A stretch of 64,000 nt of DNA from Halichondria panicea (taxonomy: Eukaryota; Porifera; Demospongiae; Suberitida; Halichondriidae), in the NCBI RefSeq assembly GCF_963675165.1, contig NC_087377.1, positions 4,293,042 through 4,357,041 of the forward strand, in the 5' to 3' direction. The position numbers and the translations under genes are program-made. The notes beneath the pieces are model-generated. The model was not told where the DNA came from. It saw only the letters and a program-made list of their open reading frames with translations, and searched no databases. Shown piece after piece: positions 1-64,000 of this stretch. Each line of letters opens with the position of its first letter. Positions within the stretch are counted from its first letter, which is position 1.

Positions 1-283
1 ATTTTCAACCATCAATTCTGCACACAAATTTGCCTCTTATAATTATAGTGCAATAAGTGCAGTAGTTGTTTAAAGGTGGTTTCTACCGACCACCATGCAC
101 CATCAGAGTCCTATATATACATTGACTATATAGCTTCTTTTGATACATGCAGTTGTAATCGTAGGAGGGTCAGGCTCTTCTGTAGTACCAAATGTGAATA
201 TTTCTTAAGAAATCGGTCCTCCAAAATATCTACTTCCAGTATTGAAACGTTTCATCCTCACCCCCCCCCCCCCACACACACAG

Positions 284-3202
284 GTTCTATCTACTCAGAC
301 AATGCGCTGCGTGCTGGTGGTATGAACGGAGAGTGTGTGAGAAGTGGAGCTGTGATTGCTGTGAAGACACACAAGTCCATTCCTGTCTCATGGACAGCTG
401 AGGATAAACCCAGTATGGCCGCTAACAATACAGACTCGAAGGTATATGGATAAAATCGTCCATATACGGTTACAGTAACTATATTGTGCTAAGTTTTTAA
501 AACCTTATACTACTGCATATAAGTTGCTCTAGCTCCATACTACATGTCTATTGTGGTGTCCCTATAAGCAGGTCACCCTCTTTAATACAGCTAGCCAGGT
601 TAATCGGCCCCAAAGTCTCATAGCATGCATGGTTGTGTTTGGACCTGCATGTACTAGCAGGACACCTCTGTATTATAGCCACTGTTGGTCTACCCAAGGG
701 AGGACCAGTATAGACAGATTTTCTAGCTTTTTAGAACCACTGTGATATTACGTTTGATTGCTAAACAGTAGCGTTTGAATTCAAAAGTTAAGAGTGCAAG
801 ATAAGACTTTGCTAACAGTCTCTCTACTCTTGTATCAGATTAATTTATCCTCCACTCTTCATGCACACACTGCACTCCCATACACACAGAAACCTGCATA
901 CGGTTCAGCCATTCTGGTAGTGCGTAACCCATTCCACGCTCTAGTGGCCGAGTGGAGCCGACTTGCCGGGAACTCTCACGATCACACTAGCCAGGTGTCC
1001 AGAGACTCTTTCGGTGAGAGAAAATTTAGCGTACAAAATTTTGGCCATTTTACAGAGGTGGCCTTTGTTGTGTTTTGTACACAATATTCATCGACTTATT
1101 TGAAAGTACCCCCCCTCCACTCTATATAGGAGGAAACACAAAGTGGAACTGGTTTATTAAGAGCAAGCTATCCGTGTGGCAGGCGTACTTCAAATACTGG
1201 GTAGTGGGTGCGGCCAATCATCGTGTCCTGGTCGTTCGGTGAGTGTGCGACTATAATAATAGACATGCAGAGAATCAGGGTGTCTAATTATTGGGTATTA
1301 TAGGTCAGGGTCTAATTATGAATACCGTATATGCTCGATCAGAGGCCGCTCTTGTATAAAGGCCGCACTCAAATAGTAGCCTCCCTTGCTAGCAAAATGA
1401 AACATTTAGTAGCCGCTCTCAAATAGTAGCCTCAGTGAACTTTGACTCTAGCATTTCTGCACGTGGCAGCAAAAAAATATTACTATAATTATAGCAGCAT
1501 AGATATAAGAGGGAGAGGGATGGGAATCACTACGTAAATAGCATTGACGATCTGCGTTTCGGTCAATGTTTTCTTCTTTATTTCCTCCAACCCATGCTTT
1601 TAGCTAGTACTAGGCTATAAACTAGCTACTGAGCTCCATGTATTAGCAATGGCTAGTGGAACAGTCACAACAAGGTAGCAGCAATAGTTAGTGAGACCCT
1701 CCAAGCAGTAAAAAGCAGCTTGGACAGCAAATTCTTGAGAGGAGCTCTGTCTGTACCGTTGAGTATTCCAGTACAGTCACAGACATGATAGAGAATTATG
1801 GAAATGTAGCAAAGTTCTGTCGTAAATTACTGTGCCGATACGATGAACCAACTATCAATGAATACAAAGAGACATGTACCTACATTCAATCATTGATGTA
1901 ACTTTCTAAATGGGTACCCAAAAGTCTGCTTTTAAAAACCAGCTTACTAAGACAAAAATGAACATTACTTACCAACCTAAAGCCAAGTGGCTTTGATTTT
2001 ACTTGCATACAATGCCCAGCTACTTAAGAAAGAGGGAATCATTAATATTTTGGGCTCTAGTCACAGCCTCTCCTTGTAGAAGGTACACAAAGCCACTAGA
2101 TAGAGCCGAAACGATAATACAACACTCAAAAAACTGCCTTTGAAAGTTTTCAAGCTCTTGGTGAGATACACAACGCTTCTATATGATGCACAGTAGGCGT
2201 GGATGCTCAGCACAGGACTAAAAGTCCCAGTGGGGAGCTGTGAATGATAGTAATAACATTTCCCGCTGGGTTGGCGGGGTGTCTAGAGCCGAAACGCGGA
2301 TCAACTTTTGGCATTACACAGAAGTGATTGTGCGCACGTGCTCCGTTTCCCATCCCTCTCCCTCTTAAGTTATATCTATGATAGCAGCTAGCTACATGTA
2401 CGTAGCTACAAGTAGCAGCTTGTTAGTGCTTCACAAAGACTTTCTCATGGCAGAGTTCAAGTTTATGCAGGTGAAAACAACTTTTGATGACAAACTAAAT
2501 TATCTGGAGCTAATAAACGCCGCTCTTGAACAGTGGCCTCTCTTGAATTGTAGCCTCCTCTTCCAGAAAATGAAACATTTAGTAGCCGCGGCTCCTGATC
2601 AAGCATATACAGTATGCGTATTAGTTTCCCCAATGCCTGCTATTTTGCAACCGTACTGATGCAACCCTGCATGGGCTACCTGTTCCCATAGATTCGAAGA
2701 TCTGAAGACAGATGTTGTGGCTACGGTTACAAAGATGCTTGATTTCCTCAAGTTCTCGTACAACGATAAAGAGTTGGCAAGGAAGCTAAGCGAGGACTTT
2801 GGAACATTCAAAAGGTACCCTTGAAAAACACCAGCTCTACAGCTTTGTAATTTTTCTGAGAATTTGCTGTTTTAGTACTATCTTTGATGGTCGATAACCT
2901 GGGTTAGGAACAAAGAATGCATCTTGTAGCTCTTTGACAAGCTATATAGGCCTATCAAATCGTTTAAGTTATTGATTGCTTTCGGACCCAAATCTTTTGT
3001 AAAAGCGTGGGCTACTTGCTATTTTGTATTTTGTATTATTATGTGTGCATTATCATTACCTAGGAAACACAAAGATGATCAGTTTGACCACTTCACAGAG
3101 GATCAGAAATCTCTCGTCAGGAACGCTATAAGCAAGTCTATTGACTACCTCCGGGAAAATAACCATGGAAACACTTTAGGTATTGAAGACTATCTGAACT
3201 AA
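284..3202 (+). CDS. WSCD-like sulfotransferase, 3' part (five exons)
   Basis: Partial gene whose 5' end lies left of the window. Exons read 284-441, 890-1013, 1130-1238, 2692-2814 and 3064-3202 (stop TAA); every junction has GT donor, AG acceptor and matching phase. The joined protein resembles the sulfotransferase domain of WSC-domain proteins WSCD1/WSCD2, Golgi type II membrane enzymes that move sulfate from PAPS to glycans. Visible landmarks are GECVRSGAVIAVKTHK, then AILVVRNPFHALVAEW (the family's 3'-phosphate-binding region), GNTKWNWF, VLVVRFEDLKTDV, and the closing FDHFTEDQ...GIEDYLN. The 1.45-kb intron 1239-2691 holds a transposon. The last exon has a near-identical orphan copy at 17693-17831. 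Family assignment comes from recognised motifs; no search was run. Confidence 0.8.
545..705 (+). repeat. Dispersed repeat (copy 1 of 4)
   Basis: About 160 bases inside the first sulfotransferase intron. Words such as GTCACCCTCT, TAATACAGC, TTTGGACCTG and TATTATAGCCACTG recur in the same order at about 46260-46400, 54905-55045 and, inverted, 62255-62425. No coding content is visible. The ORF overlapping it at 551-745 is not supported. Confidence 0.65.
1322..2621. mobile_element. 1.3-kb inverted-repeat transposon in sulfotransferase intron
   Basis: The ends are inverted copies: ATACCGTATATGCTCGATCA at 1322 and its complement near 2621. Further inverted pairs lie inside, for example GGGAGAGGGATGGGAA near 1511 against TTCCCATCCCTCTCCC near 2347, so the terminal repeats are probably around 200 bases with gaps. 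No transposase ORF is visible, so this looks non-autonomous. The target duplication is not clear, and the end positions are estimates. Confidence 0.6.
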
Positions 3203-3466
3203 CCGAATCACAATTTCAAAATCAATTAATCATCTGTACTTTGATACCTGTCTATAATAGCTAATAATTATTGTTTCCCGGGCCATTAATTATTCTAATC
3301 TATAGCTAACAAAATAGTGGTGGTGTACAGTGTCACTATTAAATATAGAATGCAACTTGACTATAACAAATTGGCATGCATGATAGAATTCATGATTACC
3401 ATGTTTGGTTATTTTGATAAGAGTCTACTGTAGTATTAGAAGTAATGCAAACTAATTGACAATAAT

Positions 3467-3982
3467 ATGGCTGCATTAATGGAGAGAGAGCAACTACTGA
3501 TCAAGCCAACAGGACACAGCACCACTGTCCCTAACTCCCCTATTGCTAAGCTGATGTACTACTTTCATTGTGTGTGCAGTTGTGTTGCTGATAGCGATGA
3601 CCCCTCTATTCAGCGATTGAGAGCATTCCAAACCAACTACAATTCGCTCTCCAGTGAAGAAGTATCGACACTTCTGACTTTATGCTTAGCTCTCAGCCCC
3701 GACAAGTTGATTAATAGTGTCTTCTTCTTGAATGAAGATATTAATGGAGCAAACAAGTTCTTTGAAGTGAGTGCAGTTTCTACGAAACTTCTTGTTTCAG
3801 AGTCTCTGCTTATTGGAGGGCAGAGGAAGAGAGTGCAAAAAATAATGATGTTCAAGAAAGAGTGGCTAGAGAGGAGCTATAATTATTCAGCCACTGAAGA
3901 GTTTTATACCGTCTACTTCGTGCTGTACCATTTTGTGACCAGATTAGATGTGCATGCCTATAAACACATAATTATAGTGTGA
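3467..3982 (+). CDS. CaaX-family copy 1, frameshifted tail (unrecognised family)
   Basis: First of seven copies of a single-exon family I do not recognise. It starts at ATG 3467 (MAALMEREQLLIKPTG) and follows the intact copies through the invariant LLIGGQRKRVQKIMMF block. A 4-base insertion (AATT, near 3882) then shifts the frame. The usual C-terminal CCTIL prenylation box is replaced by about 38 unrelated residues before a stop at 3982. It also lacks the AAGTGAAAGTG upstream word of other copies: the matching stretch between 3420 and 3460 is deleted. It may be a decaying copy or a diverged isoform. It lies 264 bases after the sulfotransferase stop. Confidence 0.55.
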   Translation: MAALMEREQLLIKPTGHSTTVPNSPIAKLMYYFHCVCSCVADSDDPSIQRLRAFQTNYNSLSSEEVSTLLTLCLALSPDKLINSVFFLNEDINGANKFFEVSAVSTKLLVSESLLIGGQRKRVQKIMMFKKEWLERSYNYSATEEFYTVYFVLYHFVTRLDVHAYKHIIIV

Positions 3983-3987
3983 TCATT

Positions 3988-4214
3988 AGGATGGTGAACA
4001 TCTGTCCACATTGTATAATTATACAATCGAAACTCAACATGACATTGTGTATTGTATATACTACTGCATGCATGATTGACGTACAGTACTCCCAAATTGA
4101 GCATTGTACAATATTGTACAATGTATAACAATTAAAACACACATGGCTTGCATGCATGCATGACTCATAAAACGTATAATTATACAATGCATGAACAGAT
4201 GTCTGCACCATCCT
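3988..4214. mobile_element. 227-bp MITE, GGTGAACATCTGTCC family
   Basis: Inverted ends: AGGATGGTGAACATCTGTCC at 3988 and, inverted, GAACAGATGTCTGCACCATCCT ending at 4214, each followed inward by ATTGTATAATTATA. A second copy at 18680-18905 lies at the matching place behind copy 5, so it was carried along with the gene unit. Related half-copies occur near 4215-4310, 18906-18965, 20620-20690, 22500-22530 and 25070-25140. Confidence 0.7.
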
Positions 4215-4349
4215 ATATTCACCATGCATGTTTAATATAGGGCCGGGTGCACATGTACATGCATATGCGTGGTGAACATCTGTCCATGCATTAATTGTAC
4301 AGTAAGAGTATAATGATTTCAACTGGTATATATAAGGAAGTGAATACAT

Positions 4350-5402
4350 TTAAGAACACACAAACAGGTATAGATGAATAAACAAATAATCTATGTTTAA
4401 CCATGCTGTATCAGTTTTACGCAGGATTTGTAGAGTTCTATAATTGTCTATAGGCCCTGATAAATTATGCTCGGAATAATAGCATAATAGGTGTCTAAAG
4501 AATAATTGGGAATAATAGGCATCAATGTCCATTTTTGGTAAAGATCATTACATTAAGTTTTGCATAACGATGTTTTCATGACAAAAATGCTAAAGTTGAA
4601 TATTATATGGATCAATTCAAGTCGGCAAGATAACACTGAGAATCTTGTTATTATATCGTGTGTCAGTTGTTGCTGTGTTTATGCATGTCTACGTCAAAAT
4701 TTTGTATAATTAATATGTCGCATTTTTTGGACTTTTTATGAGAATAATCGGATTTTTTATGAGGCACATTTTTTAAGAATTATATAGAATAATGGGTGAA
4801 AAAAACATTGTTCTACTCAGGGGGAAGAGTCGAGATGAAAGTCTGGCAGCCAGGTGACGTCCAAACGGTCAGTTATTCGTTCCACCAACTTGTCTAGTCC
4901 TGCTTGCACTGCTACTATACTACTGCTACTCTTCCTACTACTACTATACTGCTACTCTTCCTAGCTAGTCAAAGGTTTCTTTTTTTCTTTTTTTTTTTTT
5001 AACTACATATGCACAAAGAGACATCAAAGCTTACATCAAAGGACACAGATTTTTAGCCTACTTGACTGATAAGGCCGTTACCTAGACTACAGTTTGTTTG
5101 TCAGGGAGGAGCTCACATACAACTTCATCTAATTCATCATAACAATTCGTTACCGTTGTTGTAATTTCTACAACAGATTGCCAAGGAAAGAGTTAAACTA
5201 TACTCTCACAAGTGAAGATAACACGTGACCCTTTTCACTCTTGCAATTGCATGTTCGTGTTCACAGAAACATTCAAGTATGCCTGAAGCCCTGAACATGA
5301 TAACATTCACATCACTGCATGTGTCGTACATAATTATAGCGAATAATTATAACTCACACAGACTGACAAGCAAAATTAGTAACTATGTTGATTCCAATGC
5401 AG
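4350..5402. other. Non-coding stretch before the helicase remnant
   Basis: AT-rich DNA with a CTACTACTATACTGCTACTCTTCC-type short repeat near 4905-4965 and a pyrimidine run at 4980-5000. I looked here for the missing N-terminal helicase exons (Walker A motif) and found none. No supported gene. Confidence 0.5.
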
Positions 5403-6575
5403 GTGGCATTTTTTTCTTCCAAGGGATTGTCCTCGGCACTAGTTTCAGGAGAAAATGTGGACATTGAAGTTACAAGATGGTGTGTGCAGAGGTGCGTATC
5501 AGTTAATTTTCTTTACGCCAGAGATGATCATTGGAAACCGAAAGTGGAGAAAATTGCTGGAAGGCGATGTTTATGCTAATCGTTTGAAGGCCTTTGTGAT
5601 TGATGAGGCACATTGTGTGAAGAAATGGTAAGCCACATAACAAATGCACTTGTATATATTATACTCGTAATTATAATCTTAAGTAGGTAAATAATGATAT
5701 AATTATTGTTTTATAGGGGTGAGACTTTTAGGCCTGTCATGGATAGAATTGGTGAAGTGAGAAGCCTATTACCAATAGGTGTGAATGTAATGGCTGTTAC
5801 AGCGACAGCCACAAAAACCATTCGTTACTCTGTCAGCAAGACAATCGGGCTAAAGTCACCCTATGTAATCACAAGATCTCCTTCTAAAAAGAATCTCTTT
5901 TACTGTGTTGGAGTGTTTAATGGAGTTGAAGAAACGTTTCGTCCATTAGCTCGGAAGTTGAAAAATGTGCGTGTTGCCTTCCCAAAAACAATCATTTACG
6001 GTCAGTCGTTCAGTATGTGTGCAAATATATACATTTTTCTTCGGAGAGAGTTAGGCACCAATTTCACAGAGCCTGTTTATGCTCCTGATGTACCCTATTT
6101 CCGCATGGTAGACATGTTTACTAGCGTTACAGATGCTGGGCACAAAACAGAAATTATACAGTTATTTAAGAAAAAAAGCAGCCTGAGAATTGTTATTGCC
6201 ACAATTGCCTTTGGTATGGGGGTAGATTGCGCTGATGTGAGGCAAATAGTTCATGTTGGCCTGCCGGATGACAATAGTTCTTACATTCAAGAAACTGGTC
6301 GGGCTGGCAGAGATGGACATCTGTCATCAGTCACACTACTTCAAGCAACCACTCACCACCCTGTTGATACGGACATTAAAGAATATGCCTCAAACTGTGA
6401 TAAATGCCGACGCGATTTCCTATTCACAGATATGGATAATTACGTTCACAACGATATGGGTAGTAAGTGTGTTTGTTGTGACATTTGTGCCAAGCTATGC
6501 TTTTGTGGTAACTGTGAAACCAATATGATACATTTTACTAAGCTTACTAGATCTACTACTATTTATTTTGATTAA
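5403..6575 (+). pseudogene. RecQ-like DNA helicase remnant
   Basis: Two exons, 5403-5627 and 5717-6575, code for a RecQ-type superfamily 2 helicase, an ATP-driven 3'-5' DNA unwinding enzyme. Visible motifs are AYQLIFFTPEMIIGN, the DEAH box in AFVIDEAHCVKKW (split across the intron), motif III MAVTATAT, motif V IVIATIAFGMGVDCADVRQI, motif VI YIQETGRAGRDG, and a zinc-binding-like cysteine cluster ending CVCCDICAKLC. The phases join at 5627/5717. The first exon needs a single-base shift near 5478-5490: KGLSSALVSGENVDIEVTR is in one frame and AYQLIFFTPEM in another. No Walker A motif, RQC or HRDC domain is visible. It looks truncated and broken, unless the shift is an assembly error. Confidence 0.75.
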
Positions 6576-6661
6576 TTGCGCGTGCAATCGTACTTTTTTT
6601 ATAATGCTTGATGATTGGGAAAAGTCGTATTACGCTTTCTTTGAACTGTAAAAAAATCAAA

Positions 6662-7092
6662 CTAAAATTTATCAGGCAATTTGGTTAAAATCCAGGTCAT
6701 TAGTTCATCTTTAGTTTTGGAATGTAGCACATTCCTAACACGTGGGAACGTTAGGTGCTTTCGGTTATCTTCTACTATAAACCCACGAGACTTCACAAGT
6801 TCCTCGGCTCCAACTTCGATATCTGTTTGTGTATTAGGTTTTGCTTGTCTACTACTTGAATGTGTAATACTGTTATCTTCATCAAACTGATCAAGCAGTG
6901 GTGATATTGTGCCGATTGCCCTCCCAGTTCTTTGAATTGCCTTAGCTATTCTATTAACACCTTGAGCTCGTATGCATGTCTTGGCAATTTTATTTAGATG
7001 TTCCATATGTAAATCACCCGCAATATTCATCCCTGGCTTACCATTCATGTTTACGAACCGACTCCATATTAGCTGTGCTGAAAGTAATTTTT
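6662..7092 (-). pseudogene. DUF6589-like protein, C-terminal fragment
   Basis: Reading right to left, an open frame from the TATG microsatellite (about 7092) to the stop at 6662 encodes LLSAQLIWSRFVN, then NIAGDLHMEHLNKIAKTC and GRAIGTISPLLDQFDEDN. This resembles the conserved C-terminal part of DUF6589 proteins, a repetitive family in invertebrates and fungi often linked to mobile DNA (recalled, not searched). The 5' part is missing: the frame runs into the simple repeat at 7092. The gene faces the helicase remnant tail-to-tail, with 86 bases between the stops. Confidence 0.6.
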
Positions 7093-7136
7093 GTATGTAT
7101 GTATGTATGTATGTATGTATGTATGTATGTATGTAT
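7092..7136. repeat. (TATG)n microsatellite
   Basis: About eleven uninterrupted TATG units. It marks the 5' break of the DUF6589-like fragment. Confidence 0.9.
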
Positions 7137-7855
7137 TATATCAATGTTTCCAGTGAAGAAGTAGTGTTTATAGCTATAGAGTTTGCATGTTTCAGTTTAA
7201 CTGAGAGTGTGCAGTCAATAATAATATTATAATTAATAATTACAGAATATTCACAACCAGCAGTTAAGGCCCAAAAATATGAAAATTGCAGCCTTAACTC
7301 CTCGTTGAGATTGAATTTAATGCATCTATAGGTAGCTAACTAATAATTGAGATGTTTCCAAGTCTATAGATAATGTGATAATGTTACTATATGAGTACTA
7401 GTCAGATCAGTTCCACAACCAAAGCAGTATATGGAGATGGGGTGCGCCATTATTAACGTAGAACAGCACAATAATTAGTGGAGACAGAATCAGAACTGAA
7501 GCCATGTGGACTCTAATTAACACCTGAGCTCTGTGGTCAGGAGCGCGCCAATATTAACAATATTCATAGTTAGTACGCGGTGCAGCAGAACAAATGCTAG
7601 ATAGGGCTGAAACCCGTCCCCCCATTTTTATGGCCGGGGACGGGCACGCCCATCTAGTTTGGGACAGCCAGCACTGCCGGTAACTAGCTGGATCCATGGA
7701 ATAGCGAGTGGCCGTACTTCAGGGTGAGTTTTGTGCAGTAAACATATAGCTAGCATTCCGTGCCAAGCCAAATGGCCGGTATATCGAGGTGGCCGTACTT
7801 CAGGGAGCCGGAATAGCGAGAGTCTACTGTAATTATGTAAGAGCTGCTGGCTGCT
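7137..7855. other. Non-coding stretch with short repeats
   Basis: No supported gene. The words GTGGCCGTACTTCAGGG (7709 and 7790) and GGAATAGCGAGAG recur, suggesting a small element between about 7690 and 7835. The sequence GTAAGAGCTGCTGGCTGCTTGC at 7837 matches the far-upstream region of other CaaX-family copies, so it is probably the displaced upstream DNA of copy 2. Confidence 0.45.
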
Positions 7856-8925
7856 TGCATGGCATTAGCCTCGATCCCAGGCCGAGTTTTCGCTTTTACA
7901 ACGGTTAGGCGAACGGTTACTAGTTGTCTGCGCATGCGTCAAATTTTCATTGTATTTGTGGTCGGCAAAAATATTTATAATCGAAATTTGTACACAGAAA
8001 ATGCACAGAGTGAGTACACAAAAGATGCACACAGAGAGCTGCTTCACAAGGGCCTGGGGAGTTGCCAGTTGTGCTGCAGCACGATTACAGTGCCTCAGGG
8101 CAACTTCAGGATGATTGAATGCCTTCAAATTATGTTTCAAAAAGATTTAGCAGGCTGCTGGACTTCTCTGATTCTAGGCCCCAACTCGTAATTCTTGAGA
8201 AAACGTAGATTCTCTTGATGCCTCTGTCAGTCTGAGCTACCCAGCAACGCTCGAACGAGCAGGTCATACTCCAGTCCTGTAAGTATAGGACAATAATTAC
8301 AAAGACGGTTAAACCCTTACCTCAAACTGTCCAGTCTCGTCCGTTAGTATAGCCAAGCAGAGCACTGTTGGGATAGCTGGATATTAGCCATTGCTCCTGT
8401 ACAGAGAAATAGACATTCTTAATACGCGTAGATCTATATTAAATTTCTCGTATTAAAGTGTCATTGTCGACGAGCTGATGATGGCAGCACCAAGTTCTCT
8501 AGCTCACACTCTTCACTTGATCCACCATATTAATGATGAAACTATAGTCTACCTAGATCTTGCCAAACATGAACAAGATTTGATAGCACAGGGCCCACAC
8601 AAAAATATCTGACCTTAACAAGCTTGACAAAGCTTTATACCTCTCTATACCTCTTCCCTTGTTGTTCAGTCTTCAGAGTAATGTTTTCTAAGCTTCAGAG
8701 AAGAGAGAAGCTTTAGCTAAGAGCCATTCCAATAATGATAAAACGGAAACTAACTTCTAGTACACGATAGTACACGAATATAAATGTCACGAAAGTGAAC
8801 GAGAATATCCATTTGTCAGAATCTGACGCATGCGCAGACAACTAGTACCAAGCCTAGTTGTTTGCCTAACCGTTATAAGCGAAAACTCGGCCTGGGATCG
8901 AGGCTACTAGCATCATGGCATGCAG
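7856..8925. mobile_element. 1.07-kb inverted-repeat transposon upstream of copy 2
   Basis: Inverted ends of about 85-100 bases: TAGCCTCGATCCCAGGCCGA at 7867, with TTGTCTGCGCATGCGTCA further in, and their complements ending at about 8912. The outermost word is shared with the element at 59361-59960, so they belong to one family. The ORFs at 7859-8191 and its antisense are not convincing. The element lies about 75 bases before the copy 2 start and separates that gene from its older upstream sequence. Confidence 0.7.
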
Positions 8926-9001
8926 CACTCTATAAATTCTGTGTGGACCACACAGTGATTCAGAAAGTGATATATTATAGCTACTGTCTTGTAAATTGAC
9001 A

Positions 9002-9511
9002 ATGGCTGCATTTCTGGAGAGAGAGCAGGTGCAGATCAAGGCAACAGGAGGCAGCACCACAGTCCCTAACTCGCCTATTGCTAAGCTGATGTACTACTTT
9101 GAATGTGTGTGCAGTTGTGTTGCTGATAGTGATGACCCCTCTATTAAACGATTGAGAGCGTACAAAACCAACTACAATTCCCTCTCCAGTGCTGAAAAAT
9201 CTGCACTTCTGACTTTATGCTTGGCTCTCAGCCCTGACAAGTTGATGAATAGTGTCTTCTTTTTGAATGAAGATATCAATGGAGCAAATAAGTTCTTTGA
9301 AGTGAGTGCAGTTTCCACAAAACTTCTTGTTTCAGATTCTCTGCTTATTGGAGGACAGAGGAAGAGAGTGCGAAGTATTATGATGTTCAAGAAAGAGTGG
9401 ATAGAGAGGTACTATCTTCAACCATTGAAAAGTTTCGTGGAGTCCTCTCAAGGGTCCAACCGATTAAGACAGCCAGAACAAGATACTTCGAGCTGCTGTA
9501 CCATTTTGTGA
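9002..9511 (+). CDS. CaaX-family copy 2, intact (169 codons, unrecognised)
   Basis: Intact single-exon gene. The start is ATG 9002, the same MAA...EREQ start as in every sister copy; upstream in-frame TTG is not needed. Conserved blocks in order: EREQVQIKATG, SPIAKLMYYF, Cys-rich CVCSCVADSDDPSIKRLRAY (about residues 37-56), NYNSLSSAE, LTLCLALSPDKLMNSVFFLN, FFEVSAVSTKLLV, LLIGGQRKRVRSIMMFKKEW, then a tail NRLRQPEQDTSSCCTIL. The final C-T-I-L fits a CaaX box with X=Leu, the geranylgeranyltransferase-I type, with one extra Cys before it that could be palmitoylated. No signal peptide or membrane segment, so probably a cytosolic protein anchored by lipid. Function unknown. Its upstream AAGTGAAAGTG word is split by a small insertion (8955-8975). 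Confidence 0.8.
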   Translation: MAAFLEREQVQIKATGGSTTVPNSPIAKLMYYFECVCSCVADSDDPSIKRLRAYKTNYNSLSSAEKSALLTLCLALSPDKLMNSVFFLNEDINGANKFFEVSAVSTKLLVSDSLLIGGQRKRVRSIMMFKKEWIERYYLQPLKSFVESSQGSNRLRQPEQDTSSCCTIL

Positions 9512-10490
9512 CCTATAGATGTGCCTATAATTTTATACAAACATAACCGATAACAGCCAGAACAAGATACTTTAATTTGCTGCATGCTGTATCATTTTTG
9601 ACATAGATGTACCTAAACACATATAGCTATAACGCTTATATTAACTACTGTCACAGTGTAAAACTTTCTGAGTGTCTTATAATTGTAGCATGCTTCTCAC
9701 AGGACGTGATGATTTTCTTTATATCTGTTGGTGTGTGCTTCACAGAAATTTATGACAACTGAAAAATGGTATAATTTATATAATCATTGCTGCTATAAGA
9801 CTAAGTGTCATCTTCAGTTTGTTCTATCTGCTCCTTGATCTATAGTCATATACGTCAGGATTTAATTAATGAATATGTGTGATACAATGCTAACTCATGA
9901 ACAAATCCTATAGGTAAAAAACAATTAACATACATGCATGCTCATGTGAATGCACTGTAAATATGATGTAAATACATAATACGTATCAACATTTATAATA
10001 TAGAGTGTAAGAAAATGTTGATACTGCATATTAAGTGCGTCGACATTTACTATAGAGTAGTATACAAGTAAATGGATACGCATTACGTAAATAATTATTT
10101 GGCTACGGAAGGTGGCCATCTCATACGTGATCAGAGACGTTGAGGAGAAGATAAACCGATCGGGGGTGAACAAGCTCTGCTTTGACCACACCCACCAGCA
10201 CCTACGTTACAATAGTATTTCTGTCAGAATAAAATGTTATGCGTTTGCAGGCACATGCGCATGCATCATTGTAAGAATGGTAGTCCGTACACGATTTCTT
10301 TCTGGTTCCCTTTCGGTTTAGCTCTGAGTGCCTGGTTCTGGTGTGGATTGCTGGCTTGCTCAGCCTGCTGTACAGATGAGAAGGCTTGCCTTGCCTTGTT
10401 GGCTGCATGACTCAGTAAAACGGTTGGCTGGCTCTATATTGCATGCTGGTGTATTGACCAGGGCGGTATATATATATAGTCACCCATAAA
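9512..10490. other. Non-coding stretch between copies 2 and 3
   Basis: AT-rich DNA without a supported gene. The first 100 bases repeat the 3' flank of copies 4 and 6 (GTGCCTATAA, TATACAAACA). The rest shows only short TGCATGCA words. Confidence 0.5.
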
Positions 10491-10556
10491 TTCTGTGTGG
10501 ACCACAAAGTGAATTAAAATTAAAGTGATAGATATTAACTGCCTTGTAAATTGAAA

Positions 10557-10920
10557 ATGGCTGCATTTCTGGCAACAGGAGGCAGCACCACAGTCCCCTG
10601 TTGCTAAAGCCTAAGCTGATGTACTACTCTGACTGTGTGTGCATGCAGTTGTGTTGCTGATAGCAATGAGCCCTCTATTAAGCGATTGAAAGCGTATGTG
10701 CATGCAAGACCAACTATATACACTTCCCTCCCCAGTGGCGAAAAATCTGACTTTATACGCTTGCATGGCTCTCAGTCCTGACAAGTTGATTAACAGTGTC
10801 TTTTTTTTCTTCTTGAATGTGATGGGTTCTTTGAAGTGAGTGCAATTTCTACAAAACTTCTTGTTTCAGTGTTTCTGCTTATTGCAGGGCAGAGAAAGAG
10901 AGTGCAAAAATTATAATGGT
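10557..10920 (+). pseudogene. CaaX-family copy 3, decayed
   Basis: Starts ATGGCTGCATTTCTGG as in copy 2, then has lost EREQ and several internal stretches. Short insertions such as TGCATG (10640, 10690) and a run of T (10801) break the frame. Recognisable remnants include GCTGATGTACTACT, CTCAGTCCTGACAAGTTGAT, TTTGAAGTGAGTGCA and GCAGAGAAAGAGAGTGC. The upstream TTCTGTGTGGACCACAAAGTG is present, but the AAAGTG pair is pushed apart by about 10 bases. The tail and CaaX box are gone. Confidence 0.85.
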
Positions 10921-10929
10921 AAAAAAAGA

Positions 10930-11110
10930 AGACCATGCCGGTATTTATAAATGTCCATGAGTATTTATAAACTTGAATTAATGTCCATTAGGTATATGCA
11001 AATACTCATGGACATTTCAAGTATAAATACCCATGGACATTAAACACCCGCATGGGCATTTATAAATACTAATGGACATACATAAAATACCCATGGACAC
11101 AATTCTAATA
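10930..11110. repeat. Direct and inverted repeats of ATACCCATGGACATT
   Basis: At least six copies of a 12-15 base word (AATGTCCATGAGTATTTA and its complement AAATACYCATGGACATT) in about 180 bases, in both orientations. Not coding. It directly follows the decayed copy 3. Confidence 0.7.
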
Positions 11111-12172
11111 AATATAATTATACCCACTAACATTTTTAAATACCTGCATATTATTATACCCTTGTACCATGATGTGCTCTGACACTATAAGGAATATCAA
11201 TTCACTCCAGGGTACAAATCCCATGTACCCTTCTAGGATGTACATGGTTAATTAAATGTGGTCAGCCTAAGGACCCTCTCTTTTAAACAACACTTATTCT
11301 ATACCTTACAACAATTGTGGAAAGCACAAAAATGGTGAAGATCAATTCTTCAGTATCCAATCAGATTATAAATGGGTTGGATAACAGCTTCTAATCAATA
11401 GATGTTCATAGTTACAAGCACTATACCTGTACCATGGTATGGACATCTGTGTGTGTATTGTTTGTAACTAACCTCGTGCGCCCTCGGGAATACATACAAC
11501 TGCCCTCGGTATAGATTCAATACACCCTTAATATCATCCATGGTACAACTATATTACATGTACAACAATTGAAACACATGACTCATAACGTACAATGTAT
11601 GGACAGATATATGTCCATATATCCTGCACTCTACTGTTGTAGTAACTATGAGTTTTCATCTTGTAGGGTACCAAGGGCGTATATAGTAAAGATATACGCC
11701 CGGATTGCATTTATCCCTGTGTTTAGGTCAAGATTATAATTATATACACTCTCAACTTATCTTAAATATAATTAGCCAACAAATAGTGAAGGTGCATGGC
11801 AGGATAAAACCATGAACAGTGCACGGGGGGGGGGGGGGCGGGGAAAGCTTCCCAAACACTTCAGCTTCCCCCCAAACAGTATTAATAGCTCACCCCTAAC
11901 AAATTGCTTTGCTATTAATTACTGTATACTTTTGTCACTCCATACTTACATTACTAACTATAATAATTCATCCCCCCACCCCCCCCAAAACATTTAGATA
12001 GAACCTTGTCAGCATTGTATTTAGCTATTATGGCTTGGGGTTTTGGATCTATAAAGGGCAACTGGACTATAATAATACATGACATCATTGTTACCAACTT
12101 TGGTAAATCTATATATAAAATGATAATGTCATAATAATATTAAGAGCTGCTATAGCTGCTTGCTCTATCAAA
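11111..12172. other. Non-coding stretch between copies 3 and 4
   Basis: No supported gene. Contains a run of about 14 G (11825-11840), a C-rich run (11971-11989) and half a MITE (ACAATGTATGGACAGAT, near 11595). Confidence 0.5.
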
Positions 12173-12189
12173 ATTCTGTGTGGACCACA

Positions 12190-12201
12190 AAGTGAAAGTG
12201 A
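12190..12201 (+). promoter_or_regulatory. AAGTGAAAGTGA box upstream of copy 4
   Basis: AAGTGAAAGTGA ends 20 bases before the ATG of copy 4, within the conserved upstream block TTCTGTGTGGACCACAAAG. The word matches the published recognition sequence shared by interferon-regulatory factors and PRDM1/Blimp-1 (GTGAAAGT core). Binding is inferred. Confidence 0.45.
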
Positions 12202-12221
12202 TACTATTTTGCAAATTGACA

Positions 12222-12718
12222 ATGGCTGCCATATTAGAGAGAGCAGCTACTGATCAAGCCAACAGGATACGACACAACTATCCCTAACTCCCCTGTTGCT
12301 AAGCTGATGTACTACTTTCATTGTGTGTGCTGTTGTGTTGCTGATAGCGATGACCCCTCTATTCAGCGATTGAGAGCATACAAAACCAACTACACTTCCC
12401 TCTCCAGTGCCAAAAAATCTGCACTTCTGACTTTATGCTTGGCTCTCAGCCCTGACAAATTGATTAATAGTGTCTTCTTCTTGAATGAAGATATTAATGG
12501 AGTAAACAAGTTCTTTGAAGTGAGTGCAGTTTCTACGAAACTTCTTGTTTCAGAGTCTCTGCTTATTGGAGGACAGAGGAAAAGAGTACCAAAAATTATG
12601 ATGTTCAAAAAAGAGTGGATAGAGAGGTAATTGAAGAGTTTTGTGGAGTCCTCTCAAGGGTCCAACCGATTATTAAGACAGCCAGATACTTCGTGGTGCT
12701 GCTGTACCATTTTGTGAT
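12222..12718 (+). pseudogene. CaaX-family copy 4, frameshifted
   Basis: ATG 12222 opens as in sister genes, but two bases are missing in the EREQ codons (about 12238), shifting the frame. From MYYFHCVCCCVADSDD (12307) to FKKEWIER the correct frame is intact, then a deletion creates an early stop at 12628-12630. The lost tail, including a codon run for Cys-Cys-Cys-Thr-Ile-Leu, is still readable in another frame up to about 12716. A shortened 107-residue product starting at Met 12307 is possible but would lack the lipid anchor. Confidence 0.75.
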
Positions 12719-14639
12719 TTATAATTATAGATGTGCCTATAAATTATTATACAAACACAACGCTTATAACTGTATAGTGTGCAATTTTACAGTAGTCATT
12801 AATGGATTAATTTTAACGTGTGTGCTGATTGCATGTGTGATTATAATTATAATCGCATGTTGTCCTATTATTCACTGTGATTCGTACAGTGATTAATTGC
12901 GTATCAGTAATTGCACGTCGTTAAGGCAGTAATTGCACGTCATCATTAACGACGTGCAGAATGTCCTTGAAACTGCATCACAAACGATTAACAATCAATA
13001 GTATGGCTATGTGCGCTTGCTAATGCCTCTCGCCATGTTTTGCTTTCGCTCAAAAGTATTAGAGCGTTATAGAAGAGGTAAATAATTTGCAATGTGCTTT
13101 GATTGTTTCACAAGAAAGGGGTGTCCACAGTTAATAGTGCATACTGATCGTCTTAAATGGCCTGTAGCCAAACAGTGGGAGCAAACCTTTGTCAGCAGTA
13201 GTCTGTGAGATAAGATAGACAGAATTCAATCACAGAAAGTAGTGTCTATAAAAATTAAGAAAAGGTTGGTTTGTGGCTTACCAGGGCCTCAACAAAGAAA
13301 AAAATTGATGCTGCCAAGATCTGGGGTTCAAAATGGATTCTCTTACAAATGTAATATTGAGCGCGCATGCGCATTACATCCAGGAATAAGGGGTGTGTGC
13401 AAGTTCAGGAGTGAAGCTAAATACAGGAATATTCCAATGATGTAATTGCCTGCAAACCATAAATAACATTTAAACCCAGTCTCCATACTCACTCTGGTGG
13501 AAAATTAGGTGGGAATTAGCTGTAAGACAAGGTATAGTATTGTATATGTGCTCTCACTGAAGCTTTATAGTACTGGTGCAGTTCGTTCTGTGTTGTACCA
13601 AGGGCATATATGCCCCTTGGTTGTATTTAATAAAACACAAGTATAGTCTATCTATGTATATCTACAATTGCAAGGAATCTTCGTCATCGGTATTGACTAC
13701 ATTGAGCGCTATAGATCTAGTGTATGCTATCAGCAACATCAGGAGTGTATGAAGAGGAGTATCCAACTGTAGCAGTTGTAGTGTAAACCAGGTTCCGATA
13801 TGAGTATGTCATATACCATGTCACTATCAGACCTCATCTAAGTGGGTAGGTGTAATGGTTAATTAGTTAAAATGATATCAGCATACACACGCATGGTCTG
13901 CTGTGGTTTGTACCTCCAGCCCACATTTAATGGCTAACAGTTTACACAACTACAAGTGTTAGTAACATAAATTGTCAGTTTGATCTCTAAAAACTCCATT
14001 CCATTCAATACCAGATGTCATCCACCGCCGTTCTTCAGAAACTTGTCACACACTGAGTGGCTATAGGTATCCACTATGGCATGACTGGACAAGAGCCAGG
14101 AGAATCAGAGCTTCATGAGCTTCATGAGCTTGATTAGGCTGGAGTGGAGGCTAGAGCTTGATGATCATGCACGGGGAAGCCATCTTTGAGTAATAAAATT
14201 GAAAGGTCAAAGTTTGGAATGTTCCCACTTTATTATTATGCCTCGGTGCGCATGTGCAAGCAAGGTATACGGTAGTGTGTTTGTGTGTCTGTGTCTGTGT
14301 GTGTCTGTGTGTCTGTGTACGTACGTGTGTGTGTAGACTGCTACAGCTGCTCAAGGGGATGAATTAAGAGTTTCTATAGTAGGGTTTCCACACAAAAATC
14401 TGATCTCTACAAAATGGTGTTTTGAGTGATTGTGCATACAAAGCAACTAAAATAAAGCACGCAGCCAAAAATTCGCATTGAAATACCTTTTCTTTCTTGC
14501 ACAATAGCACCCGTTAACTCTCACCACAACTATGCGCTTGCATGCAATATTTCCACTCTAAAGAAAGCACACTTCAAAGTTAAATTTCAAAACTTTTGTT
14601 GAAGCATAGATAAAGGAATATTGTGCTGCAATTCTACAC
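12719..14639. other. Long non-coding stretch
   Basis: No supported gene on either strand. ORFs at 13242-13445 and 14151-14354 have no recognisable protein features, and the latter reads through a TG/CA repeat (about 14270-14335). The piece ATTATGCCTCGGTGCGCATG (14233) is an end of the dispersed TGCCTCGGTGC element seen at 28672 and 60220. Confidence 0.55.
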
Positions 14640-15497
14640 TTCAAGGTACAGGGTTTTGCAGAATTCTTGCAACAGGGCTAAACAGACACAGCAATGACTT
14701 CCATATATGGAAGTCAAGTCAACTGCTGACTTAAAATATTGCGTGTACTATGCAGGGTGTCATACTGCTCATACAGAGGAGGGATATGATTATATCCCTC
14801 CTCTGGCTCCAATCCCCCCCCTAAAATGTGCATTTAAGTACTGAGTTGTATTTGAGTGTCCATAGCGGTAGGGTATCGAAATAACTGTTGACCTTTTTTT
14901 TTATGTTCTGGTGATGTTTCAAATGGTAATGTTTGAAAGTCCCCTCTCTAATTGCAATTGTATGACACTCTGGTATGTGTATAATTATTTGAATGGCTTG
15001 AATTGAAAGTTGTCCTGTGAGCCTAAAAGAGAGCATCACAAGATCAGGAGGATATCCTGACAAGATTTAAGGTGGTGCATGGACGGTGTACCAGGTGGAA
15101 ATGTCGTAAAGTTGATGACAAGACAATTTGCTTCAACTGTGTGCAGAACTGTTGCTCTTTTCAATGACACCCTGATAAGCATTTCCATGGTGCACCACCC
15201 ACCACCTTAATTAAATCTTGTGAATAAGCTGATGCTCTCTTAAGGCTCCAGGACATCTTTCAATTCAAAATACAGATACCTGCACATGTACAATAATAAA
15301 AGTAATAATAAAATTAATAGTAAAAGTCAGCAGTTGACTTCCATATATGGAAGTCATTGCTGTGTCTGCTTAGCCCTGTTACAAGAACTCTGCAAAACCC
15401 TGTACCCAAAATATTATAGTCAGCAGTTGACTTCCATATATGGAAGTCTTTGCAGTGTCTGTTTAGCCCTGTTGCAAGGATTTTGCAAAACCCTGTA
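14640..15497. mobile_element. 0.86-kb foldback (palindromic) element
   Basis: GTACAGGGTTTTGCAGAATTC, CAACAGGGCTAAACAGACAC and ACTTCCATATATGGAAGTC at 14643-14720 reappear inverted at 15325-15400 and again at 15420-15496. Inner arms also pair: GAGAGCATCACAAGAT (15025) against ATCTTGTGAATAAGCTGATG (15217), and AAGGTGGTGCATGG against CCATGGTGCACCACC. The unit therefore folds on itself. The right end carries a tandem second copy of the terminal segment. No transposase is seen. Confidence 0.65.
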
Positions 15498-16221
15498 AGT
15501 AGTTTAGAGCAGAATTGAACAATTGTATTTAGTTGTCAAAGCCTGATGTATTTTTACAACTATACAACCAAAAATTGAAAATGTTGTTTTGATACGTTCT
15601 AGAGTTGACTGCATGCAGGTATTGACCTTAGTACATCAGTAAAATAGCCAATTCAATAGGTAAAATATCTCTTTCCAGGTCAATCGCACACAATCTGGAA
15701 GGAACTTTAGTTTGCATCTGAGCCCAACCCACCAAATTAGCTTGATTTTATCACCGCCCCCAATGAAGTGGCTATGGCTTAGTAGAAATGGGAGTGGGTC
15801 AATGGCTGTGCACAAACTAACCATCGATTTTTATGCCTTGCTGCTGCCTCGATGGAAGTATGTGTGGCCTTTATAAAAGCTGCACTCTGGTCAACTAAGC
15901 TGCTTAGCGCATGTAGACTGTTGTTGCTTGTGTCCACTTGTGAAGTGCCTGTGTACACAAATTAATGGCTTGCTGCTTCCTCTTTGAAAATATTCTATGG
16001 CTACGTCCAGAAGGTCTACCAATGGATACTACTCAGTCCTACATGCTGTATAGCTGGTTTTAAACCTTTTTTTTTTTTTAAGTGTCCTAATTGGAGCAGA
16101 ACTTCAAAGGATAATCGCATTTATGATACTATCCAATCTACCACAGAATCCAATATCATCCAACATTCACAAGTTGATAGCACGCTCCCTCCCAGCTTGT
16201 TATTGTAAGACCAATAAAGGG
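15498..16221. other. Non-coding stretch with a dispersed repeat
   Basis: No supported gene. Positions about 16080-16221 match 40680-40835 (AAGTGTCCTA, CTACCACAGAATCCAATATC, TTGATAGCACGCTCCCTCCC). That match is important as the empty-site reference for the adjacent transposon. Confidence 0.5.
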
Positions 16222-17412
16222 CAGAGGAGGTTGGACACAAATCATCATGACGCCTTCAGTCATGTGATAATTATAAACCTTTATAGAATTCCTTTGAGGG
16301 TCAAAGGTGAGAATGTAAAAGCTTATCAGAAGCAGGGATAAAGTAAGTGCAAGTAAGAGCTTGGAGAACGCTAAAGAGAAACAGATTAATGGTGCCCTGA
16401 CCTCCTCTGCTCATATAGATCATAATCCTGTTAAACAAAAATTGGAAAAGTGTCAAAAAAATCTAAATACTAGTCTAGATCCATCTTAGTCTCCACTAGC
16501 CCCGGTTAAAATTGGGTCTGGAGAACTTCCTATCAACGAGTTGTGTAAGGCCTTACGTGGCTAATAGTAAATAGTGGTCACAAATAATATTATTCATAGT
16601 TGATGACCACAGTGTGATTACAATAATGTGAAAACCACAGTTCTGCCATAGTTGAGAAACTCTAGAGTCCTGCATGCTCAGTGCTCAAATCGAAATAGAT
16701 CTACCATGCAGGTGTAGGAGAGAAGCTATAGCAACTACTAGAGTCACTAGAAAGATCTAGACTGAGCTGAAACCAGGCAGTTATGTTTTAAGGTTCTCAT
16801 GGATTCAGTTTTCAGAGCAAAAGATGCAAATCAAGTCTCATTAATATTTGCAGTGCTGCCACTTGAATATAGATTGCTGATTTCAGGTATAGATCTAGAT
16901 GTATTATAGTAGGAGACATCCTTGAAGCTACAACTCAGCTCTTGCTTCTGTGCAACTACCCATGGAACTTCTCTCTCTTTCTGTGATCTTTTCTGGGATA
17001 GTCTTACAGCATAAATAAACCATTATTGTCAGTTGCATCTAGCTGGAAACTGTAGCAAGTTGGGCAACAAGAAGGCTGCTTTGCATAACTTCTTTTCCTT
17101 CTTTTTGCCTCCATTGACCGCAGTGGTTAACACGCCGAGAAATCTGTACATAGGAAGTTCACCAGACCCATGTTATCGACCTAGCGTTCAAATAGAAAAC
17201 ATCCGGGGATGGCTGCGCGAGACTAGATCCATCTTGGAATCTTTTCAGCAGTGTAGGGAAGGTGAGAGGGCGGTGGGAATGCTCCTAGACCACTTCTGGC
17301 TACTTGCAGTGTCTCCGCACAGCTTACAAAACAGTGGAGCATAATCGGCCATTTTAATTAGAGCGCACGTGATAAAACCTGACGGTGGATGACGGGTGTC
17401 CAACCTCCTCTG
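16222..17412. mobile_element. 1191-bp transposon with 17-bp TIRs and 9-bp target duplication
   Basis: It begins CAGAGGAGGTTGGACAC (16222-16238) and ends with the exact complement GTGTCCAACCTCCTCTG (17396-17412). Both sides carry AATAAAGGG (16213-16221 and 17413-17421), a 9-base target-site duplication. The repeat copy at 40680-40835 reads CCAGTAAAGGGATAAATAC without the insert and so preserves the empty site. No transposase is recognisable; the 103-codon ORF at 17033-17344 has no known features. The ends and duplication fit a hAT- or Mutator-like non-autonomous element. Confidence 0.85.
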
Positions 17413-17692
17413 AATAAAGGGATATGACTGTAAATGACTGTAGATTGCTAAAAATCAATTTGAGCAAAAGGGGGGTTCCTTTGCTCCGGCCCTTGGATCT
17501 CCCCCTGGATCCGCCACTGACAAGTTAGAATGCACTAGAGTAAGTAACCAATTTTCGCCAGACATCTATAATCGGCGGCTATATTGCAGGTTTGTATACA
17601 GCGGTTTACTATAATTAATCGTTGTATTACACCGGCTCAAAGAATGCTGATGTGTTGAGTGTACTATTATGTGTGGCATTCTCGTTACCTAG

Positions 17693-17831
17693 GAAACACA
17701 AAGATGATCAGTTTGACCACTTCACAGAGGATCAGAAATCTCTCGTCAGGAACGCTATAAGCAAGTCTATTGACTACCTCAAGGAAAATAACCATGGAAA
17801 TACTTTAGGTATTGAAGACTATCTGAACTAA
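17693..17831 (+). pseudogene. Orphan copy of the last sulfotransferase exon
   Basis: A 139-base exon, with its acceptor AG and stop TAA, nearly identical to 3064-3202 (KHKDDQFDHFTEDQKSLVRN...GIEDYLN; one Arg-to-Lys change). The downstream 250 bases also match those after 3202. None of the four preceding sulfotransferase exons is found upstream, so it cannot make the enzyme unless spliced to a distant gene. Confidence 0.75.
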
Positions 17832-18093
17832 CCGAATCACAATTTCAAAATCAATTAATCATCTGTACTTTGATACCTGTCTATAATAGCTAATAATTAT
17901 TGTTTCCCGGGCCATTAATTATTCTAATCTATAGCTAACAAAATAGTGGTGGTGTACGGTGTCACTATTAAATATAGAATGCAATTTGACTATAACAAAA
18001 TTAATTGGCATGCATGCATGATAGAATTCATGATTACCATGTTTGGTTATCTGATAAGAGAGTTGCTGGCTGCTTGCTATCTGTCTGAACAAC

Positions 18094-18105
18094 AAGTGAA
18101 AGTGG
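18094..18105 (+). promoter_or_regulatory. AAGTGAAAGTGG box upstream of copy 5
   Basis: AAGTGAAAGTGG ends 23 bases before ATG 18129, in the context CTGTCTGAACAACAAGTG. It fits the IRF/PRDM1 consensus. The matching stretch in copy 1 is deleted. Function inferred. Confidence 0.45.
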
Positions 18106-18128
18106 TACTGTCTGCAAACTAATTGACA

Positions 18129-18596
18129 ATGGCTGCAATAATGGAGAGAGAGCAGCTACTGATCAAGCCAACAGGGAACACAGTGATTGTCCCTGACTCT
18201 CCTGTTGCTAAGCTGATGTACTACTTTCATTGTGTGTGCAGTTGTGTTGCTGATAGTGATGACCCTTCTATTAAACGATTGAGAGCATTCCAAACCAACT
18301 ACAATTCCCTCTCCAGTGAAGAAGTATCGACACTTTTGGTTTTATGCTTGGCTCTCAGCCCTGACAAGTTGATTAATAGTGTCTTCTTCTTGAATAAAGA
18401 TATCAATGGAAGAAATGAGTTTTTTGAAGTCAGTGCAGTTTCCACAAAACTTCTTGTTTCAGAGTCTCTGCTTATTGGAGGGCAGAGGAAGAGAGTGCAA
18501 AAAATTATGATGTTCAAGAAAGAGTGGTTAGAGAGGAACTATATTCAGCCACTAAAGAGTTTTGTGCCGTCTACTTCGTGCTGTACCATTTTGTGA
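18129..18596 (+). CDS. CaaX-family copy 5, intact (155 codons, unrecognised)
   Basis: Intact single-exon gene, ATG 18129 (MAAIMEREQLLIKPTG). It shares all family blocks: KLMYYFHCVCSCVADSDD, SLSSEEVSTLLVLCLALSPD, NSVFFLNKDINGRNEFFEVS, LLIGGQRKRVQKIMMFKKEW and ERNYIQPLKSF, ending PSTSCCTIL with the CaaX box C-T-I-L. It is shorter than copy 2 because it lacks the GSNRLRQPEQD insert before the box. Closest in sequence and flanks to copy 1, including the orphan sulfotransferase exon before it and the MITE after it, which shows a block duplication. Lipid anchoring by geranylgeranylation is inferred. Confidence 0.8.
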   Translation: MAAIMEREQLLIKPTGNTVIVPDSPVAKLMYYFHCVCSCVADSDDPSIKRLRAFQTNYNSLSSEEVSTLLVLCLALSPDKLINSVFFLNKDINGRNEFFEVSAVSTKLLVSESLLIGGQRKRVQKIMMFKKEWLERNYIQPLKSFVPSTSCCTIL

Positions 18597-19634
18597 CCAG
18601 ATTAGATGTGCATGCCTATATACTAACACATGCATAATTATATAATAGTATAGTTATAGTGTGATCATTACACATTATTAGGATGCATGGTGAACATCTG
18701 TCCACATTGTATAATTATACAATAAGATAGTCTTATGTGTAAATCGAAACTCAACATGACATGATTGTGTACATATACTGCATGCATTGTACAAAAATTA
18801 TTGCACAACTATTAATAATGTACAACAATTGAAACACTTGCATGCATGCATGACTCATATAAATTAATAATTAACGTACAATGCATGAACAGATGTCACC
18901 ATCCTATATTCACCATGTTCAATATAGGGTGCACCTAGCTGTGGTGAACATCTGTCCATACATTGTACAGTAAGAGTAATGATTTAAACTGCATGCATTG
19001 TATATAAGGAAATGAATACATTTAAGGAACACACAAACAGGTATATAGATGAATAAACATGTTAGCTCCCTAACAAATTGCATTGCTATAACTGTTTTTT
19101 GCTGCATGTATATGGGCCCCATGCATATACTTAATTCATATCCCCCCAAACAGTAGATTGAACCTTGTCACTATAATTATAATGGTGGCCTGGAGCATTG
19201 TGTCTACTATAATTATGACAATTAACATACAGCAACATAAACTATATAGGAACCATGTTTGGTGCTATAATAGTTGGGTGCAAAGATTTTGTGCATCTAT
19301 AGATCTAGAGAATAATTATGATGGAAGTGTACTTTGCTGGGCTGCTTGCATATACAATAAGTTATAACTATTCATGCATCATGCATGCATGTAAATCTTT
19401 ACATGTAATTGCATGTTTTCCAAGTTTAAGAAATTTGTTCATGGGTTAGCATTGTAGATATAATATGCCACACAATCAGCACACACGTTAAATCCATTAA
19501 TACCTAGATCTACTAGCTATAATTAATAAGACACATCATAAAAATTAATGTTACACTGTAGTTATAAGCGTTATTATAATATAAAATATATAATAAATAT
19601 ATAATAGTATTAGGCACATCTAATAATTATATGG
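18597..19634. other. Non-coding stretch with duplicated MITE
   Basis: Holds the second copy of the GGTGAACATCTGTCC MITE (18680-18905) and its half-copy to about 18965, then AT-rich DNA. No supported gene. Confidence 0.55.
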
Positions 19635-19637
19635 TCA

Positions 19638-20159
19638 CAAAATGGTACAGCAGCACCACGAAGTATCTTGTTCTGGCTGTCTTAATCGGTTGGACCCTTG
19701 AGAGGACTCCACGAAACTCTTCAATGGCTGAAGGTAGTACCTCTCTATCCACTCTATCTTGAACTTCATTATTTTTTGCACTCTCTTCCTCTGCCCTCCA
19801 ATAAGCAGAGACTCTGAAACAAGAAGTTTCGTAGAAACTGTGCTCACTTCAAAGAACTTGTTTACTCCATTGATATCTTCATTCAAGAAGAAGACACTAT
19901 TAATCAACTTGTCAGGGCTGAGAGCCAAGCATATAAAGTCAGAAGTGCAGATTCTTCGGCATGCACTGGAGAGGAAAGTGTAGTTGGTCTTGTACGCTCT
20001 CAATCGCTGAATAGAGGGGTCTCATCGCTATCAGCAACACAACAGCACACACAATGAAAGTAGTACATCAGCTTAGCAACAGGGGAGTTAGGGATAGTCA
20101 CTGTTTGTCCTGCATGTTGGCTTGATCTGTAGCTGCTCTCTCTCCAGAAATGCAGCCAT
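19638..20159 (-). pseudogene. CaaX-family copy 6, inverted and frameshifted
   Basis: The only copy on the minus strand. ATG is at 20159-20157 and the first 40 codons match copy 2. Extra bases near 20023 (GATGAGACCCC instead of GATGACCCC) and two AT insertions near 19935-19965 break the frame. From SPDKLINSVFFLNEDINGVN to the end the frame is open, and the tail QPEQDTSWCCCTIL keeps the CaaX box with three cysteines. The upstream box TCACTTTCACTT (20181-20192) is intact. Confidence 0.8.
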
Positions 20160-20180
20160 TGTTTAATTTACAAGACAGTA

Positions 20181-20192
20181 TCACTTTCACTT
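20181..20192 (-). promoter_or_regulatory. AAGTGAAAGTGA box upstream of copy 6
   Basis: Read on the minus strand: AAGTGAAAGTGA, 21 bases before the ATG, within TTCTGTGTGGACCACAAAG exactly as at copy 4. IRF/PRDM1-like by sequence only. Confidence 0.4.
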
Positions 20193-20688
20193 TGTGGTCC
20201 ACACAGAATTTATACAGTGCATGCATGCATGCAAGTAGCCAGCAGCTAGCTCTTATATATCACATAATTATTTATATCCTTTCTAAATTCTTGGTAACAA
20301 TGAATTTTATCATGCATGCATGCCAATGTTAATGTATATAGTCCACCTACAGTTGATTTTTAGACCCAATATAATTATACCCACTATATACGTATAACAG
20401 TGATACCACCTTGCAAATGTTACAACAAAACGACGTTTTGTTTTTGACGAACAACAGAAATACTACATATATAAAATGGAACGTAGCCAAATAATAATAA
20501 TGATGTATCAACATTTACTAATAATATTATACTATACTAGAGTTATAAACGTTATATGTGTTTGCATGCAGGCACATCATTGAAATACTTGACTCTTAAT
20601 TAAATATACATATATATACACATATACAATGGACAGATGTTCATGATCACCATTCCATATTCAACATCCTATAGGATATGGTGAACAT

Positions 20689-21031
20689 TAGTCTTGAATA
20701 CCAGCCGGTTCTCATTGTAAGCGTGGGCGGGAGAGAACCGTCTGGTGACTCTGGGCATACTTTTCTGTCGTCGGACAGAATGTGGGTAGAGTATATTCAT
20801 TGGAGCCTTACCTGCAAAAGAGTATATTCATTGGAGCATTACCCACAAGAATGTAAGATAGCTTCGAGAATGCAACCGCTCTATACAACACTTCTATTTA
20901 AATTGTGGATTATTATCCACGTGGTTAACAGGATGATTACATTCCTGACTGACAGAGCGTTCTGCCCACAGTCACCAGACAGTTCTCTCCTGCCCACGCT
21001 TACAATGAGAACCGGCTGGTATTCGAGACTA
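20689..21031. mobile_element. 343-bp MITE with 9-bp target duplication, nested in another MITE
   Basis: Ends TAGTCTTGAATACCAGCCGG (20689) and its near-perfect complement to 21031; the terminal inverted repeats run about 60 bases. Flanked on both sides by GGTGAACAT (20680-20688 and 21032-21040), which is the end word of the 227-bp MITE family, so this element jumped into an older MITE. The ORF 20678-21082 reads across it and is not a gene. Confidence 0.85.
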
Positions 21032-21329
21032 GGTGAACATCTGTACATTAAAAGTCATGTATTTCAACTGCATAATTATTAATAGTACTAAGTGAATACA
21101 ATAATTAAGCAACACATGCACAAACAACTGAGTAGATGAATACAGAAAAGCAATTTTCACATTCTGTTATAGAGGAGTGAGTGGTATATACCTATTTTCC
21201 CCAAAATGCTAAGCATTCAATGGCAGCCATGCAGGGCCTACGTGGTGCATGGGCTAATGAATTATTATTGATATGCATGCATGTGCGTTGAGGGCGGATA
21301 CAATCATGTTTGTATAATTATGTGTATTA

Positions 21330-21450
21330 TTATTCTGGTTACCCAAGAAACACAAATTTATATTATCAAGAAATTTCCTGTTAGGAACGCTATATATAAT
21401 TATACACAAATCCGTCGACTACCTCATGCAGGGAGAGTAACCATGCATGG
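21330..21450 (+). pseudogene. Decayed third copy of the last sulfotransferase exon
   Basis: GGTTACCCAAGAAACACAAA, GTTAGGAACGCTATA and GTCGACTACCTC echo the terminal sulfotransferase exon in order, but the middle is lost and the frame is broken. It lies just upstream of CaaX-family copy 7, repeating the order seen at copies 1 and 5. Confidence 0.65.
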
Positions 21451-21684
21451 AAAATCACTTTTCATTGTTATTCTTGTTCTTATTTAGCCAACGAAAAGGT
21501 GGTAGTGTCACAGTGACTATAATTATTATATGGTTGCCTGGGGTATTATTATTAGGGTACAAAATGCATATCATTGGCATGAGATCGAATTCATTGTTTA
21601 CCATGTTTGGTAATCTATAGATAACCATGCATGTGATAAGACATTTTGTGTAGCTGCTGCTTCCATTATTCTGTCTGGACAACA

Positions 21685-21696
21685 AAGTGAAAGTGA
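21685..21696 (+). promoter_or_regulatory. AAGTGAAAGTGA box upstream of copy 7
   Basis: AAGTGAAAGTGA in CTGTCTGGACAACAAAGTG, 30 bases before ATG 21727. IRF/PRDM1-like by sequence only. Confidence 0.45.
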
Positions 21697-21726
21697 TAGA
21701 ATTATTATAATTATAGTGTCTGAAGA

Positions 21727-22206
21727 ATGGCTGCAATAATGGAGAGAGAGCAGCTACAGATCAAGCCAACAGGATGCAACACAACTATCCCTGACTCCCC
21801 TATTGCTAAGCTGATGTACTATTTTGATTGTGTGTGCTGTTGTGTTGCTGATAGCAATGACCCTTCTATTAAGCGATTGAGAGCGTACAAGACCAACTAC
21901 AATTCGCTCTCCAGTGCAGAAGTATCTGCACTTTTGACTTTATGCTTGGCTCTCAGCCCTGACAAGTTGATTAATAGTGTCTTCTTCTTGAATGAAGATA
22001 TTACTAGAGGAAACAAGTTTTTTGAAGTCAGCGCAGTTTCTACGAAACTTCTTGTTTCAGAGTCGCTGCTTATTGGAGGGCAGAGGAAGAGAGTGCAAAA
22101 AATTATGATGTTCAAGAAAGAGTGGTTAGAGAGGAACTATATTCAGCCACTGAAGAGTTTCGTGCAGTCCTCTCAACAAAATACTTCATGCTGTACCATT
22201 TTGTGA
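21727..22206 (+). CDS. CaaX-family copy 7, intact (159 codons, unrecognised)
   Basis: Intact single-exon gene from ATG 21727 (MAAIMEREQLQIKPTG). It has the family blocks KLMYYFDCVCCCVADSND, SLSSAEVSALLTLCLALSPD, NSVFFLNEDITRGNKFFEVS, LLIGGQRKRVQKIMMFKKEW and ERNYIQPLKSFVQSSQQ, ending NTSCCTIL with the CaaX box. Most changes against copies 2 and 5 lie in the first 60 residues and just before the box, while the GGQRKRVQKIMMFKKEW block is nearly fixed, which suggests selection on the protein. No membrane segment or signal peptide. Confidence 0.8.
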   Translation: MAAIMEREQLQIKPTGCNTTIPDSPIAKLMYYFDCVCCCVADSNDPSIKRLRAYKTNYNSLSSAEVSALLTLCLALSPDKLINSVFFLNEDITRGNKFFEVSAVSTKLLVSESLLIGGQRKRVQKIMMFKKEWLERNYIQPLKSFVQSSQQNTSCCTIL

Positions 22207-22639
22207 CTATATAATTATATATATATATAGATGTGTCAACCGCTAGTAACTATATTGTGTCAGTAAAGTATATAATGTCTTATTTGGTTGCACATGCATG
22301 CATAATTAGTCTTGAGTTATCCAGAAAAGAAATATTAAGCATGATTGTGATTATATATACCATAGTGAAATTTTCGAGGCAGCGGACTTATAATTATTTT
22401 GTGGAATGGCCTCTAAAAGCATTTCAGCTATATACAGTATTATGTGCTACAAAGTTAACCCATAATTATATAGCTTTATATATAAGGAGAGTGAACATTA
22501 ATTAGGATGGTGAACATCTGTCCAGTGCATACATGTGTATAAAAGCTATTCATAGCTTTATGTTATGTAGGCATCAGCATGCACCTGTGGTGCTTTCATT
22601 ATAATTATACACTATTCATTATAATTTATATATGTAGGT

Positions 22640-23632
22640 GCACGTGCTTGACAGTGACTTACCTGGTCCCTTGAGATGCTTCGTTTGCCTCAAAGTAGCG
22701 CCTGTGTATGTTAACGTGTATCTACAAGTGGCAGGGGCATAACTAGAGGAATGAGGCAGACCGGGTGCTTGCTCCGCAAAAATAATGGTTGACTGGAAAC
22801 TGCACCCACTAATTTTAACTCATAAAAGCTCATGTAAATGGCAGTAGTATATAACTGCTTCGTCATGAGACAATGATTATATAGAGCTCATTTTCTGCTC
22901 ATTCTAATTGGCTACCTGTATGGATTTAGCTAGCCAGAAATTATAGCTAGCCAGAGCTATTAAAAGCTAGTGAGGTAAGTCACATGACAGTTGAAGTTCC
23001 GCAATATTTCAAGCTGTATAATAGTTACGCCCCTGAGTGGTACCATGTATACATGTGCCCTAAAGCGCCCTAGCAATAGCAATAGCAAGCAACTTTAGAC
23101 TAGTTTGGCCAAAGCTGGGCTCTGTAAAGTCCTAGTTTGTTGAAGGGGCTCACACAAAAATGTGGCTTGAAACCACACTCTAAGGGACAGTCTCAGAATT
23201 TAGTTAATGACAATCATATATATAGCTAAGAAATGTGGGCTGCATGGGACCATGCACTTGATGAGGCCTTCATAGTGATGACTTACCTATAGTCCTTTGA
23301 GATACTTTTTGTGCCAATATTACAAAAGCACCTGCACATTTATGCCAAAAAAATGTCACGTCAACATAATTATAGACACAAAAGTTGAATAGACTTACAT
23401 GATGTTGTTTTGATGAACATTTTTAGTCCTTGAGTTCCTAATGTGCATGGCGATATATACAATTATAATAGTATTATGTTTTCCATAATTAATTAACCCT
23501 ATAATTATGTTATATGCTGCATAGTTATGGACACTAACTTGACCCTTTGACCCTAACGTTGAAGGTTACAGTAACCCCAATCTTCTATAGGCTGGAGGTG
23601 TGAGAAAAGTTACAACAGGCGGATAACTGGCC

Positions 23633-23671
<39 letters not shown>

Positions 23672-24060
23672 TAATAGTTGAAGTGCATGCAGCCATCCTC
23701 ACACACTGCACAAACACTTCACTATAGTGGTCATCGTTGACTGCACTTCAAAAGTAACTTCTGCCAACCACCTCACCAACCTGAAATCCTACAATTATAC
23801 AAGTCAGTGCATGCTTGCAATGCAAGTGTACATTATGTGGTCTCATCACTAAGGCTTTCACAGGAAGTATTTACAGCTAACCGGCTGCTAAAATCACTGT
23901 CTCAAACCAAGTTTGTCTTTTCTTAGGTTTTCTTGCAGACACGTGTCTCACGGGAGAAATTAAGGTGTGGGAGATAAATTAGGGTTTGCGAGATATAATT
24001 ATAGATTAATGTTAGCAAATAATTGACTGTGGCCTTCATGCAGCTGTCTATGTACAGTGT
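22640..24060 (-). repeat. Inverted copy of the 49.0-50.4 kb region
   Basis: Read on the minus strand this stretch matches 49010-50412: mini-exon 2 with its splice sites (22650-22700), mini-exon 1 (about 23283-23340), and the block CTCCCGCACTTTAAT...AGACACGTG (23930-24020). The mini-exon 2 copy here is 39 bases, a multiple of three, whereas the copy at 50345 is 40. Confidence 0.75.
22732..23035. mobile_element. 304-bp MITE, CAGGGGCATAACTA ends
   Basis: CAGGGGCATAACTA at the left and TAGTTACGCCCCTG at the right, with AGTGG on both outer sides. The same element, shorter and inverted with its duplication, lies at 50050-50309 in the parent copy. Confidence 0.7.
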
Positions 24061-25989
24061 TGTCTAATTATAATCACTTACCTGCATGGTGACCCCACAA
24101 GGAGGAGTGCATGGGAGATAATCCTCAAATCCTTTTTCTATAGGAATGTGTTTTGTAAATGGAGGTTTTCAAGAAAATGAAGCCTATATATAGAAACTCT
24201 TACATGTACTCATGGATCCTTGCAATTGAGCATATACAGCTATAGCATTCTACACACACACATGCACACTATCGTATGTACCTCGCTTGAGCATTCACAT
24301 CATGGCATAACATCAGTGGATATAATTTCACTCTCAAATGTGTCCTTGAAGTCTGATGTCTACTCTTCTGGTACCACCAACTTTACCTGACACTATAAAT
24401 TATTTCCTGAGTTGAAAATAATGCGCTTTGATGTCAAAGACAAACCACCGATTATTATAGGGTGACCACATGCATGCACTAGACAAATTTCACTATAGTG
24501 ATTAACCATGCGTACATGGTGTCTCTCCCCTCCCCCCCACACACACACACATGTAGGCTCAATACTATTTGTAAGGTGCATGTGCGTGCACTACCGCCCC
24601 CTATATATATAGTGATATGGATGGACGAGGACCTACTGAGAGACTTAATTAACTGCTTATATAAACTGCATGGAAATGCTTCACAGCACATGGCAAAAGT
24701 GTAGTAGGTAGGAAATATGTTGTCAAGAACAAAATGTCATTTCATGCTCAGGTCTCAAAAGGTCCCTTTGTCCCATGCAGTGCATGCAATAATAATTATT
24801 ATAATACCATATATACTGGCACTGCATGCTATAGACTATATTATTATAGGAACCATCATGCATAATTATTATGTTTGGGTGCAAAGCTTATAATTATAAT
24901 TATTGCTATTATAATAATTATTCCTTTGATCTCAGATCAAAAGGCAGTAAGTATTATGTATATTATACTGATACTGTTCATTTACTTTCTTGAATTATAC
25001 GACTATATAATTATGCAATTTTAAGAAACTAGAATTAATCGATTCAGTTACATTCATTAAACAACTTATAGGATGCGTGCATGGTGATGAACATCTATCT
25101 GCATGTTCATTGTATAATTATTATCATTGACAATCAAAACTCAACATGTGTATAATAATTATACACTATACTTTACAACATGCAGTACTCACAAATTGAT
25201 GTATGGAGCACTCTGGCACTCACACCACACACAGCTAGTACGTGTAGATGTAGTCCAGTTGCCCAATCATCCCAGCCTATAGTCCCGCTGTTTTCTATAT
25301 GATGGTATAGAGAGCTATTTATATGTCATCAGCGTATATCACTTTTTTATTGATCTATAGTTGGTTAATATAAATCAAAAAAAGTAAGGGGCCTTAGTAT
25401 GGACCCTTGGGGCACTCCTGATATTCCTGAAAGATGATTTGATTCCGCGCCATCAAGTACCACAGCTTGTGTTCTCTCTGATAGGTAGCTTTGAATCCAC
25501 CTTATTTTGACACTGTATAAAAGAGATCATTCCAAGCTTTCTGGCTGCATTTTGTGTATTGCACTGTGGTCACCTGTTAGCTTTGATGCACCACCATGCA
25601 GGCTTCACTGTGCAATTTGCACTACTGCAGTTTCTCAAACATGCAACAAACAGCCCATACATGATGAATATTTTTGCAAAGAGTGGGTAATGATCGACCA
25701 TGATTGTTGTTAAAACCGATCTGTGTGTGTACTTGTGTGTGTGTCTGTGTGTGTGTGTTGACAATTATTTTTTAATGTCGCATTCTAAATTTAGCCACTC
25801 CCTAGCCTTGATTGTAGCCCATTGGAAAATCAGTGTTTTTAAGCGGCCTGAAATCGAAGCAAGTAGACTCCGTAAAGTTACCTCTAATTAGACGCGACTT
25901 TCTAAATATGCGACACCAGGACTTAAATATTATTTTTTCAACCTCCAAACAAAGCGACCTCTGGCTTCATAATTATTAAAAAGTGTCGC
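24061..25989. other. Non-coding stretch with fragments
   Basis: No intact gene. Contains one SDAD1 pseudo-exon (listed separately), a piece of the TGCCTCGGTGC element (24180-24300), another piece (25683-25760, GAGTGGGTAATGATCGACCA), a TG repeat (25720-25762) and a MITE half (25070-25140). Confidence 0.5.
24552..24700 (+). pseudogene. Decayed SDAD1 exon 13 copy, inverted
   Basis: On the plus strand, CTCAATACTATTTGTAAGG and ATGGACGAGGACCTACTGAG match the start and middle of SDAD1 exon 13 (53462-53636, minus strand). The second half is diverged. It shows that this copied block was inverted relative to the 26.7-28.4 kb copy. Confidence 0.7.
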
Positions 25990-27031
25990 TCTAAATCGAA
26001 GTCTTACGGTAGTGATAACAAGCCAAACATCGTCCAATCTAACTAGCTAATTATTATCAATAGCAAATCAAGGCTGCACCAATTATTCATTAAATTCTAG
26101 TATATGTGCATGTTTGTGCGATTCATTCATCGGACATTAAATTTACCATAATTAGCAATTGGAATATGATCACAAACTTCTTTAGTTAATCAGAGGAACA
26201 AATTGACTTACCTCAAATGGAATAGTGTGTGTGTCTGTTAGCCATTGGTTTGGGTTCTCATACTCTCTGATATTTTTCAGAGGCCCTAACTCCTAACAGT
26301 AACTTTTGCTTCCTCCAAATTGACCATAATTAGATGTAGATCTAACTAACCACATGATCCACCCATCTAGCCCTATAAGAAGTGCCATTGTTTAGGCCAG
26401 TATATTATACTTGCTCTACTGCTCCTCTGAGACCATTAAGGTGCACTCCTCCTCACACACACAATGTATATACATATGCATAAACTGTACAACTAAGAAG
26501 AAAAAGATCATCACTGACGCCCGGGATCGAGGGATGAAAGGATGAAATGCATAATCATGTCAATCGTTCCAGACTAGTTATACGCTGCACACTGCATTGA
26601 ATTCACTTGCATTGATGGCCATTCAACAGAAAATTTCAATCACCATTACAATTCGGATTTCAACCACAAAATTGCTTGGAAATATTAATTCATGAACATT
26701 AGAATTGTTACTGATTACAGATAATTATAATTATATAATTACACACAGTCCTATTTTCTATGTTTCTGTTTGAGCAGCGACTTCCTAAGTGCCATTTGCT
26801 TTTCTCTGAATGACTTTTTGCTCTTGCCTCGAACTAGTCTCTTTTGTTTCTGCATTATGAATGCTTTCTTCTTGTTTTTGTCTTTGTTGGTGGTACTTGT
26901 GAGGATTGAGCTTGTGCCTCTTGGTGCCAAACTTGTTCCTATCCTCTCGACCACTCTGTGGTTGTGTGTGTGTGGGTGGGGTGTTAATGAATATTATATA
27001 TACATTGTACTAGTTCACTATAGGCTAGAAG

Positions 27032-27131
27032 CAGAGGAGGTACAACACGCGTGCCTTGATTTAGTAATTTGCCTCTGCAATAATGTTGAGCGTGGGCGGA
27101 TAATTGAGGCACGTGTTTTGTACCTCCTCTG
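27032..27131. mobile_element. 100-bp MITE, CAGAGGAGGTACRACAC ends
   Basis: CAGAGGAGGTACAACACGCG and its inverted match TTTTGTACCTCCTCTG, between GGCTAGAAG and GGCTAGACG (a 9-base duplication). The same insertion is present at 51822-51921, so it predates the duplication. The first nine bases equal the ends of the 1191-bp transposon at 16222. Confidence 0.75.
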
Positions 27132-27969
27132 GGCTAGACGTCTAATCATAGTGTGTGTGTAAACAGTAGTTAATTAGGTTTGCATTTCAAGTGAGGGGAA
27201 AAGGGTTATATCTAAAAGGCTATAATTATGTACACGTATACTTTTATACTCTCCAACCGCGCATTCTTATCATACTTCATCTTGACATGATCCAAGTGTC
27301 ATAATGGCGGCCTCAGGCAGTAGTTCTCCCTCCCCTTCTCTACGCTCCTCCTGCTGAGCTAGCAACTCTGTCAGTTGACGTTTAACGCCACGTCTCGGGG
27401 CTAGCTTGAAGGAGAGTTGTTTTTGACGTATCCATGGTGGTGCGAAACTCCTCCTGAGTCAGGATCTGTGTGTGTGTGTAGGAGGGTTATGTGGTATAAG
27501 CAATCAATTATTTCGAAGTAGTGAATTCGACGAATTGGTTTCATTGTGGGTGTCTAAAAGAAGAAAATCGTGCTGACTAAGAAAAATAAGACACCTCTCT
27601 ACAGTACACTCACTCTGGACTGAGCAATGTCAGCAGCACGCTGCAGTCCCTGCTCCTTCACTTCTTTCAACATCTCCTTTGGTGCCTTCACTTCACCACC
27701 GCTAAACTGCACCTTCTTCACAGCGCTCCTACCAGAAGATGTTGAAGGTTCGTCTTTATCCTGGAACGGAACGGAACCACCCTCACGGTCCTCCACGTAT
27801 TGAGGGCTGCGCGGTTCAGATTCTGATTCACTTTCAGACTCCTGTTCCACCCAGTCATCGCTCTCGTCTTAACTGATTCCAGTTCTAGTGTATGCACGCC
27901 ATTGTCGGAGTCATTGTCGTCCGTTGCTTGTGTGATGGATATCGATCCATTCTCCGTAACTATCATCAC

Positions 27970-27972
27970 CTA

Positions 27973-28015
<43 letters not shown>
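27970..28015. repeat. (TG)n microsatellite
   Basis: TG repeat of about 40 bases just before the exon 15 copy of the SDAD1 pseudogene, at the site where the parent has only GTGTGTGCG. Confidence 0.9.
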
Positions 28016-28017
<2 letters not shown>

Positions 28018-28671
28018 CACTGAGAGGTAGTACATGTAAAATATCCACAAATACGAATGTCAATAAGCACATAATAATTATCTAACATGTACAGTGGCCG
28101 AAATTAATATAATTCAATTAAGCACATAGCACATGCAAGACTACACGTAACATGTGGTAGACTATACAGAGTTGCTTTGTATTATTTGGGCCGTACATGT
28201 TGGTACTCACTGTCGTCTTGGATACTCTCTCCTTCATCGTCGTTGCTAGCCTGGTCTGAGTTCAGATCCACCAAATCTGTTCCGGGTATGATCTCAGCCG
28301 CTCTTACTTTACCGCAGTCCTTGGAGACAGTTGCGGACTGAGACTGAGTGGGTTTGCCCTGTATCAGATAATGAGGGGAAGAGATATTAAAAGGAGCTTA
28401 TCAATAACATTTTATTTGGTGACCATAACAAAATTTAAACCCCAGAGTGCTTTAGATAACATACATAATTATTGATCCAGCATGTCAGTATCGTATAGCG
28501 AGTAATTTTCGTAGAGTAAAATATTGTGGGAAAGCTGACTTCCATGAAAACGTACGTGGTTTACCAGAACGCATGCAATGCAATGCAGTGCAGGCCATGA
28601 AATTTTTGCACACGAAAATCAGCGCGTTTGAGTTGAACAAAAATTTTTTACCCCACGAAAATTACACCATG

Positions 28672-29226
28672 ATTATGCCTCGGTGCGCATGCGCAAGCGA
28701 GGTATACGGTAATGTGTTTGTATGTCTGTGTGTGTGTGTGTGTGTCTGTGTAGACTGCTACAGCTGCTCAAGTGAATCAAGTGCAAGTAAGAGTTTATAT
28801 AGGCTTCTAGTCATGTTTACTTGGATTTTAATTCGTGGATTTGCAAAATAATGCTTCGTTCTCGAGTTATGCCTAGTTTTGCTTACTTGGAATGCCATTG
28901 CAGCCTTTTCAGAAGAGCACGTAGCCAAATTTGTTTACCGAGTGTTACTACTCTACTTAGTAGTTAGCTCTGCACTAGAACGCCAGCTATTGGTAGCTTA
29001 CGAAGAGAGCTGCAAGGCTCTGCTGATGGCAGCCATTAATTTTAGACTTGAACTTTTGGCATCAATCGTTTTTAACAACAATCATGGTCGATCATTACCC
29101 ACTCTTTAAGTTTGCATGCAGCAAAATCAAAAATGTTCATCAGTATAAAAGCTATTATTAGCTTTTTGTTATGTAGCTTTGGCATCTCCACCGAGGCATC
29201 AGCACCTGCGGTGCTTTCATTATAAT
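28672..29226. mobile_element. TGCCTCGGTGC dispersed element
   Basis: Left end ATTATGCCTCGGTGCGCATG; right end CACCGAGGCATCAGCACCTG then GGTGCTTTCATTATAA. An inverted second copy lies at about 60220-60838, and partial copies lie near 14233, 22560-22640, 24180-24300 and 25683. It carries a variable TG microsatellite (28715-28755). The 76- and 92-codon ORFs inside are not supported. Confidence 0.65.
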
Positions 29227-30604
29227 GGTAGTCCAATTTAATGCATGTATAACGGGAACTTCATCTAGATACCCCCCCCCACACACACACACTGTTAAAA
29301 ATGGGTAGTTACAATAGCACCCAAAGTGCTATGCCAACACTCACCTAATGGTGCTATCACAACACTAAGAGTGCAGTCGTAACTGCTACGTGTTACTAGA
29401 ACAATAAAGGGTGCTATTATACACTTAAAAGTGCTTGTGGAACATTTTAAACAGTGTTGTGCATGCACTTACCTAGTTGTTAAAATCATATTACTCTAAC
29501 TATACACCAGATGGTGTTACTCAAATAAGAATTGTGTGATTGTAGCACTATACATGGTGCAATGTAAGCACCTCTACAAATCACCTGCATGCAAATCAAG
29601 GCCAGTCTATAATGATTCATGTAGTTGCATGTGTAAATAAATAGTTGCTTATATAGTAACAAACCCGTTCCATTAAAATAGTTGAATCTGGTATAATTAT
29701 TATACCTTTGTATTCAAGCATGCAAGTAGATTATAATTATAGTCACCTTATTTATTATACTTATTCAGTATAAATTCTAATCACATGCGTAATTATGTAT
29801 ACAGGGGTGAAGCAGCACACTTGTACTGATGACGAAACAATCGGCCCTGTGAGGAACTTTCCAAGAAAAAATTAGTGCACTTTTCAAGTGTACCGGCAAT
29901 ATTTTAGCTATTCAGTATTTATAACTTATGTGATGAACCAGTACTAGTTATCATTATTAGTTACTGTAACTATGTGTTTGAAGTTGCAACATCTATTGAG
30001 GACTAGACTATGTGCATGTCACGCTAATGGACAAATTAATGCCCAACAATAATTATTAACAATTCAATCGTCTGAAAAATCATACATCCTGTATTTAGCA
30101 AAGTAGCTGGCTTATAGTGTGTTCTTTCTACTCGTACAGTTGCCCTGCAAATTTAACTCTTACTTTGCTCCCACCCCTCCCCTCTTCCATGCAAGGGCAT
30201 ACACTGATGATATGATCATAATTAATTGATGCCGGAGCACAGACTCAAATGCGTGGTGGGTAGCCAAGACTACATAAACAAAACAAAATCGTGGGTGGTA
30301 GACGTGCAGCACTGATCTCACGTGAACCTTGTGATAGACAGCTGCCTGCATGAGAGTCTCTGCACACAGCTGCGTGCACCTTAACTGTACGAAGGCGCCA
30401 GGCCGGCCTACTCTAGCTCTGTACTGTGCTCTGGTACTACATGGACTAAGTTGCTAGATGTACTACACTGCAAGATGGCACACTGCTTTGACTCGGAACT
30501 ATAGAGTAAGTTGCTGCAAAACCATTGTTGTGCTAAAAAGCTTGACATAGACAGACTGCAAGTCTACTACTCACTACTATAATTGTAACTATATAATAAT
30601 TCTT

Positions 30605-30938
30605 GTTGGGCTTTGTGGGCAGCTGTCCGTCAGTCTGATATGTTGGGCTTTGTGGGCAGCTGTCCGTCAGTCTGATATGTTGGGCTTTGTGGGCAGCTGT
30701 CCGTCAGTCTGATATGTTGGGCTTTGTGGGCAGCTGTCCGTCAGTCTGATATGTTGGGCTTTGTGGGCAGCTGTCCGTCAGTCTGATATGCTGGGCTTTG
30801 TGGGCAGCTGTCCGTCAGTCTGATATGTTGGGCTTTGTGGGCAGCTGTCCGTCAGTCTGATATGTTGGGCTTTGTGGGCACTTGTCTGTCAGTCTGATAT
30901 GTTGGGCTTTGTGGGCACGTGTCCGTCAGTTAGATGTA
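30605..30938. repeat. 37-bp minisatellite, nine units
   Basis: Nine head-to-tail copies of a 37-base unit starting TTGGGCTTTGTGGGCAGCTG. The first seven are virtually identical; the last two diverge (CACTTGTCTG, CACGTGTCCG). Confidence 0.95.
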
Positions 30939-31112
30939 TGTTGAGCGTTAGGAACACTTTCCTGTCAGACTGGTTTTTCGCACGTATCTACATTTGCATA
31001 CAAATCATCATAATTATAATTTTTGTCTTCCAATTATAATTTCCAATGACAACAAGATAATGGTTGTTTCTTACAAAATTATCGCATCGTAAGAGCTATA
31101 GGTACTCTTTTC

Positions 31113-31470
31113 ATGCAGGGTTCATGGAGTCGAGCTATTTAAACAAGGTTAAAGAATATGCGTCGCAAATTGAGATTCAACATCTGTCCAAAGATAAACC
31201 ACTGCTCTTTAAAAGGAATAGTCCAAAAACAAAGCGTAACAAAGGTGCTATCAGGAGTGATATGATCGACCAGCAGTTACAGATGTGCGTATATACTTAC
31301 CTTCTATCCACCACTGACCAATTATGTCTATGTAAGTTCACTATTAATCATTATTGTGTTCAAGCATATAGCTGTAAATGTTTGCAGTAGTAATAGAATT
31401 TTTTGAAATTACAGGAAAAGATACCTATAGATTTACTTTTGAGGAAAATTGGAAAGAATTCGAACAAAGG
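31113..31470 (+). CDS. Two possible exons of an unrecognised protein
   Basis: Frame 31113-31286 encodes SSYLNKVKEYASQIEIQHLS and KRNSPKTKRNKGAIRSDMID, ending at a GT donor (TGC|GTATAT). After a TTACAG acceptor (about 31413) a phase-matched frame encodes EKIPIDLLLRKIGKNSNKG and stops near 31470. The composition is Lys/Arg-rich. Both lie inside the 3.3-kb CACTG-ended element, so they may belong to it. The start codon and upstream exons are not identified. Weak call. Confidence 0.25.
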
Positions 31471-32629
31471 AGAACAATGTTAAGCTACAGGAGCTGGTTG
31501 AAGACTATGCAGTCACTGGTGCAGTCACAATCTAATGGTAAATACAAACCCATATCTTCAAACATACATTTTTTTTTATTCAGTTCTGAAGATAATACTG
31601 TAAGAAGAAGGATGCAGTACAAATGATATTTGTCAAGCTGCTGCTCCACGTATGTAATGCATAAACAGTTACAAATACTTGATACTTGAGAACAGATTCT
31701 TCTGTTGCCCTTGAATTCATCCTGTGTGGGGGGGTATATGCTTATTATAACGAGAATAACCCTGTCATCATACATAATTATATAATTATACACAGTAATG
31801 CATGCACACTGGGTATTTGGAAGAGGTGACAACAGTTGTTAAAGTGTTAGGCTTTCGGCTTATTTGAATAATTGTCTCCTACTCACTTATATCACTGCCT
31901 ACTGTTTTTGTGAGCCCCATCCTTATCCCATCATAATATATACATGCAGGTGGATGACATGCAACGTTCGTTCAAGGTAGAAAAAGTGCTATTGAATCTG
32001 GATCAATGAACTACTTCGTCATCGTAGAGAAAGAAGTGTATGAAGTAGATTCATTCTATGAAACTCTTGTACTATGTTTTTGACATTTTAGTACCCACGT
32101 GCATGTCTGCATGGCACCCTTTTATTTTTTATTTTTAAGGTCCCGAACTGCCTAAGTGTATTGTGGTCGTAGTTATTAAACACTTTATGAGGTTATAGGT
32201 ATACATATCTTCATACTTTTATTGTATGCTATCGTGATGCATATCATTATACACATGCTATAATTATGTTACGTCATTTAAGTCAAGTGCATGAGCTTAT
32301 CGAGAAGTGCAATAAGCATGCATGCAATATTTTATGCTTTGCATAAAGAGTAGCAATGACAACTGTACCTGTAGTAACAGCAGCACCCATCCCCAGTGCT
32401 TTAATAACACCATTGTAGGTGTAGTTGTAAAAGTTACACACAGTTTGGAGTTGCAGTAACTCCAAGAAAGTGCAAGTACAGCACATTTTCATGCTGTTAC
32501 AACTCCAAAATGAGTGTTTTAATAACACTAAAATCTGGTGCTGTAATAACTCCATATATGAGTGCCATATTTGGTACAATGGTTTTACCCCACTTTTGGG
32601 TGTTACAATAGCACCACATTTTTAACAGT

Positions 32630-32635
<6 letters not shown>

Positions 32636-32660
<25 letters not shown>

Positions 32661-32681
32661 CACATACGCACACGCACACGC

Positions 32682-32726
<45 letters not shown>
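32636..32726. repeat. (CA)n/(CGCA)n microsatellite
   Basis: About 90 bases of CA and CGCA repeat touching the right end of the CACTG element. ORFs of CVCVCV or HTHTHT on both strands are artefacts of it. Confidence 0.95.
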
Positions 32727-32727
<1 letters not shown>

Positions 32728-32858
32728 TCAACCTAAATACCGCTCCCCTATACACACGCACTTTGCATGTTAAGAGAGTGTCTAAATGCCAGGTATATAG
32801 ACATTTTTGACAGCATTGCCAATAGATTTCCAGCCATGAGCCTATAGAAATAACCAAC

Positions 32859-34307
32859 CTTGATAGTTGTTCTGTTTTCCTCCTGCGTGACGATCTTCCT
32901 CATGCCGAGCAACGTTTAACTCGTCCTATAGGTGCATGGTTGGGAGTAACAAAATTATGATTACAATTATAGCAGCAAAGAAAGTATTTTCCAGCTATTA
33001 AAAAATTGAAGTGCATGTCCATAATTATGTAGGAGAATTATGAGTACAGTGGAGCCCCTCTTAACGGCCACCCTTAAAGAAAGGCCAACTGTGATATAAA
33101 AGTCAAGTACCAATTGAAATTACAACCCCTCAACAAACGTCACCTCTGCATGCATGTATATATATATAGCGGCCAATTCCTATAAAGCGGTTCCACTGAA
33201 TGTATCTCTGGACCCAATCATTGCACTACTTATAGTGTCACTCTGAATATCGTATCAGTCTATAAGCTCTAACCTATATACCAGCCGGGTAATAATAATT
33301 ATATCAGATCGAGTTACTGTCAGCTGCAGTTAAAACAATTACTACCTATAGGTATCGTAAGTATCGACTGATTGAGTATATTGTACATTGTTGCAAAAGT
33401 ATAGCTTCAAGTAAAAACACACTTACATCCTTCCCACCCTCACACACCGCCCCTTCATTTCTACTGGACTCCGCTCCCTTATCATCCACTTACTTGTCTC
33501 CGTTCACAGTCTTAGCGTCATTCCTAGAGTGTGCAGAGCCTCCAAGTATATGGTTTTTTCCGTATTTATATGGATTTCTGTCTTCTAATACGGTTATACA
33601 GAATTAACTGCAAAAATACGGATATACATGTAGATCTATACAAGACTAGAAGTGACTTTTTGTCAGCTTACAGAATAAGTTAACTATATAGTTGACAGCG
33701 AAGGATCTAGTAGCATCCCTACAGCTGTAGTAGCTCTATGCCCTATGCTGGTAGTGAGTCTGATACTGAAAGACAGCTATAAATTTATCTTGATCTTGTA
33801 AACATGTCTATGCATGGTAAAACCAAGTCTCACTTGCCACGCCCCTTTATTAAAGGGGTGTGGCAATTACAACGCCACTAAACAGCATTTCATCTCATTT
33901 CCTGTGTTTTATACTCATTAAATACGGAAAAATGAGCTGATTAATACTGAAAAGAAAAGTTTCTACTTGGAAGCTCTGCATGAGTGTGCATGTGTGTGTG
34001 TCCATGGGAGGGAGGGAGTGTGTGTGTGGTGTACGTATATAAGTTTATACCCTCGAAATATACCTAATAATTATATACAATTTCAAGGTTATAATAAGCT
34101 GAAAATAGTAGCTAGTCAAGAACACATGCACCATGCATGCATGCTTGGACAAGCCACAACATTTCCACCCACTTCATTATACTGTATAGATACTATAGAG
34201 ATTGTGTCTTACCAAATTTATTCTTCTCAAACATTTTAACCCAGTGACATCCGTGCTGCTATGGGACTGCTGTTTGCAAGCATGGTGTACATAAATGACT
34301 GGAGGCC
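32859..34307 (-). pseudogene. Decayed SDAD1 exons 6, 7 and 8
   Basis: In the right order on the minus strand: exon 6 (34229-34307, [20 protein letters not shown], then broken), exon 7 (about 33431-33532, with deletions), exon 8 (about 32859-32927, shortened). Intron elements are copied too: the TACAGTGGAGCCCC MITE at 33050-33200 and a decayed match to 55822-55995 at 33210-33340. A second pseudo-copy of exon 6 lies at 41650-41748. Confidence 0.8.
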
Positions 34308-34319
34308 CTGCATGTGTGT

Positions 34320-34333
<14 letters not shown>

Positions 34334-34362
<29 letters not shown>
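34334..34362. repeat. (TG)n microsatellite
   Basis: Pure TG run next to the SDAD1 exon 6 pseudo-copy; absent from the duplicate at 41750. Confidence 0.9.
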
Positions 34363-35225
34363 TACAGCTGTAAAGCTTTGTGGGACATCATTATAGTATC
34401 ACAAAACCCTGGAATGTAAAGATATAGTACATAACCCACTAGAGACCCTGCATGTGCGTTAGGAAGGGACTTTTAGTGGAAGCTTTAATTGTGGGATATC
34501 ACCAATAATAGTATTCATACTGTCAAACCCTGGCATGTACATGTAAACAGGTAGAGATCGTATTCGATAATGCGCCGCCCCCGGCCGCCACGTGGTACGA
34601 GAACGTGGTCTAGACTGTTCTAGAAAAAAAGAGTTAATATTATATGCTTTGCAGAATCGTACATGAATTTCGTGGTCGTGGTGAGGATCTTATGCAAGAT
34701 AAGGTATACCAGGATACCTATCAGTCCTCCCTGTATCAGTCGATCCTAATTTATATACTGTATTACTAGAATATTTTGCGGGTGAAAACCTTTGCGAATG
34801 AGCCAACTCAGCAGAAAAATTGACCCTTTAATGTGCAATCTAACTGTTACGTTCTGGCAAGGATCGTGTGTAATTATCAGTGCTACCAGTACTAATTTTG
34901 GGATTTTATTTTGCGTAACGTTCGCATAATTGATGCTCGCAAAACATTCTAGTAATACGGTATATATAATTATGTTACGTCTTCTGATTGAGTAGCTCAA
35001 CTTGTGTCATCATACAACTTAACAAAACCTTCAAAGTACCCAGTCAGAGCATTACGGCATCCATCCATGCATGTCTTACTTTTAGTCCTCTAGTGTTATT
35101 GATTATGTATACTCAATATTATGGCACACGTATAATTATTGCATTGGTTAAAAGAGCAGCTGCCTACAGAAGTGAAGTCGATCACGTCAGTAAGTCAGTA
35201 ATTCGTGTAGTCCGAAGGAACGAAG

Positions 35226-35487
35226 ATGGAGTCCATTGAAAATATTTTTGGTGAGCACAAGTTACACAACACATAATGTATTGAGTTCATCATCCTCTTC
35301 CCTCTGTATAACAGGGCAATACACACGCTTCATTTGTGGCACTGTTGCTGCAGTGGTACTGGTGCCGATGAGTCTGGTCGTGGTGTTCATTTTATGCAGA
35401 CAGAATCACAAGCTGCCACTACAGGCAATTGACAGTGGGGAAAGCTCTGAGATGGTGTGCTCTCGTGATTGTTATGATACTCCATAA
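35226..35487 (+). CDS. Small single-pass membrane protein, copy A (two exons, unrecognised)
   Basis: Exon 1 35226-35250 (ATG, MESIENIFG, donor GTGAGC); exon 2 35315-35487 (acceptor ATAACAG, stop TAA). About 65 residues: short N-terminal part, QYTRF, a hydrophobic membrane segment (CGTVAAVVLVPMSLVVVFIL), basic CRQNHKL, then a tail ending SSEMVCSRDCYDTP. A second copy at 42621-42880 keeps both splice sites, the length and an identical last 15 residues, while flanking DNA has drifted; this argues for selection on the protein. Type I topology is inferred from the basic residues after the segment. Exon 1 might instead be an internal exon of a larger receptor. Function unknown. Confidence 0.6.
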
Positions 35488-36210
35488 CAACCACGAAAAC
35501 AGAACCACCTAATGCCGACATTTATTGCTTATTAATTGTTTCCATCTTCATTTACATCATTAACCACCATCTGATTCACTTCATTTTAGCTCAATATCAA
35601 ATATTTATCTTGTGTGCCTGTTCCCTGTACAATTTAATCGATATTGATCATTAAACCTGATAGGTGGTATACTATAAAAGGATCGTCAAAGGTGAAATCG
35701 CCATAACATCACTACTGCACATTGTCTTATTAGTGCATGCACACTATGTAAGAGTAAGATCGACCACGAAAGACGTTCAGGTTCACTTCAAAGGAAAACT
35801 TGTAATTATGTACATGCATGCATGCATACACTCCCAAGATTATCTGCATATCCATCTATGACCTCGAGCTATGACAACCGGCCATGTCATGCAGCATTAT
35901 CAGATACAAACAGGTCTTCTTTAAACACATGCAATTATAGCGTATATACCCACAAACAGAGATTGCTTGTGGTGTGAAAAACACAATTCTTCACGTATAG
36001 CTAGCTAGCCAATATACGTTGTTGTGACAATAGAGGCACTAAATTAAATACTGAGTATGATTATCGTGTCGTAATCTCAATGCTTGTCATGATACATATA
36101 TAGGTAATAAATAAAATATGTACATGCTACGCAGGTTGAGTCAACCCCAGAGAGAAAGAGAGAGAGAGTTTAACACACATATATATATACACAGACTGAG
36201 TTAACCATGC

Positions 36211-36258
36211 ATGGACTGTGTTCTTTTGCTGGCAATTATGCTCTGTGCTTATACGTAT
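36211..36258 (+). CDS. Possible signal-peptide exon (copy 1)
   Basis: ATG 36211 opens MDCVLLLAIMLCAYTY, which has the shape of a signal peptide. A second copy at 36967 begins MDCVLLLAIMLCACTY. GT dinucleotides follow the hydrophobic core in both (AC|GTATAC and AC|GTACAA). No joined downstream exon could be identified, so this may be a first exon or chance. Confidence 0.25.
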
Positions 36259-36885
36259 ACGAGCACCTTAAACTAATGAAACGCACACACAGAACCATTG
36301 AACATATAGTGCATGAAAAGCTATATTCTTGAACCACATTCTATGATGTGAAAAATCCTCGGGTATCTAGAATCGAATTATTACAATGTTTTGCGAGTAT
36401 CAAACATACAAGTACACATTCACTTGATCATTAAACTGATAAGAGGTGGTACTATATACAAGGATCGTCAAAGGTGAAATTGCTATAACATCACTACCAC
36501 ATTGTCTTATTAGTGCACACTATCAAGAGTAAGATCGACCACGAAAGACATTCAGGTTCACTTCAAAGGAAAACTTGTAAGAGACACATGTATGTACATG
36601 CACGATATACTCCCGAGACTATCTGTATATCCATCTATATGACCTCAAGCTATGAAAACTATGACAGCATCAGTTCAATTGCAATTAGCGCATACCCACA
36701 AACAGAGATTGCTTGTTGTGTAAAAAACACGATTCTTCACGTATAGCTAGCTAGCCAACACACGTTATTGTGATAATAGAGGCACTAAATTAAATACTGA
36801 GCATATCGTAGCATAATCTCAATGCTTGTCATGATACATAGGAAGTAAATAAAATACGTACATCCTACGCAGGTTGAGCCAAGAC

Positions 36886-36887
<2 letters not shown>

Positions 36888-36932
<45 letters not shown>
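36888..36932. repeat. (GA)n microsatellite
   Basis: GA run of about 40 bases inside the second tandem copy; the first copy has only GAGAGAGAG (36158-36169). Confidence 0.95.
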
Positions 36933-36938
<6 letters not shown>

Positions 36939-36966
36939 CTAAACACATACACAGACTGAGTCAACT

Positions 36967-37016
36967 ATGGACTGTGTTCTTTTGCTGGCAATTATGCTCT
37001 GTGCTTGTACGTACAA
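36967..37016 (+). CDS. Possible signal-peptide exon (copy 2)
   Basis: Tandem copy of 36211: MDCVLLLAIMLCACTY. See that entry; weak evidence. Confidence 0.25.
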
Positions 37017-37468
37017 GCACCTTAAGCTAGCGAAATGCACACACAGAACCATTGTATGCTACTAAATAGTCAGCATGAAAAGCTATACCTGAACACACAT
37101 TAGTATACGTATATCTTTGCATTGGATGTGAAAAATCCTATAGAAAGTAGCTAAATCGATATCGAGTTACTACAATGTTTTGCAAGTAACAAACATAATG
37201 CGAACTTTAATTACAAGTGCCATTGGCTTATTAGTAAAATAAGATCGCAAAACGTAAATCGCAAAGTGTTACATTTTATAAGGCTCATTCGCAAACGTTT
37301 TTTCGCTTGCAAAAACCTTGTTGTAACACGATACATGGTTGGGTAAGGTTTATATTGTAGCCTATGCACATTACTATATGGACAGCTATAATTATGTACA
37401 ACAGTATACTTATACATTCTCTCACATAGCAGTAACCGTGTACTTCCAATATTTAAAAACCTTTGCAG

Positions 37469-37647
37469 CGTTTTCAACGCTCTTTCTGTATGTCCTGTAT
37501 AAAGTACTCGACAAAGTGTTGACTGACAACAACTGTACATTCCCCTTGTGCCCATGCTACCAACCTCCTGATGATCATCACGATGATGACTCTAACACGG
37601 CCTACCAAACAGGGCCTTACAGACAAGCCAAAGAGAAGCCTGACTGA
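37469..37647 (+). CDS. Membrane-plus-acidic-tail exon, NTAY type (terminal exon)
   Basis: After a CTTTGCAG acceptor the frame (phase 1) encodes FSTLFLYVLYKVL, a short hydrophobic stretch, then DKVLTDNNCTFPLCPCYQPP, an acidic run DDHHDDDS, NTAYQTGPYRQAKEKPD and stop. The tail has an NxxY motif (NTAY) and a second tyrosine, of the sort that bind PTB or SH2 domains when phosphorylated. Two further copies are broken: 43306-43456 (in-frame TAA at once) and 47609-47755 (one-base shift), though both keep the PLCPCYQ...NTAY stretch. It may be the last exon of a receptor whose upstream exons I could not find. Confidence 0.4.
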
Positions 37648-39200
37648 TAGTACAATACAATGCAAAGGCAAAAGCAAAACTGCTAAACAATTATACAGGG
37701 AAACGATTGCGTGTAATTATAAGCTGCACTAATAAAAGATTGAAAGTAACTTATTATAGTGTACGCATACCTGCCATCCATTTGTCATGATCTGATACAG
37801 GGAATACTTTCATAATTATTATAGAGTAAGAAACAGTTTAAAATCTGAATTTCACAAGCAACAAAACAAGCTTCCTGGTACTTAAACCATACTATTATAA
37901 ACTATTATGCCATCAAGTCGATTCCTTTCATGGAGTCAACATATACTACACATTTCTTCCTATTCACTTCCTTTGTTCGCTTGAATGATCTGATATACAG
38001 ATCTAGATATGCCATTCAAGGTACATTAGGCTCAGTATACACTTTGTTATCATGCTTATACGTCACGAATCATATGCACCAATTCAATTGAGATATACAT
38101 GTAATTATGACACGAGCGTCTCAAATTAGGCTAAAAGAAAATGATGTGCACAATGAATTATTATGATGTGCTGAATCAGCAGGCATGGATCTACTTAGAC
38201 CATGTGTACACAGCTTATAACTGTAGAGTATAATTATAAGCATGCCGGATCAGAAGATGAACTCTTCAACGGTTAATATAATTATGCTGACTGTGCGTGT
38301 GTGTCAAACTATATAGAGTCTAGTATGTCAAAGGGACCTGTGTATGATGGAGAAGGCAGTTACTATATACAGCACCATGCATGTGACGTGGCCTGCTCAT
38401 TCAGTAATTGCTAAACGTGCAGTACAAGACTTATTCACTACAATACGTGAAAGTTACTTGCTAGTTTAGCCTTTTATAGCCTAGCCTAACCACGTCGTAC
38501 CTCCTCTGGCAACAAGTGGGTCATGTGTGAGATCACCATACACATGTACGCATAAAGTTGAATTTCGTCAGAGCTCTGATAAACAGGCTGTGCATGCATT
38601 GCAATTGGGATTGAGAAACCATAATAATCTACACATAACTAAGTTACTCACTTACTCAGAGTTATGTCCATCGACATTATTCGTACAATCCACGAATCAA
38701 GTTGGCTGTCGGGTATACATATAGCTAGAGGGCTAAATTACTTCTCTTAAGCCGCCCCTAAAACTGAGTGCACCCACTTTGTGGGTTGATACAAAGCCAT
38801 ATAAGGGTATGTGTATGGTCATTTATTGTTACATGAGGTCACTATAATATTATAGGATGCAGTGCATATGGCAAAGAGGGTCACAATAATAATTATACGT
38901 GACTTCAAATCAATGGCTTAATTATACGATGGATGAATCAATTAACACACCATACTGTTATGCAACTATAAAATCTTTGCAGTGTTTACAGATGGCTCCA
39001 GGGTTTCATTTCAGAAATTATTAGTGTCTGGCATAACAAAGTGTCCATGATCTCCAAAAACCAGGGAAAACCCCATGCACAGATCCCCCTCACAGCTAAA
39101 ATCCTGTATGAAAGCTAGCTATAGCTATATAGCTATGCTACAATAATTATAGGCTGTGATTATGATTTTGTAAGTTAGCTAAAAGCTGTATGACATTATT
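37648..39200. other. Non-coding part of the duplication
   Basis: No supported gene. Matches 43497-43840 and 45830-46830 in the right copy. The only elements seen are short palindromes and the end word GTCGTACCTCCTCTGG (38494), related to the 100-bp MITE. Confidence 0.5.
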
Positions 39201-39678
39201 ACATGCGTGTATATAGAACTCATGTGTTCTAATAATACTATGATTGTCATAATATACTCACTTCACTGGGTACATGTCATCCGTTTGGTCTCACTCATGC
39301 AGTTCTTCCACATGATGTATAATGAACAGAAATTTAAATCATTATTTAAACTGCTTCTACTGACTATGACTGAGCAACTGATTAGCCAACTAAATAAACC
39401 CATAGAGAACATGTATGGCTTCCTATATAAGGCATCGGTGCCAACTTCCCCAGCCAAATTCCAGGGACAAAACATGCCTGCTACCGAAGGAGGCAACTTT
39501 TGGGAAATTCACAATAATTTAGGCACATAACTCTGATTTTTTCAGTGCAAGGCAACAATTCATACCTTCTTCCATGTTTTTCATACAAAAAAATGTGAAA
39601 TGTTGTGGGATGCTTCAGGCTCAGCTCTGATGTGGCTTCACTAGCTCACTGACATGCCATAACAATAATGACTCATCA

Positions 39679-39819
39679 GTTAGACACTGTTTTGGAGATG
39701 TCTATGGGATTTAAAAGCCCAAATGCACTGATTTAGTATCCCGAGCATAAGAAGCCCTCAGCCACTAAAGTGGCTGAGGGCTTCTAAATCACATGGACAC
39801 CAACAAAACAGTGTCTAAC
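39679..39819. mobile_element. 141-bp MITE with internal hairpin
   Basis: Ends GTTAGACACTGTTTTGG and CAAAACAGTGTCTAAC are inverted. In the middle, a perfect 17-base stem (AGAAGCCCTCAGCCACT, 39750-39766, and its complement 39769-39785) has only AA between the arms. A relative without the hairpin lies at about 62776-62890. Confidence 0.75.
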
Positions 39820-40679
39820 TCATTCAATTACTAGTGTGCATGCCCAAACCTTGCCCTCGATGCTTGACTACGTATACAATACAATTACTTGGCAATAGAA
39901 TACTAGGTATACTAAGTAAGTTGCAGGTATACTAAGTCCCATAGTATACCTGCTCTGAGGCACTTTTCCCATGTACTTCCCATGTAGATCTTATCAGTGT
40001 CTAAGTAAAGTTAGCCCCACCCACTTATTGGCTGATCAAGGTAGCTAGCTTCAAGTTTTCTTGTTTCTGTTCATTGTTTTAACAAGGGACAGGGGTGCTA
40101 ATTTTGGGACTGTCCCGGCCAATTCAGGACAGTTGGCACCTATATATGCTAATTAAGGGATTCACTTCGTGGTCAAAATTAAATTACCAGTAGCCAGATC
40201 CTCTATTGTGCACTTGAATGCTCAGCCATTTGTTCATGCATGCACACAGGCTCAACTGAGGAAGAGTATATCCAACTCTGCAACAGATGTATTTGGAAAG
40301 TAACGTGACTTTCGATCCTCTGAAACGCGCAATCGATAATTTTAATGACGATTTGGATTATTGCTGCCTCGAGGCAAGCAGAGGTTCCGGGCACTCGGAT
40401 TGGTGAGTTATTACCAGCAGGAAGTCACGTCGCTCTCCAAATATATTTTGATGCAAGGTAATGCTTAGTTCGACGCTCTCTCTCTTTTTATGGATTCTTG
40501 ATCAAGGATATAATTATACTAAAAGGAAGCAATTAAGTTGAAGTGCATGCAGTCTATACTGTTAATTGTAGCTGAACTATATTATGCAGGGCCACACGAA
40601 GAGATATTTTAAAAAAGGTTACTAAAAGCTCACAAGAGGCTGTTTTCCTTGGCTCTGTCAGCCACTTTAAGTACATATT

Positions 40680-40835
40680 AAGTGTCCTATAATTGAACAG
40701 CTCAGCACAATAATTGCATTCATGACAGTATCTAATCTACCACAGAATCCAATATCAACATTGACAAATTGATAGCACGCTCCCTCCCTAGCGTGTTGTG
40801 TACATTTACAATAATTTGACCAGTAAAGGGATAAA
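40680..40835. repeat. Dispersed repeat carrying the empty site of the 1191-bp transposon
   Basis: Matches 16080-16221 plus the sequence after 17412: CTACCACAGAATCCAATATC, GATAGCACGCTCCCTCCC, then CCAGTAAAGGGATAAATAC without any insert. Confidence 0.75.
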
Positions 40836-40847
40836 TACTAAAATAAA

Positions 40848-41024
40848 ATGCCTCAGCACTTTTCTCTGCAACCAAAAAACGTGCAAGGCTCATTCTCCTA
40901 TAAGGATGCTAGTCTCATGAATCCGCCGCCCTTCTTTTGGGAAGACCGTCTGAGCACTCTTTACATGAACTCATGGGTCACCAACGTGACCAATGAGATT
41001 GCTCACAAGTATCAGGTGACTTGA
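40848..41024 (+). CDS. 58-codon ORF or exon, unrecognised
   Basis: ATG 40848: MPQHFSLQPKNVQGSFSY, KDASLMNPPPFFWEDRLSTL, YMNSWVTNVTNEIAHKYQ, then VT and stop at 41022-41024. The amino-acid mix (Trp, Tyr, Pro, few low-complexity residues) looks like real protein. It may be an exon ending at CAG|GTGACT, or a short complete ORF. The family is not recognised. The antisense rRNA fragment starts right at its stop. It lies in the 1.1-kb spacer between the two large duplicates and is not duplicated. Confidence 0.4.
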   Translation: MPQHFSLQPKNVQGSFSYKDASLMNPPPFFWEDRLSTLYMNSWVTNVTNEIAHKYQVT

Positions 41025-41114
41025 TTGGTTTTGAATCTAATAAATACATCCCTTCTGAAGAGTCGGGACTTTGTGCATGTATTAGCTCTAGAATACCATG
41101 GTTATCCAAGTAGT
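41021..41114 (-). rRNA. 18S rRNA fragment (antisense), about 94 bases
   Basis: On the minus strand this reads CTACTTGGATAACCATGGTA, TTCTAGAGCTAATACATGCA, CAAAGTCCCGACT and GGGATGTATTTATTAGATTC, then AAAACCAATC. This is the conserved region near base 150-250 of eukaryotic small-subunit rRNA. One A of the usual GGTAATTC is missing and other positions differ, so it is a relic rather than a working gene. No other rRNA sequence flanks it. Confidence 0.85.
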
Positions 41115-41649
41115 AAGAAACCATGAATAGGAGGCAGCAAATAATGAAACTTTACATGCGGTTGCATGAGCAGCAATTAAGCAGTGTGGCTGACAGAGAT
41201 AGCGGATGTGGTTATATTTTTGTGGTTTTGTTAGCTTGTACATGCAGTGACCGCAATACATTCAATTGTGCTATGACTTCAAGTGAAGAGTGCTCAGACG
41301 TTCCTCCCTATGAGGTGCGACTGATTTATGAGACTATATAAGGATGCATGGCTTAGATAAGTCCTTCAATTCTACGTCACCATGCATAGATGGCTTCATT
41401 TTTATTTATTATATTTTTGCTTTTGCAGTACATTTGTAGTGAGTTTGAACTGGAATATTTTGTGCCAAGCCATTGTTGGTCCATGCCAATGTTATAGCAA
41501 AAGTTTATGCCCTTGAAATTATACCCAATATACGATATCGAGCTTATAATAAGCGCTATATATAGACCACACCATGCATGCATGGATAGAGGCACAACAT
41601 TTCCACTTATATAATTGAGCCTGTACAGATACGATAGAGATTGTCTCTT

Positions 41650-41748
41650 ACCCAATTAATATTCTTCTTGCACATTTCAACCTAGTGACATCCGTGCTGC
41701 TATGGGACTGCTATCTGCCAGCATGGTGTACATGAACGACCGGAGGCC
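41650..41748 (-). pseudogene. SDAD1 exon 6, second pseudo-copy
   Basis: Matches SDAD1 exon 6 (56844-56944): CATCCGTGCTGCTATGGGAC, GCATGGTGTACATGAACGAC. One Gln/Trp-region change (CGACCGGAGG for CGACTGGAGG) and a degraded donor end. No neighbouring SDAD1 exons here. Confidence 0.8.
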
Positions 41749-42620
41749 CTGCATGTGAGAGAGACAGTGACTTTTAGTAGTAGCTTTGTGGGATATCATT
41801 ATAGTATCACAAAACCCTGGAATGTAAAGATATAGTACATAACCCACTAGAGACCCTGCATGTGCGTTAGTTTAGTGGAAGCTTTATAATTGTGGGATAT
41901 CACCAATAATAATCATACTGTCAAATCAGGTAGAGATCGGCATTCGATAATGCGCCGCCCCCGGCCGCCACGTGGTACGAGAACGTGGTCTGCATGGATT
42001 GTTCTAGAAGAAAACAGTTAAAGACCAAAACATTATAGGCTACGCAGAATCGTGCATGAATTCGTGGTCGTGGTGAGGATCTCATGCAAGATAAGGTATA
42101 CCAGGATACCTATCATGTCAGTCCTCCCTGTATCAGTCGATCCTCATTTACTGTACGTATTACTAGAATATTTTGCGGGTCAAAAACTTTTACGAATAAG
42201 CCAACTCAGCAGAAAAATCGACCCTTTACGATCTAACCATTGCATTCTAGCAAAGATCGTGTGCAATTTCCAGTACTAATTTTGGGATTTTATTTTGTAT
42301 TTCTTACTAGAATGCTCGCAAAACATTCTATAGTAAGTAATACGGTATAATAAATAATTATATTACGTCTTCTGATCGAGTAGCTCAACTTGTATCATCA
42401 TACAACATAACAAAAACCTTCAAAGTACCCAGTCAGAGCATTACAGCATCCATCTATGCATGTCTTACTTTTAGTCCTCTAGTTTTATTGATTATGTATA
42501 CTGAATAAATGATGGCACACGTATAATTATTGCATTGGTTATAAGAGCAGCTGCATGCCTACAGAAGTGAAGTCAGTCACGTCAGTAAGTCAGTAATTTG
42601 TACAGTCCGAAGGAACAAAG

Positions 42621-42880
42621 ATGGAGTCCATTGAAAATACGTTTGGTGAGCACAAGTTAGACAACACATAATGTATTGAGTTCATCCCTCTTCCCTCTGT
42701 ATAACAGGGCAATATACACGCTTCATTTGTGGCACTGTTGCTGCAGTGGTACTGGTACTGATGAGCCTGGTCGTACTGTTCATTTTCTGTAGACAGAATC
42801 AGAGGCTGCCACTACAGGCAATTGACAATGGGGAAAGCTCTGAGATGGTGTGTTCTCGTGATTGTTACGACACTCCATAA
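42621..42880 (+). CDS. Small single-pass membrane protein, copy B (two exons, unrecognised)
   Basis: Exon 1 42621-42645 (MESIENTFG), exon 2 42708-42880 (stop TAA). The membrane segment is CGTVAAVVLVLMSLVVLFIF, followed by CRQNQRLPLQAIDNGE and the same tail as copy A, SSEMVCSRDCYDTP. All differences from copy A are single substitutions, and most keep the chemical character; no indel occurs in the coding part although the intron and flanks carry several. This supports a working pair. Tail tyrosine CYDTP is a possible phosphorylation site (inference). Confidence 0.6.
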
Positions 42881-43305
42881 GAATCACGAGCAGTAATGAA
42901 AACAGACCCACCTAACGCCGACATTGATTACTTATTGTTTCCATTTACTTGTCATCATTAACCACCATCTGATTCGGTTCATTTTAGCTCAATATCAAAT
43001 ATTTATCTTGTGTGCCTGTTCCCAGCACAATTTATCGATTCATCATTAAACTGATAGAGGTGGTACTGTATTACAAGGATTGCCAAAGGTAAAATTGCAT
43101 AGCATCAAAGTGTTACATTTTATGAGGCTCATCTGCAAACGTTTTTTTCGCTTGCAAAACCTTGTAGTAACACGATACACGGTTGGGCAAGGTTTATTGT
43201 AGCCTATGCACGTCACTATTATTATATGGACAGCTATATGCACAACAGTATAATTCTCTCACATAGCAGTAACTGTGTACTTCCAATATTAAAAAACCTT
43301 TGCAG

Positions 43306-43456
43306 CGTTTGCATAATTATGGTCAGATGCGAGGAAGCAAGAGTTAGTTAAGTGCTCGACAAAGTGTTGACCGACAACAACTGTACATTCCCTCTGTGTC
43401 CATGCTACCAACCTCCCGATGATCATCACGATGATGACTCTAACACGGCCTACTAA
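43306..43456 (+). pseudogene. Broken second copy of the NTAY tail exon
   Basis: The acceptor TTTGCAG is kept, but the third codon is TAA and the membrane part is replaced. KVLTDNNCTFPLCPCYQPPD and NTAY remain, with a stop directly after NTAY. Confidence 0.7.
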
Positions 43457-44693
43457 ATAGGGCCTTACAGACAAGCCAAAGAGAAGCCTGACTGATAGTA
43501 CAATACAATGCAAAGGCAAAAGCAAAACTGCTAAACAATTATACAGGGAAATGATTGCGTGTAATTATAAGCTGCGCTAGTAATAAAAGATTGAAAGTAA
43601 CACGCATACCTGCCATCCATTTGTCATGATCTGATACAGGGAACACTCATAATTATTATAGAGTAAGAAACAAATTTAAAATCTGAATTTCACAAGCAAC
43701 AAAACAAGCTTCCTGGTACTTAAACCACACTATATAAACTATTATGCCATCAAGTCGATTCCTTTCATGGTCAACAGCAGACAACATATACTACACATTC
43801 TTTCCTATTCACTTCCTTTGTTCGCTTGAATGACCTGGACAATATAGATACTTTATACAGATACTGCCATTCAAGGTACATGGATATTCCTCCGTATACA
43901 TTTTATTTCGCTTGAATGACCTGGACAATTACAGATACTTCATACAGATCTATACTTATACAGATATTCTTCATTATACACTCAGCTGATTGTAATACTT
44001 GTAAATAATAGCAAGGAAACACATTACCCCCAAACTCTTTGCACACTAGGTAACAAACAGGTTAGCACAGCTGTAGATACCATATTCGACTAAAGTATTA
44101 CTTCTAAGTTTTCAGTGACGTCACTCCGAAATTAATATGAACCACGTGTGTGCTTTTGCAACCCAACAAAAGCTAAGTTTGGTGATACAGTGTTATTTGC
44201 AGACCCTGAGGCACTGTTAAGATGTAAGCCAACTGCAAATACCACCTGGCACAAGGCCTTATAGCCATAAGCAGCCACATAATGTACGGCACTTATACAG
44301 TTAATAGCTAGCCCTCGGACCAACACTGCATGGGTCTCCCTCTTCCCACACTTAAGTCACACTCAAAACTAAGAATGGCTGCATGCATATACATAAGTAG
44401 CACACTGCAAGAGAATTGCAGAGGAGGCCATTTTAGCATGCAGCAGTAGTATGAATGGAGCCTGCCCTTTAATCAAAAGTTCAAAAGGTCAAAAGATCGC
44501 TGTATTAAAAAATCTACATTGTAGTGAGTAATCACACATTAACTATTATAACAAAAGAATAATACCAATTTGGGGTGCAGGTACGTGTACGTACCAGGTA
44601 AGTTATCTGAAGGAGATGGTGGCAACAAAATACTTCGTAGCACTATAGGTAAGTGCCTGGTATCAAAAGCATAATTATGTGGTAATTCCATGC

Positions 44694-45560
44694 CAGTCTG
44701 CCCTAAGACCCCCAACTTTTCAGTATTTGTAAGACAAGACAGGAAAAACATACCACAAGTATTTTAATGGTATTCACAACGATGACATCACAAAAACATT
44801 GTTTTAATGAAATTCATAACGATGACACCCAACAACTCTGCCAGATTGTAGTGAAGGGTGATTTTTTCTGAATTTCCAAAGCTCATAACACAAACCATTT
44901 ACTGAACTAGAACTTGTTACTAGGAGACAAATTAGTTCAATATGGAATGTATTGACTCAGCAAGTTTGGACTAGATTGAGATAGTGTGAACAGCTTGCGC
45001 AAAAATTCAAAGATAGCTCAATCTGAATAGTCTCTGTGGTTGGTGGAACTCATGGCTGCATATCTCCAGATGTGAAAGAAACCAGTGACTGTCTAAAATA
45101 TCAACTAGTGCATCTGATGCATGTGCATGCTTAGCAGCAAGCTAGAAGGCTTGAAGCCATTCATGATGAGTTCTATGCTATTGCCAAGTTGTGTATTTAT
45201 GTCAAAGTTTGTGTAACTGCTTTGCAAACACCATTCATTTGTATGGCATTTACCTTGAATATGTTGTTATTCAGATCCTTCTTAATTGTTCAACCAATTT
45301 TTAGCTTGCTACGTCGAGGTGAACAGCTTACTAAAAAATTCGAACTTTCCGCAATCATTTAACACAACTTTATGCTAGTTTGACCCAAATTCATAATTTA
45401 AAGTGTTTATCGTATCTTCTTATTACATATTTCAACTTAGATAGCTCTAAAAACCTTTATTTTTTATCAGAAACAAAGAAAAACTGTTCTCATTAATATA
45501 TTCATGAGGCAACTTGTAGCACTTCCTGTCTTACAACATTTGGGGTCTTAGGGCAGACTG
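44694..45560. mobile_element. 0.87-kb inverted-repeat element
   Basis: CAGTCTGCCCTAAGACCCC at the left and GGGGTCTTAGGGCAGACTG at the right are exact inverted copies of 19 bases, with TGC on both outer sides. Both arms continue with TTGTAAGACAAGACAGGAA and its complement-like CCTGTCTTACAA. No transposase. It is part of the DNA present only in the right large duplicate. Confidence 0.7.
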
Positions 45561-45629
45561 TGCTCTCACTGATAACAGTATGTGTGTTCATGACACTTTT
45601 ATTTTACATGCGCATGCACACATTAACAG

Positions 45630-45748
45630 GTGCTATAGCCGGGTGTGTGGTTCTGGCATGGATGGCTTTAAATAGATTGCTATCTGGAACCAAGGGACCG
45701 ATAAAAGAAGAGACTATTGTAAACCACAGAAGTCAAAGCATGGTATGA
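45630..45748 (+). CDS. Membrane-plus-tail terminal exon, GAIAGCVVL type
   Basis: After the acceptor TTAACAG the phase-1 frame encodes (G)AIAGCVVLAWMALNRLLSG, then TKGPIKEETIVNHRSQSMV and stop. Hydrophobic segment followed by a basic tail. The start GT-GCT of the exon, its phase and its TTAACAG acceptor are the same as those of the mini-exons at 49741-50686. The open frame continues upstream to 45560, but without an ATG before the hydrophobic run. No upstream exon identified. Confidence 0.4.
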
Positions 45749-46259
45749 ATATGGTATCACATGACCACAGACTCTAACAATAATCATTGGTTCCGAAGCT
45801 AATTACTAATTTTGTTATTTATAATTATCGTATTCATACGTCACGAATCATATGCACCAATTCAAAGGAGATACATGTAATTATGACACGAGAGTATCAA
45901 CTCAAATTAGGCTAAAAGAAAATGATGTGCACAATGAATTATTATGATGTGCTGAATCAGCAGGCATGGATCTACTTAGATGCATCATATAACTATACAC
46001 AGCTTAACTGTAGAATAGTACAATTATATATAATTTTAAGCATGCCGTACAATAGGATCAGAAGATGAACTCTTCAAGTATAATTATGCGCCATGCTGAC
46101 TGTGCGTGTGTGTCACACTATATAGAGTCTAGTATGTCAAAGGGACCTGTGTATGATGGAGAAGGCAGTACAATATATAGCACCACGTGACGTAGCCTGC
46201 TTCATTCAGTAATTTTTGAACATGCAGTATAAGATTTATTCACTACAATACGTGAAACT

Positions 46260-46400
46260 TGCTATAGTGTGGTCACCTTATAAACAGATCACCCTCTATA
46301 ATACAGCCATGGCAGATTAATGGACCCCTCAGCCTCCATAGCATGTATTTGGACCTGTGTTAGCAGGCCTCCTCTTTATTATAGCCACTGATGGTCTGTG
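46260..46400 (+). repeat. Dispersed repeat (copy 2 of 4)
   Basis: Same family as 545-705: ATCACCCTCTATAATACAGC, CTCCATAGCATG, TTTGGACCTGTGTTAGCAGG. Confidence 0.65.
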
Positions 46401-46925
46401 ACGACTATAGACATTGTACTTTAATTTAGCCTAATTTAGCCTAACCACGTCGTACCTCCTCTGGCAACAAGTGGGTCATGATCACCATACACATGTACGC
46501 ATAAAGTTGAATTTCAAAATAGAGTCAGAGCTCTGACAAACAGGCTGCATTGCAATTGGGATTGAGAAACCTTAATAATCTACACATAACTAATTAAGTT
46601 AGTAATACTCACTTACTCAGAGTTATGTCCATCGACACTATTCGTACAATCCACGAATCAAGTTGGCTGGCTGTATACATAATTATAGCTAGAGGGCTAA
46701 ATTACTTCTCTTAAGCCGCCCCTAAAACTGAATGCAACCACTTTGTGTTGATACAAAGCCATATAAGGGTATGTGTATATAATGGTCGTTTATTGTTACA
46801 TGAGGTCACTATAATATTATACGATGCAGTGCATGGCAAAGAGGGTCACAATAATAATTATAATGTACGTGGGTCTCAAATCAATGGTGTAATTGTACGA
46901 TGAATCAATTAACCATACTGTTATG

Positions 46926-47608
46926 CATGGAGGATTGTATGCGGGAATATATGAATGGGTGCTTTCGTAATCCGAAAGATATAACGAATGATCAACCCAC
47001 ACAAGAAAAGGAAGATATTCAACTGATACTGGACTAGCTAGCTGCTTGGTTCCCTAATTAATTTGAAATGCACAGAGCTATATAGCACCACCCACACACA
47101 CCTTAAGTTAATGAGCGGTACATAATACCTCAACAGGCTTCGACCTATAACAGGCATCGATCTGAATACTATATCAGCAGCGGATCCAGGGCTCTCTAAT
47201 GCGCATGCTCATTGCTTAGGAAAAATGACGACCTTTTTTTTTTTAGTAAAATGGAACCTACCTTTCAAATTCCTGGTTCCGCCACTGCGTATTATAACGG
47301 GAAAATTGGGTACATTTTATCGAAGATTGCCAAATTAAAGTTTATCGGTGGACACAACGTTATTGCCGTAGTAGCTATGCCTGAGACGCCAAATTAAAAA
47401 CATCAATTTGGTTCACACGGCTCATTCGCCAAATAATTATAATACTCAGCCAAATTTTTCTATTATACGGTATAATTATGTGTGTAAACGGAAAGTCTAT
47501 ACTCACATGTGCATGAACGTTAACAAATACGACTAGAATGGCTATACATAACTACTGCTACAATATGTGGGGAGCTACCAATTAATGTTTCAGTTAAAAC
47601 CTTTGCAG
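46926..47608. other. Insertion-rich stretch without a gene
   Basis: Present only in the right large duplicate. The 61-codon ORF at 47212-47397 lies in repeat-like sequence (CAGCAGCGGATCCAGGG) and is not supported. Confidence 0.4.
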
Positions 47609-47755
47609 CGTTTGCGATGTTCTTTCTGCATTTTCCTAGACAAAAGTGTTGACTGACAACAACTGCACATCCCCCTTGTGCCCATGCTACCAACTTCCTG
47701 ATGATGATCACGATGATGACCCTAACACAGCCTACCAAAGAGAAGCTTGACTGAC
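47609..47755 (+). pseudogene. Broken third copy of the NTAY tail exon
   Basis: The acceptor CTTTGCAG and the start of a hydrophobic frame (FAMFFLHF) are kept. A one-base shift before KVLTDNN destroys the join, but LTDNNCTSPLCPCYQLPDDD and PNTAYQREA are readable. Confidence 0.65.
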
Positions 47756-48699
47756 AATTGAAATGGAATGCGTGTACAGCCATTAGCTGGTAGAACTGTT
47801 CAAGGAGGTGAGTTTGGCAAAACGTTTAAGTGCGTAGGGTGATAATAATGTATATAATTGTAGTGAATCTGTTACAGATGATTTAAATAGGCTCCATGCA
47901 GGGTTTCATACAGAGGGGGGGGTCCCCCTAGAAATCTATTAGTGTCCGGCATAATAAAATGTCCATGATCTCCAAAAGCCAGGGAAAACCCCATGCACAG
48001 ATCCCCCGCCCAGCTAAAAATCCTGTATGAAAGCTAGCTAGCTATATAGCTATGCTACAATTAGGCTGCATGTGATTATGATTTGTAAGTTAGCTAAAAG
48101 CTGACATGTATCATTGTTACATGCATGTACATAAAACTCTATAACTCACTTCACTGGGTACATGCCATCCGTTTGGTCTCACTCATACAGTTCTTCCACA
48201 TGATGTATTATGAACAGAAAATCCTCATTATACTGCTTCCACTGACTATAAGCAACCATTAGCCAACTAAATAAACAAACCGTAGAGTAGCATGTGTGGA
48301 TTCCTACCTAAGGGATTCACTTCATGGTCAAAATTAAATTACCAGTAGCCTATTCAGATCCTCTATTGTGCACTTGAGTGCTCCAGCCATTTGTTCATGC
48401 ATGCACACAGGCTCAAAGGAAGAGTATAATTATCGAACTCTGCAACAGATGTATTCGGAAAGTAATGTGACTTTCGATCCTGTCTGAAATGTGCAATCAA
48501 TAATTGGCAATAATAATGCCTCGAGGCAAGCAGAGGTTCCGGGCACTCGATCGAATTGGTCAGTTATTACCAGCAGGAAGTCACGTCGCTCTCCGAATAC
48601 ATTTTGATGCAAGGTAATGCTTAGTTCGACGCTCTCTCTCTTTATATGGACTCTTGATCAAGGGTATAATTATACTAAAAGGAAGCAATTAAGTTGCAT

Positions 48700-49740
48700 G
48701 CATGGATATTTACGCACAATTAAGCCACTAACCGTAAAGGCGTACGTATATTGTTACTCAAAGCTATATATATGACTGCAAGAGTACTATAGCTAGGCAC
48801 ACTTATACTATTTGAATACACCTCAGGCAAAACCTGTTAATTGTTGCCATGTACCCCGAAAGAGAATCCTGGTGTAAATATTTATACCAGCATTCAATCA
48901 TTCTTATTATGAATAAGAAAGGAAAGTAAGGATTTGAGGTACATTACCTCCCACACTCCTTGGTCTAAGTGATTATAAACAACACTGTATTGACAGCTGC
49001 ATAAAGACCACAGTCAATTATTTGCTAACCTTAATCTATATCCCGCAAACCCTAATTTATCTCCCGCACTTTAATTTTTCCTCGTGAGACACGTGGTATG
49101 CAAGAAACCCTAACAAGAGCAAGCTTGGTTTGAGACAGTAATTTTAGCAGACCTCTGAGGCATTACTAAAGGTAAGCAGCTGTATAAATACTGCCTATGA
49201 AAGCCTTAGTGATGAGACCACATATAATGGTACACCTGCAAGCACTGACACTTGTACAATAGAAAATAATAGCAGAGGATTTCAGGTTGGTGGAATTGGC
49301 AGAAGTTAAAACTTGAAGTACAGTCAACCAATTAATTGCATTAGTGAAGTAAAAGATACATGTTTGTACACATGCAATGTGTGAATGAGGATGGCGGTTC
49401 TGCAACCAACCTGAAATCCTCTCTATACTAGGCCTTTCCCAACACATTATTAAGTAGTTAACAAATATAGCTACAGGTATATAACCTTCAACGTTAGGGT
49501 CAAAAGGGGTCAAACCAGAATAACGTTAATGCAGAGGCTAATCGCTAAATCGAGACACGCGTGTCGTACCTTCTCTGGGGTCAAACCTGTAACCTAGGGT
49601 TGAGTTATCAAAAACATTGGAATTGTTTCCCATGCATGCAGGAAAAGATGTTCATCAAAACAGTATCATGTAAGTTACTATCCCATTGTGTGTCTATGTT
49701 ATGACACTTTTTATGTAAACATACACGTGTATACATGCAG
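48700..49740. other. Non-coding parent of the inverted copy
   Basis: No supported gene. 49010-49210 is the parent of 23860-24060. Near 49534-49585 is a half-copy of the CAGAGG...GTCGTACC MITE. Confidence 0.5.
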
Positions 49741-50686
49741 GTGCTTTTGTAATATTGGTGCAAAAAAAATATCTCAAGGGACTAGGTAAGTCACTATGAA
49801 GTGAAGCTAGGCCACATCAAGCGGTCTCAGCTCACTGTTTGTAGCTATAGCTAGGTAAAGACTGTCACTATTGAAACTAAATTTTGAGACTGTGTCTTTG
49901 ATAATCGATCTAATTAGAGTGTGGTGGTTTCAAGCCAACATTTTTGTGTGCGTCTTTAATAAACAATTAAACACTAGGACCTTACAGCCCAGCTTTGGTC
50001 AAAGTAATTTGCTTATATTGTTATGGGGCTTTAAGCACATGACACCACTCAGGAGCGTAGCTATTGAACTGCAAGTGTGATCTAGCTGTGACTCACCTCA
50101 CTAGCTTTTCATAGCTCCGGCTAGCTAAGTATATAGAATGAGCAGAAAATGAGCCCTCTATCACTGTCTTGTTGATGAAGAAATAGCTAACTGCCATTTA
50201 CACGAGCTGTGACGCGTTAATTAGTGGGTGTGGTTTCAGGCCAACCATCTTGTGGGGGCGCAAGCGCCCGGTCTGCCTCTTTCCTGTAAAATTTCTAGTC
50301 ACGCCCCTGCCACTTGTATTTTAGATACACGTTAACATGCACAGGTGCTACATTGAGGCAAACGAAGCATCTCAAGAGACCATGGTAAGTCACTGTCAAG
50401 AACGTGCACCTACCTATATATATAGCGTATCTATATCACTTGTATTTGTTAACATGAACAGGTGCTACAATGATGCAAACGAGGGGACTAGGTAAGTCAC
50501 AACCATGCAAGCATGCACCGACTAACAGTGTGCATGTCTATTCATAAGATACATGACGATGTTAACATGCACACAGGTGCTATAGTGTGGCGAACAATGT
50601 ATCTCAAGGTCAAGGGACTAGGTAAGTCAGCACAGGGGCTATTATACGTGTAGTCGTGAAAAGGAATTACCTTGTAGTAACACTTG
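49741..50686 (+). CDS. Array of homologous phase 1-1 mini-exons
   Basis: Five short segments share the acceptor (A/G)CAG, the start GT-GCT or GG-GCT and a G|GTAAGTCA donor: 49741-49785 (45 bases, GAFVILVQKKYLKGL), 50345-50384 (40 bases; its inverted copy near 22650-22700 is 39, GATLRQTKHLKGP), 50462-50491 (30, GATMMQTRGL), 50577-50621 (45, GAIVWRTMYLKVKGL) and 50636-50686 (51, GAIIRVVVKRNYLVVTL). All but one are multiples of three and keep phase 1. The fourth and fifth are only 14 bases apart and cannot both be spliced in, so they would be alternatives. They lead to the terminal exon at 50780. Coding use is inferred from splice sites and length only. Confidence 0.4.
50050..50309. mobile_element. 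260-bp MITE, CAGGGGC family (parent copy)
   Basis: Ends CAGGAGCGTAGCTA and TAGTCACGCCCCTG, inverted. Flanks ACCACT and CCACTTG contain the same CCACT duplication as the copy at 22732-23035. Confidence 0.65.
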
Positions 50687-50779
50687 GTAAGTCAGTATCA
50701 CTATTTATTAATAATATCTGACAGGTATGCGGTCTGTGTTCACGACTCTTCGCCTATAATTTCTATATGCACACAGCAG

Positions 50780-50871
50780 GCGTTGGTGTTGCAGTCATAG
50801 CAGGAGTCATCATGTCAAAGATACGTAGTGATAACAAGCCAAACATTGTCCGATCTAACTATAATTATTAG
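50780..50871 (+). CDS. Terminal exon after the mini-exon array
   Basis: After CACAGCAG the phase-1 frame encodes GVGVAVIAGVIMSKIRSDNK, then PNIVRSNYNY and stop at 50869-50871. Short hydrophobic run followed by a basic tail. Two acceptors three bases apart (AG at 50775-76 and 50778-79) both keep the frame. A remnant of the tail (SDNKPNIVQSN) is at about 26005-26040 in the rearranged copy. Confidence 0.35.
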
Positions 50872-51548
50872 CAAATCAAGACTACACCAAATTGATTCAG
50901 TACGTGTTTGTGTAATTCATCCGACATTAAAATTATACAATTGCAATTGGAATTATGATTATCACTTTAATCAGGAGGAACTTGTTGACTCACCACAAAT
51001 TAATGGAATGATGACTGTTTGTTTCTGTTGGCCATAATATTATTGGTTTGGGTTTCCATACTTCTCATGTCTGATATCTTTTTGGCCCTAACTCCTAACC
51101 TTTGCTTCCTCCCATCTGACCACAATTATGTAACTGGCCACATGATCCACCCATGTATGTAGCCTAAAAGGAATGCCATTGTTCAATTATACTTGCTCTA
51201 CTGCTTCTGATACCATTAGTTGAAATTATGGAACACACACACAGTGTATAATTATTATATACACCGTTACATCTATCATCAGGGGATCGAGAAATTTTCA
51301 ATGGCAAATATTGCCAGTGTAACAAAATGTGTATAGTCAATAGTGTATACATTGTATAATTGTTCTAGATGAATGGACTAGTACATTGTACGCACTGAAT
51401 TCACTTGCATTGATGGCCATTCAAACAGAACATTTCTATATCACCATTACAATTCAGATTTCAAACCACAAAATTGCTTGCATTTACAACTTCATGAAAT
51501 AGCGTGCATTGAATAATTATACAGATAATTATGTATATAATAATTGTT

Positions 51549-53663
51549 CTATTTTCTATGTTTCTGTTTGAGCAGCGACTTCCTAAGCGCCATTTGCTTT
51601 TCTCTGAATGACTTTTTGCTCTTACCCCGAACAAGTCTCTTTTGTTTCTGCATCATGAATGCTTTCTTCTTGTTTTTGTCTTTGTTGGTGGTACTGCTGT
51701 GAGGATTGAGCTTGTGCCTCTTGGTGCCAAACTTGTCCCTATCCTCTCGGCCACTCTGTGGTAGTGTGTGTGTGTGTGTGTTAATGAATATTATATATAC
51801 TAGTTCACTATAGGCTAGAAGCAGAGGGGGTACGACACGCGTGCCTCGATTTAGCAATTAGCCTCAGCAATAACGTTGAGCGTGGGCGGAAAATCGAGGC
51901 ACGCGTGTCGTACCTCCTCTGGGCTAGGAAGTCTATATCTATAGTGTGTGTAAACAGTAGTGGTTTTCTCTTAGAATAAGGTTTGCATTTCAAGTGCTTA
52001 ATACGTACCTTAATACTCTCCAACCGCGCCTTCTTATCATACTTTATCTTGACATGATCCAGTGTCATAATGGCGGCCTCAGGCAGTAGCTCTCCCTCCC
52101 CTTCCCTACGATCCTCCTGCTGAGCTAGCAACTCTGTCAGCTGACGTTTAACGCCACGTCTCGGGGCTAGCTTGGAGGAGAGCTGTGTCTGACGTATGGT
52201 GCGAAACTCCTCCTGAGTCAGGATCTGTGGGTGTGTGTTCGTGGTGTGGTGTGTGTAGTGACGTTGGATGGGGTGGGTGGTATTAAGCAATCAAAGTGAT
52301 TGATTTGGTTTTTGTGGGTGTCTATAAAAGAAAATCGTGCCGACTAAGCAAAATAAGATACATCTTTCTACAGTACACTCACTCTGGACTGAGCAATGTC
52401 AGCGGCACGCTGCAGTCTCTGCTCCTTCACTTCTTTCAACACTTCCTTTGGTGCCTCCACTTCACCACCGCTAAACTGCACCTTCTTCACAGCGCTCCTA
52501 CCAGTAGAGGTCGAGGGTTCGTCTTTATCTTGGAATGGAACGGAACCACCCTCACGGTCCTCCACGTATTGAGGGCTGTGCGGTTCAGATTCAGATTCAG
52601 ATTCAGATTCCTGTTCCACCCAGTCATCGCTCTCGTCTTCTGATTCCAGTTCTAGTGTATGCACGCCATTGTCAGAGTCGTTGTCGTCACTTGCGTGATG
52701 GATATCGATCCATTCTCCGTAACTATCATCACCTGTGTGTGCGTGTGTGCAGCATATGCAAAACTGAGAGGCAGTACATGTACATGATCCAAAATCCAAT
52801 GTCAATAAGCACAAAAGGCCATCACAAACAAACAAACCAAACGACTACTATAACCCATGGCCGCCCACGCGCCTCAGGTTAATAAGCACATAATAATTAA
52901 TAACAGTGTAAAGTAATATAATTGCACACAGCATAAGAATACACGTAACATGTAGTAGCTAGAATAAAGAATGGCTTTGTATTGTTTGAGCCGTATAGCT
53001 AAGCTATGTTGGTACTCACTATCGTCTTGGATACTCTCTCCCTCGTTGTCGTCGTTGCTAGCCTGGTCTGAGTCCAGATCCACCAGTTCTGTTCCGGGTA
53101 TGATCTCGGCCGCTCTTACTTCACCGTAGTCCTTGGAAACAGCTGCGGACTGAGACTGAGTGGGTTTGCCCTGTATCAGATAATCAGGTGGAGGGATCGA
53201 TAAAAAAAACTTCAAAATACTAAAATATCAAGTTCATTATGAACTCCCGATAATGTACATACCGTATCATTTTGATTCAGCATGTCAGTATAGTCTAATG
53301 TATTATGAGAACTTCACCTAGACCCCCCCCCCCCCCCCCCCACACACACATTCAACATACATGTTGACACCCCTTCACACACATTCAACCACCATACACA
53401 CACACAGATTTAGCACGCGAGTGAACTTTACCTAAACACACTCCCACACACACACACGCACCCTGTCCTTCCTATGGAGCATGCCGGGCTGGATGTTCCG
53501 AAAGAGCTGAATCAGTGATCTGGAGGCCATCATGACTCCTTTGTCCTTGTAACTCTTATAGGCAGTCAAGTCTCTCAGTAGGTCCTCGTCCATCACTAGG
53601 GGGCAGCGCACACACACCTCACGCACAGTGTTGAGTCTGTGAGGGTGTGTGAGAGAGAGAGAG

Positions 53664-53700
<37 letters not shown>

Positions 53701-56700
53701 ATGACACATTGATTGTTTAAACCCTGTACACAGTGGAACCACTGGCCACCCCTAAAGAAAGGCCAACTTACATGTAACTGCAGCTATAAGCTAGGCCAGG
53801 TCCCAAATAAACAGTACAAAACAACCCCTCAATAAAGGCCACCTCCGTATAATAGCTAAATCATTGTTTTACAAAGATTATAATTATACATGTAAAGCAT
53901 TAAGGGACTCCACTGTATCACTGTACTACTTAGTGTCCCCATATATCAGAGGGCTGCATGAACACAGTGAGTCAGTTCAAACAGCTCTAACTGATATCGG
54001 GTGATTATGTGGGCAGTGAAATAATGCCAGTCACCCACGGAGGAAGAGTGAGAGGTTCAGAGTTACTGCCAGCTGCTGTTCAAACATTACCATAATGATA
54101 AAACTACATGTAGCTCCCTAAATAATTATAATTAAAAAGGCTCCTTTGTATAGGTTAACTAATTTTGTATAAGAAATAAGTTGTCAGTACAAAAATTAAG
54201 GAATGGCTGATGCACAAAAAGAAAGAATAGGTACTGTTAGAGAGGGAGCTGCACTATACTCACCCGACTACGATGACCTCCGAGGAGTTCCTCTCTGACA
54301 CAAAGTTATACACCACCGCTCTCAGGGTCGGCTGTAGTATCTGTAGGGGAAGTGACAATATTCAATGTACGTGGTGCATACATGTTTTTTTTTTTATCAG
54401 TAGCCCTTATGTATTTACACATTCAATGCTCAATTATGTTGCAATAATAAACAGTGGATTCCCTGTGAAATAAAGACACCTCTTACAAGCAGGACCGAGT
54501 ACCAACCCAATAGAAGAACATTACAATAACTGAGCTACTCACATCAGGAGGTACTAACTCATGACAGGCCTGCGCTAGGAATGTCAGTATCCTAGTAACG
54601 TCCTTTTGATGTGGTAGCAGAAATCGTTGAAGATACGGATAGTAGTTGAACACAAACAGCTGCACAAGAAAATAAAGATAATGATAAAACTCTTTTTCAT
54701 AAAAATACAAATTTAACGTGCCTGGTGTAGACCAATCAAACGAGAGATCAATGACATCATCATCATTCGAATAGCAAATTTCTCACGAGTTTTCTCGAGA
54801 ACTTTAAAGAGTTTCTCAGCAAAATCCTGAGGGGGGGAGGGAATAATTATTAAAGGAAGATAAAAAAAATTGTTTTTTTTATCCATATACATGTACAGTG
54901 AAATTTGTCTATTGTTGTCTACGCTATAAGCTGGTCACCCTCTATAATACAGTCAGGTTAATGGGCCCCAAAGTCTCCATAGCATGTGTTTGGACCTGTG
55001 TTAGCAGACCACCCTCTTTATTACAGCCACTGTTGGTGTACCCATGCATGCAAGAGGTGATTACTATAACCACGACATAATGATGACATCATACCAACTC
55101 ACCTGGGGATCGTGAAGCAGGTGCAATGCTGAGAAACACGACTGCTTTGGACCTTTGCGCCTCTTCTGGTGTTTCTGTAAGAAGTTGAACACACTGTTAC
55201 AGTAAATAAACTTTGAAAAGAGACGAATACATTTTATGCATTTCTGAATAACAGGAAACGATATGGACACACTGGTCGGTGGTGGTGGGCATAACCTAGA
55301 TAAACATGACCACCTTTTAGGCCTATAGTTTACTACATAATACTGTATAGCGGATAAATTTGGTGAGATGTTGTCTGTAGACCACTTTGAAATTTCTGGG
55401 TACATCACTAGACAGGATGACATTTCTGACCAACAACGCTTCTAGACTTCCAAGCCATGAGCTTATAGAGATCACTAACCTTGATAGTTGCTAATGCCTT
55501 TTCTATTTTCCTCCTCTGTTTTTTCCCCTTCTTGGTGACTTGCTTGGAGATAATAATCTTCCTCATGGCAACGTTCGACTCGTCCTACAAGTGATGGGAG
55601 TAACACAAAATAATGATTACGTAATTATAACAGCAACAAACAAGTGCTTTTTAATATTCAAATTGAACATTATTATTATTATTATGAATACAGTGGAGCC
55701 CCTGAGGAAAGACAATAATTTATAAGCTAGGTCTCAAATAAACAGTTTGTTTATAATTATAACAACCCCTCAACAAAGACCACCTCTGTTAGCCAAAAAC
55801 TCTGTACAGGGACTCCACTGTATCACTGTACTACTTAGTGTCCCCATATCACAGAGGGCTGCATGAACACAGTGAGTCAGTTCAAACAGCTCTAACTGAT
55901 ATCGGGTGATTATGTGGGCAGTGAAATAATGCCAGTCACTCACGAAGGAAAAGTGAGAGGTTCAGAGTTACTGCCAGCTGCTGTTCAAACATTATAGCTA
56001 CATGAGCACGTGCTTCGCAAATGACGTTTTTTATAACTATTGAGTTCTGTACACTACAGCTATAATTGGAATTATAAATACCGTATAGCACGAACATTTC
56101 GAGGCACTTATATTTTGTGGAATATGGCCTCTAAAAGCATATCCTTGCACAAAGCAAGCCACAACTTTAAATCTTTGCACGTTATAGCAGATAATTCTAA
56201 TTAAAGAACAATTTTCGTGGACTTAATTTTCGTGTAAGATTGCTAACTCACGAAATCCACGAAAATTAAGCCCCTTGAAAATTTCGCGCTATACGGTATA
56301 AAATAAATCTTAAATTCACTTCACACCTATCACACTCCTCCCTTACTCACCTCACTGCCGCTGGACTCCGCCCCCTCATCATCCGCCCCCTCGTCTCCAG
56401 AGAGAAAGAACTTGAGAGCAGTGGACACTATTCGAGAGATAGGAGAGAAGCAAGCAGTGCTGACCACGTTCACAGTCTTAGCGTCGTTCCTGGAGTGTGT
56501 GTGGGGGGAGTGATGTGTGTGTGTGTGGGGAGTGGTGTGTGGTTAGTAGCGTAGAAAACTGATACCAGTACATTAAGTATACGACGTATGACATCATTCT
56601 CTCTTAACAGAAACAGTTACACACATACAGAATATGGGTAGTGATGCTAAGACCTGAAAAGGTTATACTTATCGAGCTTCTAATAAGCTGACAAAAATAA

Positions 56701-58316
56701 ATAGACCAGCTTGGATATAAATGACAAAAAAATTAAATTATGGTAATTAAGGCTTTCCGCTATACACAGTCATACAGTCGTGTAGGATTAGTCTACAGTG
56801 TACATTTATGAACAATATTGATACTGTAGAGATTGTCTCTTACCAAATATTTTTCTTGTACATTTCCACCATTATGTCCAGTGACATCCGTGCTGCTATG
56901 GGACTGCTGTCTGCCAGCATGGTGTACATGAACGACTGGAGGCCCTGCATGTGTGTGTGTGTGTGTGTATAGGTAGCAGCTAGCTCTAACTTTAAGGCAA
57001 AAGGCAAACTTCGTAATAATAGCTGTAGATATACACTTTTATTAGTATACTATAGAGAATCTCCTGCCTAGAACATTTTCCACCACACGAAAATAACCGG
57101 CTACACGGTTAGTATCACACAACTCTGGGATGTAAGCATTGTATATTTGACAATTAAATGTAGTGAACATGATAACTACACACGCGTATAGCTAGCTGGG
57201 AGATTAAACCACAAGAGCTTACCCTGTTAACTTTGTTGTTCTTGTGCTTTGCGTTCATCCTCTTCATATCAGCCACGATATGATTGTACAGCGTCTGTGG
57301 TGGATAATAAGTAACACAATCATGACTAATTTATACTCTAAGCTCTACATATAATGGTGTACTGGCTCTATGCGACGTACCATTCTGAGCACTTTGTCTT
57401 GACATCTGAACAGCTCAAAGAACAGCTCCAGCAAACTACATAGATACAAACAAACCAATGAAACGCATATACTAATTATTGCAGGCATGGTAGGCGGTTG
57501 GTACTACCAAGGGCGTATAACTCGACCTATTTGGCCTAATCAAGTCATAAAAGATGTGTGTTAAATTGAGATTGAGGATTGAAAATAGTCACACCACTTT
57601 AAAAATTCTAGGTATTTATTACTGTTGATTAAATTTATACAGAGGCAGTATTATTTTTTGACAAGGGTTTTTCAATAAGAAACAAGATTATGATATTAGA
57701 TAAGGTTCAGTTTTCTCACCTCTGGGGGGCAATGAAGCTCTTGTTCCTCATGAGTATTAACCCTCGACAAAGGGTTAAACGGACGTCCGGATCAAGGATG
57801 GGGGCGTGTTTTCGTAGCAATGATTGCAGTTCGGCGGGAAAACCTGCCATGTCATCAGGGTAACAGCAACACACCTGTTGTGTGATCGAGACGTATATAA
57901 GAGATAAATAATTATTATTGTAAAAAGGGCCTGCTATAAATGTACTAGCTTGTAAAGGGCTTGTATTAAACTTGTAAGAGATTTGATAATTAAGGATTTA
58001 CAGCTTGTATATAAGTTCCTAGTTACTTGACTGAGGAACATGATGAGCTCCTCCAGCCGAGAGCTCTGTTGTGAGGGGTTGATGAGGAACAGTTGCAGCA
58101 GTGACTGGTAGTGATGGTACTGCTGCAAGAACTGCCAGGGAAGGTGCCATTTTTTATAATTATGACCAAATTTAATACTTATGTACCAGTAAACACAGTA
58201 AGCTACTGAGTGATGGTTACCTCATCCTTGTAGAGGTCACCATCTCTCTTGATGAGGTTCTGCAGCTGGGGCAGGTTGGTAGGCAACTGGTTCCTTTGTC
58301 GTACAGTCCTTTCCAT
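51549..58316 (-). CDS. SDAD1: SDA1 homologue (SDAD1), complete, 17 exons
   Basis: Nucleolar protein needed for 60S ribosome assembly and export (family knowledge). Exons, 5' to 3': 58221-58316, 58027-58131, 57720-57874, 57381-57435, 57223-57294, 56844-56944, 56351-56489, 55480-55584, 55103-55174, 54722-54826, 54543-54659, 54264-54340, 53462-53636, 53020-53170, 52383-52732, 52009-52224, 51549-51755. All phases join to 765 residues; the human protein is somewhat shorter. Landmarks: [15 protein letters not shown] (N-terminus), [94 protein letters not shown], acidic [21 protein letters not shown], Ser/Glu repeats, and basic tail [20 protein letters not shown]. Start: the only Met before [10 protein letters not shown]. 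Intron 10 has a GC donor (54721-54720). Confidence 0.93.
51822..51921. mobile_element. 100-bp MITE in SDAD1 intron 16
   Basis: CAGAGGGGGTACGACACGCG and GCGTGTCGTACCTCCTCTG, inverted, between GGCTAGAAG and GGCTAGGAA. Same site as 27032-27131 in the pseudogene. Confidence 0.75.
53321..53341. repeat. C run followed by (CA)n
   Basis: About 18 C residues followed by CA repeats within SDAD1 intron 13. A similar C-then-CA tract lies before the CACTG element (29272-29290). Confidence 0.9.
53650..53695. repeat. (GA)n(GT)n microsatellite
   Basis: Adjacent GA and GT runs directly beside the SDAD1 exon 13 acceptor (AG at 53638-53637). Confidence 0.9.
53727..54095. repeat. MITE plus 180-bp flank, duplicated within SDAD1
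   Basis: ACAGTGGAACCACTGG (53731) to GGGACTCCACTGTA (53915) is a MITE with inverted ends, followed by about 180 bases (CACTGTACTACTTAGTGTCC...CAGCTGCTGTTCAAACATTA) that recur almost unchanged at 55822-55995, again right after a MITE of the same family (55688-55821). A third, decayed pair is at 33050-33340. Confidence 0.75.
54905..55045 (+). repeat. Dispersed repeat (copy 3 of 4)
   Basis: Same family as 545-705, in SDAD1 intron 9: GGTCACCCTCTATAATACAG, CCCCAAAGTCTCCATAGCAT, TTTGGACCTGTGTTAGCAG. Confidence 0.65.
55688..55995. repeat. Second copy of the MITE-plus-flank unit
   Basis: TACAGTGGAGCCCC...GGGACTCCACTGTATCA, then the same 180-base flank as 53918-54095. Lies in SDAD1 intron 7. Confidence 0.75.
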
Positions 58317-58651
58317 TCCCAACAAAAGTGGGTTATTCGCCACGTGGGTACGACACACGCGCATGCGTGAAGCCTGGCAAAGACCAAAAAGATGGGTGGG
58401 GCTAGCTCGCAAAATTTGAATCAACATAGCAAAAATTAACAAGCTAGAATATCGTTCATCAATATAATTATGAAGAATTATTATCTTTACTGTTCTCAAA
58501 GTTAGTTTCGGATCTGTGACAGATTGGTGATTGTCCACGAGTTAAAATTTATGCAATAATTGAAAACACACACAACTGCACTGTCAATCCTATATACAAC
58601 CTACTGGTTGTACTAATACGACTTCATGTAAGGAATTTTGTAAAAACTGTT

Positions 58652-61600
58652 CTAAACAGAAGTTTCGTAAGAAGATCGTCCGTGCAGTACATTAGCATAT
58701 CCAGTGGTGTCGACCGGCTTCATGCCTCGAGATTCGTACTCTGGCAGTGGAGATTGTTGAGGGTCACTGTTGAAATGGTGAGCTGAGTCAGTAACTTGTT
58801 CGACTGGATTTTCCTGTAACTCGTGTTCACTTCTCAGCCCATAAGCGAGATTGGTTTCCGTGGTTACTTGTTCAGCGTGTAACTGATCTTCGGCACTTAA
58901 CCAGTATGCAGCATTCTCTTCCATAGCAACCTCCTCAGCAAGTTTTATCTGCTCTTCGAGTGAGAGGACAGCTTCGGATCCTAACCCGTATGCAGTATTT
59001 GTTTCTATGGCAACCTCCTCAGTAGCAGCCTCGGCAAGTTTCCTCTGCTCTTCGAGCGAGAAGACATGATCATACTCTGCAGAAAAAAGTAAACACTTCA
59101 ATTCTAAATCTGGACACTTCATGCAATAAAAACAATACTGGTAACAGTTTTTCAAGTAGGTTCAAAGTTTAATGCTGCAGTGAGTATACTTGCACAATAA
59201 CAAGCCACTGAACCACAGAGCTGTGACAGGTAGAGTTCTAGACTCAGCTTTGTGGTTTAGTAGCGTGAATATGAGTACCCATTTCAACAACTTTAATGAT
59301 ATTCAACCTAGTACGTGACTTGAAAAGCACTGTAACAGTCTGAGATATAGATTGCTTATAGCTTCGCTTCAAGGCCGATTAAAATACAGCCTGGTACCTA
59401 TATATTGCAGGGGTGATAGTGCGCATGCACTTCAAATTACCCAGAATATGGGTAATCGTACTACGAACGTAAAACCTTAGTAAATTATACCGGAAATTAG
59501 TCCGTTTACTAAGAATATGTTCCGTAATACTTTATCTCTATGACTAAGTTCTGTGAAGCTGTGGCTTATGCCGTCCATTGCGTTGGTCTAGAAGGCTTGA
59601 ATACTAGTTTTAAGACAGAAAAGGCTCTCATCTACGTCTAGGATGGTCCTATAGCTGGGTAGTCTTCGCGAGTAGCAGTTTTGAGGCACCATACACTTCC
59701 CATAGTATGTACAGATCCAAGGTAAGATATCCTGACCATACAACCGTCATAGAGGTCGATGAGAGCCTCTTCTGGCTTCTGACTAGTGTAAAAGCCTTCT
59801 GCAACAACGCAATAGAGAGCTAAGCTGATGTACAAAGATAGAAAATAGATGAGAGAAAGAAAAAGGGGATTACCCAGATTCTGGTGAATAAACTAACGCA
59901 TGCGCACTATTACCATGCAATAGGTACCAGGCCGTATTTTAATCGGCCTGGAATCGAGGCTAGATTGCTTACTGTGTTCATCCTCAGTGATGGGGACTAG
60001 CTCCATGTTCAGTTCCACGTAGCCCACCATGGTGCTCAGAACTTTCTCCAACTCGGCTGCTAGCTCATCGAAGGATGGCCTCTCGTCAGAATCCTCGTAC
60101 CAACATGTGGTCATCAGCGAGATCCTGTAGTAACAATCAGACAAATGAACGACACTATATATACAATCAAATTAAGTTGCCATGTGACATGCTTTCATAA
60201 AATAAAACATAAATTATAGATAAAATGAAAGCACCGCGCGGATGTTGATGCCTCGGTGCATGGAGGTGCATGTCAAAGCTATACTAGCTATTTAGCCTTA
60301 GCTTTTATACACATAATTATAATTATTATCACGATGAACATTCTTGCATAATAATTAATTTTGCTGCATGCAGGCAAAATCCAGAATCGCAGGGAAACCC
60401 AAAGAGTGGGTAATGATCGACCATGATTGTTGTTAAAAACGATCGATGCCAAAAGTTCAAGTCTAAAATGAATGAGTGCATCAGCAGCTATAGAGCCTTG
60501 CAGCTCTTTTTCACTCTTGCAGCTACCAATAGCTATAGCGTTCTATAGTGCAGAGCTATATGTAGTGTAGCAACACTCGGTGAACAAGTTTTGCTACGCA
60601 ATTTTCTGAAAAGGCTGCAATGGCATTCCAAGTAAGCAAAACTAGGCATAACTCGAGAACGAATTAAGCATTATTTTGCAAATCCACGAATTAAAATCCA
60701 AGAAAACATGACTAGAAGCCTATAATTATAGAAACTCTTACTTGCACTTTATTGATCCTTGAGCAGCTGTAGCAGTCTACACAGACACACACACATTACC
60801 GTATACCGTATACCTCGCTTGCACATGTGCGAAGCATGAATCACCTGCTATAGTTTGCTAGTCAATATATATACACTAACATATCTGTAGAGCAGGCAAT
60901 ATTCTGGGGAGGTTCCAATCTCTTGCCCTCTCTGAGTAGAGCCACTAGGGACATTGGGTCCACTCCAGGGTAGGGGGTCCGGCCACTACTGAAGACCTCC
61001 CATACAGTCACACCATACGACCACTGCATTAACAAATTTCACACAGTTTTTTTAATTTGTAAAGTTAATCAAGCTTCGAGAGCACAAAACTGAACACAAT
61101 ACTGTATGCCATAATTATTTACTTGCCCTCCTTGATTAAACGCTCATCTCGTTTAAACACCCATTGTAAAAGATCTGTGTCTGTCAAGAAACGTCCTTCT
61201 TGGGGCGTAGCACTGTGGGTGGAGCTGAAGTACGTAGCACGTGGAACCAGTTGCAAGCATTGCATGGCAGCATATAATAATAGTGATAGCAAAGAGAGAG
61301 ATACCGACACCGAGAGAGAAACACCACTCCAACGACTTATTAAGATAAGCTGAGAGCTGTGGCAGCAGCCAAGAATAATATAACTGTTGCTGTGCAAGAG
61401 TTTGAAGTAGACATAACAATAACCGCCCGTTTCTAATAAGCACCCATCTCGTTTAAACGCCTCCTCTACAGATGTTGCTAGGAGATAAACACCAGGGCGT
61501 TTAATCAAGTAAATACGGTAGACTATCATACATATAACTGGAGTAATAGAGCATTACACATGCAGTGTCCCGTAACTAATAGCAATTAACATACCACATC

Positions 61601-63908
61601 TGTCTTCTCGTTGAATATAGCATCATTTAGACTCTCCATTGCCAACCATTTGTACGGCAGTTTGACTCCCTCAGTTTCACCCTGTCTGAAGTATCCTTGC
61701 GCATACGTGTCCTCGGCCAGACCAAAATCACCAACTTTGACGTCACCATTTGAATCCAACCTACGAGAATAATTATTTCATGAACATTTGCTGACCTATA
61801 ATGATCAAACATGAAATAATTATGTGTAAATCCTCCATATTACGTATACTGTGTGCACTCGTGCAACATGCAGCAAATAAGATCAGACAAACCAATTCAG
61901 TGCCTCACATGCAGTTCCTGGCAGCCAAGTCTCGATGGACAAACTTGTGCTGAGCAAGATAGGCCATTCCAAGAGCTATCTGATGACACATCTTCAACAA
62001 CAGCTTCCTCACAGCTAACACCTATAATTATTTACGAAAACAAAATATTTGGATCCAAAAAAGCAATCGCTAATTTAAACACATGCACCATTTGATAGGC
62101 CTTTCAAATGCATTCTTTATGTTTGTAATCGGATATTCCTAACTCAAGTTATCGATGCTCAAAGGTATCAACACCATTAATAATATTTTCAGAAGAAATA
62201 GTATCTCAGTACAATGAACCATGTTTCTATATCTAATGGCCATCCTTGGTAGACAACAGTGGCTGTGTAACAAAATGGAGGCCTGCTAATTAACACATGC
62301 AGGTCCAAACACATGCTATGCATGGAGACTTTTGTGGTCCATTATAACAGGGCTGTATAAAGGGGTGGCCTGCTTACAATAACATATATAAGGTGACCAC
62401 AACAAACAGGTTTCACTGTACAGTGTCACCACAATATATAGATGTTTCACTGGGTATATACTGTAACCATAATTAATTATAGACAGGCTTCATCGTAGTC
62501 AAACTATGATTTGGCATGGAGTTCAAATATGTACCTTCTCAGAATCCTCTCCTTCTGCCAACTCTAGCGCAGATCTCTCTTTCTTCAAGTAGTCTAGTAG
62601 ACTCCCGTTGGTCATATACGGCATCACCATGGAAACACCAGGTCCAGCGTCGAGACACACCCCAATCAGGGGCATGACGTGAGGGTGGTGGAACTCTTGC
62701 ATCTTAGTGATCTCACTCACCATGCTCTGTACATCACTCTGAGTGAACAGACCTGAGGGAGGTGGAGGGGGGTATAGACACTGTTTTGGAGGTGTCTATA
62801 ATTATATAAGCCCAAAGGCACTGCTTTAGTATCCCAAGTGTAGTGAGGATACTATATGCAAGTACCTAAATCACATAAACACCATATTTGATGCTATAAT
62901 TATATAGTGCTCACGAGAAAACCCTGCCCTGGCTACAATACAATCGCTAGACGCGGGAAGTATAAGTTATCGGTATACTATGCTACATAATTATAGTACT
63001 TTGTACTTTTGGAAACAGCTGTGAGCTGGCTAAGGCTATCATGGCTAGCTTTCAAATTCAATAGTCCTGTGGTCTTCGCTGATTTAGAATACACCGCGAA
63101 CAATTATACCCACGAATTTAATATCGCATGCATGCAAAAGTTACCATGCATGTAGTCTCATGAATCAGTCGCACCTTTGGACAGTAATAGATTTCTCATG
63201 TATGTATCAACTAGTGTGTAATACTATAGCAAACTGACAGCAAGAAATCAAGAAAGAACCAAACTGGAATTCTCTATACGATATAATGTAATACGCAAAT
63301 CTTTTTTTGACAGAACGCATGCATGAATATAGAACAGCTATAATTATACCTTTCAGAGTCTTCAAAGCCACGCCCCTCATGGCAACGTTGTTCCAGTCCA
63401 TTAGTAGTCCTTTGTATACAATCCCAAATGCTCCTGGAATATAGATTGATCAAATTAAACTGACAGAGAACTCATTTTATGAATCTACAAATATGGTTAT
63501 TTACCTTGACCGACTGCATCTTGCAGTTTCAGATTGGAGCTGGGAATTCTCATTGATTCTGGAACATATTTCACGATCTCTCGCATTTGATAATCTGCAT
63601 GCAGACATACATAATTATATATAGTCAGAAGCAGATGGAGTGTCTTACTACGCAGATTTTGTATCGTCTATACAAATCATGCCATATACACTGCTATAAG
63701 TGCTGCTCATGATAATCACTATTATTAGCATTATCAGCCACACATGTACAGCACAGAGCACATTACAAGGAGTGTGGTTAAGACGATTGTGAATCCGCAA
63801 TACTCTGCATAATATAGTAAGACGCTCCATCACCTCACATACTCCTGTTATAGTATACAATACTGATACATACCCATAAGAGTACTTCGATTAGACAGCT
63901 TCCTCATT
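58652..63908 (-). CDS. Receptor tyrosine kinase, cytoplasmic half (Met/Axl-like)
   Basis: Nine exons, 5' to 3': 63874-63908, 63505-63594, 63350-63433, 62535-62752, 61909-62021, 61595-61760, 60881-61023, 59973-60124, 58652-59076; all phases join. The extracellular and membrane exons lie beyond the right edge. Kinase landmarks: Gly loop [19 protein letters not shown] (ATP Lys), [12 protein letters not shown], hinge [15 protein letters not shown], catalytic [52 protein letters not shown], and [23 protein letters not shown] and the A-x-E in place of APE resemble Met and TAM kinases. The activation loop has Y-x-x-x-Y-F. The 140-residue tail carries repeated NxxY motifs and TTGYANV, a Grb2-type YxN site. 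All catalytic residues are present, so it is probably active. Confidence 0.92.
59361..59960. mobile_element. 0.6-kb transposon at the start of the last RTK intron
   Basis: Inverted ends: GCTTCGCTTCAAGGCCGATT at 59361 and GCCTCGATTCCAGGCCGATT (complement) ending 59960, about 70 bases each, with AAAATAC(A/G)GCCTGGTACC. TAGATTGCTTA occurs at 59348-59358 and 59961-59971, an 11-base target duplication. The right copy spans the exon donor: the insertion is within the first 12 bases of the intron. The 65-codon ORF inside (59638-59835) has no kinase similarity and is skipped by phase-matched splicing. Same family as 7856-8925. Confidence 0.8.
60220..60838. mobile_element. TGCCTCGGTGC dispersed element, inverted copy
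   Basis: In the RTK intron 60125-60880. It reads, inverted, as 28672-29226: GATGCCTCGGTGC near the left end, GAGTGGGTAATGATCGACCA (60404), ATTCCAAGTAAGCAAAACTA (60624), and TACCTCGCTTGCACATGTGC at the right. Confidence 0.7.
62255..62425 (-). repeat. Dispersed repeat (copy 4 of 4)
   Basis: Inverted member of the 545-705 family in the RTK intron 62022-62534: GGTCCAAACACATGCTATG, TATAACAGGGCTGTATAA. Confidence 0.6.
62776..62890. repeat. Relative of the GACACTGTTTTGGAG MITE
   Basis: TAGACACTGTTTTGGAGGTG, AGCCCAAAGGCACTG and TAGTATCCCAAG match 39681-39745, but the right end has decayed (AACACCATATTTG) and the hairpin is absent. In the RTK intron 62753-63349. Confidence 0.6.
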
Positions 63909-64000
63909 CTATAAAGAGAGAGATTAACCAATCAACAATACACAACACGATTGCCTCGGTATAGCTAGCTATAGTTCAAGTGCTGCAAACACTGTTGGGG

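Follow-up and report, generated by a model that had tools for sequence, protein, structure and literature searches.

Seven copies of a small single-exon gene lie between positions 3467 and 22206 of the window (the whole 64,000-nucleotide stretch of DNA analysed), each of them where the initial annotation had placed it. Does this array encode a working family of proteins, and what would the shared C-terminal end of its intact members do? The reading we favour, and hold to be probable, is that of a young tandem family evolving by birth and death, whose products would be cytosolic proteins held at membranes by a geranylgeranyl anchor.

Copies of the gene and their state

Open frames are found in the three copies that had been described as intact: copy 2 (9002..9511, plus strand; 169 aa, CaaX codons 9497-9508), copy 5 (18129..18596, plus strand; 155 aa, CaaX codons 18582-18593) and copy 7 (21727..22206, plus strand; 159 aa, CaaX codons 22192-22203). 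All three proteins end in SCCTIL, and so carry the Cys-Cys-Thr-Ile-Leu ending attributed to them. Copy 1 (3467..3982, plus strand), correctly called tail-shifted, has a 171-aa frame in which a 4-base insertion displaces the C-terminal tail; CTIL is lost from the protein and a CCTIL remnant stands in another frame, at about 3885-3938. Stops interrupt each of the three copies reported as broken. Copy 3 (10557..10931, plus strand) is a fragment of ~375 bases with no 3' end and with six stops in the aligned stretch (2 TGA and 4 TAA). Copy 4 (12222..12717, plus strand) has lost two bases within its first codons and has one or two stops near its end, CCCTIL being readable behind. Copy 6 is inverted (19635..20159, minus strand; 19638-20159 in the initial annotation) and has insertions of 4 and of 2 bases; its five stops lie in the first third, from where the frame is open to CCCTIL.

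The six other copies are 76-91% identical to 18129 at the DNA level, far beyond chance. Copies 1 and 5 sit in larger duplicated segments (3032..4384 and 17660..19059, both plus strand) that are 82% identical to each other, and copies 2, 4 and 6 in a short duplicated unit of about 595-640 bases. Fragments of a helicase and of DUF6589 were also seen near the gene copies, and an Rfam search of the window gave 0 matches. An eighth intact copy is present in the same genome, 2.2 Mb from the cluster (G000:C1:6531667-6532170, minus strand); its protein is 56-57% identical to that of 21727. A 101-base stray fragment of the gene lies on contig C7. The 131 Mb genome thus holds at least nine family loci, seven of these within one 19-kb stretch. 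Two side observations concern the same genome. A COX1 fragment in the nuclear DNA has TGA where Trp is expected, and may be of the non-bilaterian type. Silicatein was looked for as a marker of sponges: of 77 cysteine-protease matches two were examined, and each of these is cathepsin-like, its active site having Cys.

None of the libraries searched has a name for the family. Pfam gave no relative (best E 0.15 among family members), and neither, with two family proteins, did PHROGs (best 0.072) or NCBIfam (best 0.13). The profile search suggested by the initial annotation was run against the PDB, as was a single-sequence search, and gave no relative (best E 1.5). Phages gave no match and plasmids no relative (one match at E 0.5). 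The scans of viral contigs and of prokaryote genomes start from two short peptide patterns; they returned 74 and 155 pattern stretches respectively, of which 0 were confirmed as relatives, and remote relatives could therefore escape this prefilter. Literature searches with five core peptides gave nothing matching the family, and those on CaaX with expansion or Porifera gave nothing on it among the matches listed.

The conserved stretches of the domain are LCLALSPDKL, FFE, SAVST, GGQRK and IMMFKK; no enzyme motif was recognised in it, and no signal peptide was seen by eye. The conserved core that had been described is recognisable but not fully invariant: 9002 has GGQRKRVRSIMMFKKEW at this place, and the distant copy has GGQRKKVQKIMMFKKVW. 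Similarly, the Cys-rich block presented as fixed is so only at C35 and C39 (21727 numbering), which are kept in all five aligned proteins. Residues 68-87 form a hydrophobic stretch, with a score of 1.66 in 18129 and of 1.93 in the distant copy, both above the customary threshold of 1.6 for a membrane span. Such a span is judged improbable, since Asp and Lys stand in the middle of the stretch.

Intact copies are under purifying selection

The initial annotation had proposed dN/dS as a check, and on the intact copies the ratio is below 1 both pairwise and in tip models. The three pairwise omega values are 0.25, 0.46 and 0.54, all of them below 1 (p 7.6e-6, 0.02 and 0.048). For the intact-copy tips, codon models in three distinct settings give 0.23, 0.31 and 0.28 (p 8e-6, 2.7e-5 and 8.7e-6), with single-tip p values of 0.0016-0.045, uncorrected for the number of tests. 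Between the intact copies and the distant copy omega is 0.012-0.015 with dS saturated (LR 82-101).

No significant difference separates the intact from the broken tips (two-ratio vs one-ratio p 0.11; p 0.30 when 3467 is counted as broken). Some broken pairs also fall below 1, as 12222/19638 does (omega 0.385, p 0.02), and relative to the distant copy the broken copies appear equally constrained (LR 47-93). Part of the constraint is therefore older than the breaks. In 3467 the CaaX end is lost and the domain still conserved. Clustered copies of which some are intact and under selection and others broken are the pattern of birth-and-death evolution, and the tally of three intact, one tail-shifted and three broken among seven fits that proposal.

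The C-terminal tail and its predicted anchor

C-a-a-L stands at the extreme C terminus of all three intact window copies and of the distant copy; at a1 the window copies have Thr, which is not an aliphatic residue. The CTIL common to the tandem copies proves little because of their recent shared ancestry, so that the test of anchor conservation depends on one paralogue. This distant copy ends in C-I-I-L vs C-T-I-L in the intact tandem copies, only a1 being different; in its last codons silent sites and the stop codon have changed and C-x-I-L is nonetheless kept. C-x-I-L is thus retained across deep divergence, in one comparison (with a 56-57% identical paralogue). The initial annotation had looked to a final C-T-I-L in orthologues: CaaX-Leu is indeed kept, as C-I-I-L, but in a paralogue of the same genome and not in an orthologue. 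Because this distant sister gene keeps the tail, we consider the family real and probably acting at membranes.

The residues kept in the distant copy (C, a2 and X) are those mainly read by GGTase-I. Human GGTase-I expressed in yeast is reported to shift both CIIL and CTIL fully (PMC11152559), and a2 and X are described as the main determinants for the yeast enzyme (PMC11304957). A GGTase-I beta exon is encoded in the genome (PDB 8rdx_B, E 9.4e-38), and farnesyltransferase and Rab-type beta subunits fit this exon less (E 5.4e-9 or worse). Taken as a whole, the initial interpretation is supported by omega below 1, by CaaX-Leu in the paralogue and by this beta exon; its word "expanding" has only the local count behind it, the product being lost or changed in four of the seven copies.

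The family protein (17-19 kDa) is probably soluble and cytosolic and carries an unassigned domain. GGTase-I would attach a geranylgeranyl to the Cys at the fourth position from the C terminus, -aaX removal and methylation would follow as usual, and the anchored protein would lie at the Golgi or the plasma membrane, on the cytosolic side. In the intact tandem copies a Cys directly precedes the CaaX Cys, and the tail of the distant copy is Arg-rich (5 K/R in 20 residues); a second membrane signal would be palmitate on the neighbouring Cys in the former and the Arg-rich tail in the latter. Such a signal would not be conserved between the branches, which is a point against this reading. The product of 3467, a domain without CaaX, may be an unanchored version. 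Our guess is that the conserved domain probably serves to bind a partner protein at that membrane. Since the anchor is predicted to depend on a definite enzyme, the location of the protein is directly testable. The family is real and selected, with a predicted anchor of a known kind, and is itself unnamed.

A functional family could also leave its C-terminal Cys unprenylated and keep C-x-I-L for the fold, for a disulphide or for a tail-binding partner. Hydrophobic C-terminal tails can serve other binding roles, and the conserved tail amounts to four residues in one deep comparison. We nevertheless find this explanation unlikely: the conserved C, a2 and X are the main GGTase-I determinants, both tetrapeptides are reported as modified by the human enzyme in yeast, and the GGTase-I beta exon is present in the genome.

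Other origins, and likeness to known systems

AAAGTGAAAGTGATA, a candidate IRF-like element, lies at 12189..12203 (plus strand), beginning 33 bases ahead of the copy 4 ATG, at 20179..20193 (minus strand) before copy 6 and at 21684..21698 (plus strand) before copy 7, which is the sole intact window copy with the exact sequence. As a regulatory lead this possible promoter element is weak. If true, it would give a handle on IRF targets in animals without interferon. It raises the idea of an IRF-driven family of immune effectors, lipid-anchored like OAS1 p46 or GBP5: small, tandemly duplicating, geranylgeranylated proteins with an undescribed domain, from what may be an early-branching animal, and an interferon-free counterpart of those two. 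We judge this improbable in either form. AAAGTGAAAGTGA is upstream of three of the seven copies, the distant copy has an ISRE-like site of its own upstream (with one mismatch), the genome has two IRF-domain loci (one confirmed against the PDB), and the CaaX is identical to that of OAS1 p46. However, the motif was chosen post hoc, after inspection; the exact 13-mer AAAGTGAAAGTGA is found in just one of the three intact window copies, and AGTTTCNNTTTC at one mismatch in none of them. None of the 8 upstream regions has an exact GAAANNGAAA, and matches to it with one mismatch are frequent by chance (87 in 63.5 kb). Genome-wide near-matches number 198 vs 167 in the control, and the family is related to neither GBP nor OAS by its domain.

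It is very improbable that the gene is cargo of a mobile element, or was captured by an element or a virus that seeded the copies. The single exon, the short unit of copies 2, 4 and 6, the inversion and dispersal of copies and the helicase and DUF6589 fragments close by would suit such an origin; but at least nine loci in 131 Mb, of which a single 19-kb stretch contains seven, and the 1.4 kb shared by copies 1 and 5 with flank on both sides argue against it. By eye, the unit ends show no terminal repeats, and neither poly-A nor a common 3' end as marks of retroposition; the pattern scan of viral contigs and the searches of phages and plasmids gave no relative. Least credible of all is a relict array in which every copy is decaying and none functions now, since purifying selection on the intact tips after duplication and the deep constraint relative to the distant intact copy oppose it, although the product is lost or altered in four of seven copies and the tips of intact and broken copies show no significant difference.

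The geranylgeranyl-anchored family that we prefer resembles several known systems at its C terminus. OAS1 is a nucleotidyltransferase, and the CaaX box of its p46 form is identical to that of the intact tandem copies; the two differ in that no sequence relation was found. OAS1 p46, ending in CTIL, is reported as geranylgeranylated and on endomembranes, and CTIL attached straight to the shared portion of OAS1 as insufficient for Golgi location (PMC8357416); a CaaX box by itself need not decide where a protein goes. GBP2 (CNIL) and GBP5 (CVLL) are likewise members of a gene family with a CaaX-Leu end; both are described as prenylated in vivo, GBP5 being confirmed as geranylgeranylated (PMC2998424). 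The GBPs are large dynamin-like GTPases, in contrast, and no sequence relation to the family was found: neither the GBP large GTPase nor the OAS1 nucleotidyltransferase domain has a Pfam match in it, and the PDB gave none better than E 1.5.

With the CaaX substrates of GGTase-I, such as Rho/Rac and G-gamma subunits, the family shares a C-terminal C-T-I-L or C-I-I-L after a variable linker, and in yeast Rsr1 is listed as ending in CTIL and Rho2 in CIIL (PMC11304957). The present family differs by having no match to a Ras/GTPase or GGL domain: Pfam gave no Ras-type domain in the three intact copies (E up to 1) or in 3467 and the distant copy (E up to 10) and no GGL domain of G-protein gamma subunits in the family, and the PDB search with 21727 gave no match. 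Ras, too, differs by its GTPase domain. Its hypervariable tails are nonetheless alike: palmitate or a basic stretch is given as their second signal (PMC4696201), a role that the Cys before the CaaX Cys in the tandem copies and the Arg-rich tail of the distant copy may play here.

Copies of the gene and their surroundings

The tandem family claimed in the initial annotation is real: sequence searches place seven copies of one single-exon gene at 3467-22206. The three intact copies, all on the plus strand, start at 9002 (169 aa), 18129 (155 aa) and 21727 (159 aa). In the copy from 3467 (+) the domain is intact and a 4-base insertion shifts the tail; the remaining three, at 10557, 12222 and 19638-20159 (minus), are broken copies, disrupted by stop codons and by short insertions or deletions. 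The alignment also displays, within broken copies (19635-20159 and 10557-10931), 4-base insertions of the CATG/GCAT/TGCA type and 2-base ones. Searched against the genome (131 Mb, 39 contigs), the 21727 protein gives ten matches, i.e. the seven copies (two listed twice) and a distant copy on the same contig, 2.2 Mb from the window, which is intact (168 aa) and shares 56-57% identity with 21727. At the DNA level the search also turns up a 101-base piece on contig C7; the copy counts from the protein and DNA searches are lower bounds. The kind of family, CaaX proteins under birth and death, is already known.

Copies 3467 and 18129 have about 1.4 kb in common (82% identity) and pair in both coding-region trees (supports 90 and 95), which agree on little else (remaining supports 47-84). 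The common unit of 9002, 12222 and 19638 is shorter (about 595-640 bases), extending 65-100 bases upstream of the ATG and 26-36 downstream of the stop. Between copies 19638 and 21727 lies a 69-base inverted repeat (20689-20757 and 20963-21031, 94% alike), which spans about 340 bases and resembles a small non-autonomous transposon.

Other features were met along the way. Between 3467 and 9002, an open frame at 5739-6575 (+) matches Helicase_C (E 7.9e-12; RecQ kind by eye) and adjoins a DUF6589-matching fragment at 6662-7048 (-; E 7.5e-7). A weak SDA1-domain match lies at 51811-52290 (-; E 2.6e-5, just under the Pfam cut-off), and an IgGFc_binding domain about 7 kb past the window end (locus L030:7293-8549, -; E 2.4e-21). 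Near the distant copy, locus L027 carries Rieske-domain frames (626-2878), with a KshA_C match just under the cut-off and by eye similar to the sterol desaturase DAF-36/Neverland. Locus L071 (1501-1692) holds a mitochondrial COX1 fragment in nuclear DNA, with TGA where Trp is expected. Contig C8 has another tandem cluster: seven PF00112 cysteine-protease matches in a row within 28 kb (493345-521186; frames of 422-502 aa).

Selection on the copies

That the family is under selection holds for the tips of the three intact copies, whose omegas are 0.23 with all seven copies, 0.31 without 10557 and 0.28 without 10557 on an alternative tree (p 8e-6, 2.7e-5 and 8.7e-6; a fourth run turned out to share its unrooted tree with the second). 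Each single intact tip also has an omega below 1 (p <=0.045, uncorrected), and the 3467 tip, despite its shifted tail, is constrained too (0.20, p 0.017). Over the seven-copy tree a single omega is 0.45 (p 2.8e-7 against 1); split by class it is 0.24 for the tips of 21727, 18129, 9002 and 3467, 0.60 for the broken tips and 0.70 for the inner branches. Pairwise codon models give 0.25, 0.46 and 0.54 for the three pairs of intact copies (p 7.6e-6, 0.02 and 0.048 against 1).

A two-ratio test finds no significant difference between live and broken tips (p 0.11, or 0.30 if 3467 is grouped with the broken ones), and omegas below 1 are possible between broken copies too in the pairwise models; part of the constraint therefore predates the breaks. 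Against the distant copy, the intact copies reject omega = 1 (LR 82-101), with values of 0.012-0.015 that are only rough because dS is saturated. The broken copies and 3467 reach LR 47-93 in the same comparison, which thus cannot separate live from dead.

Upstream element

The motif AAAGTGAAAGTGA, picked post hoc with the sequence already in view, starts 33, 34 and 43 bases upstream of the ATG of 12222, 19638 and 21727 respectively. It occurs with two mismatches upstream of 18129 and 10557, and is absent even at two mismatches upstream of 3467 and of 9002 (there interrupted, by eye). The 63.5 kb background has none at up to one mismatch and 2 at two. AAAGTGAAAGTGA resembles GAAANNGAAA, described as an element for interferon regulatory factors (IRF) in the available text of PMC3214047. 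None of the eight upstream regions has an exact GAAANNGAAA; forms with one mismatch are frequent by chance, with 87 matches in 63.5 kb. AGTTTCNNTTTC at one mismatch lies upstream of 12222, 19638 and, at a different site, the distant copy (background 1); the three intact window copies all lack it upstream. For the exact 15-mer AAAGTGAAAGTGATA three genome sites are listed, all in the window array, two of them preceding broken copies; at up to one mismatch it has 198 genome matches versus 167 for the reversed control.

IRF domains are encoded at two genome loci, one confirmed against the PDB; together with other genes judged by eye, they mark the genome as that of an animal. In the sponge Amphimedon queenslandica, IRF is reported to go nuclear in cells with engulfed native bacteria (PMC13372038, in part). 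The IRF-like promoter element remains a lead. Separately, GCATGCATGCA has 15 matches in the window (e.g. 4149, 18008, 18839, 20218, 35815) versus 0.13 expected from shuffles, counting both strands and with several matches sharing one site.

The domain and its C-terminal box

The domain is without assignment in everything searched: no relative was found in Pfam, PHROGs, NCBIfam and the PDB, nor among phages, plasmids, viral contigs and 84,980 prokaryote species (one genome each). Five aligned proteins, 3467 being trimmed ahead of its shifted tail, have 73 invariant positions, including LCLALSPDKL, SAVST, GGQRK and IMMFKK. The 19-residue hydropathy maximum ranges from 1.31 to 1.66 across the three intact window copies and reaches 1.93 in the distant copy; in our judgement this stretch belongs to a buried core and does not span the membrane, because Asp and Lys lie within it.

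All three intact window copies end in SCCTIL. The same end persists in the DNA of three of the other four, in another frame in 3467 and as CCCTIL in 12222 and 19638; 10557 is without the stretch that encodes it. The distant copy ends in NDCIIL: the Cys and Leu codons differ silently, the stop codon has changed, and the sole change in the box is Thr to Ile at a1. The main inference of the initial annotation stands, with a conserved, predicted prenylation signal: C-x-I-L is kept despite the silent changes. According to the text available, human geranylgeranyltransferase I (GGTase-I) expressed in yeast gives a complete shift of CIIL and of CTIL alike, and farnesyltransferase accepts some CaaL sequences as well (PMC11152559). 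A survey of the yeast enzyme names a2 and X as main determinants in its title; its accessible part calls both boxes canonical and puts both in the de-enriched part of the screen (PMC11304957). X = Leu directs geranylgeranylation, RhoB being a mixed case (PMC9141697, in part). The genome contains a GGTase-I beta exon (PDB 8rdx_B, E 9.4e-38, versus 5.4e-9 or worse for farnesyltransferase beta).

Each of the three intact window copies has a Cys immediately ahead of the CaaX Cys; the distant copy has an Asp there, with five Arg/Lys among the 20 residues before the box. In Ras proteins the second membrane signal is either Cys palmitoylation or a run of basic residues (PMC4696201, in part), so the tandem and distant branches may each use one of the two.

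OAS1 p46 has the CTIL tail of the intact window copies without kinship in sequence. It is geranylgeranylated and located on endomembranes, a placement that augments antiviral activity, per the title of PMC8357416; in the part of that paper available, CTIL fused directly to the common part of OAS1 is insufficient. GBP2 (CNIL) and GBP5 (CVLL), likewise not relatives by sequence, end in CaaX-Leu boxes like those of the family and are both prenylated in vivo; GBP2 minus CNIL is unaltered in its distribution by microscopy, as far as the text of PMC2998424 available goes. OAS1 p46 and GBP2/GBP5 are examples of what a CaaX-Leu tail can do.
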